Shown one piece after another: positions 1 through 40,714 of a stretch of 40,714 nt of DNA. Origin of the DNA: an uncultured Ruminococcus sp. (GTDB lineage: Bacteria; Bacillota; Clostridia; Oscillospirales; Acutalibacteraceae). Made by a program: the position numbers and the translations under genes. Every line of letters starts with the position of its first letter. Positions within the stretch are counted from its first letter, which is position 1. The stretch covers positions 1 to 40,714 of the forward strand of contig CADASG010000014.1 in NCBI GenBank assembly GCA_902790475.1. Reading direction: 5' to 3'. The notes beneath the pieces were generated by a model. It saw nothing but the letters and a program-made list of their open reading frames with translations, searched no databases and was not told where the DNA came from.

Positions 1-1
1 T

Positions 2-481
2 TCCCCTATTCAGGCTCAGCCTGCGCTGGAAAATCCCGCACAATTAAATACTTATCAATCAAAGACTAAAAAATCAAATACGAAAGAAATCAAGGATAAG
101 ATTGATAAGATAGGCGTGCGCGCGTACCGCGAGCTGATTGAGGACAATATCGAGTATGACGCTCTTGCGGAACGCTACGGAGCGGAACGTTTGGACGCGA
201 TTGTTGACCTTATGCTTGAAACTGTCGTATCTCAGTCTCCCTATTGTGTGATTGCAGGCGGTGAATTTCCGAGAGAGGTTGTCAAGGCAAGAATCCTGAA
301 AATCAACTCCGCGCATATTGAGTATGTCTTTGACTGCCTCGACGGAATCACAAGCAAGGTCGGCAACATCAAGGCGTATGTCTTGGCGACGCTGTTCAAC
401 GCTCCGGCAACCATTGACGAATATTACCGTGCTGAGGTCAACCACGACTTTCCGATGAACAGGCGCCGCAAGGCGCATTAA
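2..481 (+). CDS. repA: Replication initiator protein A, C-terminal part (DUF6017), cut by window edge
   Basis: The frame is open from the first bases of the window, so only the last 159 or so residues are present and the true start lies upstream. The visible C-terminus carries the DUF6017 signature of Tn1549-type replication initiators: a helical stretch beginning RELIEDNIEYDAL, then HIEYVFDC, KVGNIKAYVLATLFNAP and a closing YYRAEVNHDFP. Family knowledge says the missing N-terminus would be a RepA_N DNA-binding domain that starts replication of the excised circular element. A GTG at 116 could be mistaken for a start, but the conserved frame runs through it. The primase-like gene follows within about 30 bases, as expected for a replication block. 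Confidence 0.85.
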   Translation, partial: SPIQAQPALENPAQLNTYQSKTKKSNTKEIKDKIDKIGVRAYRELIEDNIEYDALAERYGAERLDAIVDLMLETVVSQSPYCVIAGGEFPREVVKARILKINSAHIEYVFDCLDGITSKVGNIKAYVLATLFNAPATIDEYYRAEVNHDFPMNRRRKAH

Positions 482-509
482 CATATACACACTACAACAA
501 AGGAGGCTG

Positions 510-1505
510 ATTGAAACCTACATAACAGACGAACAAATCAAGCAGGCACGTCAAGCCAGTCTGTTTTCCTATTTGCAAGCCTATGAGCCCGGCGTATTGA
601 AACGGGACGGCGCTAATTACCGTCACCGCGAGCATGACAGCCTTGTCTATGTAACGTCGCGGGACTTTTGGTATTGGAACAGCCGCGGAAAACGGATCAA
701 CGCGCTTGACTACCTGATAGAGATACGCGGCTACGATTTTTCAGAGGCGGTGACGCGGCTGACCGGTGAGGCTTTGCCGCGGGCTTCTCCCTATCGTCCG
801 CAGAGCATACCAAAACCGCATCGCCCGGCAAAGCTCTATTTGCCGTGGCCGAAGAAATGTGCAACCGGATATTTCGGATATTTGCAAAAGCGCGGTATCA
901 GCGCAACAGTGATTCAGCGGTGCCGAGATCTGGGACTTCTCTATGAGGGCAGATACAAGCCTAAAAAAGAAGAAAAGAAATATATACCCGTATGCGTGTT
1001 CGTTGGAACGGATGACGCAGGCAAGCCAAAATACGCTTGTATGCGCGGTATGTACGAAGATCTGAAAAAGGACGTATACGGCAGCGATAAGAGTTACAGC
1101 TTTTGTCTGCCACCCGAAAAACCGCACAGCAGTCAGGTCGCTGTCTTTGAGGCGCCGATTGACGCGCTCTCTCACGCGACCTTGCAGGAGCTTGAAGGCT
1201 GGAAGTGGAACGGCTATCGTCTTTCTCTCGGCGGAACCTCTCACGTTGCTCTGTTTGCTTTTTTGGAACGGCACCCGGAAATCAAGCGCGTTACCCTGTA
1301 TATGGATAACGATTTGGCAGGCTTGAAAAACGCGCGAAAAATCAAAGCTATGCTGCGCGAAAATCCGTCTTTTAAGCATATCCGCGTGGGAATTAACCCA
1401 CCCCGCGAGGGTAAAGATTACAACGAAAAGCTGATGTCGAAATTGCAGCTGCTTCAAAATTTACCACAACGCCGCCGTGAGAAAAGGGCGGCTATTTCAA
1501 TTTAA
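510..1505 (+). CDS. DUF3991 and toprim domain-containing primase-like protein
   Basis: This is a probable mobile-element primase of about 331 residues. An N-terminal DUF3991-like part (GANYRHREHDSLVYV, then FWYWNSRGKRINALDYLIE) comes before a toprim-like fold near residues 205-290. That fold contains VFEAPIDALS and YMDNDLAGLKNA, the acidic metal-binding features of toprim. In such elements these proteins are thought to prime DNA synthesis on the transferred strand. The N-terminus typical of the family (YITDEQIKQAR...) begins well before the first TTG at 573. In this frame the only good position after AGGAGG (501-506) is ATT at 510, about 3 bases downstream, so an ATT start is inferred. The C-terminal tail is basic (QRRREKRA). 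Confidence 0.8.
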   Translation: METYITDEQIKQARQASLFSYLQAYEPGVLKRDGANYRHREHDSLVYVTSRDFWYWNSRGKRINALDYLIEIRGYDFSEAVTRLTGEALPRASPYRPQSIPKPHRPAKLYLPWPKKCATGYFGYLQKRGISATVIQRCRDLGLLYEGRYKPKKEEKKYIPVCVFVGTDDAGKPKYACMRGMYEDLKKDVYGSDKSYSFCLPPEKPHSSQVAVFEAPIDALSHATLQELEGWKWNGYRLSLGGTSHVALFAFLERHPEIKRVTLYMDNDLAGLKNARKIKAMLRENPSFKHIRVGINPPREGKDYNEKLMSKLQLLQNLPQRRREKRAAISI

Positions 1506-1518
1506 CAGGAGGATTTTT

Positions 1519-1686
1519 ATGTACCCTATCATTTCAAACATCATTTTTTTAGTGCTGGGAGTTATGTTCGGCGTATTTGTCATGTGCCTGATGACCGCCG
1601 CCGGCAGAGCTGACAGAGAAACCGAGCTTATGGAAAACAGCGCCGAGCTCTCAAACGGACAGGAGGCAACGGATGAAGAAGGATAA
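1519..1686 (+). CDS. Small DUF3789-like membrane protein
   Basis: This is a 55-residue protein with one strongly hydrophobic N-terminal segment (IISNIIFLVLGVMFGVFVMCLM), then the AAGRAD motif and an acidic tail. The pattern matches DUF3789-type small proteins of Tn1549-like elements. The ATG at 1519 is preceded by AGGAGG, which favours it over upstream in-frame codons. The end overlaps the following HTH gene by 14 bases, so translation is probably coupled. A similar small protein sits at 26570 just before topoisomerase III. The function is unknown; a membrane-anchored accessory role is inferred only from the sequence. Confidence 0.6.
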   Translation: MYPIISNIIFLVLGVMFGVFVMCLMTAAGRADRETELMENSAELSNGQEATDEEG

Positions 1687-1960
1687 TACCGCCGTCAAGG
1701 TGATTGCGAGCGCCGCAAAGTGTCCTGACTTCGCCCCTGACGCAATACGTCAGCTTATGCGAAAGCTCGATATGAACGAGAAAGGGCTTGCAATCCTGAT
1801 GAACGTCACGCCCGAAACCGTGCGGTTGTGGGTAGCGGGCGCGGTAAAGCCGTGCGGCACCGCCAAACGGTTAATGCAGATTTACAGCACAAGCCCTGAA
1901 ATTATCAGCAGAATAGCCGCGGAAAGCGAGGTTGACAATGCCAAGTCAGCCGTTACATGA
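1673..1960 (+). CDS. Helix-turn-helix DNA-binding protein
   Basis: This 95-residue protein has a helix-turn-helix core near residues 24-65 (IRQLMRKLDMNEKGLAILMNVTPETVRLW), in the style of XRE/antitoxin-type regulators. The recognition helix would be the VTPETVRLWVAG part. It lies between the small membrane protein (14-base overlap) and the LPD1 gene (about 23-base overlap) and is therefore co-expressed with them. The likely role is control of element genes, but the operator is not identifiable here. Confidence 0.7.
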   Translation: MKKDNTAVKVIASAAKCPDFAPDAIRQLMRKLDMNEKGLAILMNVTPETVRLWVAGAVKPCGTAKRLMQIYSTSPEIISRIAAESEVDNAKSAVT

Positions 1961-3947
1961 GGACTTCGGAGAAAAGATAGGCGGCGCGAAAAAAGATTTG
2001 TGGAGCGCTCGCGGACTGTACTCCGCTGATCTCGACGACATGAATGAGCGTGAGGCGGACAAATACGTCAGGAAAGATAATGTCTGGAAAAAGCCCGACT
2101 ATCAGGCTATGCTCGACGACGGCATACCGATTGGCGTTGTCTATTACATTAAAAAGGTGCGCGACGCTGTTCCTGCTTCTCCACGGTATTACCGCGCCTA
2201 CAATTATGAGGAAAAATCATATCAGCAAAAACGGTACATTGATACCGTCCGTCAGCTTCAAAAGGTTATGGAAAAGGTTCGCACCGTTGAGGACGCTAAA
2301 AATGCCTTTGTTGATTTCTATATCAGAAACGCGTATTTGCGGTCTGTTCGGGAATGGGACGGGCGGACTGCCTATGAGCGGACAAGCGATTATTCTCACA
2401 ATCCGGCTTTGACAGATAACTTGCGCAACGTCATAAAAATCTCCTCAGACGTACAGTTTGAATATGATTTTGTCCGCAAGGCAAAGTCTGAGCAATTTCT
2501 TGTTCCAAAGGAGCAAAAGGTGCCGCGTGGCTACGATATTCATCTTTATGACGGCAAGGGCTACTCACGCAGCGGAGATTGGAAGAAAGATACCTACTAC
2601 GTCACAAAAGGTCATCACATTTTACAGACAAATTTTGAGACGCGGGATCAAGCGCTCCGCTGGGTGCAGGAATACGCCAAAAGCCGTACTAAAAGCGGCA
2701 AACAGCGTTTTGTACCTCCGCAGTTGGAGCATATCACCCGAACGGGACCGGATTTCAGAAACGGTCAGGAAATTACCGGACAGCATTATCTTGACGCCTT
2801 CGGCTTTCGCGGCGGCGAGTTTGGCAACTGGCTAAATCAGAACGACCGACAGGCCTCGCTCAATATGGGCTTTGAAGCCTTAAAGGATTTGGCCGCGGCA
2901 CTGCATATCTCCGACAAAGATATTGCTTTTGACGGCACACTTGCGATTGCCTTCGGCGCTCGCGGCAGCGGTAACGCGGCGGCGCACTATGAACCGCTGC
3001 GCAAGGTTATCAATCTCACCAAAATGCACGGCGCGGGATCTCTCGCCCATGAGTGGTGGCACGCGCTGGATGATTATCTCGGCGGAATAAAGGGCGCCAA
3101 CGGTATGCTATCTGAGCGCGCAAGACGGTATGAGCCTATGCGCAAGCTGATTGAAGCTATTACGACCAAGCCAGAAACCTATGAGCAGGCAAAAGCGCGT
3201 ACCGAAAGAAACAATGAAATTCAGATTAAAAACGCGACATCGTGGGTTGATTCGCTTATGAAGCGCTCTGTAGAACGCGCAAACGATCCGGCCATATCGG
3301 AGCAATACGCGGCAGCAAAAGCAGCTTTTTTAGTCGGAGCCGAGGGCAGCGTTGACAGATTAAGTAATTTGAAGAAACAAATTACCGGACACGTTATTCC
3401 AAAGGATGACCGGCAAAATCTTCAATATTACGAAAACCGTATGCGGGATATTCAGAATCAGTCGGAGCCTGTTATCGGACGCGTTCAGACTGATTACTAT
3501 AAAAACTCAAAGAGAATGGGTAAAACGACCGAGAAAGACGGCGGATATTGGGACAGCGAAGTCGAAATGACGGCGCGGGCTTTTGCCTGTTACGTCAAAG
3601 ACAAGCTGTCCTATCAGTCTGATTATCTTGTCGGTCACGCTGAGAGCTGCCTCGGACTTGATACGGATAAAGACGGCAAAATGCAGATAATCAAGGCTTA
3701 TCCAGAGGGCGAAGAACGCAAGTCAATCAACGCCGCTTTTGATAATCTGATTGCCGAGCTGAAAAAGGAGCTTGTTTTCACTCATACCGAGAAAACGCCG
3801 TCACTGCCTCTTGCCAAAACGCAGACAGCGCAACAGCTTTCTATGTTCGGTGAGGATAAGCCGTCTGTACTCGGTCAGCTCGCGGCGGCGAAAGCCGCGC
3901 CTAAGCCACATTCCTCTCCTGCCAAAAAGCAGGAGCAGTCTTTATAA
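1938..3947 (+). CDS. LPD1 domain-containing zincin-like polyvalent protein
   Basis: This is a 669-residue soluble protein. Residues of about 273-385 match the LPD1 (large polyvalent protein-associated) domain: FGFRGGEFGNW, then AIAFGARGSGNAAAHYEP, VINLTKMHGAGSLAHEWWHALDDY. The HEWWH near residue 371 fits an HExxH zinc-peptidase motif. A later EMTARAFACY segment (near 545) supplies a plausible third ligand glutamate. LPD domains are known from large polyvalent proteins of mobile elements that are proposed to act in the recipient; proteolysis or anti-defence activity is inference. The C-terminus carries the tail shared by many proteins of this element (KPSVLGQLAAAK ... KKQEQSL). ATG 1938 is chosen over the TTG two codons upstream. 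Confidence 0.75.
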   Translation: MPSQPLHEDFGEKIGGAKKDLWSARGLYSADLDDMNEREADKYVRKDNVWKKPDYQAMLDDGIPIGVVYYIKKVRDAVPASPRYYRAYNYEEKSYQQKRYIDTVRQLQKVMEKVRTVEDAKNAFVDFYIRNAYLRSVREWDGRTAYERTSDYSHNPALTDNLRNVIKISSDVQFEYDFVRKAKSEQFLVPKEQKVPRGYDIHLYDGKGYSRSGDWKKDTYYVTKGHHILQTNFETRDQALRWVQEYAKSRTKSGKQRFVPPQLEHITRTGPDFRNGQEITGQHYLDAFGFRGGEFGNWLNQNDRQASLNMGFEALKDLAAALHISDKDIAFDGTLAIAFGARGSGNAAAHYEPLRKVINLTKMHGAGSLAHEWWHALDDYLGGIKGANGMLSERARRYEPMRKLIEAITTKPETYEQAKARTERNNEIQIKNATSWVDSLMKRSVERANDPAISEQYAAAKAAFLVGAEGSVDRLSNLKKQITGHVIPKDDRQNLQYYENRMRDIQNQSEPVIGRVQTDYYKNSKRMGKTTEKDGGYWDSEVEMTARAFACYVKDKLSYQSDYLVGHAESCLGLDTDKDGKMQIIKAYPEGEERKSINAAFDNLIAELKKELVFTHTEKTPSLPLAKTQTAQQLSMFGEDKPSVLGQLAAAKAAPKPHSSPAKKQEQSL

Positions 3948-3960
3948 AAGGGGTGATTAT

Positions 3961-4242
3961 TTGTCTGATGAAAAAGACTATACACTGCTCGAGGATGATT
4001 TGTTTTCGCCCGGCAGCCGCATAAAGCTGGATCATGTCCTGTATTTGAACGAGTATGATATTTCTGAGTTGTTGGATAAAAGTGTTGAAGAAGTGCGCGA
4101 GCTATATAACGAGAGCTTCAAAAAAGAAGAAAGTATGTACGAGGTTCTTCAAGCAGGTTTGAAAGCATGGGAACACGACGCGGCGCAAACGCGAAAACTG
4201 CAATTAGCGCTAAACTACCTTGAAATCGCACCAATGGACTGA
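3961..4242 (+). CDS. N-terminal half of a frameshifted paralogue of the 4710-5546 gene
   Basis: The start is TTG 3961 behind AAGGGGTG, giving 93 residues. LSDEKDYTLLEDD and PGSRIKLDHV align with LRDEKYYGVFDYDD and PGSELKIGHT of the intact gene at 4710. The region AWEHDAAQTRKLQLALNYL aligns with EWERQAAITKTYDRALEYL. The homology then jumps to another frame at about 4215-4225, where this ORF ends after six unrelated residues (EIAPMD). The two halves overlap by 23 bases, so this is most simply a gene broken by a small indel. Expression as two polypeptides by coupled re-initiation is possible. The family is not recognised by name. Confidence 0.6.
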   Translation: MSDEKDYTLLEDDLFSPGSRIKLDHVLYLNEYDISELLDKSVEEVRELYNESFKKEESMYEVLQAGLKAWEHDAAQTRKLQLALNYLEIAPMD

Positions 4243-4696
4243 GGATAAAAACGGCGTGCGAACTATCAGTAATTCCGTTTATAAGATGACATGTAAGCTA
4301 TCTGAAAATCCAAAATGGAATTTATGGAGTGCCAAGCCGCTAAATGACCGTTGGTTGGTAGAATGGGAAGTCACTATCAATTCACCAAAGCTCGGTCATT
4401 GGGCATATGTAGCAGGTCAAAAGCGCAAATTTGAGGATCGTGTTACCGCAGAAAACTATTTAAATGGAAGAATACACGCATATGCAAAGTATTTTTCCGA
4501 CCTCTCGCCGTCTATTCCTGAAAAATATAAAATGTTTTTTATGGAAAGCGGCCGCGTTTTACCCGGTTACAGGATAGAAGGTCAAGAGCAGCAACTAAAA
4601 AAGCCCTCGGTGCTTAATCAGCTCAGCGAGGCAAAATCTCAGCAAAAGGCGGCGCCGGCTACGCCTTCTAAAAACAAAAAAGAGCCGGAGCTTTAA
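4220..4696 (+). CDS. C-terminal half of the frameshifted paralogue, with shared tail
   Basis: This frame (TTG 4220 is the first usable codon, without a clear ribosome binding site) gives 158 residues. SNSVYKM, VEWEVTINSPKLGHWAYVAGQKRKF, SPSIPEKYKMFF and LPGYRIEGQE align in order with SNMVYEM, VTWDLDIRSPKHGHCVEIAGQRRKR, SPPIPQEYAEYF and LPGYTVEGQE of the next gene. It ends with the element-wide tail KKPSVLNQLSEAK ... KKEPEL. Conservation of both halves suggests that the frameshift is recent, is tolerated, or is a sequencing error. The function is unknown. Confidence 0.6.
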   Translation: MKSHQWTEDKNGVRTISNSVYKMTCKLSENPKWNLWSAKPLNDRWLVEWEVTINSPKLGHWAYVAGQKRKFEDRVTAENYLNGRIHAYAKYFSDLSPSIPEKYKMFFMESGRVLPGYRIEGQEQQLKKPSVLNQLSEAKSQQKAAPATPSKNKKEPEL

Positions 4697-4709
4697 TATG
4701 GAGGAATTT

Positions 4710-5546
4710 TTGAGAGACGAAAAATACTATGGTGTTTTTGATTATGATGACGAACTGACGCCCGGCAGCGAATTAAAAATCGGCCATACCGTTGTACAGG
4801 ACTATTACGATAATCAAATAGATTTGGCTCCCTTTATCGGCTTGGGTGCGGAAAGTCTTTCCAAAGCAAGAGAGCAGAGCGTTGAAGCAGAGAAGATGAT
4901 TTTTTCCAAAATCAGGGATTCAATCCGTGAATGGGAGCGTCAGGCGGCAATTACAAAAACGTATGACCGCGCTTTGGAATATTTAACTACTCACGCTGTT
5001 ACGCATACGTCGAATCAGTGGGTTCACGAGGACTACTATGACCGTGATTCGATCAGCAATATGGTTTACGAGATGTCCGTATCTGTGTGGGAAGAAACCA
5101 AATACGACAGAACAAAACAAGAGTCTGTGCCTGTTGCATGGTATGTTACATGGGATTTGGATATACGCTCGCCGAAGCACGGCCATTGTGTCGAAATCGC
5201 AGGTCAAAGGCGAAAGCGTTACACCGATAAAGCGGCTGCGGAAAAATATATCGAGGGTCGCAAGAAAGCCTTTGCGCATTATTTCAAGGAAATCTCACCG
5301 CCGATACCGCAGGAATACGCTGAGTATTTCAAGGTGAACGGCGTTTTGTTGCCCGGCTATACGGTTGAGGGGCAAGAATCTGAAATATCTACAAAAACAG
5401 CCGCCGAGATTATCAACGAAATCAAAGGCGGCGATTCTATATCTAACACAAAAAAGCCCTCTGTGCTCAAAAAGCTGGCGGAGGGAAAAACCGATAAACC
5501 GGCTCCCTCAAAAGGAGCCAACAAGAAGGAGGAACAAAGTCTATGA
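4710..5546 (+). CDS. Unnamed ICE accessory protein, intact tandem paralogue
   Basis: This soluble protein of about 278 residues has no family name that I recognise. TTG 4710 is preferred to ATG 4698 for two reasons. GGAGGA sits at 4700-4705 with suitable spacing, and the N-terminus then lines up with the TTG-started paralogue upstream (LRDEKYY versus LSDEKDY). It has an acidic N-terminus, a helical middle (EWERQAAITKTYDRALEYL) and a beta-rich part with WYVTWDLDIRSPKHGH and IAGQRRKR. It ends with the shared tail KKPSVLKKLAEGK ... KKEEQSL. Its stop overlaps the DUF3846 start by 4 bases. Confidence 0.65.
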   Translation: MRDEKYYGVFDYDDELTPGSELKIGHTVVQDYYDNQIDLAPFIGLGAESLSKAREQSVEAEKMIFSKIRDSIREWERQAAITKTYDRALEYLTTHAVTHTSNQWVHEDYYDRDSISNMVYEMSVSVWEETKYDRTKQESVPVAWYVTWDLDIRSPKHGHCVEIAGQRRKRYTDKAAAEKYIEGRKKAFAHYFKEISPPIPQEYAEYFKVNGVLLPGYTVEGQESEISTKTAAEIINEIKGGDSISNTKKPSVLKKLAEGKTDKPAPSKGANKKEEQSL

Positions 5547-5953
5547 AAGTTTTAATGGTAGAACCCGGCAAGGTTCCCTACGAAAAAGAAATCGGCGACG
5601 GCCTGAAAGCGCTGCAAGACGCTGTCGGTGGATATATTCAGGCAGTTTACCCCTATGAAGATCCTGTCGCGCTGGTATGCAATGAGGAAGGTAAAATTGA
5701 AGGTTTGCCGCTTAACCGCGCGCTCAGAACCGAGGACGGTGAAATTTATGATATTATTGCCGGAAACTTCTTTATCTGCGGGCTTGGAGAAGAAAGTTTT
5801 TGCAGCATTTCACCTGAGCTTTCCGAAAAATTCAAGAAAGAATTTAAGCACCCGGAAACGTTCACAAAGTTATTCGGAAAGATTTTAGCTGTAAAGGAGC
5901 CTGTACCCGGCGAAGGCTCATCCGAAAAATCTCACAAAGGACCGGAACTGTAA
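5543..5953 (+). CDS. DUF3846 domain-containing protein
   Basis: This 136-residue protein matches DUF3846 nearly end to end: an opening MKVLMVEPGKVPYEKEIGDG, then LQDAVGGYIQAVYP, VALVCNEEGK, GLPLNRALR and IYDIIAGNFFICG. DUF3846 proteins are common in Firmicute ICEs, plasmids and phages and have no assigned reaction. The ATG follows AAGGAGG (about 5526-5532) and overlaps the preceding stop by 4 bases. The last residues (KSHKGPEL) resemble the final part of the element-wide tail but lack its SVxxxL helix. A cytoplasmic accessory role is inferred. Confidence 0.85.
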   Translation: MKVLMVEPGKVPYEKEIGDGLKALQDAVGGYIQAVYPYEDPVALVCNEEGKIEGLPLNRALRTEDGEIYDIIAGNFFICGLGEESFCSISPELSEKFKKEFKHPETFTKLFGKILAVKEPVPGEGSSEKSHKGPEL

Positions 5954-6750
5954 TGTTACTTTCAATTCGGGAGCCATATTTGCTCACCGTTCAGAAAGAC
6001 GACTTCTTCCCAAATCCGCGGCGCGAGGACGAAAATTTCGGTACCATGATTTGTTTTCATCGACGTTATCAGCTCGGAGACGAGCACAAATATTTTTGTT
6101 CAGACGATTTGTTGGAGGAAATGTTTATCAATGCTGCCGACGGCGGTGAAAAAGGCAAGCAAATGTATGAGGCTTTTGTGAATAGTTTTGACCTTCACCC
6201 CGGAACCTCGGCACAGCTCCGCGCTTACAGTCGTGCTTTGATGGCAGAAATAGAAAAGGCGTATGTTGTGTTACCTGTGTATCTTCTCGACCACAGCGGT
6301 TTATCGGTCAGCACCACCGATTTTCGTGATCCGTGGGACAGCGGACAAACAGGTATTATTTTTGCTTCATTTGATAAAATCCGCGAGGAATTTGAGGTTG
6401 AAAAAATCACGCCTGAAATCCGGCGGAAAGCGGAAAATATGTTAAACGCCGAGGTTGAGCTGTACGACGCGTATCTTAACGGACAGTGCTACGGGTATGA
6501 GTTATATAAAAACGGCGAGCTGCAAGATAGCTGTTGGGGCTTCATTGGCAGCGTTGACAAGGCGTGCCGGGATATTGCGGAGTATCTGCCCGACGAGTGC
6601 AAGGGTATGACAGCTAAACTGTCAGAAGTCAACGATCCGGCTTCTATGGTGAAAACGCTGTTAAAACACGCGCGAATTCAGGTGGCTCAGGTTGCTAAGG
6701 ATCACGAACACCAACCGCGCGAGAAATCACTTGACGCGGTTTTAATTTAA
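5953..6750 (+). CDS. Conserved hypothetical protein of phage/ICE type
   Basis: This 265-residue protein belongs to a family seen in phages and conjugative elements of Firmicutes but without a known function. Recognisable blocks are PNPRREDENFGTMICFHRRYQLGDEH near residues 21-46, PVYLLDHSGLSVSTTDFRDPWDSGQTG near 104-130, and YDAYLNGQCYGYELY followed by DSCWGF near 170-198. The start codon directly abuts the previous stop (taATG), which suggests coupled translation. Its C-terminus (HQPREKSLDAVLI) does not show the full shared tail. Confidence 0.65.
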   Translation: MLLSIREPYLLTVQKDDFFPNPRREDENFGTMICFHRRYQLGDEHKYFCSDDLLEEMFINAADGGEKGKQMYEAFVNSFDLHPGTSAQLRAYSRALMAEIEKAYVVLPVYLLDHSGLSVSTTDFRDPWDSGQTGIIFASFDKIREEFEVEKITPEIRRKAENMLNAEVELYDAYLNGQCYGYELYKNGELQDSCWGFIGSVDKACRDIAEYLPDECKGMTAKLSEVNDPASMVKTLLKHARIQVAQVAKDHEHQPREKSLDAVLI

Positions 6751-6766
6751 AGGAAGGAGGAATTAT

Positions 6767-7237
6767 TTGCAGGAAGAAATCGACCAAAGAACCGTATCTA
6801 TCACCGTTCAGGCGGCAAAGCTGTCAGGACGGGTTTTGAAAGCGGCTATGACGGCTGCTCTCCACAAAATGCAGCAACAGCGTCATTCGGTTAAACCCGG
6901 CCGCAACAGTCTCAAACGGCTGGCACAGGGCGACGGCGGCTTGAATACGATTGAAGTTTCGGGACGTTTGCGCTCCTTTGAACGGTACGCACGGAAATAT
7001 CAAGTTCGTTATCACATTGAAAAAGAGGTAGGCAGTAAACCGCCGCGCTGGACGGTATATTTCAAGGCGAATCAGGCCGACGCTCTGACCGAGGCGTTTA
7101 AGGCATATACCAATAAAGATCTCACCCGCGGCAAAAGGCCGTCGCTTGTGGCTCAGCTCCGTAAATTCAAGGAGCTTGTCAAGACGCTCGGCAAGGATCG
7201 TGTCCGCAACAAGGAGCATGGAGGGCCTGAACGCTGA
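6767..7237 (+). CDS. pcfB: PcfB family protein (DUF3801)
   Basis: This 156-residue protein matches the PcfB/DUF3801 family: an opening QEEIDQRTVSITVQAAKLSG, then SFERYARKYQVRYHIEK and VYFKANQADALTEAF. The conserved end is KRPSLVAQLRKFKELVK. PcfB-type proteins are encoded next to the coupling protein in Gram-positive conjugation systems, and the VirD4 gene follows here with a 4-base overlap. The start is TTG 6767 behind AAGGAGG. The KRPSLVAQLRKFK segment resembles the tail found on many other proteins of this element, which may point to a shared docking function (inference). Confidence 0.85.
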   Translation: MQEEIDQRTVSITVQAAKLSGRVLKAAMTAALHKMQQQRHSVKPGRNSLKRLAQGDGGLNTIEVSGRLRSFERYARKYQVRYHIEKEVGSKPPRWTVYFKANQADALTEAFKAYTNKDLTRGKRPSLVAQLRKFKELVKTLGKDRVRNKEHGGPER

Positions 7238-9072
7238 GTAAAAACGATTTTATCAAAAAGTATGTTATTCCAAATCTTCCGTATTTGCTGTTTGTGCTAC
7301 TGTTCGCAAAGCTCGGAGAGGTTATCCGGCTCGCGCCCGGCGTGGACGCGTCACAAAAAATGTTGGGACTGAATCAAGGCTTTTCTGCGGCGTTCAGTCA
7401 CTTCTTTCCGACCGCATGGATAGATTTGTTAATTGGCATTTGCGGCGCGGGTATTATGCGCGTCGTCGTTTATGTCAAAAGCAAGAACGCGAAAAAATAC
7501 AGAAAGAATATTGAGTACGGCAGCGCGCGCTGGGGCACTAAAAAGGATATTGCTCCTTTTATGGATCCTATTGCGTGGAATAACATTATTCTCACTATGA
7601 CCGAGGGACTTATGCTGTCAGGCAGACCGAAAAAACCTGCCTTTGCCCGAAACAAGAATGTGCTGGTCGTCGGCGGCTCAGGCTCAGGTAAAACGCGGTT
7701 TTTTATCAAGCCGAACCTTATGCAGCTTCATTCTTCTTATGTCATTACCGATCCGAAAGGTACGGTGCTGATTGAGTGCGGAAAACTGTTACAGCGAGGC
7801 GCGCCGAAAATCGGCAAGGACGGCAAGCCGGTGAGAGACCAAAACGGAAGGATAGTGTATGAGCCTTATAAAATCAGGGTTTTCAACACTATTAACTTTT
7901 CAAAGTCAATGCACTTTAACCCGTTTGCATATATCCACTCCGAAAAAGATATTTTGAAAATTGTCACTACCCTTATTGCCAATACCAAAGGCGAAGGCAA
8001 ATCAGGTGATGATTTTTGGGTAAAGGCGGAAACGCTGCTTTACACAGCTCTTATCGGCTATATCTATTATGAGGCGCCGACTAATGAACAGAATTTTGCG
8101 ACATTGGTTGAAATGATAAACGCAATGGAAGTACGCGAGGACGACGAGAATTTCAAGAACGCGGTTGACCTTCTTTTTGACGCATTGGAGCAAAAGAATC
8201 CCGATCACTTTGCGCTGAGGCAGTATAAAAAATACAAGCTGGCGGCGGGAAAAACAGCAAAATCCATTTTGATTTCCTGCGCGTCGCGTCTTGCTCCCTT
8301 TGATATTAAAGAGGTCAGAGAGATTACCATGTACGACGAGCTGAATTTAGATATGCTCGGAGACGAACGGACAGCGCTTTTCCTGATTATGTCCGACACC
8401 GACGGCACCTTCGCATTTTTAATCAGTCTGATTTACTCTATCCTGTTCAACAGACTTTGCGAACGCGCCGACGACGTTTACGGCGGACGGCTGCCTGTTC
8501 ATGTGCGCTGCCTGATTGACGAGGCAGCGAATATCGGTCAGATTCCAAATTTGGAAAGGCTGATGGCGACAATCCGTTCAAGAGAAATATCCGCTTGCCT
8601 TGTATTGCAGGCACAGAGTCAGCTTAAAGCCTTGTATAAGGATAATATGGACACAATTATCGGCAACTGTGACGCGAGTTTGTTTCTCGGCGGTAAAGAG
8701 GAAACTACGCTGAAAAGCTGGAACTCCCTGCTTGGAAAGGAAACGATAGACCTCTATAACGAGAGCGTCACCAAAGGCACGCAGGAAAGCCACGGGCAAA
8801 ATTTTCAAAAGCTCGGCAAGGATTTAATGTCAATGGACGAAATCGCCGTTATGGACGGCGGTAAATGTCTGCTGCAGATCCGAGGGGTGCGGCCTTTTCT
8901 GTCAAAAAAATATGATATTACCAAACACCCCAACTACAAGTATTTGTCGGACTACAATCCGAAGAACGCTTTTAGCATAGAAGAATTCTTATCTACCCGT
9001 CTGAAACCGAAAAAGGACGAGCAGTTTATCAACTACGAAATCAGCGCCGAGGAATTGGCGCGCTATTCTTAA
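7234..9072 (+). CDS. virD4: VirD4-like type IV coupling protein (TraG/TraD ATPase)
   Basis: This is the coupling ATPase that brings the relaxosome to the mating channel at the membrane. Two hydrophobic N-terminal segments are followed by the family block EYGSARWGTKKDI. Walker A is GGSGSGKT near residues 147-154, and VITDPKGT follows. Walker B is VRCLIDEAANIG with its aspartate near residue 429. The length is about 612 residues, normal for Tn1549-type proteins. Family proteins begin with a sequence like MSKNDFIKKYVIPNLPYLLF, which here starts at CTG 7234. That codon overlaps the PcfB stop as CTGA and lies downstream of GGAGGG. The TTG at 7285 would remove this conserved start. Confidence 0.92.
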   Translation: MSKNDFIKKYVIPNLPYLLFVLLFAKLGEVIRLAPGVDASQKMLGLNQGFSAAFSHFFPTAWIDLLIGICGAGIMRVVVYVKSKNAKKYRKNIEYGSARWGTKKDIAPFMDPIAWNNIILTMTEGLMLSGRPKKPAFARNKNVLVVGGSGSGKTRFFIKPNLMQLHSSYVITDPKGTVLIECGKLLQRGAPKIGKDGKPVRDQNGRIVYEPYKIRVFNTINFSKSMHFNPFAYIHSEKDILKIVTTLIANTKGEGKSGDDFWVKAETLLYTALIGYIYYEAPTNEQNFATLVEMINAMEVREDDENFKNAVDLLFDALEQKNPDHFALRQYKKYKLAAGKTAKSILISCASRLAPFDIKEVREITMYDELNLDMLGDERTALFLIMSDTDGTFAFLISLIYSILFNRLCERADDVYGGRLPVHVRCLIDEAANIGQIPNLERLMATIRSREISACLVLQAQSQLKALYKDNMDTIIGNCDASLFLGGKEETTLKSWNSLLGKETIDLYNESVTKGTQESHGQNFQKLGKDLMSMDEIAVMDGGKCLLQIRGVRPFLSKKYDITKHPNYKYLSDYNPKNAFSIEEFLSTRLKPKKDEQFINYEISAEELARYS

Positions 9073-9087
9073 TAAGGAGGCTATTGT

Positions 9088-9117
9088 TTGAGAATTAGGG
9101 ACTCTCCCGACAAATAA
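9088..9117 (+). other. Possible 9-codon leader ORF between virD4 and a terminator
   Basis: AAGGAGG (9074-9080) sits right after the virD4 stop and is followed at 9088 by TTG and a nine-codon frame (LRIRDSPDK) ending in TAA at 9115-9117. A strong terminator hairpin begins 17 bases later. The strong ribosome binding site with almost no gene behind it suggests either a leader peptide or a decayed gene. This is inferred from the sequence only. Confidence 0.3.
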
Positions 9118-9133
9118 AATCATTACTTTTTTC

Positions 9134-9179
9134 GCCGCCGTTGTGATTACTCTCATGTATCACAGCGGCGGCTTTTTTT
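9134..9179 (+). terminator. Intrinsic terminator between virD4 and Maff2 genes
   Basis: A 14-base-pair stem with one G-U pair (9134-9147 with 9159-9172) begins GCCGCCGTTGTGAT. It has an 11-base loop and is followed by seven T residues. It would end or attenuate transcription from the replication/coupling block before the mating-channel block. The next gene starts at 9268 with its own AGGAGG. No convincing promoter was found in 9180-9260; a TTGACA at 9237 lacks a well-spaced -10. Confidence 0.85.
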
Positions 9180-9267
9180 GTTTGTATCAAACACACAATT
9201 TCACTTTTTACTCAATTTACAAACAAATTGCAATCATTGACAAATCAAACTTGATAGGAGGAATTTA

Positions 9268-9483
9268 ATGCAATTTTTTTCAAGCGCTATTGATACCCTG
9301 AAAATCCTTGTAATTGCTCTTGGCGCGGGCTTGGGCGCATGGGGTGTAATCAATCTTTTGGAAGGCTACGGCAACGATAACCCCGGTGCGAAATCTCAGG
9401 GCATGAAGCAGCTCATGGCGGGCGGCGGTATTGCGTTGGTGGGCGCGACGCTGATTCCGCTTCTTTCCGGTCTGTTCGGGTAA
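9268..9483 (+). CDS. Maff2 family small membrane protein
   Basis: This is a 71-residue protein with two hydrophobic segments (TLKILVIALGAGLGAWGVINLL and GGGIALVGATLIPLLSGLFG) around a short loop, GYGNDNPGAKSQGMKQLMAG. This is the Maff2 family pattern. Such proteins occur at this position in Tn1549-type elements, just before the VirB6-like gene, and their size and topology recall VirB2/TrbC-type subunits of the channel. That functional analogy is inference. The ATG follows AGGAGG, and the next gene starts 7 bases after the stop. Confidence 0.88.
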   Translation: MQFFSSAIDTLKILVIALGAGLGAWGVINLLEGYGNDNPGAKSQGMKQLMAGGGIALVGATLIPLLSGLFG

Positions 9484-9489
9484 TTTCGT

Positions 9490-10350
9490 ATGTTTATTAT
9501 CGACCAACTCACCGAATGGATCAAGGAGGGCATGGTTGACGCAATCACGAGCCAGTACGAGGGTATCTTTGAGTCCGTAAACAGTCAGGTTTCGGACGTA
9601 GCCACTCAGGTAGGTCAGACGCCGCAGGGCTGGAACGGCGGCGTGTTTTCGATGATTCAAACATTATCGGAAACCGTCGTCATACCCATTGCGGGAATGA
9701 TACTTACCTTTGTGTTGGTATATGAGCTGATTCAAATGATATTGGAGAAAAACAATATGCACGAATTCGACACGTTTAATATTTTCAAATGGATATTCAA
9801 AACGTTTGTCGCGGCGTACTTGCTAACCAACTGCTTTACAATCGTTATGGCGGTGTTTGATCTCGCTCAAAATGTCATATCGCAGGGCGCTACCGTGATT
9901 ACCGGCAACCTCGACGTTGATACCAATATGGATAATCTGCGCTCGCTGCTTGAAGATATGGGCGTTTGGGAGCTGATTGGTCTGTGGCTGGAAACCAACA
10001 TAATTCATTTGTGCATGTGGATTTTGTCAATCGTCATTTTTGTTATCGTTTACGGAAGAATGATTGAAATCTATCTGACAGTCAGCCTCGCTCCGATTCC
10101 GTTTTCTACAATGGCAAACCGCGAATGGGGTCAGATGGGACAAAATTATTTGCGCTCGCTGTTCGCGCTGGGCTTTCAGGGATTTCTTATCCTTGTGTGC
10201 GTAGCGATTTACGCGGTGCTGGTGCAAACAATTCCGTCGTCCGACAACATTCATGCGGCAGTCTGGGGTACCGCGGGATATACCGTCCTGCTTGCCTTTG
10301 CCCTCTTTAAGACCGGTTCATTATCCAAATCTATCTTTAATGCTCACTAA
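9490..10350 (+). CDS. VirB6/TrbL-like conjugal transfer membrane protein (CD1112 family)
   Basis: This 286-residue polytopic membrane protein has hydrophobic segments near residues 56-80, 105-125, 168-187, 228-246 and 256-275. The N-terminal IIDQLTEWIKEGMVDAITSQYEGIF is typical of the CD1112 family, annotated as VirB6/TrbL-like in Clostridia elements. The role would be the inner-membrane part of the DNA channel. It lies directly between Maff2 and the SpoVG-like gene. A conserved SLAPIPFSTM follows the fourth segment. Confidence 0.85.
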   Translation: MFIIDQLTEWIKEGMVDAITSQYEGIFESVNSQVSDVATQVGQTPQGWNGGVFSMIQTLSETVVIPIAGMILTFVLVYELIQMILEKNNMHEFDTFNIFKWIFKTFVAAYLLTNCFTIVMAVFDLAQNVISQGATVITGNLDVDTNMDNLRSLLEDMGVWELIGLWLETNIIHLCMWILSIVIFVIVYGRMIEIYLTVSLAPIPFSTMANREWGQMGQNYLRSLFALGFQGFLILVCVAIYAVLVQTIPSSDNIHAAVWGTAGYTVLLAFALFKTGSLSKSIFNAH

Positions 10351-10365
10351 CAAAGGAGGAATTGA

Positions 10366-10803
10366 ATGAGCAAAACCACCGAACAGCCGCGCCCTGACGC
10401 CGCGGCAAACAACGACCTGAAAATCGAGGTCAGCGTGCGACCAATCGCTCCCCGAAATAATCTGCTGGGCTTTGCGACCGTTACGATTAACGACAGCTTT
10501 GTTGTTGAGAATTTCCGCGTATGTTCCGGCGAAAAGGGGTTATATGTCAATATGCCCTCTATGCAGGACAGTCAAGGCAACTGGCATGACACTTTTAAGC
10601 CCATTACTGCCGACGCGCGAAATCTGATTGTTTCCGCAATTATTAACGGCTACGGCGCGGCGATTGATAAAATGCGCGAAACCCTTGACGCTTCACGCGA
10701 GGCGACGGAAAAGCCGTCTTTGAAAGGCGCGTTAAAGGATCAGGCTGATAAGGTCAGAAAGCAGCCTGTCAAATCTGCCGGAAAGAGTGAACAGAGCCTC
10801 TGA
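10366..10803 (+). CDS. SpoVG family protein with element-type C-terminal tail
   Basis: This 145-residue protein has a SpoVG-like core at about 19-110: IEVSVRPIAPRNNLLGFATVTI, DSFVVENFRVC, LYVNMPS, and a later NGYGAAIDKMRE. SpoVG proteins bind nucleic acids and act in sporulation, division and gene control in Firmicutes; ICE-borne copies are common and their task is unknown. It begins with AGGAGG-ATG. The C-terminal extension is not part of SpoVG: EKPSLKGALKDQADK ... GKSEQSL is the tail shared with LPD1, DUF3849 and other proteins here. The stop overlaps the methyltransferase start. Confidence 0.85.
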   Translation: MSKTTEQPRPDAAANNDLKIEVSVRPIAPRNNLLGFATVTINDSFVVENFRVCSGEKGLYVNMPSMQDSQGNWHDTFKPITADARNLIVSAIINGYGAAIDKMRETLDASREATEKPSLKGALKDQADKVRKQPVKSAGKSEQSL

Positions 10804-11360
10804 TGTCCGACAATAAGAAATATAACATTATTTATGCCGATCCACCGTGGCGCTATGAGCAGCGAAAAATACCCGGCGGAGCGGAGCAGCACTATCCTAC
10901 CATGACGCTTGACGACATTTGCAATCTGCCTGTGGAGCAGCTTGCGGATAAGAACTGCGCACTGTTTTTGTGGACGACCTTTCCAAAGCTGAAAGAGGCG
11001 TTTCAGGTTATCGACGCATGGGGCTTTCAATATCGTACCCTCGCTTTTCTTTGGTTGAAGCAGAACCGAAAAGCCGACACATGGTTTTACGGTATGGGCT
11101 TTTGGACGCGCTCAAATGCCGAGGTCTGTCTGCTTGCGCTCAAAGGACACCCAAAACGTCAAAACGCGGGGATTCATCAATTTGTTATTGCTCACCTTGA
11201 ACAGCATAGCAAAAAGCCCGGCGAAGTGCGGGACAAGATAATCAAGCTGATGGGCGATCTGCCGCGCATTGAGCTTTTTGCCCGGGAAAAGACGCCCGGC
11301 TGGGACGTTTGGGGCAATGAGGTGGAATCGGATATTATTTTACCCGAAAGGAGCGTGTGA
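10803..11360 (+). CDS. MT-A70 family adenine methyltransferase
   Basis: This 185-residue protein has the MT-A70 catalytic motif DPPW at residues 13-16 within YNIIYADPPWRYE. LFLWTTFPKLKEA and ALKGHPKR follow, and RIELFAREKTPGWDVWGNEV is the family C-terminus. These enzymes transfer a methyl group from S-adenosylmethionine to N6 of adenine; small stand-alone versions on mobile elements probably act on DNA. No restriction enzyme gene is near it, so protection of element DNA or marking for regulation is the likely role (inference). It overlaps the SpoVG-like gene by one base and lies just before the 11362 gene. Confidence 0.88.
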   Translation: MSDNKKYNIIYADPPWRYEQRKIPGGAEQHYPTMTLDDICNLPVEQLADKNCALFLWTTFPKLKEAFQVIDAWGFQYRTLAFLWLKQNRKADTWFYGMGFWTRSNAEVCLLALKGHPKRQNAGIHQFVIAHLEQHSKKPGEVRDKIIKLMGDLPRIELFAREKTPGWDVWGNEVESDIILPERSV

Positions 11361-11361
11361 T

Positions 11362-12090
11362 ATGGAATATCGCGAAGCCCTAGGAATTCTCAGGAACCGT
11401 CTTGACGACAGTCTCACACAGCACGCTGCGGAAACAGACAAAAGCGACATCGGCGAAATTTACAAATTACAGGAATATTCCGAAACCCATTACTATATGA
11501 AAGCTGTTCACGACTACACAGCGGCCGAGGTTGAAGCGCTTCTGTCTTTTGTTGACCCTTTAGAGGTTGCCTTCTGGTGCCGGGAAGAAAATACGCACGA
11601 GGTCGGTTTACCTATCTGCGATATTCTCAAAGAGATTAACGCGGATTCGCGTTTTCCAAAGATGACACCGGAGCTTTCTCCTGAGGACAAGGTTCACACC
11701 CTTGTTATTCGTCTTGGTAAAAACCTGTATGAATATCAGGAAAAGCTGCAAACGTGGAGCAATCAACAGTTAATCGACCACTCCGAGGAAATTGCGGCGA
11801 CAATGGCGGCTTATAAATATATGACAGAAGAATTTGCCAATAACCCGCCGGAGCATATTGCCGATTATTTATTACAGTTTGAAAACCCGCTTGCCGTTCT
11901 TTGCGAGCACTGGCCCGAGTGTACTTTGTTTGGCGTGGACGTTATAGCGGATATCAAAGATGAAATAAAGGATTTACAGGTAAAGCGCGAACAGCCGAAA
12001 TCGGTACACGAGCAGCTGAAAGAGGCTTCCCGTTCTGTTCAGGAACAGACAAAATCAGAAAAAAAGCAGCGCGGCGACGGGGCTCGCTGA
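11362..12090 (+). CDS. Accessory protein, weakly DUF3848-like, with shared C-terminal tail
   Basis: This is a 242-residue acidic helical protein. It has two similar helical units: YMKAVHDYTAAEVEALLSF-VDPLEVAFW near residues 46-75, and YMTEEFANNPPEHIADYLLQ followed by FENPLAVLCEHWPE near 152-185. The second unit recalls DUF3848, but I am not sure of the assignment. ATG 11362 follows AAAGGAG and lies just after the methyltransferase stop. The end has the tail PKSVHEQLKEASR and a basic segment, KKQRGDGAR. No enzymatic motif is visible. Confidence 0.55.
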   Translation: MEYREALGILRNRLDDSLTQHAAETDKSDIGEIYKLQEYSETHYYMKAVHDYTAAEVEALLSFVDPLEVAFWCREENTHEVGLPICDILKEINADSRFPKMTPELSPEDKVHTLVIRLGKNLYEYQEKLQTWSNQQLIDHSEEIAATMAAYKYMTEEFANNPPEHIADYLLQFENPLAVLCEHWPECTLFGVDVIADIKDEIKDLQVKREQPKSVHEQLKEASRSVQEQTKSEKKQRGDGAR

Positions 12091-12112
12091 GCTGTGGAAA
12101 GAAGGTGAATTT

Positions 12113-12532
12113 ATGCCCTATGTACCTGTACCGAAGGACTTAACAAAGGTCAAAACCAAGGTTGCGTTCAACCTTACCAAGCGTCAGATTATCTGTTTTT
12201 CGCTCGGCGGTGTTATCGGACTGCCTGTGTATTTTCTTTCGCGTAATGTCATCGGAAATACAGCGGCAGTGCTGATTATGATTGTACTCATGCTGCCGTT
12301 CTTCTTTTTCGCTATGTATGAGAAAGACGGTTTGCCGGCGGAAAAGCTGTTGTTCAACCGGTTACGCTTTATGCTCTGGCCGAAAGAGCGGCCGTACAAA
12401 ACAAATAATCTCTATCAATATTTATCAAAGAAGGAGGTATCGGCGATTGCAAAAAACCAAACAGCAGGCGGCGCAGGAAAGAAGATTGCAGCGAAACATC
12501 ACGCAGTCAAAACAGCTCCGCGCCGACGCTAA
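12113..12532 (+). CDS. prgI: PrgI family conjugation membrane protein
   Basis: This 139-residue protein opens with YVPVPKDLTKVKTKVAFNLTKRQ, followed by two hydrophobic segments (IICFSLGGVIGLPVYFLS and AVLIMIVLMLPFFFFAMY) and then DGLPAEKLLFNRLRF. This is the PrgI layout. PrgI-type proteins are VirB3-like partners of the VirB4 ATPase, whose gene overlaps this one by 86 bases. The C-terminus is very basic (KTAPRRR). The start is ATG behind AAGGTG. Confidence 0.88.
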   Translation: MPYVPVPKDLTKVKTKVAFNLTKRQIICFSLGGVIGLPVYFLSRNVIGNTAAVLIMIVLMLPFFFFAMYEKDGLPAEKLLFNRLRFMLWPKERPYKTNNLYQYLSKKEVSAIAKNQTAGGAGKKIAAKHHAVKTAPRRR

Positions 12533-14927
12533 GGCAGCGCGCAAAGGCGCGGAGCCAAAGCAAAAGCCGTCCTCGAAAAAGGGCGGTTTTTTTGCGCGGA
12601 TATTTGGTGAAGCGCCGCAGACGGTACAGCAAAGTATTCCGTATAAGGAAATGTACCGCGACGGCATTTGTCGTGTGGACGACAAGAAATACACCAAAAC
12701 CGTGCAATTCTACGACATCAATTTCCAGCTTGCACAGACTGAGGATCAGGAAATGATTTTCGGCAACTATTGCGATTTTCTCAACTACTTTGATTCCTCA
12801 ATCAATGTGCAGCTCACCCTTATCAACCAGCGGGCAAATATCAAGGATTTCAACAAGAGCGTTTCCATTGAGCTTGAAGGCGACGAAAACGACGGTATGC
12901 GTGTTGAGTACGGCGGTATGATTAAAGGCCAGATTCAAAAGGGCAACAACGGTATCGTCAAGCACAAGTATATTACCTTCGGCATTGAGGCGGAGGATCT
13001 GCGCAGCGCAAAGCTGAGGCTGGAGCGTATTGAAACGGATATTTTAGCCAACTTCAAAAAGTTTGGCGTACAGGCGCGTTCTCTTGACGGCAAGGAGCGT
13101 TTGGCGCTTCTGCACCGTCAGCTCCACCCCAGCGGTCAGGAAAAGCTCAAATTTGAGTGGGCGGATATTGTGAAAACAGGTCTTTCCACAAAGGACTTTA
13201 TTTCACCGTCCGGCTTTTCTCTTTCAAAGGACGGCAGAAGCTTCCGTATCGGCGCTCATTTTGGTATGGTTTCCTTTATTCAGATTATCGCGCCGGAGCT
13301 GACCGACAGATTGCTTGCAGAGTTTTTACAGCTTGACGAAGCAATTACCGTCAATATTCATATTCAGTCTATCAATCAGACCGAGGCTATTAAGAACGTC
13401 AAGCGCAAAATGTCCGACTTGCAGAAAATGACGATTGAGGAACAGAAAAAAGCTGTCCGTGCGGGTTATGATATGGATATTATTCCGTCCGACCTCGCCA
13501 CTTACGGCAAGGACGCCGAAAATCTGTTGACTGATTTGCAGAGCCGTAACGAGCGTATGTTTTTGGTTACGGTGTTGGTTGAAAATATCGCGACCAAAAA
13601 ATCCAAGCTCAAAAACGATATTTTTTCTTCGGCGGGTATCGCTCAAAAATATAATTGCGCACTGAAAACGCTGGACTATCAGCAGGAGCAGGGCTTTATG
13701 TCCTCGCTTGCCCTCGGCGTCAATCAGGTGGAAATTAACCGCGGTCTGACGACAAGCAGCACCGCGATATTTGTTCCCTTTACCACCTGCGAGCTGTTTC
13801 AGGAAGGCGAGGCTTTGTATTACGGCCTTAACGCTATTTCCAACAACCTGATTATGGCTAACAGAAAAACGCTGAAAAATCCCAACGGTCTGTTTCTCGG
13901 CACACCCGGCAGCGGTAAATCCTTCTCGGCAAAGCGTGAGATTGTCAACGTGTTCCTGCTGACAAAGGACGATATTATCATTGCCGATCCTGAAAACGAG
14001 TACGGTGCGCTTGTCAAGCAGTTTGGCAGACAGGGACAGGTTATCGACATTTCTATGAATTCCAATAACTACATTAACCCGATGGATATTAACCTTGACT
14101 ACTCCGACGACGAAAACCCGGTATCGCTGAAAAGCGATTTTATTCTTTCTCTCTGCGAATTGATGGCAGGCAGCAAGGACGGTTTATCGCCGATTGAAAA
14201 GACGGTCATTGACCGTTGCACAAGACTTGTGTACCGCGATTATCTGCAAGATCCGCGACCGGAAAACATGCCTATTTTGGGCGACCTCTATTCTCTGCTG
14301 ATGAAGCAGCCTGAACCGGAGGCACAAAGGATTGCTACTTCAATGGAGATGTACGTTAACGGCAGCCTGAACCTGTTTAATCACCGCTCCAACGTTGATT
14401 TGAATAACCACCGCGTTATCTGCTTTCAGCTCAAATCAATCGGAAAAGCGCTGAAAGAAATCGGTCTGCTGATTATGCAGGACGCCGTTTGGAACCGCGT
14501 TACCATTAACCGAGCTCAGCACAAAACGACGTGGTTTTATATCGACGAGTTTCATTTACTGCTGAAAGGTCAGACAGGCGCTTTCTCGGTTGAGATTTGG
14601 AAACGATTCCGCAAATGGGGCGGTATTCCGTCCGGTCTGACGCAGAACGTCAAAGATCTGCTGCGCTCGGCTGAGATTGCTAACATTCTGGAAAACAGCG
14701 ACTTTATCTATATGCTCAATCAGGGCGCGGACGATAAACGGATTCTTGCCGAAAAGCTCGGCATTTCCACGCACCAGCTTTCTTATGTAACGCAGGCGCC
14801 GCCCGGCGAAGGTCTGTTATTCTTCGGTAACGTGATTATTCCCTTCGTGGATCACTTCCCGAAGGACACAAACCTCTACCGCATTATGACGACCAAGCCC
14901 GATGAAATGATACAGGAGCATGAATAA
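12447..14927 (+). CDS. virB4: VirB4-like conjugation ATPase
   Basis: This protein of about 826 residues powers the mating channel. A basic N-terminus leads to the VirB4/TraE core. Walker A is GTPGSGKS at residues 485-492 and Walker B is WFYIDEFHLL with its aspartate near 700. NGLFLGTPGSGKSFSAKRE and the later WGGIPSGLTQNVKDLL are typical of the Tn1549 branch. TTG 12447 follows AAGGAGG with normal spacing. The frame is open further upstream inside prgI, but that part has no ribosome binding site and reads as a shadow of PrgI. Confidence 0.93.
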   Translation: MQKTKQQAAQERRLQRNITQSKQLRADAKAARKGAEPKQKPSSKKGGFFARIFGEAPQTVQQSIPYKEMYRDGICRVDDKKYTKTVQFYDINFQLAQTEDQEMIFGNYCDFLNYFDSSINVQLTLINQRANIKDFNKSVSIELEGDENDGMRVEYGGMIKGQIQKGNNGIVKHKYITFGIEAEDLRSAKLRLERIETDILANFKKFGVQARSLDGKERLALLHRQLHPSGQEKLKFEWADIVKTGLSTKDFISPSGFSLSKDGRSFRIGAHFGMVSFIQIIAPELTDRLLAEFLQLDEAITVNIHIQSINQTEAIKNVKRKMSDLQKMTIEEQKKAVRAGYDMDIIPSDLATYGKDAENLLTDLQSRNERMFLVTVLVENIATKKSKLKNDIFSSAGIAQKYNCALKTLDYQQEQGFMSSLALGVNQVEINRGLTTSSTAIFVPFTTCELFQEGEALYYGLNAISNNLIMANRKTLKNPNGLFLGTPGSGKSFSAKREIVNVFLLTKDDIIIADPENEYGALVKQFGRQGQVIDISMNSNNYINPMDINLDYSDDENPVSLKSDFILSLCELMAGSKDGLSPIEKTVIDRCTRLVYRDYLQDPRPENMPILGDLYSLLMKQPEPEAQRIATSMEMYVNGSLNLFNHRSNVDLNNHRVICFQLKSIGKALKEIGLLIMQDAVWNRVTINRAQHKTTWFYIDEFHLLLKGQTGAFSVEIWKRFRKWGGIPSGLTQNVKDLLRSAEIANILENSDFIYMLNQGADDKRILAEKLGISTHQLSYVTQAPPGEGLLFFGNVIIPFVDHFPKDTNLYRIMTTKPDEMIQEHE

Positions 14928-14957
14928 TGAAGCAGGCTTTGACAGGAGGTGATTGCG

Positions 14958-17489
14958 GTGTCACGCGATATGGATTTTCAACGGGCAAAACATAAGCTGA
15001 CGGATAACGCGCGGGACGCTCCTTCTCAGGGGCGTTCTTCCTCTTTTAATCAGGGGCGCATAGACAGCCGCGAACGATCAGAGGCTCAGCCCCGGACGGG
15101 ACAAAAACAAACATCTGTGAATAACAGCAATTTGCAGACTGATACCACCAATACAGATTTGCGGACAAATACCTCACAGGCAGATAATTCCGCTGATTAT
15201 GAAGCGGAAAGCCTTCCGTCAGTAAACGAACCACGCAAAAATTCCGATTTTTTCCGGCCGCAAATGTCACGCACGCGGACGCAGGAGCCGGAGCAGAGAC
15301 ACACCGTTTTACAGCGCGGCAATCGTTATCAGCAGCGTTTCAGAGAAACGGCACAGACAGAAAGCGCGCCGCAAAGTTCTTCCAAGCTGCGGTTTACAGA
15401 TGACGAGGTTACCCCCGAGATTGCAAAAAGCCGTCAGCTCGAAAAGGCGCAGGAGCGCGTCGCAAGATTTGAGGAACGTCTGCATAAGGCGGAAGGCCGG
15501 CAGCCCTCTCGCCGCAGGCTCAAAGTTGATACTCTATCCGACAGCGAAACGGGCAAAACTAAAAAACGCTTACGCTTTGAAAAGGAAATCAAATCCCAAA
15601 GCGTCCATTTGAACGGCCCGGCCGCTCTCCGACCTGTAAAGGGCGCGGCAAATCTTGCAGGCGGTTTTGTTCACAAACAAATCTATCAGAACGAGCATGA
15701 AAATGTCGGTATTCAGGCAGCGCACCGCACCGAGCTTGTCACTGAATCAGGCTTACGCAGACTGAACCGTTTTAGAAAGGTCTCTCCCTATCGCAGAGTA
15801 GAGCGGCTGCAAAAACGGACGACAGCGGCGCAGGCAAAGGCAGCCTATCAAAAACTTTTAGCCGACAATCCAGAAATCAAGAAAAAAGGACTTGCTAAGC
15901 TGTGGTATAAGAAAAAACTGAAACGCAAATACGCAAAGGCGGCTCGCGAAGCGCAGAAAGCCGGAAAGCGGGTAAAAAATACGGCTGTTACGACTGAAAA
16001 GATAGCCGCTAAGGTAGTGAACGCCGTCAGGCACCACCCGGTTGCCTGTTTGGTGATTGCGCTCCTTCTTCTGCTGATTTTCTTTATTATGTCTGTCTTT
16101 TCGTCCTGCGGAAATATGGGAGCAAGCGGTGCGGGTGTAATTAACGCCTCATCTTATCAGGCTGACGATAACACCATAACGCAGGCGGAGCTCACTTATA
16201 CAGAATGGGAAACGGATTTGCAAATGGAAATCAACAGCGTTGAGAATGACAATCCCGGCTATGACGAGTACCGTTATCAAATTGGCGCAATCGAGCACGA
16301 TCCGTATGTGCTGATGGGTTATCTCACCGCTGTTTACGGAGAATTTGACAGTGCGACTGCTGAGGCTGCAATGCAGCAGCTCTTTAACAGTCAGTACAAT
16401 TTGACGCTGACGGAGCAAATTGAGCGACGGACACGGACGGAACAGCGGCGAAATCCCGACACAGGACAACAGGAGCCGACCGAGGTTGAGTATGAGTATA
16501 AAATTCTCAATGTTACCCTTTCCTCGGCGCCGCTCGAAAGCGTTGTTGCCTCTCGCGTTAATGACGAGCAAAAAGGCATTACCGAGCTTCTGATGACGAC
16601 AAAAGGCAGCCGTCAGTATGTCAAAAATGTGTTTGGTTCTGTAAATTGGCTGCCGAGTGTTACCAGCTATTTTGGCTACCGCGTCCACCCAATCAGCGGC
16701 GAGAAAAATTACCATACCGGCGTTGATATTGGTATGGCTCAGGGAACCGAGATTTTAGCGGGACACGACGGAACCGTCACTACAGCCGGCGAATCCGGCG
16801 GCTACGGTTTATGCGTCGTCATAGAGGGTACGACCTCAGACGGCAAAAGTCTTGTCACAAAATACGGTCATTGTTCGCAGATACTTGTATCAAACGGTGA
16901 TACGGTCAGAGCAGGAGATGTTATTGCAAAGGTTGGCAGTACAGGCAATTCAACCGGTCCGCATCTTCATTTGGAAGTGTTGGTTGACGGCGAATATCTC
17001 AATCCGCTTTACTTTGCGGAAACCGGAGACGACAGCGAAAGAACGCTGCCTGACGCTGCTTCTGTCAGTCGCGGCAACTATTTGAATTATTCCGTACCGC
17101 CCGAAGCACTGTCCGATTCTCGGTTCAGGGCAATTCTGACTGAGGCGGAAAAGTATCTCGGCTATCCGTATGTATGGGGCGGTTCCGATCCGTCCACTTC
17201 CTTTGATTGCTCCGGCTTTGTATCATGGGTAATCAATCACAGTGGATGGGACGTCGGACGTCAGGGCGTGTTAGGCTTGGAAGATTACTGTACAACGATT
17301 GCGCCGTCTGAGGCAAAGCCCGGCGACCTTATTTTCTTCGAGCGCACTTACGACGTGGTGGGTGCAAGTCATGTAGGTATCTATGTGGGAGACGGTATGA
17401 TGATCCATTGCGGCGATCCCATATCCTACGCAAATATCAATACAAGCTATTGGCAGGAGCATTTTCTGCATTTCGGCAGACTGCCATAA
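14958..17489 (+). CDS. CD1108 family bifunctional cell-wall hydrolase (M23 + NlpC/P60)
   Basis: This 843-residue protein should open peptidoglycan for the mating channel. The first 350 residues are polar, charged and probably disordered or coiled. One membrane segment follows near 360-382 (VACLVIALLLLLIFFIMSVF), placing the rest outside. An M23 endopeptidase domain has YFGYRVHPISG, YHTGVDIG near residue 585 and PHLHLEV near 668. An NlpC/P60 domain has YVWGGSDP, the catalytic cysteine in DCSGF near 749, and HVGIYVGDG. GTG 14958 follows AGGAGGT; a GTG at 14949 lies inside that binding site. It corresponds to the VirB1/Orf14-type hydrolases of Gram-positive systems. Confidence 0.92.
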   Translation: MSRDMDFQRAKHKLTDNARDAPSQGRSSSFNQGRIDSRERSEAQPRTGQKQTSVNNSNLQTDTTNTDLRTNTSQADNSADYEAESLPSVNEPRKNSDFFRPQMSRTRTQEPEQRHTVLQRGNRYQQRFRETAQTESAPQSSSKLRFTDDEVTPEIAKSRQLEKAQERVARFEERLHKAEGRQPSRRRLKVDTLSDSETGKTKKRLRFEKEIKSQSVHLNGPAALRPVKGAANLAGGFVHKQIYQNEHENVGIQAAHRTELVTESGLRRLNRFRKVSPYRRVERLQKRTTAAQAKAAYQKLLADNPEIKKKGLAKLWYKKKLKRKYAKAAREAQKAGKRVKNTAVTTEKIAAKVVNAVRHHPVACLVIALLLLLIFFIMSVFSSCGNMGASGAGVINASSYQADDNTITQAELTYTEWETDLQMEINSVENDNPGYDEYRYQIGAIEHDPYVLMGYLTAVYGEFDSATAEAAMQQLFNSQYNLTLTEQIERRTRTEQRRNPDTGQQEPTEVEYEYKILNVTLSSAPLESVVASRVNDEQKGITELLMTTKGSRQYVKNVFGSVNWLPSVTSYFGYRVHPISGEKNYHTGVDIGMAQGTEILAGHDGTVTTAGESGGYGLCVVIEGTTSDGKSLVTKYGHCSQILVSNGDTVRAGDVIAKVGSTGNSTGPHLHLEVLVDGEYLNPLYFAETGDDSERTLPDAASVSRGNYLNYSVPPEALSDSRFRAILTEAEKYLGYPYVWGGSDPSTSFDCSGFVSWVINHSGWDVGRQGVLGLEDYCTTIAPSEAKPGDLIFFERTYDVVGASHVGIYVGDGMMIHCGDPISYANINTSYWQEHFLHFGRLP

Positions 17490-17511
17490 ATCAAACGAAC
17501 GGAGGTTAATA

Positions 17512-17736
17512 TTGAATCCTAAAATTGAAAAACTTGAAAAGGACATCCAAAAAACAAATGCTAAAATCGCAGAGCTTCAAAAGAAAGTGAGCGATATGCA
17601 GGATCAGAAAACGGAGCTTGAAAACGCTGACTATATCGCGACTTGCCGCAGCTTTAAGCTCACTCCTGCACAGCTTGCGGAATTTTTGAAATCGCGCGAA
17701 TTACCGCAGGAAACGGAGGGCGCCTATGAGGACTAA
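17512..17736 (+). CDS. DUF4315 family protein
   Basis: This 74-residue protein starts at TTG 17512 behind GGAGGT. An N-terminal coiled coil (KIEKLEKDIQKTNAKIAELQ) leads to the DUF4315 end, CRSFKLTPAQLAEFLKS. It lies between the wall hydrolase and DUF4366 in the order normal for Tn1549-type elements, and it overlaps the next gene by 11 bases. Its function is not known; it may be an adaptor for the mating-pair proteins (inference). Confidence 0.85.
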   Translation: MNPKIEKLEKDIQKTNAKIAELQKKVSDMQDQKTELENADYIATCRSFKLTPAQLAEFLKSRELPQETEGAYED

Positions 17737-18895
17737 GGTAATATCTATTCTGATTGCCGTTCTTCTGCTTGCGGGTATGTTTACCATGTCGCTGACGGTA
17801 TCGGCGGCAAGCAAGAACGACACAACGCCGCCTACGCTTTCGGTTAAGTTGAACGGTGAAAAGCTCACCGTCAGCGCGAAGGACGACGATTCAGGCTTGC
17901 AGGCAATTTTTATTGATTCCACGCGCGTCAATTCCCTTGTCAATGGCAAGGCAACCGTCAACCTGAAGGATTATGCCGGCAAGGATAAAAAAATCAGCGT
18001 GTACGCAATGGACTATGTGGGCAACAAATCCGATGTCAAAAAAATTGACAATCCCTATTATACAGAGCCCGCTACAGTAAAGGCGACCGAGGCACCGCAG
18101 CAGGCGACTACTACGTCGAAAAGCACGTCACAGTCAAGCGGCAGCAGTCGGTCAAATTCTTCTCAGTCCGGAGGAAGTAACCAGAATGCTTCAAACAATA
18201 CGGCAACTACGCCGACAATCAACAGCACCTCGCGTATTTTGCCGAGCCCGACGACAAGCTCTGTGTCGAGCATTTCCGTGGGAGCACTCACCCCAAACGG
18301 TCAGGGTACCGTACTCGATTCAGCCTCAGGCGAGGATGACGACAAACAGTTTTATACCATTACTACCGACGCGGGTAACGTGTTTTATCTGATTGTGGAC
18401 GGCAAGCGCGGCACGGATAACGTGTATTTTCTCAACGGTGTTACGGAGTCGGATTTGATGGCACTGGCTGAAAAGGACGAAAGTATTTCTATCAGCGCGG
18501 TACCGACTGAGCCGGAGTGTGTTTGCACCGATAAATGCGCTGACGGCAAGCCCAACGCCGATTGCCCTGTCTGCAAAGAGGATATTTCCAAGTGTCAGGG
18601 TAAAACGCAGCCCACTGAAGCTACGGAGCCTTCCGAGCCTCAGGCAAAAGAAAAAGAAGGCGGCGGCAATATCGGCATGATTATCTTTATCGTGTTGGCG
18701 GTTGCAGCAGTCGGCGGCGCCGGCTACTATTTTAAGATTGTACGTCCGAAACAGCAGGGCAGCTTTGACGACGAAGATGACGAAGCAGAGCCTTCCGACT
18801 ACGGTGATGCCTATGGGACTGACGAATACGGCAGTCCTGAGTATTTACCTGAGGACGACGAGTACGAATATACAAACGACGGGGACGGCGAATAA
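17726..18895 (+). CDS. DUF4366 family exported membrane-anchored protein
   Basis: This 389-residue protein has a signal peptide (KVISILIAVLLLAGMFTMSLTVSAAS) and a beta-rich domain near 30-110 of the type seen with bacterial Ig-like folds (TPPTLSVKLNGEKLTVSAKDD). A Ser/Thr/Asn/Gln-rich linker and the DUF4366 region near 175-260 follow. A cysteine-rich patch (CVCTDKCADGK, DCPVCKEDISKC) precedes a C-terminal membrane helix, MIIFIVLAVAAVGGAGYYF, and an acidic cytoplasmic tail. The topology puts most of it outside the cell next to the hydrolase and adhesin. It is probably part of the mating-pair surface complex (inference). Confidence 0.85.
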   Translation: MRTKVISILIAVLLLAGMFTMSLTVSAASKNDTTPPTLSVKLNGEKLTVSAKDDDSGLQAIFIDSTRVNSLVNGKATVNLKDYAGKDKKISVYAMDYVGNKSDVKKIDNPYYTEPATVKATEAPQQATTTSKSTSQSSGSSRSNSSQSGGSNQNASNNTATTPTINSTSRILPSPTTSSVSSISVGALTPNGQGTVLDSASGEDDDKQFYTITTDAGNVFYLIVDGKRGTDNVYFLNGVTESDLMALAEKDESISISAVPTEPECVCTDKCADGKPNADCPVCKEDISKCQGKTQPTEATEPSEPQAKEKEGGGNIGMIIFIVLAVAAVGGAGYYFKIVRPKQQGSFDDEDDEAEPSDYGDAYGTDEYGSPEYLPEDDEYEYTNDGDGE

Positions 18896-18927
18896 GCCGT
18901 CCTCGCGACATTAAGGAGGATTTTATT

Positions 18928-21900
18928 TTGAAAACCCACAACAGAAAAGGATTTACACGATTAACCGCTATCATACTGGCCGCTGTGTGTTTGCTCGGTG
19001 TGATTTTCCCTTTAACCGTCATGGCTCTCTCACCCGGCACAAAAGCCGGTTCATGGTGGGGCGATTTTTATGTTTCCGCTGACGGTGATTATTACTATCA
19101 CCCTGACGTGTGGTATTTTATGACCTATAACGCCGACGGTTCCACTTCATACAATCACTTTAACGGCGGCACAGGATATTGCCACTATATGATTACGGAT
19201 TCAAGCGGCGAAACACATTCCGTTTACTGTATGGAAAGCGGCGCGGACTTTGGTTCTTCCGACGGCGGCTATACCTCGCAGAGTAGTACGGACAGCACCT
19301 ATTACAAACGGTTGCCGGCGACTGCGCAGCGCGGTATTGAGCTGACAACACTCTACGGCTGGAAACCCGGCGCGTCATTGCCTGTGTCGGGCATTAACGC
19401 CGACGACTACAAATTTGCAACGCAGGTTTTGATTTGGGAATATCAGCAACAGTTAAGAAGTGATCCTAACAGTCGTCACAACAATAGTTCTGTTCCTGCC
19501 GATCAGTTTTACGGTACGCTCAAAGGGCGTCCAGCTGAAAAGGCGTACAACTGGATTTTGAAGCAGATTGCAAGTCATTCCACTTTACCGTCTTTTACTT
19601 CCTCCACAGCGGACAAGGCACAGACAATCGAACTGAAATGGGATGACAACAAAAAGGTTTACGCCGCGACCGTCAGCGACAGCAACAAGGTTAACGTAGA
19701 TTTTGAAACTCTTTCCGGCAGCGGCGTCTCTATCTCACGCAGCGACAACAGCTACACCTTTACCGTAAAGAACATGATTGAAAATCCTGTCACCTTCAAA
19801 TTCAGAAAGAACATCAAGAACGCCGAAGATATGCTGATTTGGGGACGTCCCGGCTATCAGACATTACTTACGGGCGCAAAGGATTCCATTGTATTCTATG
19901 TGAAAATCAAGACTGAAACCTTCGGCATCGCTAAAATCGTAAAAACCAGCGAGGACGGCGTTGTTGAGGGCATTTCCTTTAAGATTACAGGCGACAACTA
20001 CGATAAGACCGTAAAAACAGATAAAGACGGTACAATCAGCACGCAGCTTTTGCCCGGCAGCTATACCGTTACGGAGCTTCCGAGTGATAAATATGTTTCG
20101 CAATCTCCCCAGAATGTTACCATTACCAGCGGTAAAACCTCAACCGTTACTTTCAGCAACGTATTAAAGAAATTCCGTGTTAAGGCAACCAAAGTTGACA
20201 GCGAAACAAAAACCGCACAGGGCGACGCGACACTTGCGGGCGCGCTCTATGGCTTATTTGACAGCAACAAGCAAATTGCCACCTTTACCACCGACGCAAA
20301 CGGCTCATTTGAAACACCCTATTATGTATGCGGCGATAACTGGACAATCAAGGAGCTTTCGCCGAGCACAGGCTATCTGCTCAGCGACGCGGTGTATTCC
20401 GTCGGAGCTGAGGCAAAGGACTACGAGCTGGAGCTGAACACAGCCGAAATGACGCTGAAAGAAACCGTTGTCAAGGGCAATATCCGTCTTATCAAGCATG
20501 TTGACGAGCCCGATCCCGACGTTTCCGAAAAGGAAAACGGCGACGGCGAATCCGAGGGTATGGCGGAGCGTCCCGAAGTTAACGCGGTTTTTGAAATATA
20601 TCTCAAAGACGCGGGCAGCTACGACAACGCAAAAGAAACAGAGCGCGACCGCGTTACTACCGACAAGGACGGTTACGCTGTTACAAAAATGCTCCCTTAC
20701 GGTCACTATACCGTTCATCAGGTTACAGGCGAGAACGGCAAGGCGTTAATGCCGGACTTTACCGTATTTATCTGCAAGAATAACGAAACCTATAGCTACA
20801 TTATCGACAATCCCGACGTCACCGCGCGTATTAAAGTCGAGAAACGTGACATTGATACCGGCAAAATCATTCCTATTCCCGGCACGGGCTTTCAGATTAA
20901 GGATCTCTCCACGGGAATGCTCGTCACTCAGAAGATTTATTATCCGAACCCCGAAACCTTAGATACCTTCTATGTTTCGGACGAAGGCTGGCTCATGCTG
21001 CCCGAACCGCTCGCTATGGGCGACTACGAATTGTATGAGATTGCCGCTCCCTACGGCTATGTACTTTCAGACAAAGCAATTCCGTTCACTGTTGACGGCT
21101 CTGAAACCGTTGTGACTGTATCTCAGTATAACAAAGCACAGATGGGACAGCTCACCATTTCCAAGAGCGGCGAGGTTTTCGCGACCGTTCAGGAAAACGA
21201 GGGTTTATATCAGCCTGTTTATGAAGTGCAGAATTTGCCCGGCGCGGTCTATGACTTGATTGCGGACGAGGACATTTACACAGGCGACGGCACGCTGCGC
21301 GTCGCGAAGGATTCTGTTGTAGAAACGCTGAAAACCGGCAAGGACGGCACAGCAAAAAGCAATCAGCTTTTTCTCGGCAGATACCGTTTAGAGGAAAAGA
21401 CCGCTCCCAACGGCTGTGTACTCAGCACCGAGCCTGAATATGTGGAGCTCACCTACGCGGATCAAAACGTAAAAATCAACAAGGTATCTGTCGGTCTGTA
21501 TGACGAAAGGCAGAAAGCGTCTGTTGAGCTTAGAAAGGCAATTGAAACAGACAAAACCTTTGGCATTGAGGACAAAGACGTTTACAAGGATATTACCTTC
21601 GGTATTTACGCTTCAAAGGAGCTGAAAGCGGTTGACGGCACTGCAATTCCAAAGGACGGACTGTTGGAGATTACCGCTGTTACCGCGGGCGGCGAAGGCG
21701 AGTTTGGCGCGACATTTACAACCGACCTTCCGCTCGGCAGCTACTACGTAAAAGAGCATACCACCAATGAGGCATATATCCTTTCCGACAAGGCTTATCC
21801 TGTTGTGTTTAAGCCTGACGATCAGACAATTCCTGTTGTAACGCTCTATGTCAACGACGGCGAAAATATTGAAAACAATATCCTGCGCGGCAGCATTGAC

Positions 21901-23817
21901 GGTATCAAGTACGGCGAGGATAAGGACGGCGGCGAGGCAAAAGAACTTGACGGCGCGCTGATTGGACTTTTCGCGGGTGACACGGAAGTATTTAACGAAG
22001 AAAACGCTATCTTAACCTATACCACCGGAGCGGACGGAAAATTCGTCTTTGAGGATATTCCTTACGGTCATTATGTTGTTGCGGAGATTGCCGCCCCCAA
22101 ACTGTACTCAATCAGCATGGAGCGTCACCACGTATATGTCAGTGCCGACGGTCAGACAATCCAAATCCGCATTGATGATACGCTCATTCGCGGCAGCGTT
22201 CAGGTGATGAAAACAGAGGCGGTTGACGAGCCTTCCGAAACAGCGACACCCGACGAGGCTGAGCCGCAGAATGAGGATAACAGAGACAACACCGCCTTTA
22301 TGCGTTTCCTCAAAGGAGCAATTTTCGACTTATATGAGGACAGCAACGCCGACGGTGAATTTGACAGTGAGGATAAGCTGCTTTATCAGCTCACCGAGAT
22401 TCACGACGGCTATCATACCGCGGAAAACCTTTTAGCCGGCGGTTACTTTGTAAAGGAACAGAAAGCGCCCGAGGGCTACAAACTCGATGAAAATGCCTAC
22501 TACTTTGCTATCACCGAGGACGGTCAGGTTGCGGTAATTGAAAACGGCGAAGCGGGACGCGGCTTTACCAATGAAGCGCAGCGCGGCAATCTGAAAATCA
22601 TTAAGGATTCAAGCGACGGCCGCAAGGACGGATTTTCAATCGAGGTTAAAAGCAAAGACGGAACTTATTGCGAAACCTTCACAACCCCGAAGGACGGCAT
22701 TATAGAGGTCAACGGTCTGCGCGTCGGCGTATATACCGTAACGGAAATTTCCAACCGCGCCAGTCAGGACTACATTATTCCCGACGCGGCAACCGTGGAG
22801 ATTAAGGCGGACGAAACTGCTACCGTTCAGCTTTTCAACGAAAAGCCTTCTACTCCCACAGAGACGCCCGGTAAGGGTGTACCGCAGACAAGCGATAATA
22901 ACCTAATTTTCATTTACGCCGGCATTTTGGTTATTTCCGTTCTTGGCGGTTTACTGTTCTTCTTTCTGCGTTCAAGAAAAGCAAAACGAGGTTCTGTCGG
23001 CAAGAATTATAAGAAGGTCAATATTGTTGTGATTCTGCTTTGTATGGCGCTGGCTTTTACAAGCGCGATGATGATTTACAAGGACTTGGCTCAGTATAAG
23101 GAAAGCAAGGCGGCGTATGATAAGCTATATCATTCTGTCGCAACTGCTGATTTCGCTGATCTGCCTACCGTCAGTGATACAAATGCCGAAACGCCTTCGG
23201 AGCATATCGACCCGCAGGCGGAACATACGCGCATTTCACCTGAAACAATCAGTGTGGATTTTGACGCGCTCCACGCGGAGACTCCCGACGTAATCGGCTG
23301 GCTGTATCAGAAGGACAGCGTTATCAACTATCCTGTTGTGCAGTGTGAGGACAACGACTATTATCTTTCGCACCTGTTTGACGGAACGCCAAGCAAGGTC
23401 GGCAGCCTGTTCGCTGACTTCGAGAATAAGCCCGATTTCAGTGACAAAAACACCATTGTTTACGGTCACAATATGCGCGACGGTTCTATGCTCGCAACGC
23501 TCAACTGCTACGCGGATCAGAGCTACTTTGAGGAAAATCCTAAAATGTATCTTGACACACCGCACGGCGGTTATTCGGTAGAAATCTTCTCAGCGTTTTC
23601 GGCAAAGCCGTCCGAGAGCGGCACGGACGTTTCGCCCTGGCGGCTGGATTTTAAGGACGACGGCGCGTACAGCACTTGGATTGCGAACATGGCGGCACGC
23701 TCGGTTATCGAAACCGGCGTTATGGTAACAGGCAGTGACAAGGTACTGACGCTTTCTACCTGCAACGCTGACGGCTCTCAAAGATTCATTGTTATGGGTA
23801 AGCTCATTCAAAAATAA
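18928..23817 (+). CDS. Thioester/SpaA-type isopeptide adhesin fused to a class B sortase
   Basis: This single frame of 1629 residues starts at TTG 18928 behind AAGGAGG. A signal peptide is followed by a thioester domain with Cys101 in VYCMESG and Gln166 in TQVLIWE. About nine SpaA/CnaB-like repeats follow, each with a typical E-containing strand such as YTVTELPS, YELYEIAAPYGY or YFVKEQKAPEGY. A sorting-like motif, VPQTS (1318-1322), and a membrane helix plus basic residues come next. Instead of ending, the frame continues through a second membrane helix (near 1364-1384) into a sortase B domain with YGHNM (His1514), STCNADG (Cys1612) and QRFIV (Arg1619). The repeats would form an adhesive stalk and the sortase would lie on the outer face of the membrane. 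A separate sortase gene is the usual arrangement. No stop or restart is seen at the junction. Confidence 0.88.
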   Translation: MKTHNRKGFTRLTAIILAAVCLLGVIFPLTVMALSPGTKAGSWWGDFYVSADGDYYYHPDVWYFMTYNADGSTSYNHFNGGTGYCHYMITDSSGETHSVYCMESGADFGSSDGGYTSQSSTDSTYYKRLPATAQRGIELTTLYGWKPGASLPVSGINADDYKFATQVLIWEYQQQLRSDPNSRHNNSSVPADQFYGTLKGRPAEKAYNWILKQIASHSTLPSFTSSTADKAQTIELKWDDNKKVYAATVSDSNKVNVDFETLSGSGVSISRSDNSYTFTVKNMIENPVTFKFRKNIKNAEDMLIWGRPGYQTLLTGAKDSIVFYVKIKTETFGIAKIVKTSEDGVVEGISFKITGDNYDKTVKTDKDGTISTQLLPGSYTVTELPSDKYVSQSPQNVTITSGKTSTVTFSNVLKKFRVKATKVDSETKTAQGDATLAGALYGLFDSNKQIATFTTDANGSFETPYYVCGDNWTIKELSPSTGYLLSDAVYSVGAEAKDYELELNTAEMTLKETVVKGNIRLIKHVDEPDPDVSEKENGDGESEGMAERPEVNAVFEIYLKDAGSYDNAKETERDRVTTDKDGYAVTKMLPYGHYTVHQVTGENGKALMPDFTVFICKNNETYSYIIDNPDVTARIKVEKRDIDTGKIIPIPGTGFQIKDLSTGMLVTQKIYYPNPETLDTFYVSDEGWLMLPEPLAMGDYELYEIAAPYGYVLSDKAIPFTVDGSETVVTVSQYNKAQMGQLTISKSGEVFATVQENEGLYQPVYEVQNLPGAVYDLIADEDIYTGDGTLRVAKDSVVETLKTGKDGTAKSNQLFLGRYRLEEKTAPNGCVLSTEPEYVELTYADQNVKINKVSVGLYDERQKASVELRKAIETDKTFGIEDKDVYKDITFGIYASKELKAVDGTAIPKDGLLEITAVTAGGEGEFGATFTTDLPLGSYYVKEHTTNEAYILSDKAYPVVFKPDDQTIPVVTLYVNDGENIENNILRGSIDGIKYGEDKDGGEAKELDGALIGLFAGDTEVFNEENAILTYTTGADGKFVFEDIPYGHYVVAEIAAPKLYSISMERHHVYVSADGQTIQIRIDDTLIRGSVQVMKTEAVDEPSETATPDEAEPQNEDNRDNTAFMRFLKGAIFDLYEDSNADGEFDSEDKLLYQLTEIHDGYHTAENLLAGGYFVKEQKAPEGYKLDENAYYFAITEDGQVAVIENGEAGRGFTNEAQRGNLKIIKDSSDGRKDGFSIEVKSKDGTYCETFTTPKDGIIEVNGLRVGVYTVTEISNRASQDYIIPDAATVEIKADETATVQLFNEKPSTPTETPGKGVPQTSDNNLIFIYAGILVISVLGGLLFFFLRSRKAKRGSVGKNYKKVNIVVILLCMALAFTSAMMIYKDLAQYKESKAAYDKLYHSVATADFADLPTVSDTNAETPSEHIDPQAEHTRISPETISVDFDALHAETPDVIGWLYQKDSVINYPVVQCEDNDYYLSHLFDGTPSKVGSLFADFENKPDFSDKNTIVYGHNMRDGSMLATLNCYADQSYFEENPKMYLDTPHGGYSVEIFSAFSAKPSESGTDVSPWRLDFKDDGAYSTWIANMAARSVIETGVMVTGSDKVLTLSTCNADGSQRFIVMGKLIQK

Positions 23818-23831
23818 CATTACTACAATAA

Positions 23832-23860
23832 AGGACGCGGAGCGGTTTGCTTCGCGTCCT
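23832..23860 (+). promoter_or_regulatory. Stem-loop between adhesin-sortase and the 23879 gene
   Basis: AGGACGCGGAG (23832-23842) pairs with CTTCGCGTCCT (23850-23860), 11 base pairs with one G-U, leaving a 7-base loop. No T run follows, so it is a poor terminator. It could be an mRNA processing or stability element just upstream of the AGGAGG of the next gene. Confidence 0.45.
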
Positions 23861-23878
23861 GCTTTCAGGAGGAATTTA

Positions 23879-24361
23879 ATGATTAATCACATTGTTTCTA
23901 TACCCGGATATATTCAACTTTACCGCTCGCTGCTCCGCTTTTACTACGGCTCTGAAAACGATATTAAGGAAATGCTGTATCAGCTTAACACCGCCAACTT
24001 GGATTGCTTCGGTTATTACCACCCCGACGTATATCTGGTGCAGAGTGGGCCGGCGCTGTTTTCTCAGTGGCTCGACAACACAAGCTACCGTCCGTACCGC
24101 ACGGAAGTACAGCTCTACAAGGCGCTGCAGTGTTTACAATACAGTGTTGAGCAGGACTTAATGACAAGCGCACAGCGCGAGGCGCTGCAAAAGCTGCGTT
24201 GTATCATTTCCAATATCGAGTACCGTTTTTACAAGGCTTTCGGTATGGAGATTGAGGACAGCCGTACAATCTATAACGTATGCGCCTTCAACTTGGTGCC
24301 GAGAGAGGACGAGCCGAGCGTGCCGATTCTGCGTGACTGGATTTATCTTCCGTCCGCATAA
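23879..24361 (+). CDS. Hypothetical protein
   Basis: This 160-residue soluble protein begins with ATG behind AGGAGG. It is rich in aromatic residues and looks helical (YIQLYRSLLRFYYGSENDIKEML, then YHPDVYLVQSGPALFSQWLDN and LQKLRCIISNIEYRFYKAF). I recognise no family and see no catalytic motif or shared tail. It opens the block that continues with the phage-type protein, ThyX and dUTPase, so a tie to that block is possible but unsupported. Confidence 0.6.
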   Translation: MINHIVSIPGYIQLYRSLLRFYYGSENDIKEMLYQLNTANLDCFGYYHPDVYLVQSGPALFSQWLDNTSYRPYRTEVQLYKALQCLQYSVEQDLMTSAQREALQKLRCIISNIEYRFYKAFGMEIEDSRTIYNVCAFNLVPREDEPSVPILRDWIYLPSA

Positions 24362-24375
24362 AGAGGCGTTTTCAT

Positions 24376-24702
24376 ATGACAACAAAAGAATTAGAAATTG
24401 TCTTTGAGGAACAGGTGCAGCACTGCCGCGAGGTGCTTTTGCGAAAGGGCAAGGAATATACCCCCGATGAAGCGGAGCGCTTTTCGTCTTTCAAAACCGC
24501 CGCTGAGCTACAGCACACCTCACAGGTTAACGCTATGCTCGGTATGCTTTCAAAGCATATTGTGTCTCTATATGATATGAGCTTTATCGGAGCGGAGCAT
24601 TATGATATGGCGACGTGGGATGAAAAGATTACCGATAGTCTCAATTATCTGTTTATTCTAAAGGCAATGATTAAGGAGGAAATCACCCATAAAGAACATT
24701 GA
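24376..24702 (+). CDS. Small helical phage-type protein in the nucleotide-metabolism block
   Basis: This 108-residue all-helical protein has KGKEYTPDEAERFSSFKTAAEL and later MLSKHIVSLYDM, then DEKITDSLNYLFILKAMIKEE. Proteins of this pattern occur in Firmicute phages. The E/D-rich helices and KGKEY/DxxNY spacing suggest a MazG-like or related nucleotide-binding fold, but this is a weak inference. Its neighbours ThyX and dUTPase support a nucleotide-pool role. ATG 24376 has only a weak GAGG upstream. Confidence 0.6.
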   Translation: MTTKELEIVFEEQVQHCREVLLRKGKEYTPDEAERFSSFKTAAELQHTSQVNAMLGMLSKHIVSLYDMSFIGAEHYDMATWDEKITDSLNYLFILKAMIKEEITHKEH

Positions 24703-24703
24703 A

Positions 24704-25462
24704 GTGAAAATCTTAAACTGCTCAGCGGTAAAAGAGGCGGAGAAGAACACCGTCTTTGCCGCGAGGCTGACGCAGCACGGACACGAAATTCATAACATGG
24801 ACGATCTGCTGTTGCTCTATGAAAAAGCATACACTGAGAACACGCTTGAAAAAATTTCCGTTCTGCCACACCCGACCGTACAGAAATTTTCGGTTATTAC
24901 TGTCGCAGTTGTCGGCGCCAGCCGCCGCTTTCTCTCTCAGATAACACGGCACCAAAATGAAGTAAAGTTTATGAGTGCGTCGCTGCAATACAGCAATTAT
25001 GACAGGCAGGCTGATTTTGCCATTCCCTACGAGTTATTGACTGCTTCCAAAGAAGTAAAAGAAATGTATCTGAAAAGCTGTCAGGAAGATATGAATTGCT
25101 ACTCAAAGCTGGTTCAGTCGGATATCGACAATGACGCGGCGGGTTACGTAACGCCGCAGGGCTTGCGCAATATCCTGATTATCTCCGCGACGCCCTTTCA
25201 GTGGAAACACATGATCGGTCAGCGTGTATGCCGGCGTAATACCGACGAAACAAGAATTGTTATGCTGAAAATCTGGCAGGAGCTTTACAGTATGAGTCCT
25301 GTTATGTTCACACCGGAGCAGACAGGTCCTTTTTGTCAACGTGATTATTGCAAGGAAGGTAAAATGTCTTGCGGCAATACAATTTACAAGCTGTTAACGC
25401 CCTCTCACATTCTTAGACTGGATTACCCGGCTCTTTTCACGGAGGACGGAAATGAAAATTAA
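24704..25462 (+). CDS. thyX: Flavin-dependent thymidylate synthase
   Basis: ThyX makes dTMP from dUMP using FAD, NADPH and methylene-tetrahydrofolate. The core reads FAARLTQHGHEI, then RRFLSQITRHQNEVKFMSASLQY, and later WKHMIGQRVCRR. The ThyX signature RHRxxxxxxxS is present as RHQNEVKFMS, with Gln at the third position in place of Arg. The length of about 252 residues is normal. GTG 24704 comes right after the previous stop (24700-24702) but has no ribosome binding site of its own. AAGGAGG at 24673-24679 is well placed only for ATA 24689, which would add five residues (start IKNIEVK). Either an ATA start or re-initiation at GTG is possible. It sits next to dUTPase. Confidence 0.88.
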   Translation: MKILNCSAVKEAEKNTVFAARLTQHGHEIHNMDDLLLLYEKAYTENTLEKISVLPHPTVQKFSVITVAVVGASRRFLSQITRHQNEVKFMSASLQYSNYDRQADFAIPYELLTASKEVKEMYLKSCQEDMNCYSKLVQSDIDNDAAGYVTPQGLRNILIISATPFQWKHMIGQRVCRRNTDETRIVMLKIWQELYSMSPVMFTPEQTGPFCQRDYCKEGKMSCGNTIYKLLTPSHILRLDYPALFTEDGNEN

Positions 25463-25865
25463 ATTGATTGATTTCGGCGTAGCGGAAAACCGCCGTCCTT
25501 ACAGACCGCACGACAATGACGCGGGCGCCGATGTATATATGCCTTACGAACTCACCTTAAAGCCCGGTGAAATTGCAAAGATACCGCTGGGCTTCGGAAT
25601 TGAGGTGCCGGACGGTTACGTGGGATTTGTGTTTCCACGCAGCAGCATGGCGGTTAAGGGCTTGGTATGTGAGCTGCCACCCGTTGATTCAGGCTATCGC
25701 GGTGAGATTCATGCAATATTAAGTAATGTCAGTGACGCTGAGCAGACAATCCATAAGGACGCGCGGATCGGTCAGCTTATCATTACGCCAGTGATTATTG
25801 CCGATTACGTTCTCAGTCACGGAGAACAGCGCGGAACCGGCGCGTTTGGCAGCACAGGCGTATGA
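25452..25865 (+). CDS. dut: dUTP diphosphatase (trimeric dUTPase)
   Basis: This 137-residue enzyme hydrolyses dUTP to dUMP and pyrophosphate. It shows the classic motifs: DAGADVYMP (motif 1), PRSSMAVKG (motif 2), PPVDSGYRGEI (motif 3), an IGQLIITP stretch (motif 4) and RGTGAFGSTG (motif 5). Its product is the substrate of ThyX, encoded just upstream with an 11-base overlap. Together they would keep uracil out of the element DNA and raise dTMP during replication or second-strand synthesis after transfer. This arrangement is more usual in phages than in ICEs. Confidence 0.93.
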   Translation: MKIKLIDFGVAENRRPYRPHDNDAGADVYMPYELTLKPGEIAKIPLGFGIEVPDGYVGFVFPRSSMAVKGLVCELPPVDSGYRGEIHAILSNVSDAEQTIHKDARIGQLIITPVIIADYVLSHGEQRGTGAFGSTGV

Positions 25866-25879
25866 GCGGAGGCGGGATA

Positions 25880-26296
25880 ATGGCAGTTGACGCAAGAAAT
25901 GAAATCTTCGACCACATTGAGTTGTTTGACGCTCCGGCTATGTTCACCAACGCGAGAGTTGACCGCTCCTCCATACCGGAAGGGTTATTTTGCTATGACG
26001 TGCGCGGCGCGGATGACGATCCAGGCGGGCTTACCGTGATAGAACCCTTTGTTACGGTAAACCATGCGGGAACGATAATTGGCATTGAGGACTATATGCT
26101 TGAACAAGGGCAGGCAAAATATATTGCCACCCACATTAACTTTCTCGGTGACGAAATCACGCTGGCTGAGTTTTGTGCTGAAAACGTTGAAATCAGCGAA
26201 CCGAAAAAGGGCGTGTTAGACAGTCTTAAAGAGAATAAGGCTAAGGTTGCCAAAACGCAGCCGTCATCGAAACACAGTAAAGAAGAAACGCGATAA
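25880..26296 (+). CDS. LPD28 domain-containing protein with shared tail
   Basis: This protein of about 138 residues matches LPD28 (large polyvalent protein-associated domain 28): LFDAPAMFTNARVDRSSIPEGLFCYDVRGADDD, then EPFVTVNHAGTIIG. ATG 25880 has GGAGGCGGG just upstream; the ATG at 25862 overlaps the dUTPase stop and lacks a site. The C-terminus has the element-wide tail KKGVLDSLKENKAK ... KHSKEETR. LPD domains occur in mobile-element proteins thought to act in or on recipient cells; the activity is unknown. It ends the dUTPase block, followed by 273 untranslated bases. Confidence 0.75.
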   Translation: MAVDARNEIFDHIELFDAPAMFTNARVDRSSIPEGLFCYDVRGADDDPGGLTVIEPFVTVNHAGTIIGIEDYMLEQGQAKYIATHINFLGDEITLAEFCAENVEISEPKKGVLDSLKENKAKVAKTQPSSKHSKEETR

Positions 26297-26569
26297 AGAA
26301 AAGCGGTCGGTGCTTTTGTTTTATTTGTTTGCATACTTTGTGACAGCGTCAAAGAAGTGCTTATATAGTCCTGAAACGTCCGTATTTCAGCCGTAACGCT
26401 CAAACTCAAAAATAGGGTAAAATTATACTACTTTTTCGTTTTTGCGTCCCAAAAGGCTCATAAACAGTGCTTTTTCAAACGCAAAAGCGTTACATTTGAA
26501 AAAAACATATAAACTGTCAAACGCGAGGGTTAACCTTGCGTTTTCTTATTTTAACAGGAGGAATTATAC
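26297..26569 (+). promoter_or_regulatory. Untranslated spacer with two stem-loop regions before the topB block
   Basis: No gene was seen in these 273 bases. TTTTTCAAA (26471-26479) and TTTGAAAAA (26495-26503) flank a small AACGC/GCGTT hairpin. AAACGCGAGG and CCTTGCGTTT, around 26519-26543, form a stem with a GTTAA loop and a T-rich run after it, like a terminator. A possible promoter with TTGTGA about 18 bases before TATATA (around 26339-26368) is weak. The spacer probably separates the nucleotide block from the topB operon. Confidence 0.4.
26519..26554 (+). terminator. Probable intrinsic terminator before the topB block
   Basis: A 10-base-pair stem with one G-U (AAACGCGAGG with CCTTGCGTTT) and a five-base loop is followed by TTTTCTTATTTT. 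The T run is interrupted, so its strength is uncertain. The AGGAGG of the next small gene follows directly, so attenuation rather than full stop is possible. Confidence 0.5.
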
Positions 26570-26725
26570 ATGTACTCAACCATTGCTAATATTGCTTGCT
26601 TTATGTGCGGCGCCATGATTGGCGTCTGTCTGATTTGCGTAATGAATCTGGCGACAAGCGTTGTCAATGACGCGGAGCGCACACAGGAGCAAGGCAAAGA
26701 AAAGAAACAGGAGGATGAAAAATGA
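26570..26725 (+). CDS. Small single-pass membrane protein, DUF3789-like
   Basis: This 51-residue protein has a hydrophobic N-terminal half (IANIACFMCGAMIGVCLICVMNLA) and a charged tail (KEKKQEDEK). The layout and opening (MYSTIANI versus MYPIISNI) resemble the small protein at 1519, so the two may be distant copies. AGGAGG precedes the ATG, and the stop overlaps the topB start as ATGA, indicating coupled translation. The function is unknown. Confidence 0.55.
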   Translation: MYSTIANIACFMCGAMIGVCLICVMNLATSVVNDAERTQEQGKEKKQEDEK

Positions 26726-28815
26726 AATTAGTCATTGCGGAAAAGCCGTCCGTTGCGCTTTCTATCGCAAAGGTATTAGGTGCGACAGACTGGCACAACG
26801 GATATGTGCAGGGCAGCGGCTATATTGTGAGCTGGTGCGTCGGCCATCTGATGGAGCTTGCCGGAACAGAGGCTTACGGCGAGCAATATGTCAAATGGCG
26901 ATATGATACGCTGCCAATCGTACCGCCCGAGTGGAAATACAGTGTAAAAAAGGACACGAAACAACAGCTTGACGTCCTCTGCCGGCTGATGAATAGCAAA
27001 AATGTTGACAGCGTTGTCTGCGCCACCGACGCGGGACGCGAGGGTGAGCTGATTTTCAGACTTGTTTATCAGTACGCCAAATGCAAAAAGCCGATGGAGC
27101 GGCTGTGGATCTCAAGCATGGAAGATCAGGCAATTCGCGATGGATTTGAAAGTCTGCGTCCGGGCAAAGACTATGATTTGCTCTTTGCGGCGGCGCTCTG
27201 CCGTTCACAGGCGGATTGGCTTGTCGGTATCAACGCAACGAGGTTGTTTTCGGTACTCTATCATACCAAACTCAACGTCGGGCGCGTAATGTCGCCGACG
27301 CTTGCCTTGCTTGTCAAGAAAGAGGCGGAGATACAGGACTTTCAAAGCAAGGCGTTTTATGTGCCCGAAATCACATGCGGCGATTTTACGGCAAGCGGTG
27401 AACGCACAGAGGATAAATCAACCGCTGAGAAGATTGCCGCCGCGTGCAGCAATCAGACCGCGACCGTTGTTTCGGTTGAAAAACAAAACAAAACGGTCCA
27501 GCCGCCGAAGCTCTATGACTTAACGACGCTGCAGCGCGACTGCAACCGTATTTTTGGCTTTACGGCAAAGCAGACGCTCGATTATCTGCAAACGCTCTAC
27601 GAAAAAAAGCTCGCCACCTATCCGAGAACGGACAGCCAATTTCTCACTGAGGATATGCGCGATACGGCGGCAGCGCTTATCGAATACCTGCGTGCTTATT
27701 CTGATTACGGAAAGGTTCACGGCGGCAATCCCGATATTGCGCGTGTAACCAATAACAAAAAAGTCACTGACCACCACGCGATTATTCCGACAATGGAGCT
27801 GTCAAAGGTTATTTTTTCGGAGCTCCCGAAGGGCGAACAGTGCGTATTATCGTTGATTGCTGAAAGACTGCTTTGCGCTACCGCTCAGCCGCATATTTTT
27901 GAAGCAACCTCTGCTGAGCTATCCTGTTCCGGCTATCCCTTTACCGTTAAGGGGAAAACTGTCGTTCAGAATGGCTGGAAAGAAATTGAGAGTGTTTTTC
28001 TCTCACAGATAAAACAAAAAGTTTCCGATGATACCGCTTTGTCGCTTCCCACTCTTTCAGAGGGACAAACGCTTGATAATATTGCGGTAAACGTGCGCGA
28101 AGGTAAAACCTCGCCGCCGAAGCGTTATACAGAGGACACTTTACTTTCGGCAATGGAGAACGCCGGTGCTGACGAAACGCCCGACGACGCGGAACGAAAA
28201 GGCTTAGGCACTCCCGCAACGCGCGCGGCTATTTTGGAAAAGCTGGTATCAACCGGCTTTGTGGAGCGGAATAAAAAACTCCTTATTCCTACTCAAAAAG
28301 GAATCAAGCTGATTACGGTTTTGCCCGATAATATCAAATCTCCGCTTTTAACGGCGGAATGGGAATCAAAGCTAAAGCAGGTAGAGCGCGGAGAAATCAA
28401 CGCGGAGCACTTTATGCGGGAGATTCAAACCATGTGCCGTGAGCTGGTTCAGACTCACAGTGAACCCGAGCAGCGTTTCCTTTCGCTGTTCCCTCGAAAC
28501 AACAGCGGCGAGGTTGTCGGCACCTGTCCGCGCTGCGGTTCTGCGGTGCGGGAAGGTCAGAAAGGCTTTTACTGCGACAACAGCGATTGTAAATTTGCAC
28601 TATGGAAGGACAACTACTTTTTCAGAACCAAAAAGAAAACTGTTACAAAAGCAATCGCCGCGGCTCTCTTGAAAGAGGGTCGTGTTTACGTCCACGACCT
28701 TTACAGCGAAAAAGCGGATAAAATGTACAGCGCGTTTATCGTTCTTGACGACACAGGAGACAAATATGTCAATTATAAGCTGGAATTTCCTCAGAAGAAA
28801 GGAAAGCGTAAATGA
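26722..28815 (+). CDS. topB: Type IA DNA topoisomerase (topoisomerase III-like)
   Basis: This 697-residue enzyme relaxes negatively supercoiled DNA and can separate linked strands. The toprim domain has KLVIAEKPSVALSIAKVLG and ATDAGREGELIFR, and the catalytic tyrosine is Tyr300 in TYPRTDSQFL. RSQADWLVGINATR and NVGRVMSPTLALL are typical. A C-terminal zinc ribbon begins CPRCGSAVREGQKGFYC near residue 602, with DNSDC following. ICEs of this type nearly always carry a TopB, probably for plasmid-like replication or strand processing in transfer. It overlaps the next gene by 4 bases. Confidence 0.95.
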   Translation: MKLVIAEKPSVALSIAKVLGATDWHNGYVQGSGYIVSWCVGHLMELAGTEAYGEQYVKWRYDTLPIVPPEWKYSVKKDTKQQLDVLCRLMNSKNVDSVVCATDAGREGELIFRLVYQYAKCKKPMERLWISSMEDQAIRDGFESLRPGKDYDLLFAAALCRSQADWLVGINATRLFSVLYHTKLNVGRVMSPTLALLVKKEAEIQDFQSKAFYVPEITCGDFTASGERTEDKSTAEKIAAACSNQTATVVSVEKQNKTVQPPKLYDLTTLQRDCNRIFGFTAKQTLDYLQTLYEKKLATYPRTDSQFLTEDMRDTAAALIEYLRAYSDYGKVHGGNPDIARVTNNKKVTDHHAIIPTMELSKVIFSELPKGEQCVLSLIAERLLCATAQPHIFEATSAELSCSGYPFTVKGKTVVQNGWKEIESVFLSQIKQKVSDDTALSLPTLSEGQTLDNIAVNVREGKTSPPKRYTEDTLLSAMENAGADETPDDAERKGLGTPATRAAILEKLVSTGFVERNKKLLIPTQKGIKLITVLPDNIKSPLLTAEWESKLKQVERGEINAEHFMREIQTMCRELVQTHSEPEQRFLSLFPRNNSGEVVGTCPRCGSAVREGQKGFYCDNSDCKFALWKDNYFFRTKKKTVTKAIAAALLKEGRVYVHDLYSEKADKMYSAFIVLDDTGDKYVNYKLEFPQKKGKRK

Positions 28816-29618
28816 GTGCGTCAACTTGTTTTGAATACGGATGCTATCATTTCTTTCCTTTGAGACGGTTTGAAAAAGGAGAGGGCGATTTTTTTGCCCT
28901 CTCCAAACGGCTTGAAAGCGATCCGCCCGTCGGATTGTCAGAGTACAAGGAACGTCAGAAGTTTCCCTATTCATACGACGAATTTTACAAGGCGGCAACC
29001 AATCCCAACTATGATATTTTCTGCTGTGTGGAAAACGGTAAAAGCTATGTTCCGGCAACGCGAGAGCTATTTGTCTATCACAATCCGTCCGGCTATTCAA
29101 AACGTGAGGCGAGAATCATTCAAAACCGTATGCTGATTGATACCAAAAATCAACGGTTCGATATGCAGCAAATTGATAACCGCCGCTTTATGTTCAATCC
29201 GCAAACCGGCATACTGCTTCTTGGTATGCAGTATAAGCCGTCCGGAAAGATATACGGCAGTCACGCGGAGGATCTGTCAAACGCACGGATTCACAGCGGC
29301 TATGACGACTATGTGCGCGGCTGGGTAGGCACGGGAAAGGAATATCCTCACGGTGTTATCCACTTTGCGCCGAACGTTGACGACCGGAACACAGCGTTAT
29401 TTGACCGCGCTTTCAAGGCACTGGATATGTTTTCACAGAACGGCGCCGAGGCACAGACAGTTGTACGGGCACTTGGCAAACGCTGGGAACAGCCCTTGTT
29501 TTCCATGCTTACCAGTTTGGAGACAAAGCCGTCAATCTACGAACAGCTAAAACAAAAGCCGGAGCAGCAAAGCATCCGGCACAACCAACCTACAAAGAAA
29601 AAGGAGACTGAAATTTGA
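28812..29618 (+). CDS. Conserved ICE accessory protein with shared tail
   Basis: This 268-residue soluble protein has recognisable but unnamed family blocks: RRFMFNPQTGILLLGMQYKPSG near residues 148-170, then GSHAEDLSNA, YDDYVRGWVGTGKEYPHGVIHFAP and a helical region with AEAQTVVRALGKRWE. No catalytic motif is certain. It starts inside the topB stop (ATGA) and ends four bases into the next gene. The C-terminus is TKPSIYEQLKQK ... KKKETEI, the element-wide tail. Confidence 0.6.
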   Translation: MSASTCFEYGCYHFFPLRRFEKGEGDFFALSKRLESDPPVGLSEYKERQKFPYSYDEFYKAATNPNYDIFCCVENGKSYVPATRELFVYHNPSGYSKREARIIQNRMLIDTKNQRFDMQQIDNRRFMFNPQTGILLLGMQYKPSGKIYGSHAEDLSNARIHSGYDDYVRGWVGTGKEYPHGVIHFAPNVDDRNTALFDRAFKALDMFSQNGAEAQTVVRALGKRWEQPLFSMLTSLETKPSIYEQLKQKPEQQSIRHNQPTKKKETEI

Positions 29619-30259
29619 GTATAAAAAACATTGAAGCGGAAGAATTACGCGAAATGGCCGGCAAGGAAGGTCTGATTTTACAGGACTGCGGCGGTCCGCT
29701 GCAGGACTGGCTCGAGGGCATTAACAATATGCTGACCGAGGCGGGAATCTTGCAGAACGGGAGCCGTTTTACCGACATTTATGTTTTTGAGCATGAGGGG
29801 CTGACGAATCTGCTGTTTCCGTTTGAAAACGCAAAGCTCGACGTCGGCAAGCTGGCAATGTGGCGCTTACAGACCTTCGGCAATTTCAGCGGTAAATGGC
29901 TGACCGATTATGTTGATAACCGCTTAGGCGGCTTTATTGACGAATCGCGGTTTGCCACCGACAAGCCGGATTGTCCTTTAATCGGCGCTGACGGGAACGT
30001 GTTCAATCTGATTGGGATTGCCTCGCGCACTCTCAAAAAACACGGCTTAGGCGATCAGGCAAAGGAAATGACCTCCCGAGTTTTCGCGTGCGGCAGCTAC
30101 AGCGAGGCATTGAATATTATCGGCGAATATGTCAATATTACCGACGCCGAACACGTCCGAGAGTTTCGCCCTTCCGTTGTGAAGAAAATCAAAGAAACAA
30201 AGGTTGAGGAGCCGACCGATAAACCAAAGCAGCATAAGCCGCAGGAGAAAGGCAGGTGA
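29615..30259 (+). CDS. Accessory protein with polyvalent-protein-like domain
   Basis: This 214-residue protein starts at TTG behind AAGGAGA. The middle carries FPFENAKLDVGKLAMWRLQTFG near 69-90 and WLTDYVDNRLGGF, then CPLIGADGNVFNLIGIASRTL and SYSEALNIIGEYV. I recall this pattern from LPD-type domains of mobile elements (possibly LPD11 or a relative), but the exact assignment is uncertain. The tail is a looser variant (RPSVVKKIKETK ... PQEKGR). It is co-translated with both neighbours. Confidence 0.6.
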   Translation: MSIKNIEAEELREMAGKEGLILQDCGGPLQDWLEGINNMLTEAGILQNGSRFTDIYVFEHEGLTNLLFPFENAKLDVGKLAMWRLQTFGNFSGKWLTDYVDNRLGGFIDESRFATDKPDCPLIGADGNVFNLIGIASRTLKKHGLGDQAKEMTSRVFACGSYSEALNIIGEYVNITDAEHVREFRPSVVKKIKETKVEEPTDKPKQHKPQEKGR

Positions 30260-30264
30260 AAAAT

Positions 30265-30738
30265 ATGGATAACAATGTTTACGGCGTATGGGCTATCCGT
30301 AGCGGCGGTTCTATTTTCGGTCATGCCGAGGCGTGGTGCAAGCATTACGGAGCGCCGATTGAGTTTGATTCCAAGGATGAAGCGCAGAAATATGCCGCTG
30401 AACTCAACAAAGACGCAACGGCAAATTGCCGTTACAGCGTCCGCAAAAAGCAGCACGAGCCCGGCGCGGTCAAGTTTCCATTGGAGCGTACCCCTGACGA
30501 TAAGGTACCGGCTCCCGGTCGTCCGGTACATCTTCCTGAAAACTATCTACTCAATGCTGAGCTGAAAGAAGAAGCGCAGACCGGCAACTACAATATGCTG
30601 GATGGCAGAATGGATAACCTCGCGCCGGAGAGCTCTGAGAAAAAATCCTCCGTTATGGATAAGCTAAAATCCGATAAACCGCGTCAGGAGCCCAAATTGC
30701 CGTCTCACAGCAGCAAAAGTCAGGAGCGCGAGATATGA
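30265..30738 (+). CDS. Hypothetical accessory protein with shared tail
   Basis: This protein of about 157 residues begins NVYGVWAIRSGGSIFGHAEAWCKH, followed by FDSKDEAQKYAAELNKDA. This small alpha/beta region is found in other ICE proteins of unknown role. ATG 30265 is chosen; a GTG at 30256 overlaps the previous stop. The last 40 residues are the shared tail (KKSSVMDKLKSDK ... KSQEREI). It overlaps the next gene by 4 bases. Confidence 0.55.
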   Translation: MDNNVYGVWAIRSGGSIFGHAEAWCKHYGAPIEFDSKDEAQKYAAELNKDATANCRYSVRKKQHEPGAVKFPLERTPDDKVPAPGRPVHLPENYLLNAELKEEAQTGNYNMLDGRMDNLAPESSEKKSSVMDKLKSDKPRQEPKLPSHSSKSQEREI

Positions 30739-31436
30739 TACCGCAGGTTTACCGCGACGTGGATATTTTGGAGTCGTTAGGGCGGATTGTGAATCTGCAT
30801 ACAAAGGAATTCAAAGAGGACTTTGAGCTTGATAAAAAAATCATTCTCAAACTGGCACAGTCAACCGATGAAACCGACCGACGCCTGATTTGGATGTGCC
30901 GTCCTCTCGGAACTCACTGCTTAAGAGAGGGTGACGTGTTTTTGGAGGACACTTACGAAAACAGAGTCCTCTATGCTTATCACAGCGAAAAGCCAAATAA
31001 AAATCTGTTATACGCCCTTCATTTAAAAAGTATGGACGGCTCGACGGTAAAGGGAGACATTTACACGCTGGACTATGCAAAGGAAGTTGATAGGCTGTCG
31101 CTGCTGTCTTGCCCTGTCACAGAGGTCACATTGTACTTTGCCAACGGCAAGGAGGTTACTGTCCCTTATGAATCCTTCAACGACGCGATTCACGAATTAA
31201 CCCCAAAGCACGGCGAGCTCGATTCATTTCGCTACCGCCCGGAGAGCGAAGCGGAGCTGGGAATGATTTTGCGGCGTTTGAATATCAAGCGTGACCGTCA
31301 AGCTAATCTCGGTGATTTTGAACAGCACATTGAGAGCCTGCAAAAAAGCTCTGTCAGGGATAAGTTGCAAAAGGCAAGGTCTGAGGTCAAGCCCTCGGAA
31401 CCGAAACCGTCTAAAAAGAAAGAGCAATCGCTATGA
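30735..31436 (+). CDS. Conserved ICE accessory protein of unknown function, with shared tail
   Basis: This 233-residue protein has DVDILESLGRIVNLHTKEFKEDF near the start and later LIWMCRPLGTHCLREGDVFLEDTYENR, then VKGDIYTLDYAKEVDRL. I recognise it as a recurrent protein of Clostridia elements, without a domain name. The tail (QKSSVRDKLQKARSE ... KKKEQSL) is among the clearest in the window. The start overlaps the previous stop, and the stop overlaps the mobC start as ATGA. Confidence 0.6.
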   Translation: MIPQVYRDVDILESLGRIVNLHTKEFKEDFELDKKIILKLAQSTDETDRRLIWMCRPLGTHCLREGDVFLEDTYENRVLYAYHSEKPNKNLLYALHLKSMDGSTVKGDIYTLDYAKEVDRLSLLSCPVTEVTLYFANGKEVTVPYESFNDAIHELTPKHGELDSFRYRPESEAELGMILRRLNIKRDRQANLGDFEQHIESLQKSSVRDKLQKARSEVKPSEPKPSKKKEQSL

Positions 31437-31774
31437 GCAGAGAGCGCCGTAATGTACGTGTTCACATGCTGCTATCCGAACAGGAGGCAAACATTATCCG
31501 GGAACGTATGGCAGAGCTCGGTATTGTCAATCAGTCGGCGTATTTTCGTAAGATGGCGATTGACGGATATATTGTTTTCTTGGATATGGACGAAATTCGG
31601 GAGCTGACGCGATTGATAAATATTTGCTCCAACAATCTCAATCAGTATGTGAAACGCGCTAATGAAACAGGCAGTATCTATGAAACCGATATAGAGGATT
31701 TACGCGAGCGTATGGACAGTATCAGGGATCAGGTCAGAAAAATCTTACTGGAATTTTCAAATTTTTCTCAGTGA
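31433..31774 (+). CDS. mobC: MobC-like relaxosome accessory protein
   Basis: This 113-residue protein shows the MobC pattern: RRNVRVHMLLSEQEANIIRERMAELGIVNQSAYFRKMAIDGY, a ribbon-helix-helix-like DNA-binding part, then LTRLINICSNNLNQYVKRANETG and a C-terminal helix. MobC binds near oriT and helps the relaxase open the nick site. The relaxase gene is 1.4 kb downstream, separated by the CD1845-like, XRE and DUF3849 genes. It starts in the ATGA overlap with the preceding gene. Confidence 0.88.
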   Translation: MSRERRNVRVHMLLSEQEANIIRERMAELGIVNQSAYFRKMAIDGYIVFLDMDEIRELTRLINICSNNLNQYVKRANETGSIYETDIEDLRERMDSIRDQVRKILLEFSNFSQ

Positions 31775-31789
31775 AACCGCTGACTTTTT
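31768..31789 (+). terminator. Weak hairpin with T run overlapping the mobC stop
   Basis: TCAGTG and CGCTGA form a six-base-pair stem with one G-U and an AAAC loop, followed by CTTTTT. The stop codon of mobC lies inside it. The stem is short, so it may only reduce read-through. Confidence 0.3.
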
Positions 31790-31851
31790 CGATTAAACGC
31801 GTTAGTATGAACATAGGAATATATTTCCAAATTCAGAAAGGGGGCGCCGTT

Positions 31852-32142
31852 ATGCGTCTGGTTCTCAAATTTTTATCGTTACCGTTTATCATCATCACTT
31901 GGCTATTATACGGGATTTGCAGATTGCTTGTCCTGGCTTCGGGTGTAATTCTCGGTATTCTGTCCGGGATAACTCTTATTGCCGCTGTCATACTGTTCTT
32001 AAAGGCAGGAGCATTGCCCGGCGTTGCCTTTTTAATGATTGCTTTCCTTATCAGCCCATACGGTATTCCAAAGTTGGCTGCGTGGCTCACGGGAAAGCTC
32101 GGCGGTCTCAACTATGCTCTGCGCGAGTTTGTCATGAGCTAA
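31852..32142 (+). CDS. CD1845 family membrane protein
   Basis: This 96-residue protein opens MRLVLKFLSLPFIIITWLLYG and has three hydrophobic stretches, with FLISPYGIPKLAAWLTGKLG near the end, as in CD1845-type proteins of Clostridia ICEs. ATG 31852 has a purine-rich GAAAGGGGG upstream. Its function is unknown; membrane location beside the mobilisation genes is typical. A terminator follows. Confidence 0.8.
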   Translation: MRLVLKFLSLPFIIITWLLYGICRLLVLASGVILGILSGITLIAAVILFLKAGALPGVAFLMIAFLISPYGIPKLAAWLTGKLGGLNYALREFVMS

Positions 32143-32158
32143 AAAATATTATAATTCT

Positions 32159-32192
32159 GAGCGAGGTGCTGCGGCGTCTCGCTCATTTTTTT
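32159..32192 (+). terminator. Intrinsic terminator after the CD1845-like gene
   Basis: GAGCGAG (32159-32165) pairs with CTCGCTC (32178-32184) around a 12-base loop, followed by ATTTTTTT. It separates the topB-mobC operon from the XRE-relaxase operon. Confidence 0.75.
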
Positions 32193-32213
32193 ACATCAAA
32201 GGAGTTTTTACAA

Positions 32214-32663
32214 ATGAACATTGGAGATAGAATTCGTTGGTTTCGTAACCGCATAGGCCTGACGCAAAAACAGTTGGGTATGCGTGTAGGATTTCCTGAC
32301 AGCAATGCTGATATTCGCATTGCTCAATACGAAGTCGGGACGCGTAAGCCAAAGGCAGATTTGACCGCAGCCTTTGCAAAAGCGTCAGGCGTTTCGCCGC
32401 TTGCTTTAAGTATTCCTGATATAAACAATCCTCTTGCACTCATACACATGCTCTTTGCGTTAGAGGATTGTTACGGTATGTGGATTGAGCAAGGAAACAG
32501 CACTTTTCAAATTTGTGCCGATCCCTATAACAATCAGCAGGCAGCGCAGCTTTATGAAATGCTCGGTGAATGGTGTAATCAGTATGAAAAACATTTGAGC
32601 GGAGCTATTACAAAACAAGAATACGATAGTTGGCGTTACAACTATACCGGAGGTGAAAAATGA
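32214..32663 (+). CDS. XRE family transcriptional regulator
   Basis: This 149-residue protein has an N-terminal helix-turn-helix (IGDRIRWFRNRIGLTQKQLG, then IAQYEVGTRKPKADL) at residues 2-60 and a C-terminal half of unknown role (YGMWIEQGNSTFQICADPYN, then WCNQYEKHLSGAITKQEYDSW). ATG 32214 follows AAAGGAG just after the terminator. It is therefore probably the first gene of the relaxase operon and may control it. The stop overlaps the DUF3849 start as ATGA. Confidence 0.85.
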   Translation: MNIGDRIRWFRNRIGLTQKQLGMRVGFPDSNADIRIAQYEVGTRKPKADLTAAFAKASGVSPLALSIPDINNPLALIHMLFALEDCYGMWIEQGNSTFQICADPYNNQQAAQLYEMLGEWCNQYEKHLSGAITKQEYDSWRYNYTGGEK

Positions 32664-33157
32664 AATATCATTTACCTGTTTATCTGCACTCTGCTAATTA
32701 TGCCGAGGAGTTTCAGGAAACAAATGATTACCGCGCTTCCTTTCGGTTAAATATGCAATGTCGTGACGCAATCTGCGAAGCGATTGACGCTCACTATAAA
32801 AACAACCGTCTTAACGAAGCGGCAGCACACGAGGTAATCGAGCAGTTTGGATATGAGCGGACGATGGTTATTCTTGCGAATACGGTACATAAAAAGGATT
32901 GGGACGGTAGATTTTCTCCCGATAACCGAAAGTGGGCTGATACTATTCCTTGTCCGTGTGATATGCTCGGCGAAAGAGGAAAGCGTTTTATGGTCGATAA
33001 GGTTCACCCCGGTCTTGTCGATTTGTTTATCACGCAGGTGCGCCGTGAATACAACCGGACCGTCGGACGTCAGTCCGTTAAAGCCGCTTTGAAAGATAAT
33101 TGTGCTCAAACAGCGTCAAAACCAAAGTCACACAAAAAGAAAGAGCAATCTTTATAA
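32660..33157 (+). CDS. DUF3849 domain-containing protein with shared tail
   Basis: This 165-residue protein matches DUF3849: LPVYLHSANYAEEFQETNDYRASFRLN, then CRDAICEAID, FGYERTMVILANTV and DWDGRFSPDNRKWA. DUF3849 occurs alone or within large polyvalent proteins of ICEs and has no assigned reaction. GGAGGTG precedes the ATG. The end (GRQSVKAALKDN ... HKKKEQSL) is the element-wide tail, with the last seven residues identical to those of the 30735 gene. It is directly upstream of the relaxase. Confidence 0.85.
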   Translation: MKYHLPVYLHSANYAEEFQETNDYRASFRLNMQCRDAICEAIDAHYKNNRLNEAAAHEVIEQFGYERTMVILANTVHKKDWDGRFSPDNRKWADTIPCPCDMLGERGKRFMVDKVHPGLVDLFITQVRREYNRTVGRQSVKAALKDNCAQTASKPKSHKKKEQSL

Positions 33158-33175
33158 AGCAAAGGAGATGATAGC

Positions 33176-34579
33176 ATAGCAACCACACGACTTATGCCGC
33201 TGCATACAGGCAAAGGGAGATCAGTTTCAACGGCAATCGCTGATATTATCGACTATGTAGAACATCCTCAAAAAACGGATAACGGCAAATTGATAACCGG
33301 TTATGCGTGCGACACCCGAACTGCCGACGCGGAGTTTTTGCTTTCTAAGCAAAAATATTTTCAGCAAACGGGACGGCAGCGCGGTAAGGATGACGTGATT
33401 GCCTATCATCTCCGGCAAGCCTTTAAGCCCGGCGAAATCATACCGGAGCTTGCTAATCAAATTGGGCGCGAGCTTGCTATGAAACTGACGAAGGGCAATA
33501 ACGCCTTTGTGGTCTGTACCCACATAGACAAGCACCACGTCCACAATCATATTATAATCAATTCCATCAATCTTGATTGCACGCGGAAGTTTCGCAATTT
33601 CTGGAACTCGACCTGGGCAATTCGCAGAATGAATGACAAGCTGTGTATGGAACACGGCTTGTCAATCGTAGAAAACCCAAAGCCCAGCCGCGGCAGCTAT
33701 GGAACATGGCTCGGTGACGAAAAGCCGCTGTCTTTTCAAGAGCAACTGCGCCAAGCGATTGACGCTGTTCTGAATGAAAGCCCAACGGATTTCTCTGATT
33801 TCTTGAAAAAGCTCGAAACTATGGGTGTGACGGTCAACACGAAACGGAAATATATCCGGCTTAAAGCACCGGGGCAAATAAAGTTTACCCGCTGCAATTC
33901 ACTCAAAGGCGATTACACCGAGCAGGCAATCCGTGGACGGATAGAAGGAAAACGCACCGTTACGCCTAAGCGCGGCGAACGCAAACCGCAACCCAAAGTC
34001 GGCCTGCTGATTGATATTGACGCGGCAATTCGCTCCGGTAAAGGTGCCGGCTATGAACGCTGGGCAAAGGTGTTTAATCTCAAACAGCTTTCGCAAGCCG
34101 TTCTCTATCTTAAAGAGCACGGCGATATGAGCTATGAGGAATTGCAGGAGCGCACGACAGCGGCGGTAACAAAATTCAATGAGTTGTCCGCTGAAATTAA
34201 AGATTTGGAATCGCAGATGTCCGACAACGGCGAGCTGCAAAAGCAAATCGTCAACTACGCCAAAACGCGGACGGTCTATGCGGAATACCGCAAAGCCGGT
34301 TACAGCAAAAAATTCAGAGAGGCGCACGAAGCAGAGATTTTGATACATCAAGCAGCGAAAAAATATTTTGACAGTCTCGGCACTGAAAAGCTGCCCTCCG
34401 TCAAAGTCTTGCGTGAGGAATATTCAAAGCTGCTTGCACGAAAGCGGAAAGCCTACGCTGAGTATAAAGCGGCTCGTGAGGAAATGAAAGAGCTCTACAA
34501 TGTGAAATCTAATGTAGAGCACCTATTAAATATTTCCGAACCCGAACCCGAGCGTGAGCGAGAAAAAACAAGACGGTAG
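33176..34579 (+). CDS. Relaxase/mobilisation nuclease, apparently started at ATA
   Basis: This relaxase of about 467 residues would cut oriT and lead the strand into the recipient. The N-terminus is the typical MATTRLMPLHTGKGRSVSTA, in which the initiator is ATA at 33176, eight bases after AAAGGAG (33161-33167). Using ATG 33194 instead would remove the conserved first six residues and leave no ribosome binding site. Tyr27 in DIIDYVEHPQKT is a plausible nucleophile. The three-histidine motif is HIDKHHVHNHIIIN, beginning at residue 116. The C-terminal third is coiled coil and charged, ending in EREREKTRR. It belongs to the VirD2/MobA-like group. Confidence 0.92.
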   Translation: MATTRLMPLHTGKGRSVSTAIADIIDYVEHPQKTDNGKLITGYACDTRTADAEFLLSKQKYFQQTGRQRGKDDVIAYHLRQAFKPGEIIPELANQIGRELAMKLTKGNNAFVVCTHIDKHHVHNHIIINSINLDCTRKFRNFWNSTWAIRRMNDKLCMEHGLSIVENPKPSRGSYGTWLGDEKPLSFQEQLRQAIDAVLNESPTDFSDFLKKLETMGVTVNTKRKYIRLKAPGQIKFTRCNSLKGDYTEQAIRGRIEGKRTVTPKRGERKPQPKVGLLIDIDAAIRSGKGAGYERWAKVFNLKQLSQAVLYLKEHGDMSYEELQERTTAAVTKFNELSAEIKDLESQMSDNGELQKQIVNYAKTRTVYAEYRKAGYSKKFREAHEAEILIHQAAKKYFDSLGTEKLPSVKVLREEYSKLLARKRKAYAEYKAAREEMKELYNVKSNVEHLLNISEPEPEREREKTRR

Positions 34580-34882
34580 AATTCCTACCGCCTTGTAAAT
34601 CAGCGTTCTTTGAACGCGCAGCCGTCAACCGTGTTGACGATCTTATGGGGGTTGGGGAAACTCACCAACAAGCGTTTTGAGCAAGTATGCGCATACTTGC
34701 ATTGCTTGCAAGTATATTAGTTTAAGATTAGTGCTATTATGATAAAATAAAGAAATATATACAAAAATTTATACAAGGGGAACGCAAATAGGATTATAGT
34801 GTAACATTTTCGGAACGCTTCATAGTTTATAATATATTCTTATTAATAGTTAAAGTAAAGTATCATATATTTTTTTAGAGTT
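34573..34882 (+). other. Structured intergenic region after the relaxase; oriT candidate
   Basis: No gene was seen between the relaxase and the TraX remnant. Within 34573-34715 there are consecutive inverted repeats. They are CGGTAG/CTACCG around the relaxase stop, GCGTTC-TTT-GAACGC (34603-34617), CGTCAAC-CGT-GTTGACG (34623-34639) and GTTGG/CCAAC (34651-34669). A perfect 20-base palindrome, GCAAGTATGCGCATACTTGC, lies at 34681-34700. A further half-copy, GCAAGTAT, starts at 34708. Such clusters beside a relaxase gene are typical of transfer origins or operator regions. The remaining 34716-34882 is AT-rich with no clear signal. Confidence 0.45.
34681..34715 (+). repeat. Perfect 20-bp palindrome plus third half-site
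   Basis: GCAAGTATGC is followed immediately by its exact reverse complement. Seven bases later the motif GCAAGTAT occurs again in the first orientation. Two-fold symmetric half-sites with an extra direct copy fit a protein-binding site better than a transcription terminator, as no T run follows. Confidence 0.8.
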
Positions 34883-35318
34883 TTGGTATTGGCAATCGTT
34901 TCGCAATGGTTCTTCAACTATCTAATTAGCCCTATTAAGTTGAATGTTTGTTTTACTTTATCTTTTTCTATAATATCCTTAATTGTATTTGAATCGAATA
35001 GAATCAACAAAGTTCTTAAATTGTTTCTTTATATGGATTCTTCTCGTGTTGCTCTTTCATTTGTACATTAGAAACCAACACGATAAGACTTATAAAATCT
35101 ATGCAATTACGTCAATTATTCTTTTAATAATCGTAAGCATGTTTGTGTTTAGTTTTTCTATTATACACTTATATTCGATTCTCTCGCTTCCAATTATTTT
35201 ATTAACGCCAAAGAACATACAAAAAATAAAAGTAAATAGTATAAAACATATTAATTACCTTGTTTACCCCCTACACTTATTGATCATGTTTTTAATTCGT
35301 TTTGCAATAGTGAACTGA
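34883..35318 (+). pseudogene. TraX-like membrane protein remnant
   Basis: Two overlapping frames encode hydrophobic protein: 34883-35071, with FNYLISPIKLNVCFTLSFSI, and 34983-35318, with FFIWILLVLLFHLYIRN. The second ends NYLVYPLHLLIMFLIRFAIVN. The YPLHLL block is typical of the C-terminus of TraX-type acyltransferases (about 230 residues when complete). Only about 140 residues remain, split by a frameshift near 35010-35040, and the N-terminal half is missing. It is therefore most likely a decayed gene at the left edge of the cargo. The assignment to TraX rests on a short motif. Confidence 0.45.
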
Positions 35319-35369
35319 GGATTTTACAAATCAGGGACGACTTAACAATAAAAAAATACTAATTTAAAA

Positions 35370-35404
35370 CAAAAACTGTTGCAACGATGATGCAACAGTT
35401 TTTG
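35370..35404. terminator. Bidirectional intrinsic terminator
   Basis: CAAAAACTGTTGCA (35370-35383) and TGCAACAGTTTTTG (35391-35404) form a perfect 14-base-pair stem around a seven-base loop. A and T runs at both ends let it work on either strand. It lies between the TraX remnant and the minus-strand operon. Confidence 0.88.
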
Positions 35405-35461
35405 TGATTGTTAAAAAACAAATTATTTAATACATTTCACTCAAACATAATATAAAAGGAA

Positions 35462-35947
35462 CTAATATAAACTGCCATTAGCACTGCAGGATAATGATAC
35501 AGACATAGAGTAATCTTTTGATGTATAACGCGCAACCGCCCTTGCCGTAGCAGTATTTCCGCTTTTACTCACACTTGAGTTAATTATTGACCACAGGGAC
35601 CCAGGAGCAGTAGTGCTTTTTGATGCGCTGGTACATGTGGATGTCCTGCCATTATAAGAAAATGTACCATATACTGTGACAGACCACATTATCTCGCCAT
35701 TTCTATTTTTGTAATTTTTAGTTTTAGAACCAGATTTGTATGTTGATGAAGCCCTATTAAATTTATATTTAATTACAGGCGAGGATATAATTGTCTCTAT
35801 ATGATCGCCATTGTCCAAATACTCAATAACACTTGTCTGCACAACATCATTACTCGTATCCGAATAAGCATAAGCCGTTGGATTTAAAACAAATAATGTA
35901 CAAAAAACAAAAACAAACGATACTATTACACTAATTAACTTCTTCAT
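35462..35947 (-). CDS. Small secreted protein of unknown function
   Basis: This 161-residue protein has a clear signal peptide (KKLISVIVSFVFVFCTLFVLNPTAYAYS). The mature part is rich in Ser, Thr, Lys and Tyr, with short beta-prone stretches (EIMWSVTVYGTFSYNGRTSTCTS, then SVSKSGNTATARAVARYTS) and two cysteines (in TSTCTS and LSCSANG) that could form a disulphide. The protein ends at LY. AAAGGAG precedes the ATG. It is the last gene of the PadR-DUF6120 operon and is followed by the bidirectional terminator. I know similar secreted proteins from Firmicutes, but no name or activity. Confidence 0.7.
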   Translation of the reverse strand: MKKLISVIVSFVFVFCTLFVLNPTAYAYSDTSNDVVQTSVIEYLDNGDHIETIISSPVIKYKFNRASSTYKSGSKTKNYKNRNGEIMWSVTVYGTFSYNGRTSTCTSASKSTTAPGSLWSIINSSVSKSGNTATARAVARYTSKDYSMSVSLSCSANGSLY

Positions 35948-35957
35948 TTTTTCTCCT

Positions 35958-36338
35958 TTAATCTTCTTGTATTATTTCTTCTGAAATTACAACTTCTTGA
36001 TTTTGCATAATTCGGTATACATTGTGCTGATATATGCAATACGTGATAGTTGCAATAAAGGCTAAAATTATTGTGATAGAAATTGCAAGTTTGATATGAG
36101 AAGATACCTTTATCTTCTTTACTATGTATTCAATACCTAATGAAGAAAGATAGTTGTGAACCACTTCGCTTGGAATTCCGTAAATGTCGTATAACATTTT
36201 CTTGGAAGAAATGTGTTCTTCTTGAATCAAAGCTTCTATATCTGATGATAACTTTTTTAAATAAATTCTCTCACGCTTGCTTTTTATAGGTAGAATAGCT
36301 TTAATTTCTGATAAGTACTCTTTTTTGAAATTATTCAT
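35958..36338 (-). CDS. DUF6120-like membrane protein (PadR partner)
   Basis: This protein of about 126 residues has a helical N-terminus (NNFKKEYLSEIKAILPIKSKRERIYLKKL, then GIPSEVVHNYLSSLG) and one membrane segment (LAISITIILAFIATITYCIY). The tail is short and acidic. It resembles DUF6120/DUF1700-type proteins, which are often encoded just after PadR regulators. ATG 36338 is inside the PadR stop region (8-base overlap); GTG 36344 is an alternative. The role is probably membrane signalling or modulation of the PadR circuit (inference). Confidence 0.6.
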   Translation of the reverse strand: MNNFKKEYLSEIKAILPIKSKRERIYLKKLSSDIEALIQEEHISSKKMLYDIYGIPSEVVHNYLSSLGIEYIVKKIKVSSHIKLAISITIILAFIATITYCIYQHNVYRIMQNQEVVISEEIIQED

Positions 36339-36693
36339 TATCACATATATCCTTTGTTATATTAAATGACTTGAAAATGTTTTGAACTCCATTGGTGGTA
36401 TCAAAATAATTCTTCTTAATAGAATTCAAATAATCTTGTCCGCTTTTTTCAATATGATAATATACACGCATTCTTTTTTTTCCAACTAATTTAGAATATT
36501 CGCTTATTTTTCCGTCACCCTCTAATTTATAGGTTGCTGTATATATTGTGTTTTGAGAAATTGAAAGCAATCCATTAGATAGGTCATTAATTTGTTTTAC
36601 AATCTCATAAACGTAACAATCTTTTTGTTCTAATAATGTCAAAACTAGCAATTCAGCTATTCCGTTAATAAAAATGTTCTTTGATACATTCAT
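36331..36693 (-). CDS. PadR family transcriptional regulator
   Basis: This protein of about 120 residues has a PadR winged helix: NGIAELLVLTLLEQKDCYVYEIVKQI, then LLSISQNTIYTATYKLEGDGKIS and the wing KRMRVYYHIEKSG. ATG 36693 has GAGG upstream on the minus strand; the GTG two codons earlier is less likely. PadR repressors usually control their own operon and nearby transport or envelope genes. The divergent promoters between this gene and the amidase operon are the natural targets. Confidence 0.85.
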   Translation of the reverse strand: MNVSKNIFINGIAELLVLTLLEQKDCYVYEIVKQINDLSNGLLSISQNTIYTATYKLEGDGKISEYSKLVGKKRMRVYYHIEKSGQDYLNSIKKNYFDTTNGVQNIFKSFNITKDICDNE

Positions 36694-36723
36694 AAACACG
36701 CCTCTATTATAATAAACAATTAA

Positions 36724-36752
36724 ATTATAGCATAGTTATTTTGAAAAATCAA
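36724..36752 (-). promoter_or_regulatory. Promoter of the PadR operon
   Basis: On the minus strand TTGATT (36752-36747) is followed after 17 bases by TATAAT (36729-36724), a near-consensus sigma-A promoter. It lies about 30 bases upstream of the PadR start codon. Confidence 0.7.
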
Positions 36753-36775
36753 TATTACGATTTACAAAATATTTA

Positions 36776-36805
36776 TTGACAAAAGTATCTGGCTAATGTT
36801 ATACT
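36776..36805 (+). promoter_or_regulatory. Promoter of the secreted-amidase operon
   Basis: TTGACA (36776-36781) and TATACT (36800-36805) are separated by 18 bases, and TTATAC would give 17. It is divergent from the PadR promoter, with only about 23 bases between the two -35 boxes. One bound regulator could therefore control both. Confidence 0.75.
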
Positions 36806-36815
36806 TAATTTGTAA

Positions 36816-36830
36816 TATAATCCCATTATA
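36816..36830 (+). promoter_or_regulatory. Inverted repeat downstream of promoter, possible operator
   Basis: TATAAT-CCC-ATTATA is a perfect inverted repeat between the -10 box and the AGGAGG of the leader ORF, directly at or after the expected transcription start. A repressor bound here would block the operon; PadR is the candidate (inference). The sequence is AT-rich, so chance is possible. Confidence 0.4.
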
Positions 36831-36844
36831 AGGAGGTTGAAGAA

Positions 36845-36943
36845 ATGCATATAAATCCTCAACGGTATAAGAACGGTGATACTTCACTTTGTATTAAAAA
36901 ATACTTGATATATCGAATTACAACAAAAGGAGTAAAAATATGA
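36845..36943 (+). CDS. 32-codon leader ORF overlapping the amidase gene start
   Basis: ATG 36845 stands eight bases after a perfect AGGAGG (36831-36836) and close to a strong promoter. The 32-residue product begins MHINPQRYKNGDTSLCIKKY and ends TTKGVKI. Its TGA overlaps the ATG of the amidase gene (ATATGA), a classic coupling arrangement. The peptide is basic with one cysteine and has no signal sequence or known motif. It could be a leader controlling translation of the operon or a small functional peptide. Confidence 0.5.
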   Translation: MHINPQRYKNGDTSLCIKKYLIYRITTKGVKI

Positions 36944-38139
36944 AAACCAACCCCAAAATCAACATTTCTAAATTAATAAGTGTTTTAATTATATCTGTTT
37001 TCTTGTGCTCTATGTTGAGCATAAGCGTTTCTGCAAATACGAATGGCCCCACTCTATTAAGGCAAGATCAGCTTGACAATACTGCAGGCACTTTTCTTGA
37101 TAAAAAAGTACGTCTCATGGTGGATTCCAATGTATTAGATGTACAAAAATCAAATGCCCGCAAGCTTAAGTCTGCATCGCTAGATAAAGAGGCGTCCCTA
37201 ATAGTTGATTTTCGTCGAGAAATGTCATCATTAGGCGAAACATACATTAATCCTAAATCTGAGCTTGAAGTAATATCGCAAAGGGTAGGTGAAGATGGGA
37301 ATCTATATGTAGTTGCCAACGAAACCACAACGCTTACCATAGCTGAAAATGGTGTAGAAACTGGCTATTCGGCAAATCATGAATTTGTGTACTCAAAAGA
37401 TGATAATCAATGGGTATTGATAGAAGATAGACAGTTAGAACCGACTGGCTTGCTTCCCTTATATCAAGCGGAAGAATTCGTATATCACGGACAGGGTGAC
37501 ATCAAGTCCAATAAAGAACTCGAAACCAATCCTAGTTCTGAATCAAGCGAAAACTTAACAGAAAAAATCAATTTGATTCCTGAAATCGAAGCATCCATAG
37601 ATAGAAAAAACAATATTAACAAAGACACAAAAAGCGATAATGCAAAAAGCACTAGTTTAAGAGCACCCGGAGGTTACAACTACTCTGCCATGGCAGCTTA
37701 CTTGGAAAAATACTGGAATAATTATAATAAATCGTACAGAGATTTTTCTAAGAATGGTGGTGACTGTACTAATTTTGTTAGTCAGGCTCTTAAGGCTGGC
37801 GGATGGCAACACAAATCTGGCTACTATAAAAACTCAAACTATTGGTGGTATAACAGTACAAATCAGTCCTATAGTTGGATTAACGTAGATTATCTTGGAA
37901 GTTTTGCGCGTTCAAGCGGAAGATGCAAAATGTTAGATAACGTTTGGAAACTAAGAGTAGGAGATTTTCTACAGGTTAAAGGAAAAAACTCATCATCTAA
38001 AGATCATTCTATGATGGTATCTTATTTTAAGAACGGAACCCCATACTTCACTTATCATTCAAACAATCGGTATAGAAGGAGTATGAATCAAGTTTTATCA
38101 GATTGGCCCGGTGGTACATTCTATGCATACAGAACGTAA
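36940..38139 (+). CDS. Secreted amidase_6 domain protein
   Basis: This 399-residue protein has a signal peptide (ISVLIISVFLCSMLSISVSANT). An N-terminal region of about 150 residues carries a nuclear-transport-factor-like or other alpha/beta fold (FRREMSSLGETYINPKSELEV, then LTIAENGVETGYSANHEFVYS). A polar linker follows. The C-terminal amidase_6 domain has Cys276 in GGDCTNFVSQALKAGGW and His356 in DHSMMVSYF; YHSNNR near the end is also typical. The family is papain-like and probably cuts amide bonds in cell wall or peptides. AAAGGAG precedes the ATG. Base composition is far more AT-rich than the ICE backbone. Confidence 0.8.
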   Translation: MKTNPKINISKLISVLIISVFLCSMLSISVSANTNGPTLLRQDQLDNTAGTFLDKKVRLMVDSNVLDVQKSNARKLKSASLDKEASLIVDFRREMSSLGETYINPKSELEVISQRVGEDGNLYVVANETTTLTIAENGVETGYSANHEFVYSKDDNQWVLIEDRQLEPTGLLPLYQAEEFVYHGQGDIKSNKELETNPSSESSENLTEKINLIPEIEASIDRKNNINKDTKSDNAKSTSLRAPGGYNYSAMAAYLEKYWNNYNKSYRDFSKNGGDCTNFVSQALKAGGWQHKSGYYKNSNYWWYNSTNQSYSWINVDYLGSFARSSGRCKMLDNVWKLRVGDFLQVKGKNSSSKDHSMMVSYFKNGTPYFTYHSNNRYRRSMNQVLSDWPGGTFYAYRT

Positions 38140-38611
38140 ATTACCAGTTGCTTTTTTGAGTATAAGCCTCTGTATATTGATAATGTTGCTGACAAGCTGC
38201 ACGTCTAATACAAACGATAAATCCTACGCAACTCCCAAAGTCGTTAATCATTTCGGAGAAAAAGCTAAAGAGTTAGACCGCAAATGTGAGGATATCAATC
38301 AATTAAATATAGCTAATCAATTAATTTCAGCAGCTAAGATGATTTTTGAACTCCGCACAAAAGGAGATAATTACGGAGAATTATCACAATACTATTATGA
38401 TAATCCAGATATTGTTAAAACTGAAATTGACATACAGCTAATAACAACATCTCAAAAGGATAACACCGGGGTTGTTTGGGTGCAGTATAGCGCGCTTTAT
38501 TACAACCAACAGAATAATTTAATACAGGGATCTAGTGAAGTTATATCGCGATGGGAAATAGAAAAAGTCAATCAAAAATGGATAGTTACAGATATTGATG
38601 ACTTGCCCTAA
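38123..38611 (+). CDS. Predicted lipoprotein in the cargo operon
   Basis: This protein of about 162 residues has a lipoprotein signal (FLSISLCILIMLLTSC) with a lipobox LTSC, so the cysteine near residue 27 would be lipid-modified. The mature part has NTNDKSYATPKVV, a helical stretch and a beta-rich end (GVVWVQYSALYYNQQNNLIQG, WEIEKVNQKWIVTDIDD) that looks like an NTF2/SnoaL-type fold. That fold is a guess. The start ATG 38123 lies within the amidase gene (17-base overlap) behind GGTGG. The function is unknown. Confidence 0.65.
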   Translation: MHTERKLPVAFLSISLCILIMLLTSCTSNTNDKSYATPKVVNHFGEKAKELDRKCEDINQLNIANQLISAAKMIFELRTKGDNYGELSQYYYDNPDIVKTEIDIQLITTSQKDNTGVVWVQYSALYYNQQNNLIQGSSEVISRWEIEKVNQKWIVTDIDDLP

Positions 38612-38662
38612 TTAAGCATTTATAAAACTTATTTCTATACGCAAACATGAAAGGAGTAATTA

Positions 38663-39409
38663 ATGAAAAGAATCGTGAATTTAAGTGCATTTGCGCTTAT
38701 TATTTCAATAATCACAGTAATACTGAGTTCAACTGCTGTTTCTGCAGAATCAATCATTCAAACTTCTGATTTAACATTGCCTTATAATGACGAAGTCTTA
38801 TCCAATCCTACAAAAACGATTAGTAAAGATATTTTGACGGACAGTTTCGAAATCAATGTGAAAGATAAGTTCATAAAGAGGGATGGTGATGAATATTTCA
38901 GACAGTCTAATCAAGAATATGATATTGACTTAATTGACAATAAATCGGTAGAGGATTATGTGTCGCCAAATAATCTGATTGATATTAAATACACAACCTC
39001 AAACGAAAGTGGATCAAGTCAAAAGAGTAAAACAGATGATAGTATTTCAGTAAAAATTACTCTAACAGTGGATTACAGTATAACAAACGATAAAATCAAA
39101 ATGTCAAAGGTAACCAGCAAACTCATAGCATGCAACGGAAGCACATCGTCAAATGTTGGCTCAGGCGTGTTTATTGTTTCAAACTCTATTACCTATGGAC
39201 AAGTTGATTATGGGCATACTGGACAAAAGAAAACTGTGACTCTTCCGAATAAGGCATGTACCAAAACTTTCAACACGACTTCATGGAGTGCAGTTGCTGT
39301 TTCCGCAAGCATCGTTGGAGCTACTCAGGATGTTACGCTTCGTAGAGGGAATAGCAAATGGTATTTAGGGTTAACCAATAACATTATTGATACAATGCCA
39401 ATGTATTAG
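38663..39409 (+). CDS. Secreted protein of unknown function in cargo operon
   Basis: This 248-residue protein has a signal peptide (NLSAFALIISIITVILSSTAVSAES). A polar middle is followed by a Ser/Thr-rich C-terminal half with alternating hydrophobic residues (ISVKITLTVDYSITNDKIKMS, FIVSNSITYGQVDYGHTG, WSAVAVSASIVGATQDVTL). This suggests a beta-sandwich. Two cysteines (in IACNGS and NKACTKTF) could pair. AAAGGAG precedes the ATG. I do not recognise the family; general composition resembles the minus-strand secreted protein at 35462. Confidence 0.65.
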   Translation: MKRIVNLSAFALIISIITVILSSTAVSAESIIQTSDLTLPYNDEVLSNPTKTISKDILTDSFEINVKDKFIKRDGDEYFRQSNQEYDIDLIDNKSVEDYVSPNNLIDIKYTTSNESGSSQKSKTDDSISVKITLTVDYSITNDKIKMSKVTSKLIACNGSTSSNVGSGVFIVSNSITYGQVDYGHTGQKKTVTLPNKACTKTFNTTSWSAVAVSASIVGATQDVTLRRGNSKWYLGLTNNIIDTMPMY

Positions 39410-39424
39410 CAAAGGATTAATAAC

Positions 39425-39766
39425 ATGAAGAAAATATTTCCAACTATCCTACGTCTTTGTGTAATTACACTGTCTGTGTTGTTTAGTTTTGTTTCATTCC
39501 AGATACATCAACGGTCAATTACTACTTATGATATTACAACAGAACTGTGGGTAAAAATAGCTTTTATAATTATAATTGCATTTTTGCTTGGTATATCAAT
39601 CAAAAAGTTTTCACTAAATTATAAAATAGAGAAAGTAAGTACAGCGATTATAATTATGATAGCACTATTTACAGTGTTTTTTTTACAAAACAACTCCATA
39701 GAATTCTCATATATGACTATTTTGATTTGCACGGTTTATGTCACCGATTTACTTATAAAACGTTAG
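39425..39766 (+). CDS. Small polytopic membrane protein, cargo operon
   Basis: This 113-residue hydrophobic protein has about four membrane segments (LRLCVITLSVLFSFVSFQ, LWVKIAFIIIIAFLLGISI, AIIIMIALFTVFFL and SYMTILICTVYVTDLLI). It ends in the basic LIKR. It starts 16 bases after the preceding secreted protein, with only a weak AAAGGA site. Possible roles are immunity or export for the secreted partners, but nothing in the sequence decides this. Confidence 0.6.
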   Translation: MKKIFPTILRLCVITLSVLFSFVSFQIHQRSITTYDITTELWVKIAFIIIIAFLLGISIKKFSLNYKIEKVSTAIIIMIALFTVFFLQNNSIEFSYMTILICTVYVTDLLIKR

Positions 39767-39836
39767 TTAGATTGTTTACGAACAACAAGTATTATTTGAT
39801 TTTTTTGGCTTAACCACAATATAATATTATATTATT

Positions 39837-39879
39837 TAGCGAATTGTAATTTGAAATATAATTACAATTCGCTATTTTT
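39837..39879 (+). terminator. Intrinsic terminator at the end of the cargo
   Basis: AGCGAATTGTAATT (39838-39851) and AATTACAATTCGCT (39860-39873) form a perfect 14-base-pair stem with an eight-base loop, followed by ATTTTT. It closes the secreted-amidase operon and marks the right edge of the AT-rich cargo. Confidence 0.85.
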
Positions 39880-39931
39880 GCATGTAATACTTTTATATCA
39901 AATTATATTACACTGCAGATCTCCCACTCTG

Positions 39932-39963
39932 ATTTCGATTAATTAACTATTACAAATCGAAAT
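39932..39963 (+). promoter_or_regulatory. Inverted repeat upstream of the sigma-like gene
   Basis: ATTTCGATT (39932-39940) and AATCGAAAT (39955-39963) are exact inverted copies 14 bases apart, ending just before GGAGGA of the following gene. It may be an operator or an mRNA hairpin that hides the ribosome binding site. No T run follows. Confidence 0.5.
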
Positions 39964-39977
39964 TGGAGGAATTATTT

Positions 39978-40397
39978 TTGAAACAAATTAACCTGCGGGA
40001 CTATTACCCGCATTATAAAGAAGATAAAATTGTTGAGGTGCCGGACGAGGTTGCCGCGCTTTTGGAAGATTTAGACCGCAAAGAAGAAAGTTATCTCAGA
40101 TATTTGCGCCGTTACGGCGCTTTCTTTACGTTTGACCTCGGAGACATAAAGGAAAAGGATATGCCTTTTCAAAAATCACCTATTGATATATTAGAACAGC
40201 AAAGGACGCTTTCTTTATTGTATCAAGGTCTTGCAAAGCTGCCGAAAAAGCAAGGTAGAAGAATTTACGCTCACTATTTTTTAGGTATCAGCAAGTCGGA
40301 AATCGCACGTCTCGAACATTGTCATAAGAGCACAATATGCGAAAGCATAGACAGCGGTTTAACAGCCCTTGAAAAATTTTTTGAAAAATTTTCGTAA
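39978..40397 (+). CDS. Sigma-70 region 4-like RNA polymerase factor of the ICE
   Basis: This protein of about 139 residues starts at TTG 39978 behind GGAGGA. QINLRDYYPHYKEDKIVEVPDEVAALLED is the typical opening of the Tn916/Tn1549 sigma-like factors. The C-terminal third has a helix-turn-helix near 98-130 (RRIYAHYFLGISKSEIARLE, then HCHKSTICESIDSGLTALEKFF) like sigma region 4. These factors are thought to direct element promoters, in particular those for excision and transfer. In related elements the recombinase gene follows; it is not reached here. Confidence 0.85.
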   Translation: MKQINLRDYYPHYKEDKIVEVPDEVAALLEDLDRKEESYLRYLRRYGAFFTFDLGDIKEKDMPFQKSPIDILEQQRTLSLLYQGLAKLPKKQGRRIYAHYFLGISKSEIARLEHCHKSTICESIDSGLTALEKFFEKFS

Positions 40398-40714
40398 AGC
40401 ACCCCGACAAATGGCCAAAAAATGTCCGTATATTATAGAAGGGTATTTTTCGGCAGGACAAAATCTCAAAAAGGACAGGATATAAAACTGTCAACGTGAG
40501 AACGTCATTAACTGCTTTTGTCCCCTTTATTGCACTTTGACAACTGAATATACATTGTTACAGGTACTTCATTCCGTGTCCTGAGCGAAGAATGAGGCGG
40601 CGCCAGAACAGACAAGCCTACGAGGTGATGAACCGGCTTGCCCGAGCGATTAACGCAACTTATTAAATTTGCCATGGCCGGCAAGGAGCGAGGACGGTGC
40701 GGATGATAATGGTA
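40398..40714 (+). other. Untranslated structured region at the right window edge
   Basis: No convincing gene was seen in the last 317 bases. Inverted repeats TCATTC/GAATGA (40569-40574 with 40590-40595) and CAAGCC/GGCTTG (40613-40618 with 40635-40640) are present. A palindromic GCCATGGC lies near 40670-40680. TTTGACAACTGAATATAC lies just before them. A short frame (MMNRLARAINATY) near 40626-40668 is too small to support. In related ICEs this stretch separates the sigma-like gene from excisionase or recombinase genes, so it may be a leader or regulatory RNA (inference). Confidence 0.35.

Follow-up and report, generated by a model that had tools for sequence, protein, structure and literature searches.

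Twelve of the 45 genes in the window, the 40,714-nucleotide stretch of DNA analyzed here, encode proteins that share a C-terminal core of approximately [KR]-x-S-[VIL]-xxx-L, and this tail is probably a system-specific signal of the element's type IV secretion system (T4SS), through which VirD4 would dock the relaxase and an anti-restriction cargo for export. The window is a Tn1549/CD1115-family ICE: the CD1115-type module (VirD4, PcfB, VirB4, C40-type peptidase, TopB, MobC, and relaxase) is complete, the gene order was compared by eye with that of annotated pMG2200, and the VirD4 family was assigned from NCBIfam conju_CD1115. The tail carriers and related features are collected in Table 1.

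Table 1. C-terminal tails and associated features, with positions in the window
Feature	Position	Strand	Gene	Tail length (aa)	Remarks
LPD1 metallopeptidase-like protein tail	3858..3944	+	1932-3947	29	KPSVLGQLAAAK...EQSL; LPD1 PF18796, E 7.5e-21
Tail, shorter LPD34 paralogue	4601..4693	+	4220-4696	31	
LPD34 protein tail	5454..5543	+	4698-5546	30	
DUF3846 protein	5543..5953	+			Core absent; end SHKGPEL only
PcfB (DUF3801)	6767..7237	+		33	Tail 7136-7234; RPSLVAQLRKFK...GPER
VirD4 coupling protein	7285..9072	+			NCBIfam conju_CD1115; without tail; proposed tail reader
SpoVG-like protein tail	10711..10800	+	10366-10803	30	
11362 gene product tail	11995..12087	+		31	PKSVHEQLKEAS; DUF3848 match under cut-off
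LPD28 protein tail	26204..26293	+	25862-26296	30	
Tail, 28812-29618 gene product	29526..29615	+	28812-29618	30	KPSIYEQLKQKP...KETEI; lowest leave-one-out score (7.6 bits, shuffle p 0.036)
Tail, 29615-30259 gene product	30167..30256	+	29615-30259	30	RPSVVKKIKETK; 17.2 bits
DUF4316 protein tail	30643..30735	+	30256-30738	31	Pfam match overlaps core
Tail, 30735-31436 gene product	31344..31433	+	30735-31436	30	
DUF3849 protein tail	33068..33154	+	32660-33157	29	
Relaxase MobA variant tail	34505..34576	+	33194-34579	24	PF03432; KSNVEHLL...KTRR

The distance from the core to the C-terminus is nearly constant in the window (29 to 33 residues in the 12 tails). When the last 70 residues of the 45 genes were scored by leave-one-out, the tails obtained 7.6 to 23.0 bits and the other 33 genes at most 5.7 bits, with TopB as the top scorer among the latter. 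Shuffling gave p ≤0.036 for all 12 tails and ≤0.010 for 11 of them, so both scores uphold the proposal of a sequence-only reading that about a dozen proteins share a C-terminal tail. Counting against this, an internal stretch of the SpaA/sortase protein scored 14.1 bits, and MobC reached a shuffle p of 0.008 yet just 4.1 bits. The tail profile is insensitive, recovering 8 of the 12 window tails at E 10 and 7 at E 0.02. Three cores deviate, with Gly for Ser in LPD28, Pro for Lys in the 11362 gene product, and Ile for Leu in the 29615-30259 gene product; this last protein, earlier listed as a looser case, is a clear one by its score (Table 1). Likewise, the PcfB block described as internal is actually terminal, starting 33 residues before the end. 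The other supposed looser case, DUF3846, stands only in part: it ends in KGPEL, and its longer relatives in loci L007 and L016 carry a related core, but the core is absent from the window copy. As had been claimed for the channel proteins, MobC, TopB, ThyX, and dUTPase, no tail was found by leave-one-out scoring on VirD4, VirB4, TrbL, or these four proteins, nor was the core seen at the end of PrgI, which lies outside the leave-one-out gene list and whose C-terminus was inspected. The carriers contain one Pfam domain each, or none, and a defence-protein library gave a methyltransferase as its sole match.

The same arrangement recurs in relatives, in which 100 of 104 matches of at least 10 bits are located 29 to 37 residues from the end (last 70 residues searched). 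The tail was found on 163 of 2238 proteins, compared to 7 after shuffling, spanning 17 body groups, one of them apparently spurious; its bearers include PcfB, ArdA/ArdC, SNF2, LPD, and YodL proteins and ICE SpoVG, and hardly ever channel proteins. With identical copies kept in, a loose pattern matched PcfB (65/70), LPD1 (10/11), and LPD34 (9/10), as opposed to VirD4 (0/90), VirB4 (0/48), PrgI (0/38), NlpC (1/41), and TrbL (1/45); a wider pattern gave one isolated hit among 80 VirD4 proteins. By the loose pattern, the core was absent from relatives of the 11362 gene product (0/2) and of DUF3846 (0/12). Some relatives, such as ArdA-ArdC-YodL and MutS-SNF2 proteins, combine unrelated activity domains in a single chain. 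Across 146 genomes, PcfB was present in 13 of the 14 with the tail and in 15 of the remaining 132 (Fisher 3.7e-10), an enrichment that the sequence-only reading had proposed to look for; at the 12 tail places distant from PcfB, the neighbors are genes of the same ICE family. This set supersedes a first genome-wide count (39 of 47 near PcfB), which was partly circular because the profile contained tails from those same genomes. Within the order, 29 of 147 genomes have PcfB matches.

The relaxase is the protein that conjugation has to export, and it had been listed among the proteins without the tail. That part of the claim was wrong, since 24 residues before its C-terminus the window relaxase carries a variant form, K-S-N-V-E-H-L-L, and the correction strengthens the idea of a transfer signal. 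The Asn form is present in 28 of 36 ICE relaxases and in none of 38 others (0.10 expected), with a pattern that was widened to Asn for Ser after the sequences were seen; counting against it, the pattern terminates a coiled coil, a setting in which V/I...L pairs often occur. In L016 and L025, the Ser form is found on the MobA_MobL relaxases encoded downstream of VirD4. The earlier stress on basic charge did not survive, as the 28 relaxase versions average a net charge of +0.2 (range −3 to 5).

In PcfB, a strict version of the core pattern matched 45 of 63 relatives, and S126 and L131 show conservation of 90% or more across 57 sequences. The model built with this 57-sequence alignment (mean pLDDT 74, compared to 43 without alignment) has a helix at residues 127 to 150 that spans the tail core. 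No PDB structure matched the model at E ≤0.001, and a PDB sequence search with PcfB gave a single match at E 0.24.

The confinement to one system family in the genomes searched, the unrelated bodies, the relaxase variant, and the replacement of the tail in some related systems (see below) together favor a signal that is recognized on the VirD4 side of the machine; the proposal of a T4SS signal is thus supported in part, without its emphasis on basic charge. On the evidence of the sequences and the PcfB model, the core, [S/N]-[V/I]-x-x-x-L, would fold as a short helix that has a capping residue and is usually preceded by Lys or Arg; it lies about 20 to 37 residues ahead of a free C-terminus, where E-x-E-[R/L/I] is a frequent ending. 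VirD4 of the CD1115 family, possibly with the PcfB encoded just upstream, would bind this core, recruiting the relaxase-DNA complex through the shorter Asn version and anti-restriction or polyvalent proteins through the Ser version; the recruited proteins would enter the recipient alongside the DNA and then protect or establish it. A tail on PcfB is not what a pure cargo tag predicts and counts against the model; PcfB itself might be exported along with the cargo as an escort, or act as a gatekeeper filling the same binding site.

This tail is missing from pCF10-type, Lactococcus, and L. paracasei plasmids, where PcfB and ArdC, toprim, LPD1, or Fic proteins have a different common sequence. 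The alternative cores are F-E-E-[RK]-[LIV], T-M-x-E-R-I-xx-A-K, and T-L-xx-K-I-xx-A-K according to system type; the core patterns are mutually exclusive, those for the other systems having been written after the sequences had been viewed. A permutation test on hand-aligned cores, which omitted L364, L365, L367, L368, L369, L371, L372, and L373, indicated that the tails of PcfB and of the cargo tend to vary in step from one system type to another. An unguided test, using no hand-picked cores and taking the negatives L365, L367, L368, and L369 back in, gave p = 0.001 for 12 elements and p = 0.027 with one per type; the matching is uneven, however, as the element's own PcfB ranked first of 12 in only three elements and last for pCF10. 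Within Tn1549-type loci, PcfB tails matched same-element cargo no better than other cargo (p = 0.078). In a blind pairwise search of gene ends across ten plasmid stretches, the shared tail was the top pair in L361, was the best pair apart from transposase copies in L366, and was not among the best four pairs listed for L359, L360, L362, and L363; no clear shared-tail case was found in L364, L365, L367, L368, and L369. These patterns suggest, tentatively, that Gram-positive CD1115-type systems may use a spelled C-terminal docking code, each type having its own core on PcfB and on unrelated anti-restriction, toxin-like (Fic), and polyvalent proteins, with a variant on the Tn1549-type relaxase; PcfB would set or guard the code, a protein kit would be shipped with the DNA, and mobilisable elements would pirate the machine by copying the code.

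Joint variation of PcfB and cargo tails is also expected if the tail were a donor-side docking tag, whose binding to PcfB or VirD4 gathers ICE proteins at the channel or relaxosome without their export. This alternative, which we consider unlikely but worth retaining, is favored by the tail on PcfB itself and by the predominance of PcfB relatives directly upstream of VirD4 among the 71 distinct genes listed. The ArdC of R388, which has another T4SS, works without supply from the donor: recipients need ardC whereas donors do not, and the authors consider export not required, though not excluded (PMC7213743), which also counts against the export reading. Against donor docking, ArdA, ArdC, the SNF2-methylase giants, and LPD1 have roles expected in the recipient, according to the available part of the polyvalent-protein study (PMC5512222).

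It is improbable that the tail is instead a basic nucleic-acid-binding segment with which proteins ride the transferred single strand. Mean net charges of +5.8 for 59 PcfB tails and +3.7 for 104 others would suit such a role, but the near-zero mean of the relaxase versions does not; moreover, the most invariant positions in 44 tails are the core Ser (partly imposed by how these tails were chosen), V/I, and Leu, and other systems have F-E-E-R-L or T-L-x-x-K-I cores rather than an alternative basic stretch. If the tail instead marked proteins for proteolysis or processing, with the element's own LPD1 or ArdC metallopeptidase domains as possible agents, the constant distance to the C-terminus and the existence of metallopeptidase-like carriers would be explained, and Iyer et al. 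name processing of multidomain polypeptides as likely in the available part of their text (PMC5512222); the peptidase-like proteins themselves bear the tail, and this reading is quite improbable. There is very little likelihood that the tail is a by-product at the DNA level, whereby the DNA for the KKxEQSL end supplies the Shine-Dalgarno site of the following gene or the tails are recent copies of one segment. Several tails do overlap or abut the next start codon (one is AAGAAGGAGGAACAAAGTCTATGA), but LPD1 and DUF3849 keep this ending even though the following start codon has a purine-rich site of its own past the stop, the core begins about 30 codons before the stop, and codons for the same residue are randomised (agreement of 0.33 observed and 0.33 expected from codon usage); by these codon data, a Shine-Dalgarno or DNA-copy origin of the core is not tenable, while a small effect on the last residues is possible. 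Ordinary whole-protein homology, which the sequence-only reading had set against its own proposal and by which the tail would be the C-terminal part of a single domain family, is scarcely credible: the LPD34 paralogues are homologous, Pfam DUF4316, DUF6674, and DUF3801 matches each extend into the tail, and weak links join the 11362 gene product to DUF3846 (E 3e-4) and LPD1 to the 29615-30259 product (E 0.012), but the 12 carriers represent 11 bodies without significant BLAST similarity, otherwise unmatched at E 1e-3, and the tail of ICE SpoVG copies is missing from 28 of 29 SpoVG proteins read from other genomes (30 loci from 36 matches, with L284 dropped for a wrong reading frame; L295 has a loose-pattern match inside its domain).

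A portable tail of about 30 residues that is a transfer signal, with matched versions elsewhere, would allow the proteins that a widespread ICE family probably exports to be listed from sequence alone, supply short peptides for trials against VirD4 and PcfB, hint at the way in which mobilisable elements exploit a host ICE, and give a number of LPD and DUF proteins their first function. It thereby bears on protein export by Gram-positive conjugation machines.

Several known systems invite comparison. The polyvalent proteins of Iyer et al. (2017) have the same LPD, ArdC, SNF2, and MPTase domains and are predicted to accompany the element DNA into the host cell; the available part of that text mentions neither a shared C-terminal tail nor versions of one that are specific to a system (PMC5512222). 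The conjugation machine of the F plasmid pED208 exports maintenance proteins, including ParA, ParB, SSB, and PsiB, and FicT toxins are listed among known conjugative substrates; that system is Gram-negative, and a common tail on its substrates is not named in the available part of the account (PMC8406263). According to the part available of a further source (PMC10025392), the E-block signals of Legionella Dot/Icm are likewise C-terminal, with small and polar or charged residues, whereas the present tail has a conserved core and a Lys/Pro/Ser-rich linker and is conjugative, not host-directed. The Agrobacterium VirB/D4 signals (VirF and VirE2, with a basic Arg motif) and the C-terminal 48 residues of MobA are, in the same part of that source, also short, portable, and T4SS-recruiting (PMC10025392). 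Positive charge is key to the Agrobacterium type; in the present tail, the constant part is the S/N-[VI]-xxx-L core and charge varies, down to the near-neutral relaxase variants, and the carriers are PcfB, anti-restriction proteins, and (as a variant) the relaxase of Gram-positive elements. The XVIPCD of Xanthomonas bacterial-killing T4SS effectors, as presented there, is likewise one C-terminal module on varied effectors and interacts with VirD4, but at about 120 residues and with other motifs it differs from the tail of about 30 residues described here (PMC10025392).

Twelve proteins encoded in the window end in a common stretch of about 30 residues with a core of approximately [KR]-x-S-[VIL]-xxx-L (the tail), as the sequence-only reading had claimed for about a dozen. 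Each gene was scored against a 12-column matrix built from these tails, with its own tail left out: the 12 tail genes reached 7.6 to 23.0 bits in their last 70 residues, versus at most 5.7 bits for the other 33 genes of the window. Shuffling gave p ≤ 0.036 for all 12 tails and ≤ 0.010 for 11 of them. The specificity of the matrix is imperfect, since an internal stretch of a 1629-residue pilin/sortase protein reaches 14.1 bits, the single such case. The strongest result on the reality of the tail is the near-constant position of its core, which starts, in gene order, 29, 31, 30, 33, 30, 31, 30, 30, 30, 31, 30, and 29 residues from the C-terminus; the fourth of these is PcfB, whose block had been taken as internal and is in fact terminal like the others.

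The 40.7-kb window is called here a Tn1549/CD1115-family ICE, based on its VirD4 family, its gene set, and the agreement of its gene order, compared by eye, with the annotated module of the Enterococcus plasmid pMG2200, which we take to be Tn1549-type. MobC and relaxase genes are present (Pfam), while VirB4, PrgI, a C40-type peptidase, a DUF4366 protein, and TopB were named from the gene list of the sequence-only reading, their sequences, and BLAST to relatives. A 265-aa protein without a Pfam match, encoded between DUF3846 and PcfB, has ten relatives in VirD4 loci, and an Amidase_6 protein is encoded beyond the relaxase, apparently outside the transfer module. Elsewhere in the same genome, a second VirD4 relative (35% identity) adjoins a frame of 324 residues that matches SpoVG-like sequence twice.

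Locations of features named in the text (G, genome; C, contig; L, compared locus or plasmid stretch)
Feature	Sequence	Position	Assignment
VirD4	window	7285-9072	NCBIfam conju_CD1115
PcfB/DUF3801	window	6767-7237	Pfam
265-aa protein	window	5953-6750	
Amidase_6 protein	window	36940-38139	
Second VirD4 relative	G000:C21 (L002)	9576-11976	
MobA_MobL relaxase, Ser form	L016	18016-19755	
MobA_MobL relaxase, Ser form	L025	18602-20308	
DUF3801 frame, 277 residues	G013:C1	151522	
DUF3801 frame, 311 residues	G019:C29	131390	
DUF3801 frame, 303 residues	G050:C7	47497	
Fic/DOC-family protein, pBEE99	L372	10128-10883	
ArdC, Lactiplantibacillus plasmid	L369	9809-10933	
136-aa protein, same plasmid	L369	6916-7326	
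Long PcfB	L367	16640-17755	
ArdC piece	L367	31397-32176	
MobP2 relaxase, L. paracasei plasmid	L373	16423-17667	

Relatives were screened in 10 VirD4-relative loci from viral contigs and 80 from genomes (80 kept of 581 matches), as well as in 40 further stretches and pMG2200. For the first set, scores of at least 12 bits came from 89 of the 1655 proteins, from 2 of their shuffled versions, and from 2 among 946 interior segments, and at 10 bits 100 of 104 matches sit 29–37 residues from the end; the added stretches gave tails on 46 of 696 proteins versus 1 shuffled. A matrix from 44 tails, confined to 25–40 residues from the end, passed 163 of 2238 proteins versus 7 shuffled. These fall into 17 single-linkage body groups, the largest of which consists of multidomain proteins lumped through single common domains, and one of which (in locus L165) looks spurious. 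Carrier domains by Pfam include ArdC, ArdA, SNF2/MutS-like, YodL, LPD16, LPD25, DUF3846, DUF6674, DUF5688, and MobA_MobL.

Among relatives of window genes, counted by a loose pattern with identical copies retained, the channel proteins proved almost tail-free, much as the sequence-only reading had held: VirD4 0/90, VirB4 0/48, PrgI 0/38, and DUF4366 0/31, with isolated matches on NlpC (1/41) and TrbL (1/45). The counts for TopB and MT-A70 are 1/7 and 0/9. The tail is common on PcfB (65/70; 45/63 by a stricter pattern), LPD1 (10/11), LPD34 (9/10), and SpoVG (2/3); the loose pattern found none on relatives of gene 11362 (0/2) or DUF3846 (0/12). A separate set of 30 SpoVG loci was obtained (36 matches, 59 genomes of the order), and in 28 of the 29 readable ones SpoVG lacks the tail, the exception (L310) having PcfB 23 kb away on the same contig. 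ICE-borne SpoVG bears the tail in the window and in three other loci (L012, L019, and L154), and the double-SpoVG protein next to the second VirD4 of the window's own genome does not.

Ordinary homology of whole proteins, which the sequence-only reading had set against its own proposal, is not borne out: with the last 36 residues of each carrier removed, the bodies gave one clear kinship, between the two LPD34 genes, and two weak matches (11362 with DUF3846, E = 3e-4; LPD1 with gene 29615, E = 0.012). Recent copying of the tails as DNA is ruled out, since same-residue tail pairs share an identical codon in 96 of 295 cases (0.33), the fraction that codon usage in five window genes predicts (0.33); the tail amino acids have thus been kept while their synonymous sites were randomised. 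In some genes, the last codons (AAGGAG in KKE) possibly serve as a ribosome-binding site, a role that cannot account for the core.

An HMM from 44 tails, with PcfB excluded, was searched in 147 genomes of the order chosen regardless of VirD4, and the same genomes were searched for PcfB. With the window's own genome excluded from the count, and one genome whose sole tail match was PcfB counted as tail-free, PcfB occurs in 13 of 14 tail genomes versus 15 of 132 others (Fisher 3.7e-10). This association mainly reflects membership of the same elements. Among the 29 tail places other than PcfB, 17 have PcfB at a distance of at most 65 kb; the count rises to 22 when a listed relaxase at that distance is accepted as well, the PF03432 relaxase search for this count covering genomes up to G097. 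The 12 places without PcfB, which form ten regions, are all surrounded by genes of this ICE family, such as relaxase, MobC, TopB, or others of Tn1549 type. In the window's own genome, all profile matches are in the window (7 at E 0.02, 8 at E 10), and the profile misses four window tails. Long DUF3801 frames were also seen beside relaxases of another PF03432 subfamily in three genomes.

The relaxase had been listed as tail-free, a statement that needs revision: relaxases related to that of the window or that of Tn1549 have [KR]-x-N-[VI]-[DE]-x-[IL]-L near the C-terminus, then polar residues and a charged end, keeping the tail register with Asn replacing Ser (KSNVEHLL in the window). The pattern [KR].[SN][VI]...[LM], sought 18–36 residues from the end and widened after the sequences were seen, matched 28 of 36 such relaxases at 20–27 residues from the end (0.10 expected by shuffling), 5 of 7 distant relatives (24–27% identity), and none of 38 other PF03432 relaxases; it also occurs in 9 of 10 relaxases of at least 300 residues around PcfB-free tail places, some being near-copies of earlier ones. 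Since the pattern was widened post hoc and, in our reading, closes a coiled coil, it suggests, but does not prove, that this Asn form is equivalent to the tail. The Ser form itself is found on MobA_MobL relaxases 3′ of VirD4 in two loci (L016 and L025), and 3–4 of 23 other MobA_MobL loci have a similar end. Because these two relaxases occupy the site of TrbL and VirB4 in other loci, a mobilisable element has probably inserted downstream of VirD4. Many relaxases of other PF03432 subfamilies carry a K/R-rich stretch and ER at the end, without the helix core, and in an L. paracasei plasmid QPSVANHLNGLQK lies some 53 residues before the C-terminus of a MobP2 relaxase.

Plasmid systems showed other cores. 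The Tn1549-type tail was found on none of 23 pCF10 genes examined, although their VirD4 is of the same family; instead, F[DE]ERL is common to pCF10 PcfB and the ArdC-like PcfD. In five pCF10-type stretches, F[DEK]E[RK][LIVK] lies near the end of 13 of 371 ORFs (shuffling predicts 0.50, and none of 77 interior segments match), versus 0 of 986 ORFs in ten author-chosen Tn1549-type stretches. Twelve of the 13 encode PcfB, ArdC, toprim, LPD1, Fic, or a hypothetical protein, some being near-copies between plasmids, and the remaining one is a YdcP gene. Conversely, the Tn1549-type core occurs at chance level in seven plasmid stretches (3/538 versus 2.75 expected) and in 38 of 986 ORFs of its own type versus 4.3 expected. 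The Lactococcus plasmid pLLA22B has TMQERIANAK on the protein in the PcfB position and TMKERIDKAK on ArdC, and L. paracasei pVHProbi_F22 has TLQEKIEKAK on PcfB, TLDQKIERAK on ArdC, and TLDKKIAAAK on a DUF3991 protein. A Fic/DOC-family protein near PcfB in pBEE99 bears the pCF10-type tail KNKFEERLVEAK. Two further pairs are possibly other versions of such a code: ArdC (KSELDQSLKR) and a 136-aa protein (KTELEQKL), near their ends, in the Lactiplantibacillus plasmid (score 33 versus 28 in shuffles), and, in L367, a long PcfB ending LTEKLDQLEEKAEAIN and an ArdC piece that carries SLADQLDKYEKIANELN close to its C-terminus, the element's own PcfB ranking third of 12.

For cores aligned by eye between PcfB and same-element cargo (other core-bearing proteins), permutations as good numbered 0/20000 for ten elements, 1/5040 for seven, and 1/24 for one per type. 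Because this test omitted stretches without a clear case, an unguided repeat compared the C-terminal 50 residues of two proteins, the product of the gene 5′ of VirD4 and cargo annotated as LPD1, ArdC, ArdA, toprim/DUF3991, or zincin, by their best ungapped 10-mer, in 12 elements including four unclear ones. With all 12 elements p was 20/20000, and with one element per type (eight) it was 534/20000; the best 10-mer fell on the tail core in eight of 12 elements. Among the 12 PcfB proteins, the element's own came first in three cases and second in two; for pCF10 it came last, the cargo there matching the PcfB of relatives better. Within the Tn1549 type alone p was 0.078, and a blind pairwise search of gene ends put the tail on top in two of ten stretches only; given these uneven results, the odds were lowered slightly.

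The distribution fits a docking site for VirD4 or for VirD4 together with PcfB, the most likely mechanism: a short near-C-terminal helix on the relaxase and on proteins that would assist the incoming DNA, almost never on the channel, with PcfB and cargo changing together in several systems. The tail would be recognised by VirD4/PcfB, as its distribution suggests, with PcfB possibly acting as escort or gatekeeper; the predicted PcfB structure (mean pLDDT 74) had no PDB match at E 0.001. Tagged proteins might then be exported with or before the DNA, given what kinds of protein carry the tail and given that conjugation machines are known to export other proteins, among them FicT toxins (PMC8406263), and might act in the recipient, following the polyvalent-protein proposal (as excerpted from PMC5512222). 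Counting against the export step, ArdC of R388 is needed in recipients, not donors, according to the available text of PMC7213743. Pfam matches to DUF4316, DUF6674, and DUF3801 already extend into the tail; no description of it was found in the open-access literature searched, nor in the accessible portion of PMC3158075, which surveys the conjugative transposons of C. difficile. C-terminal T4SS signals are already known in Gram-negative systems (PMC10025392).
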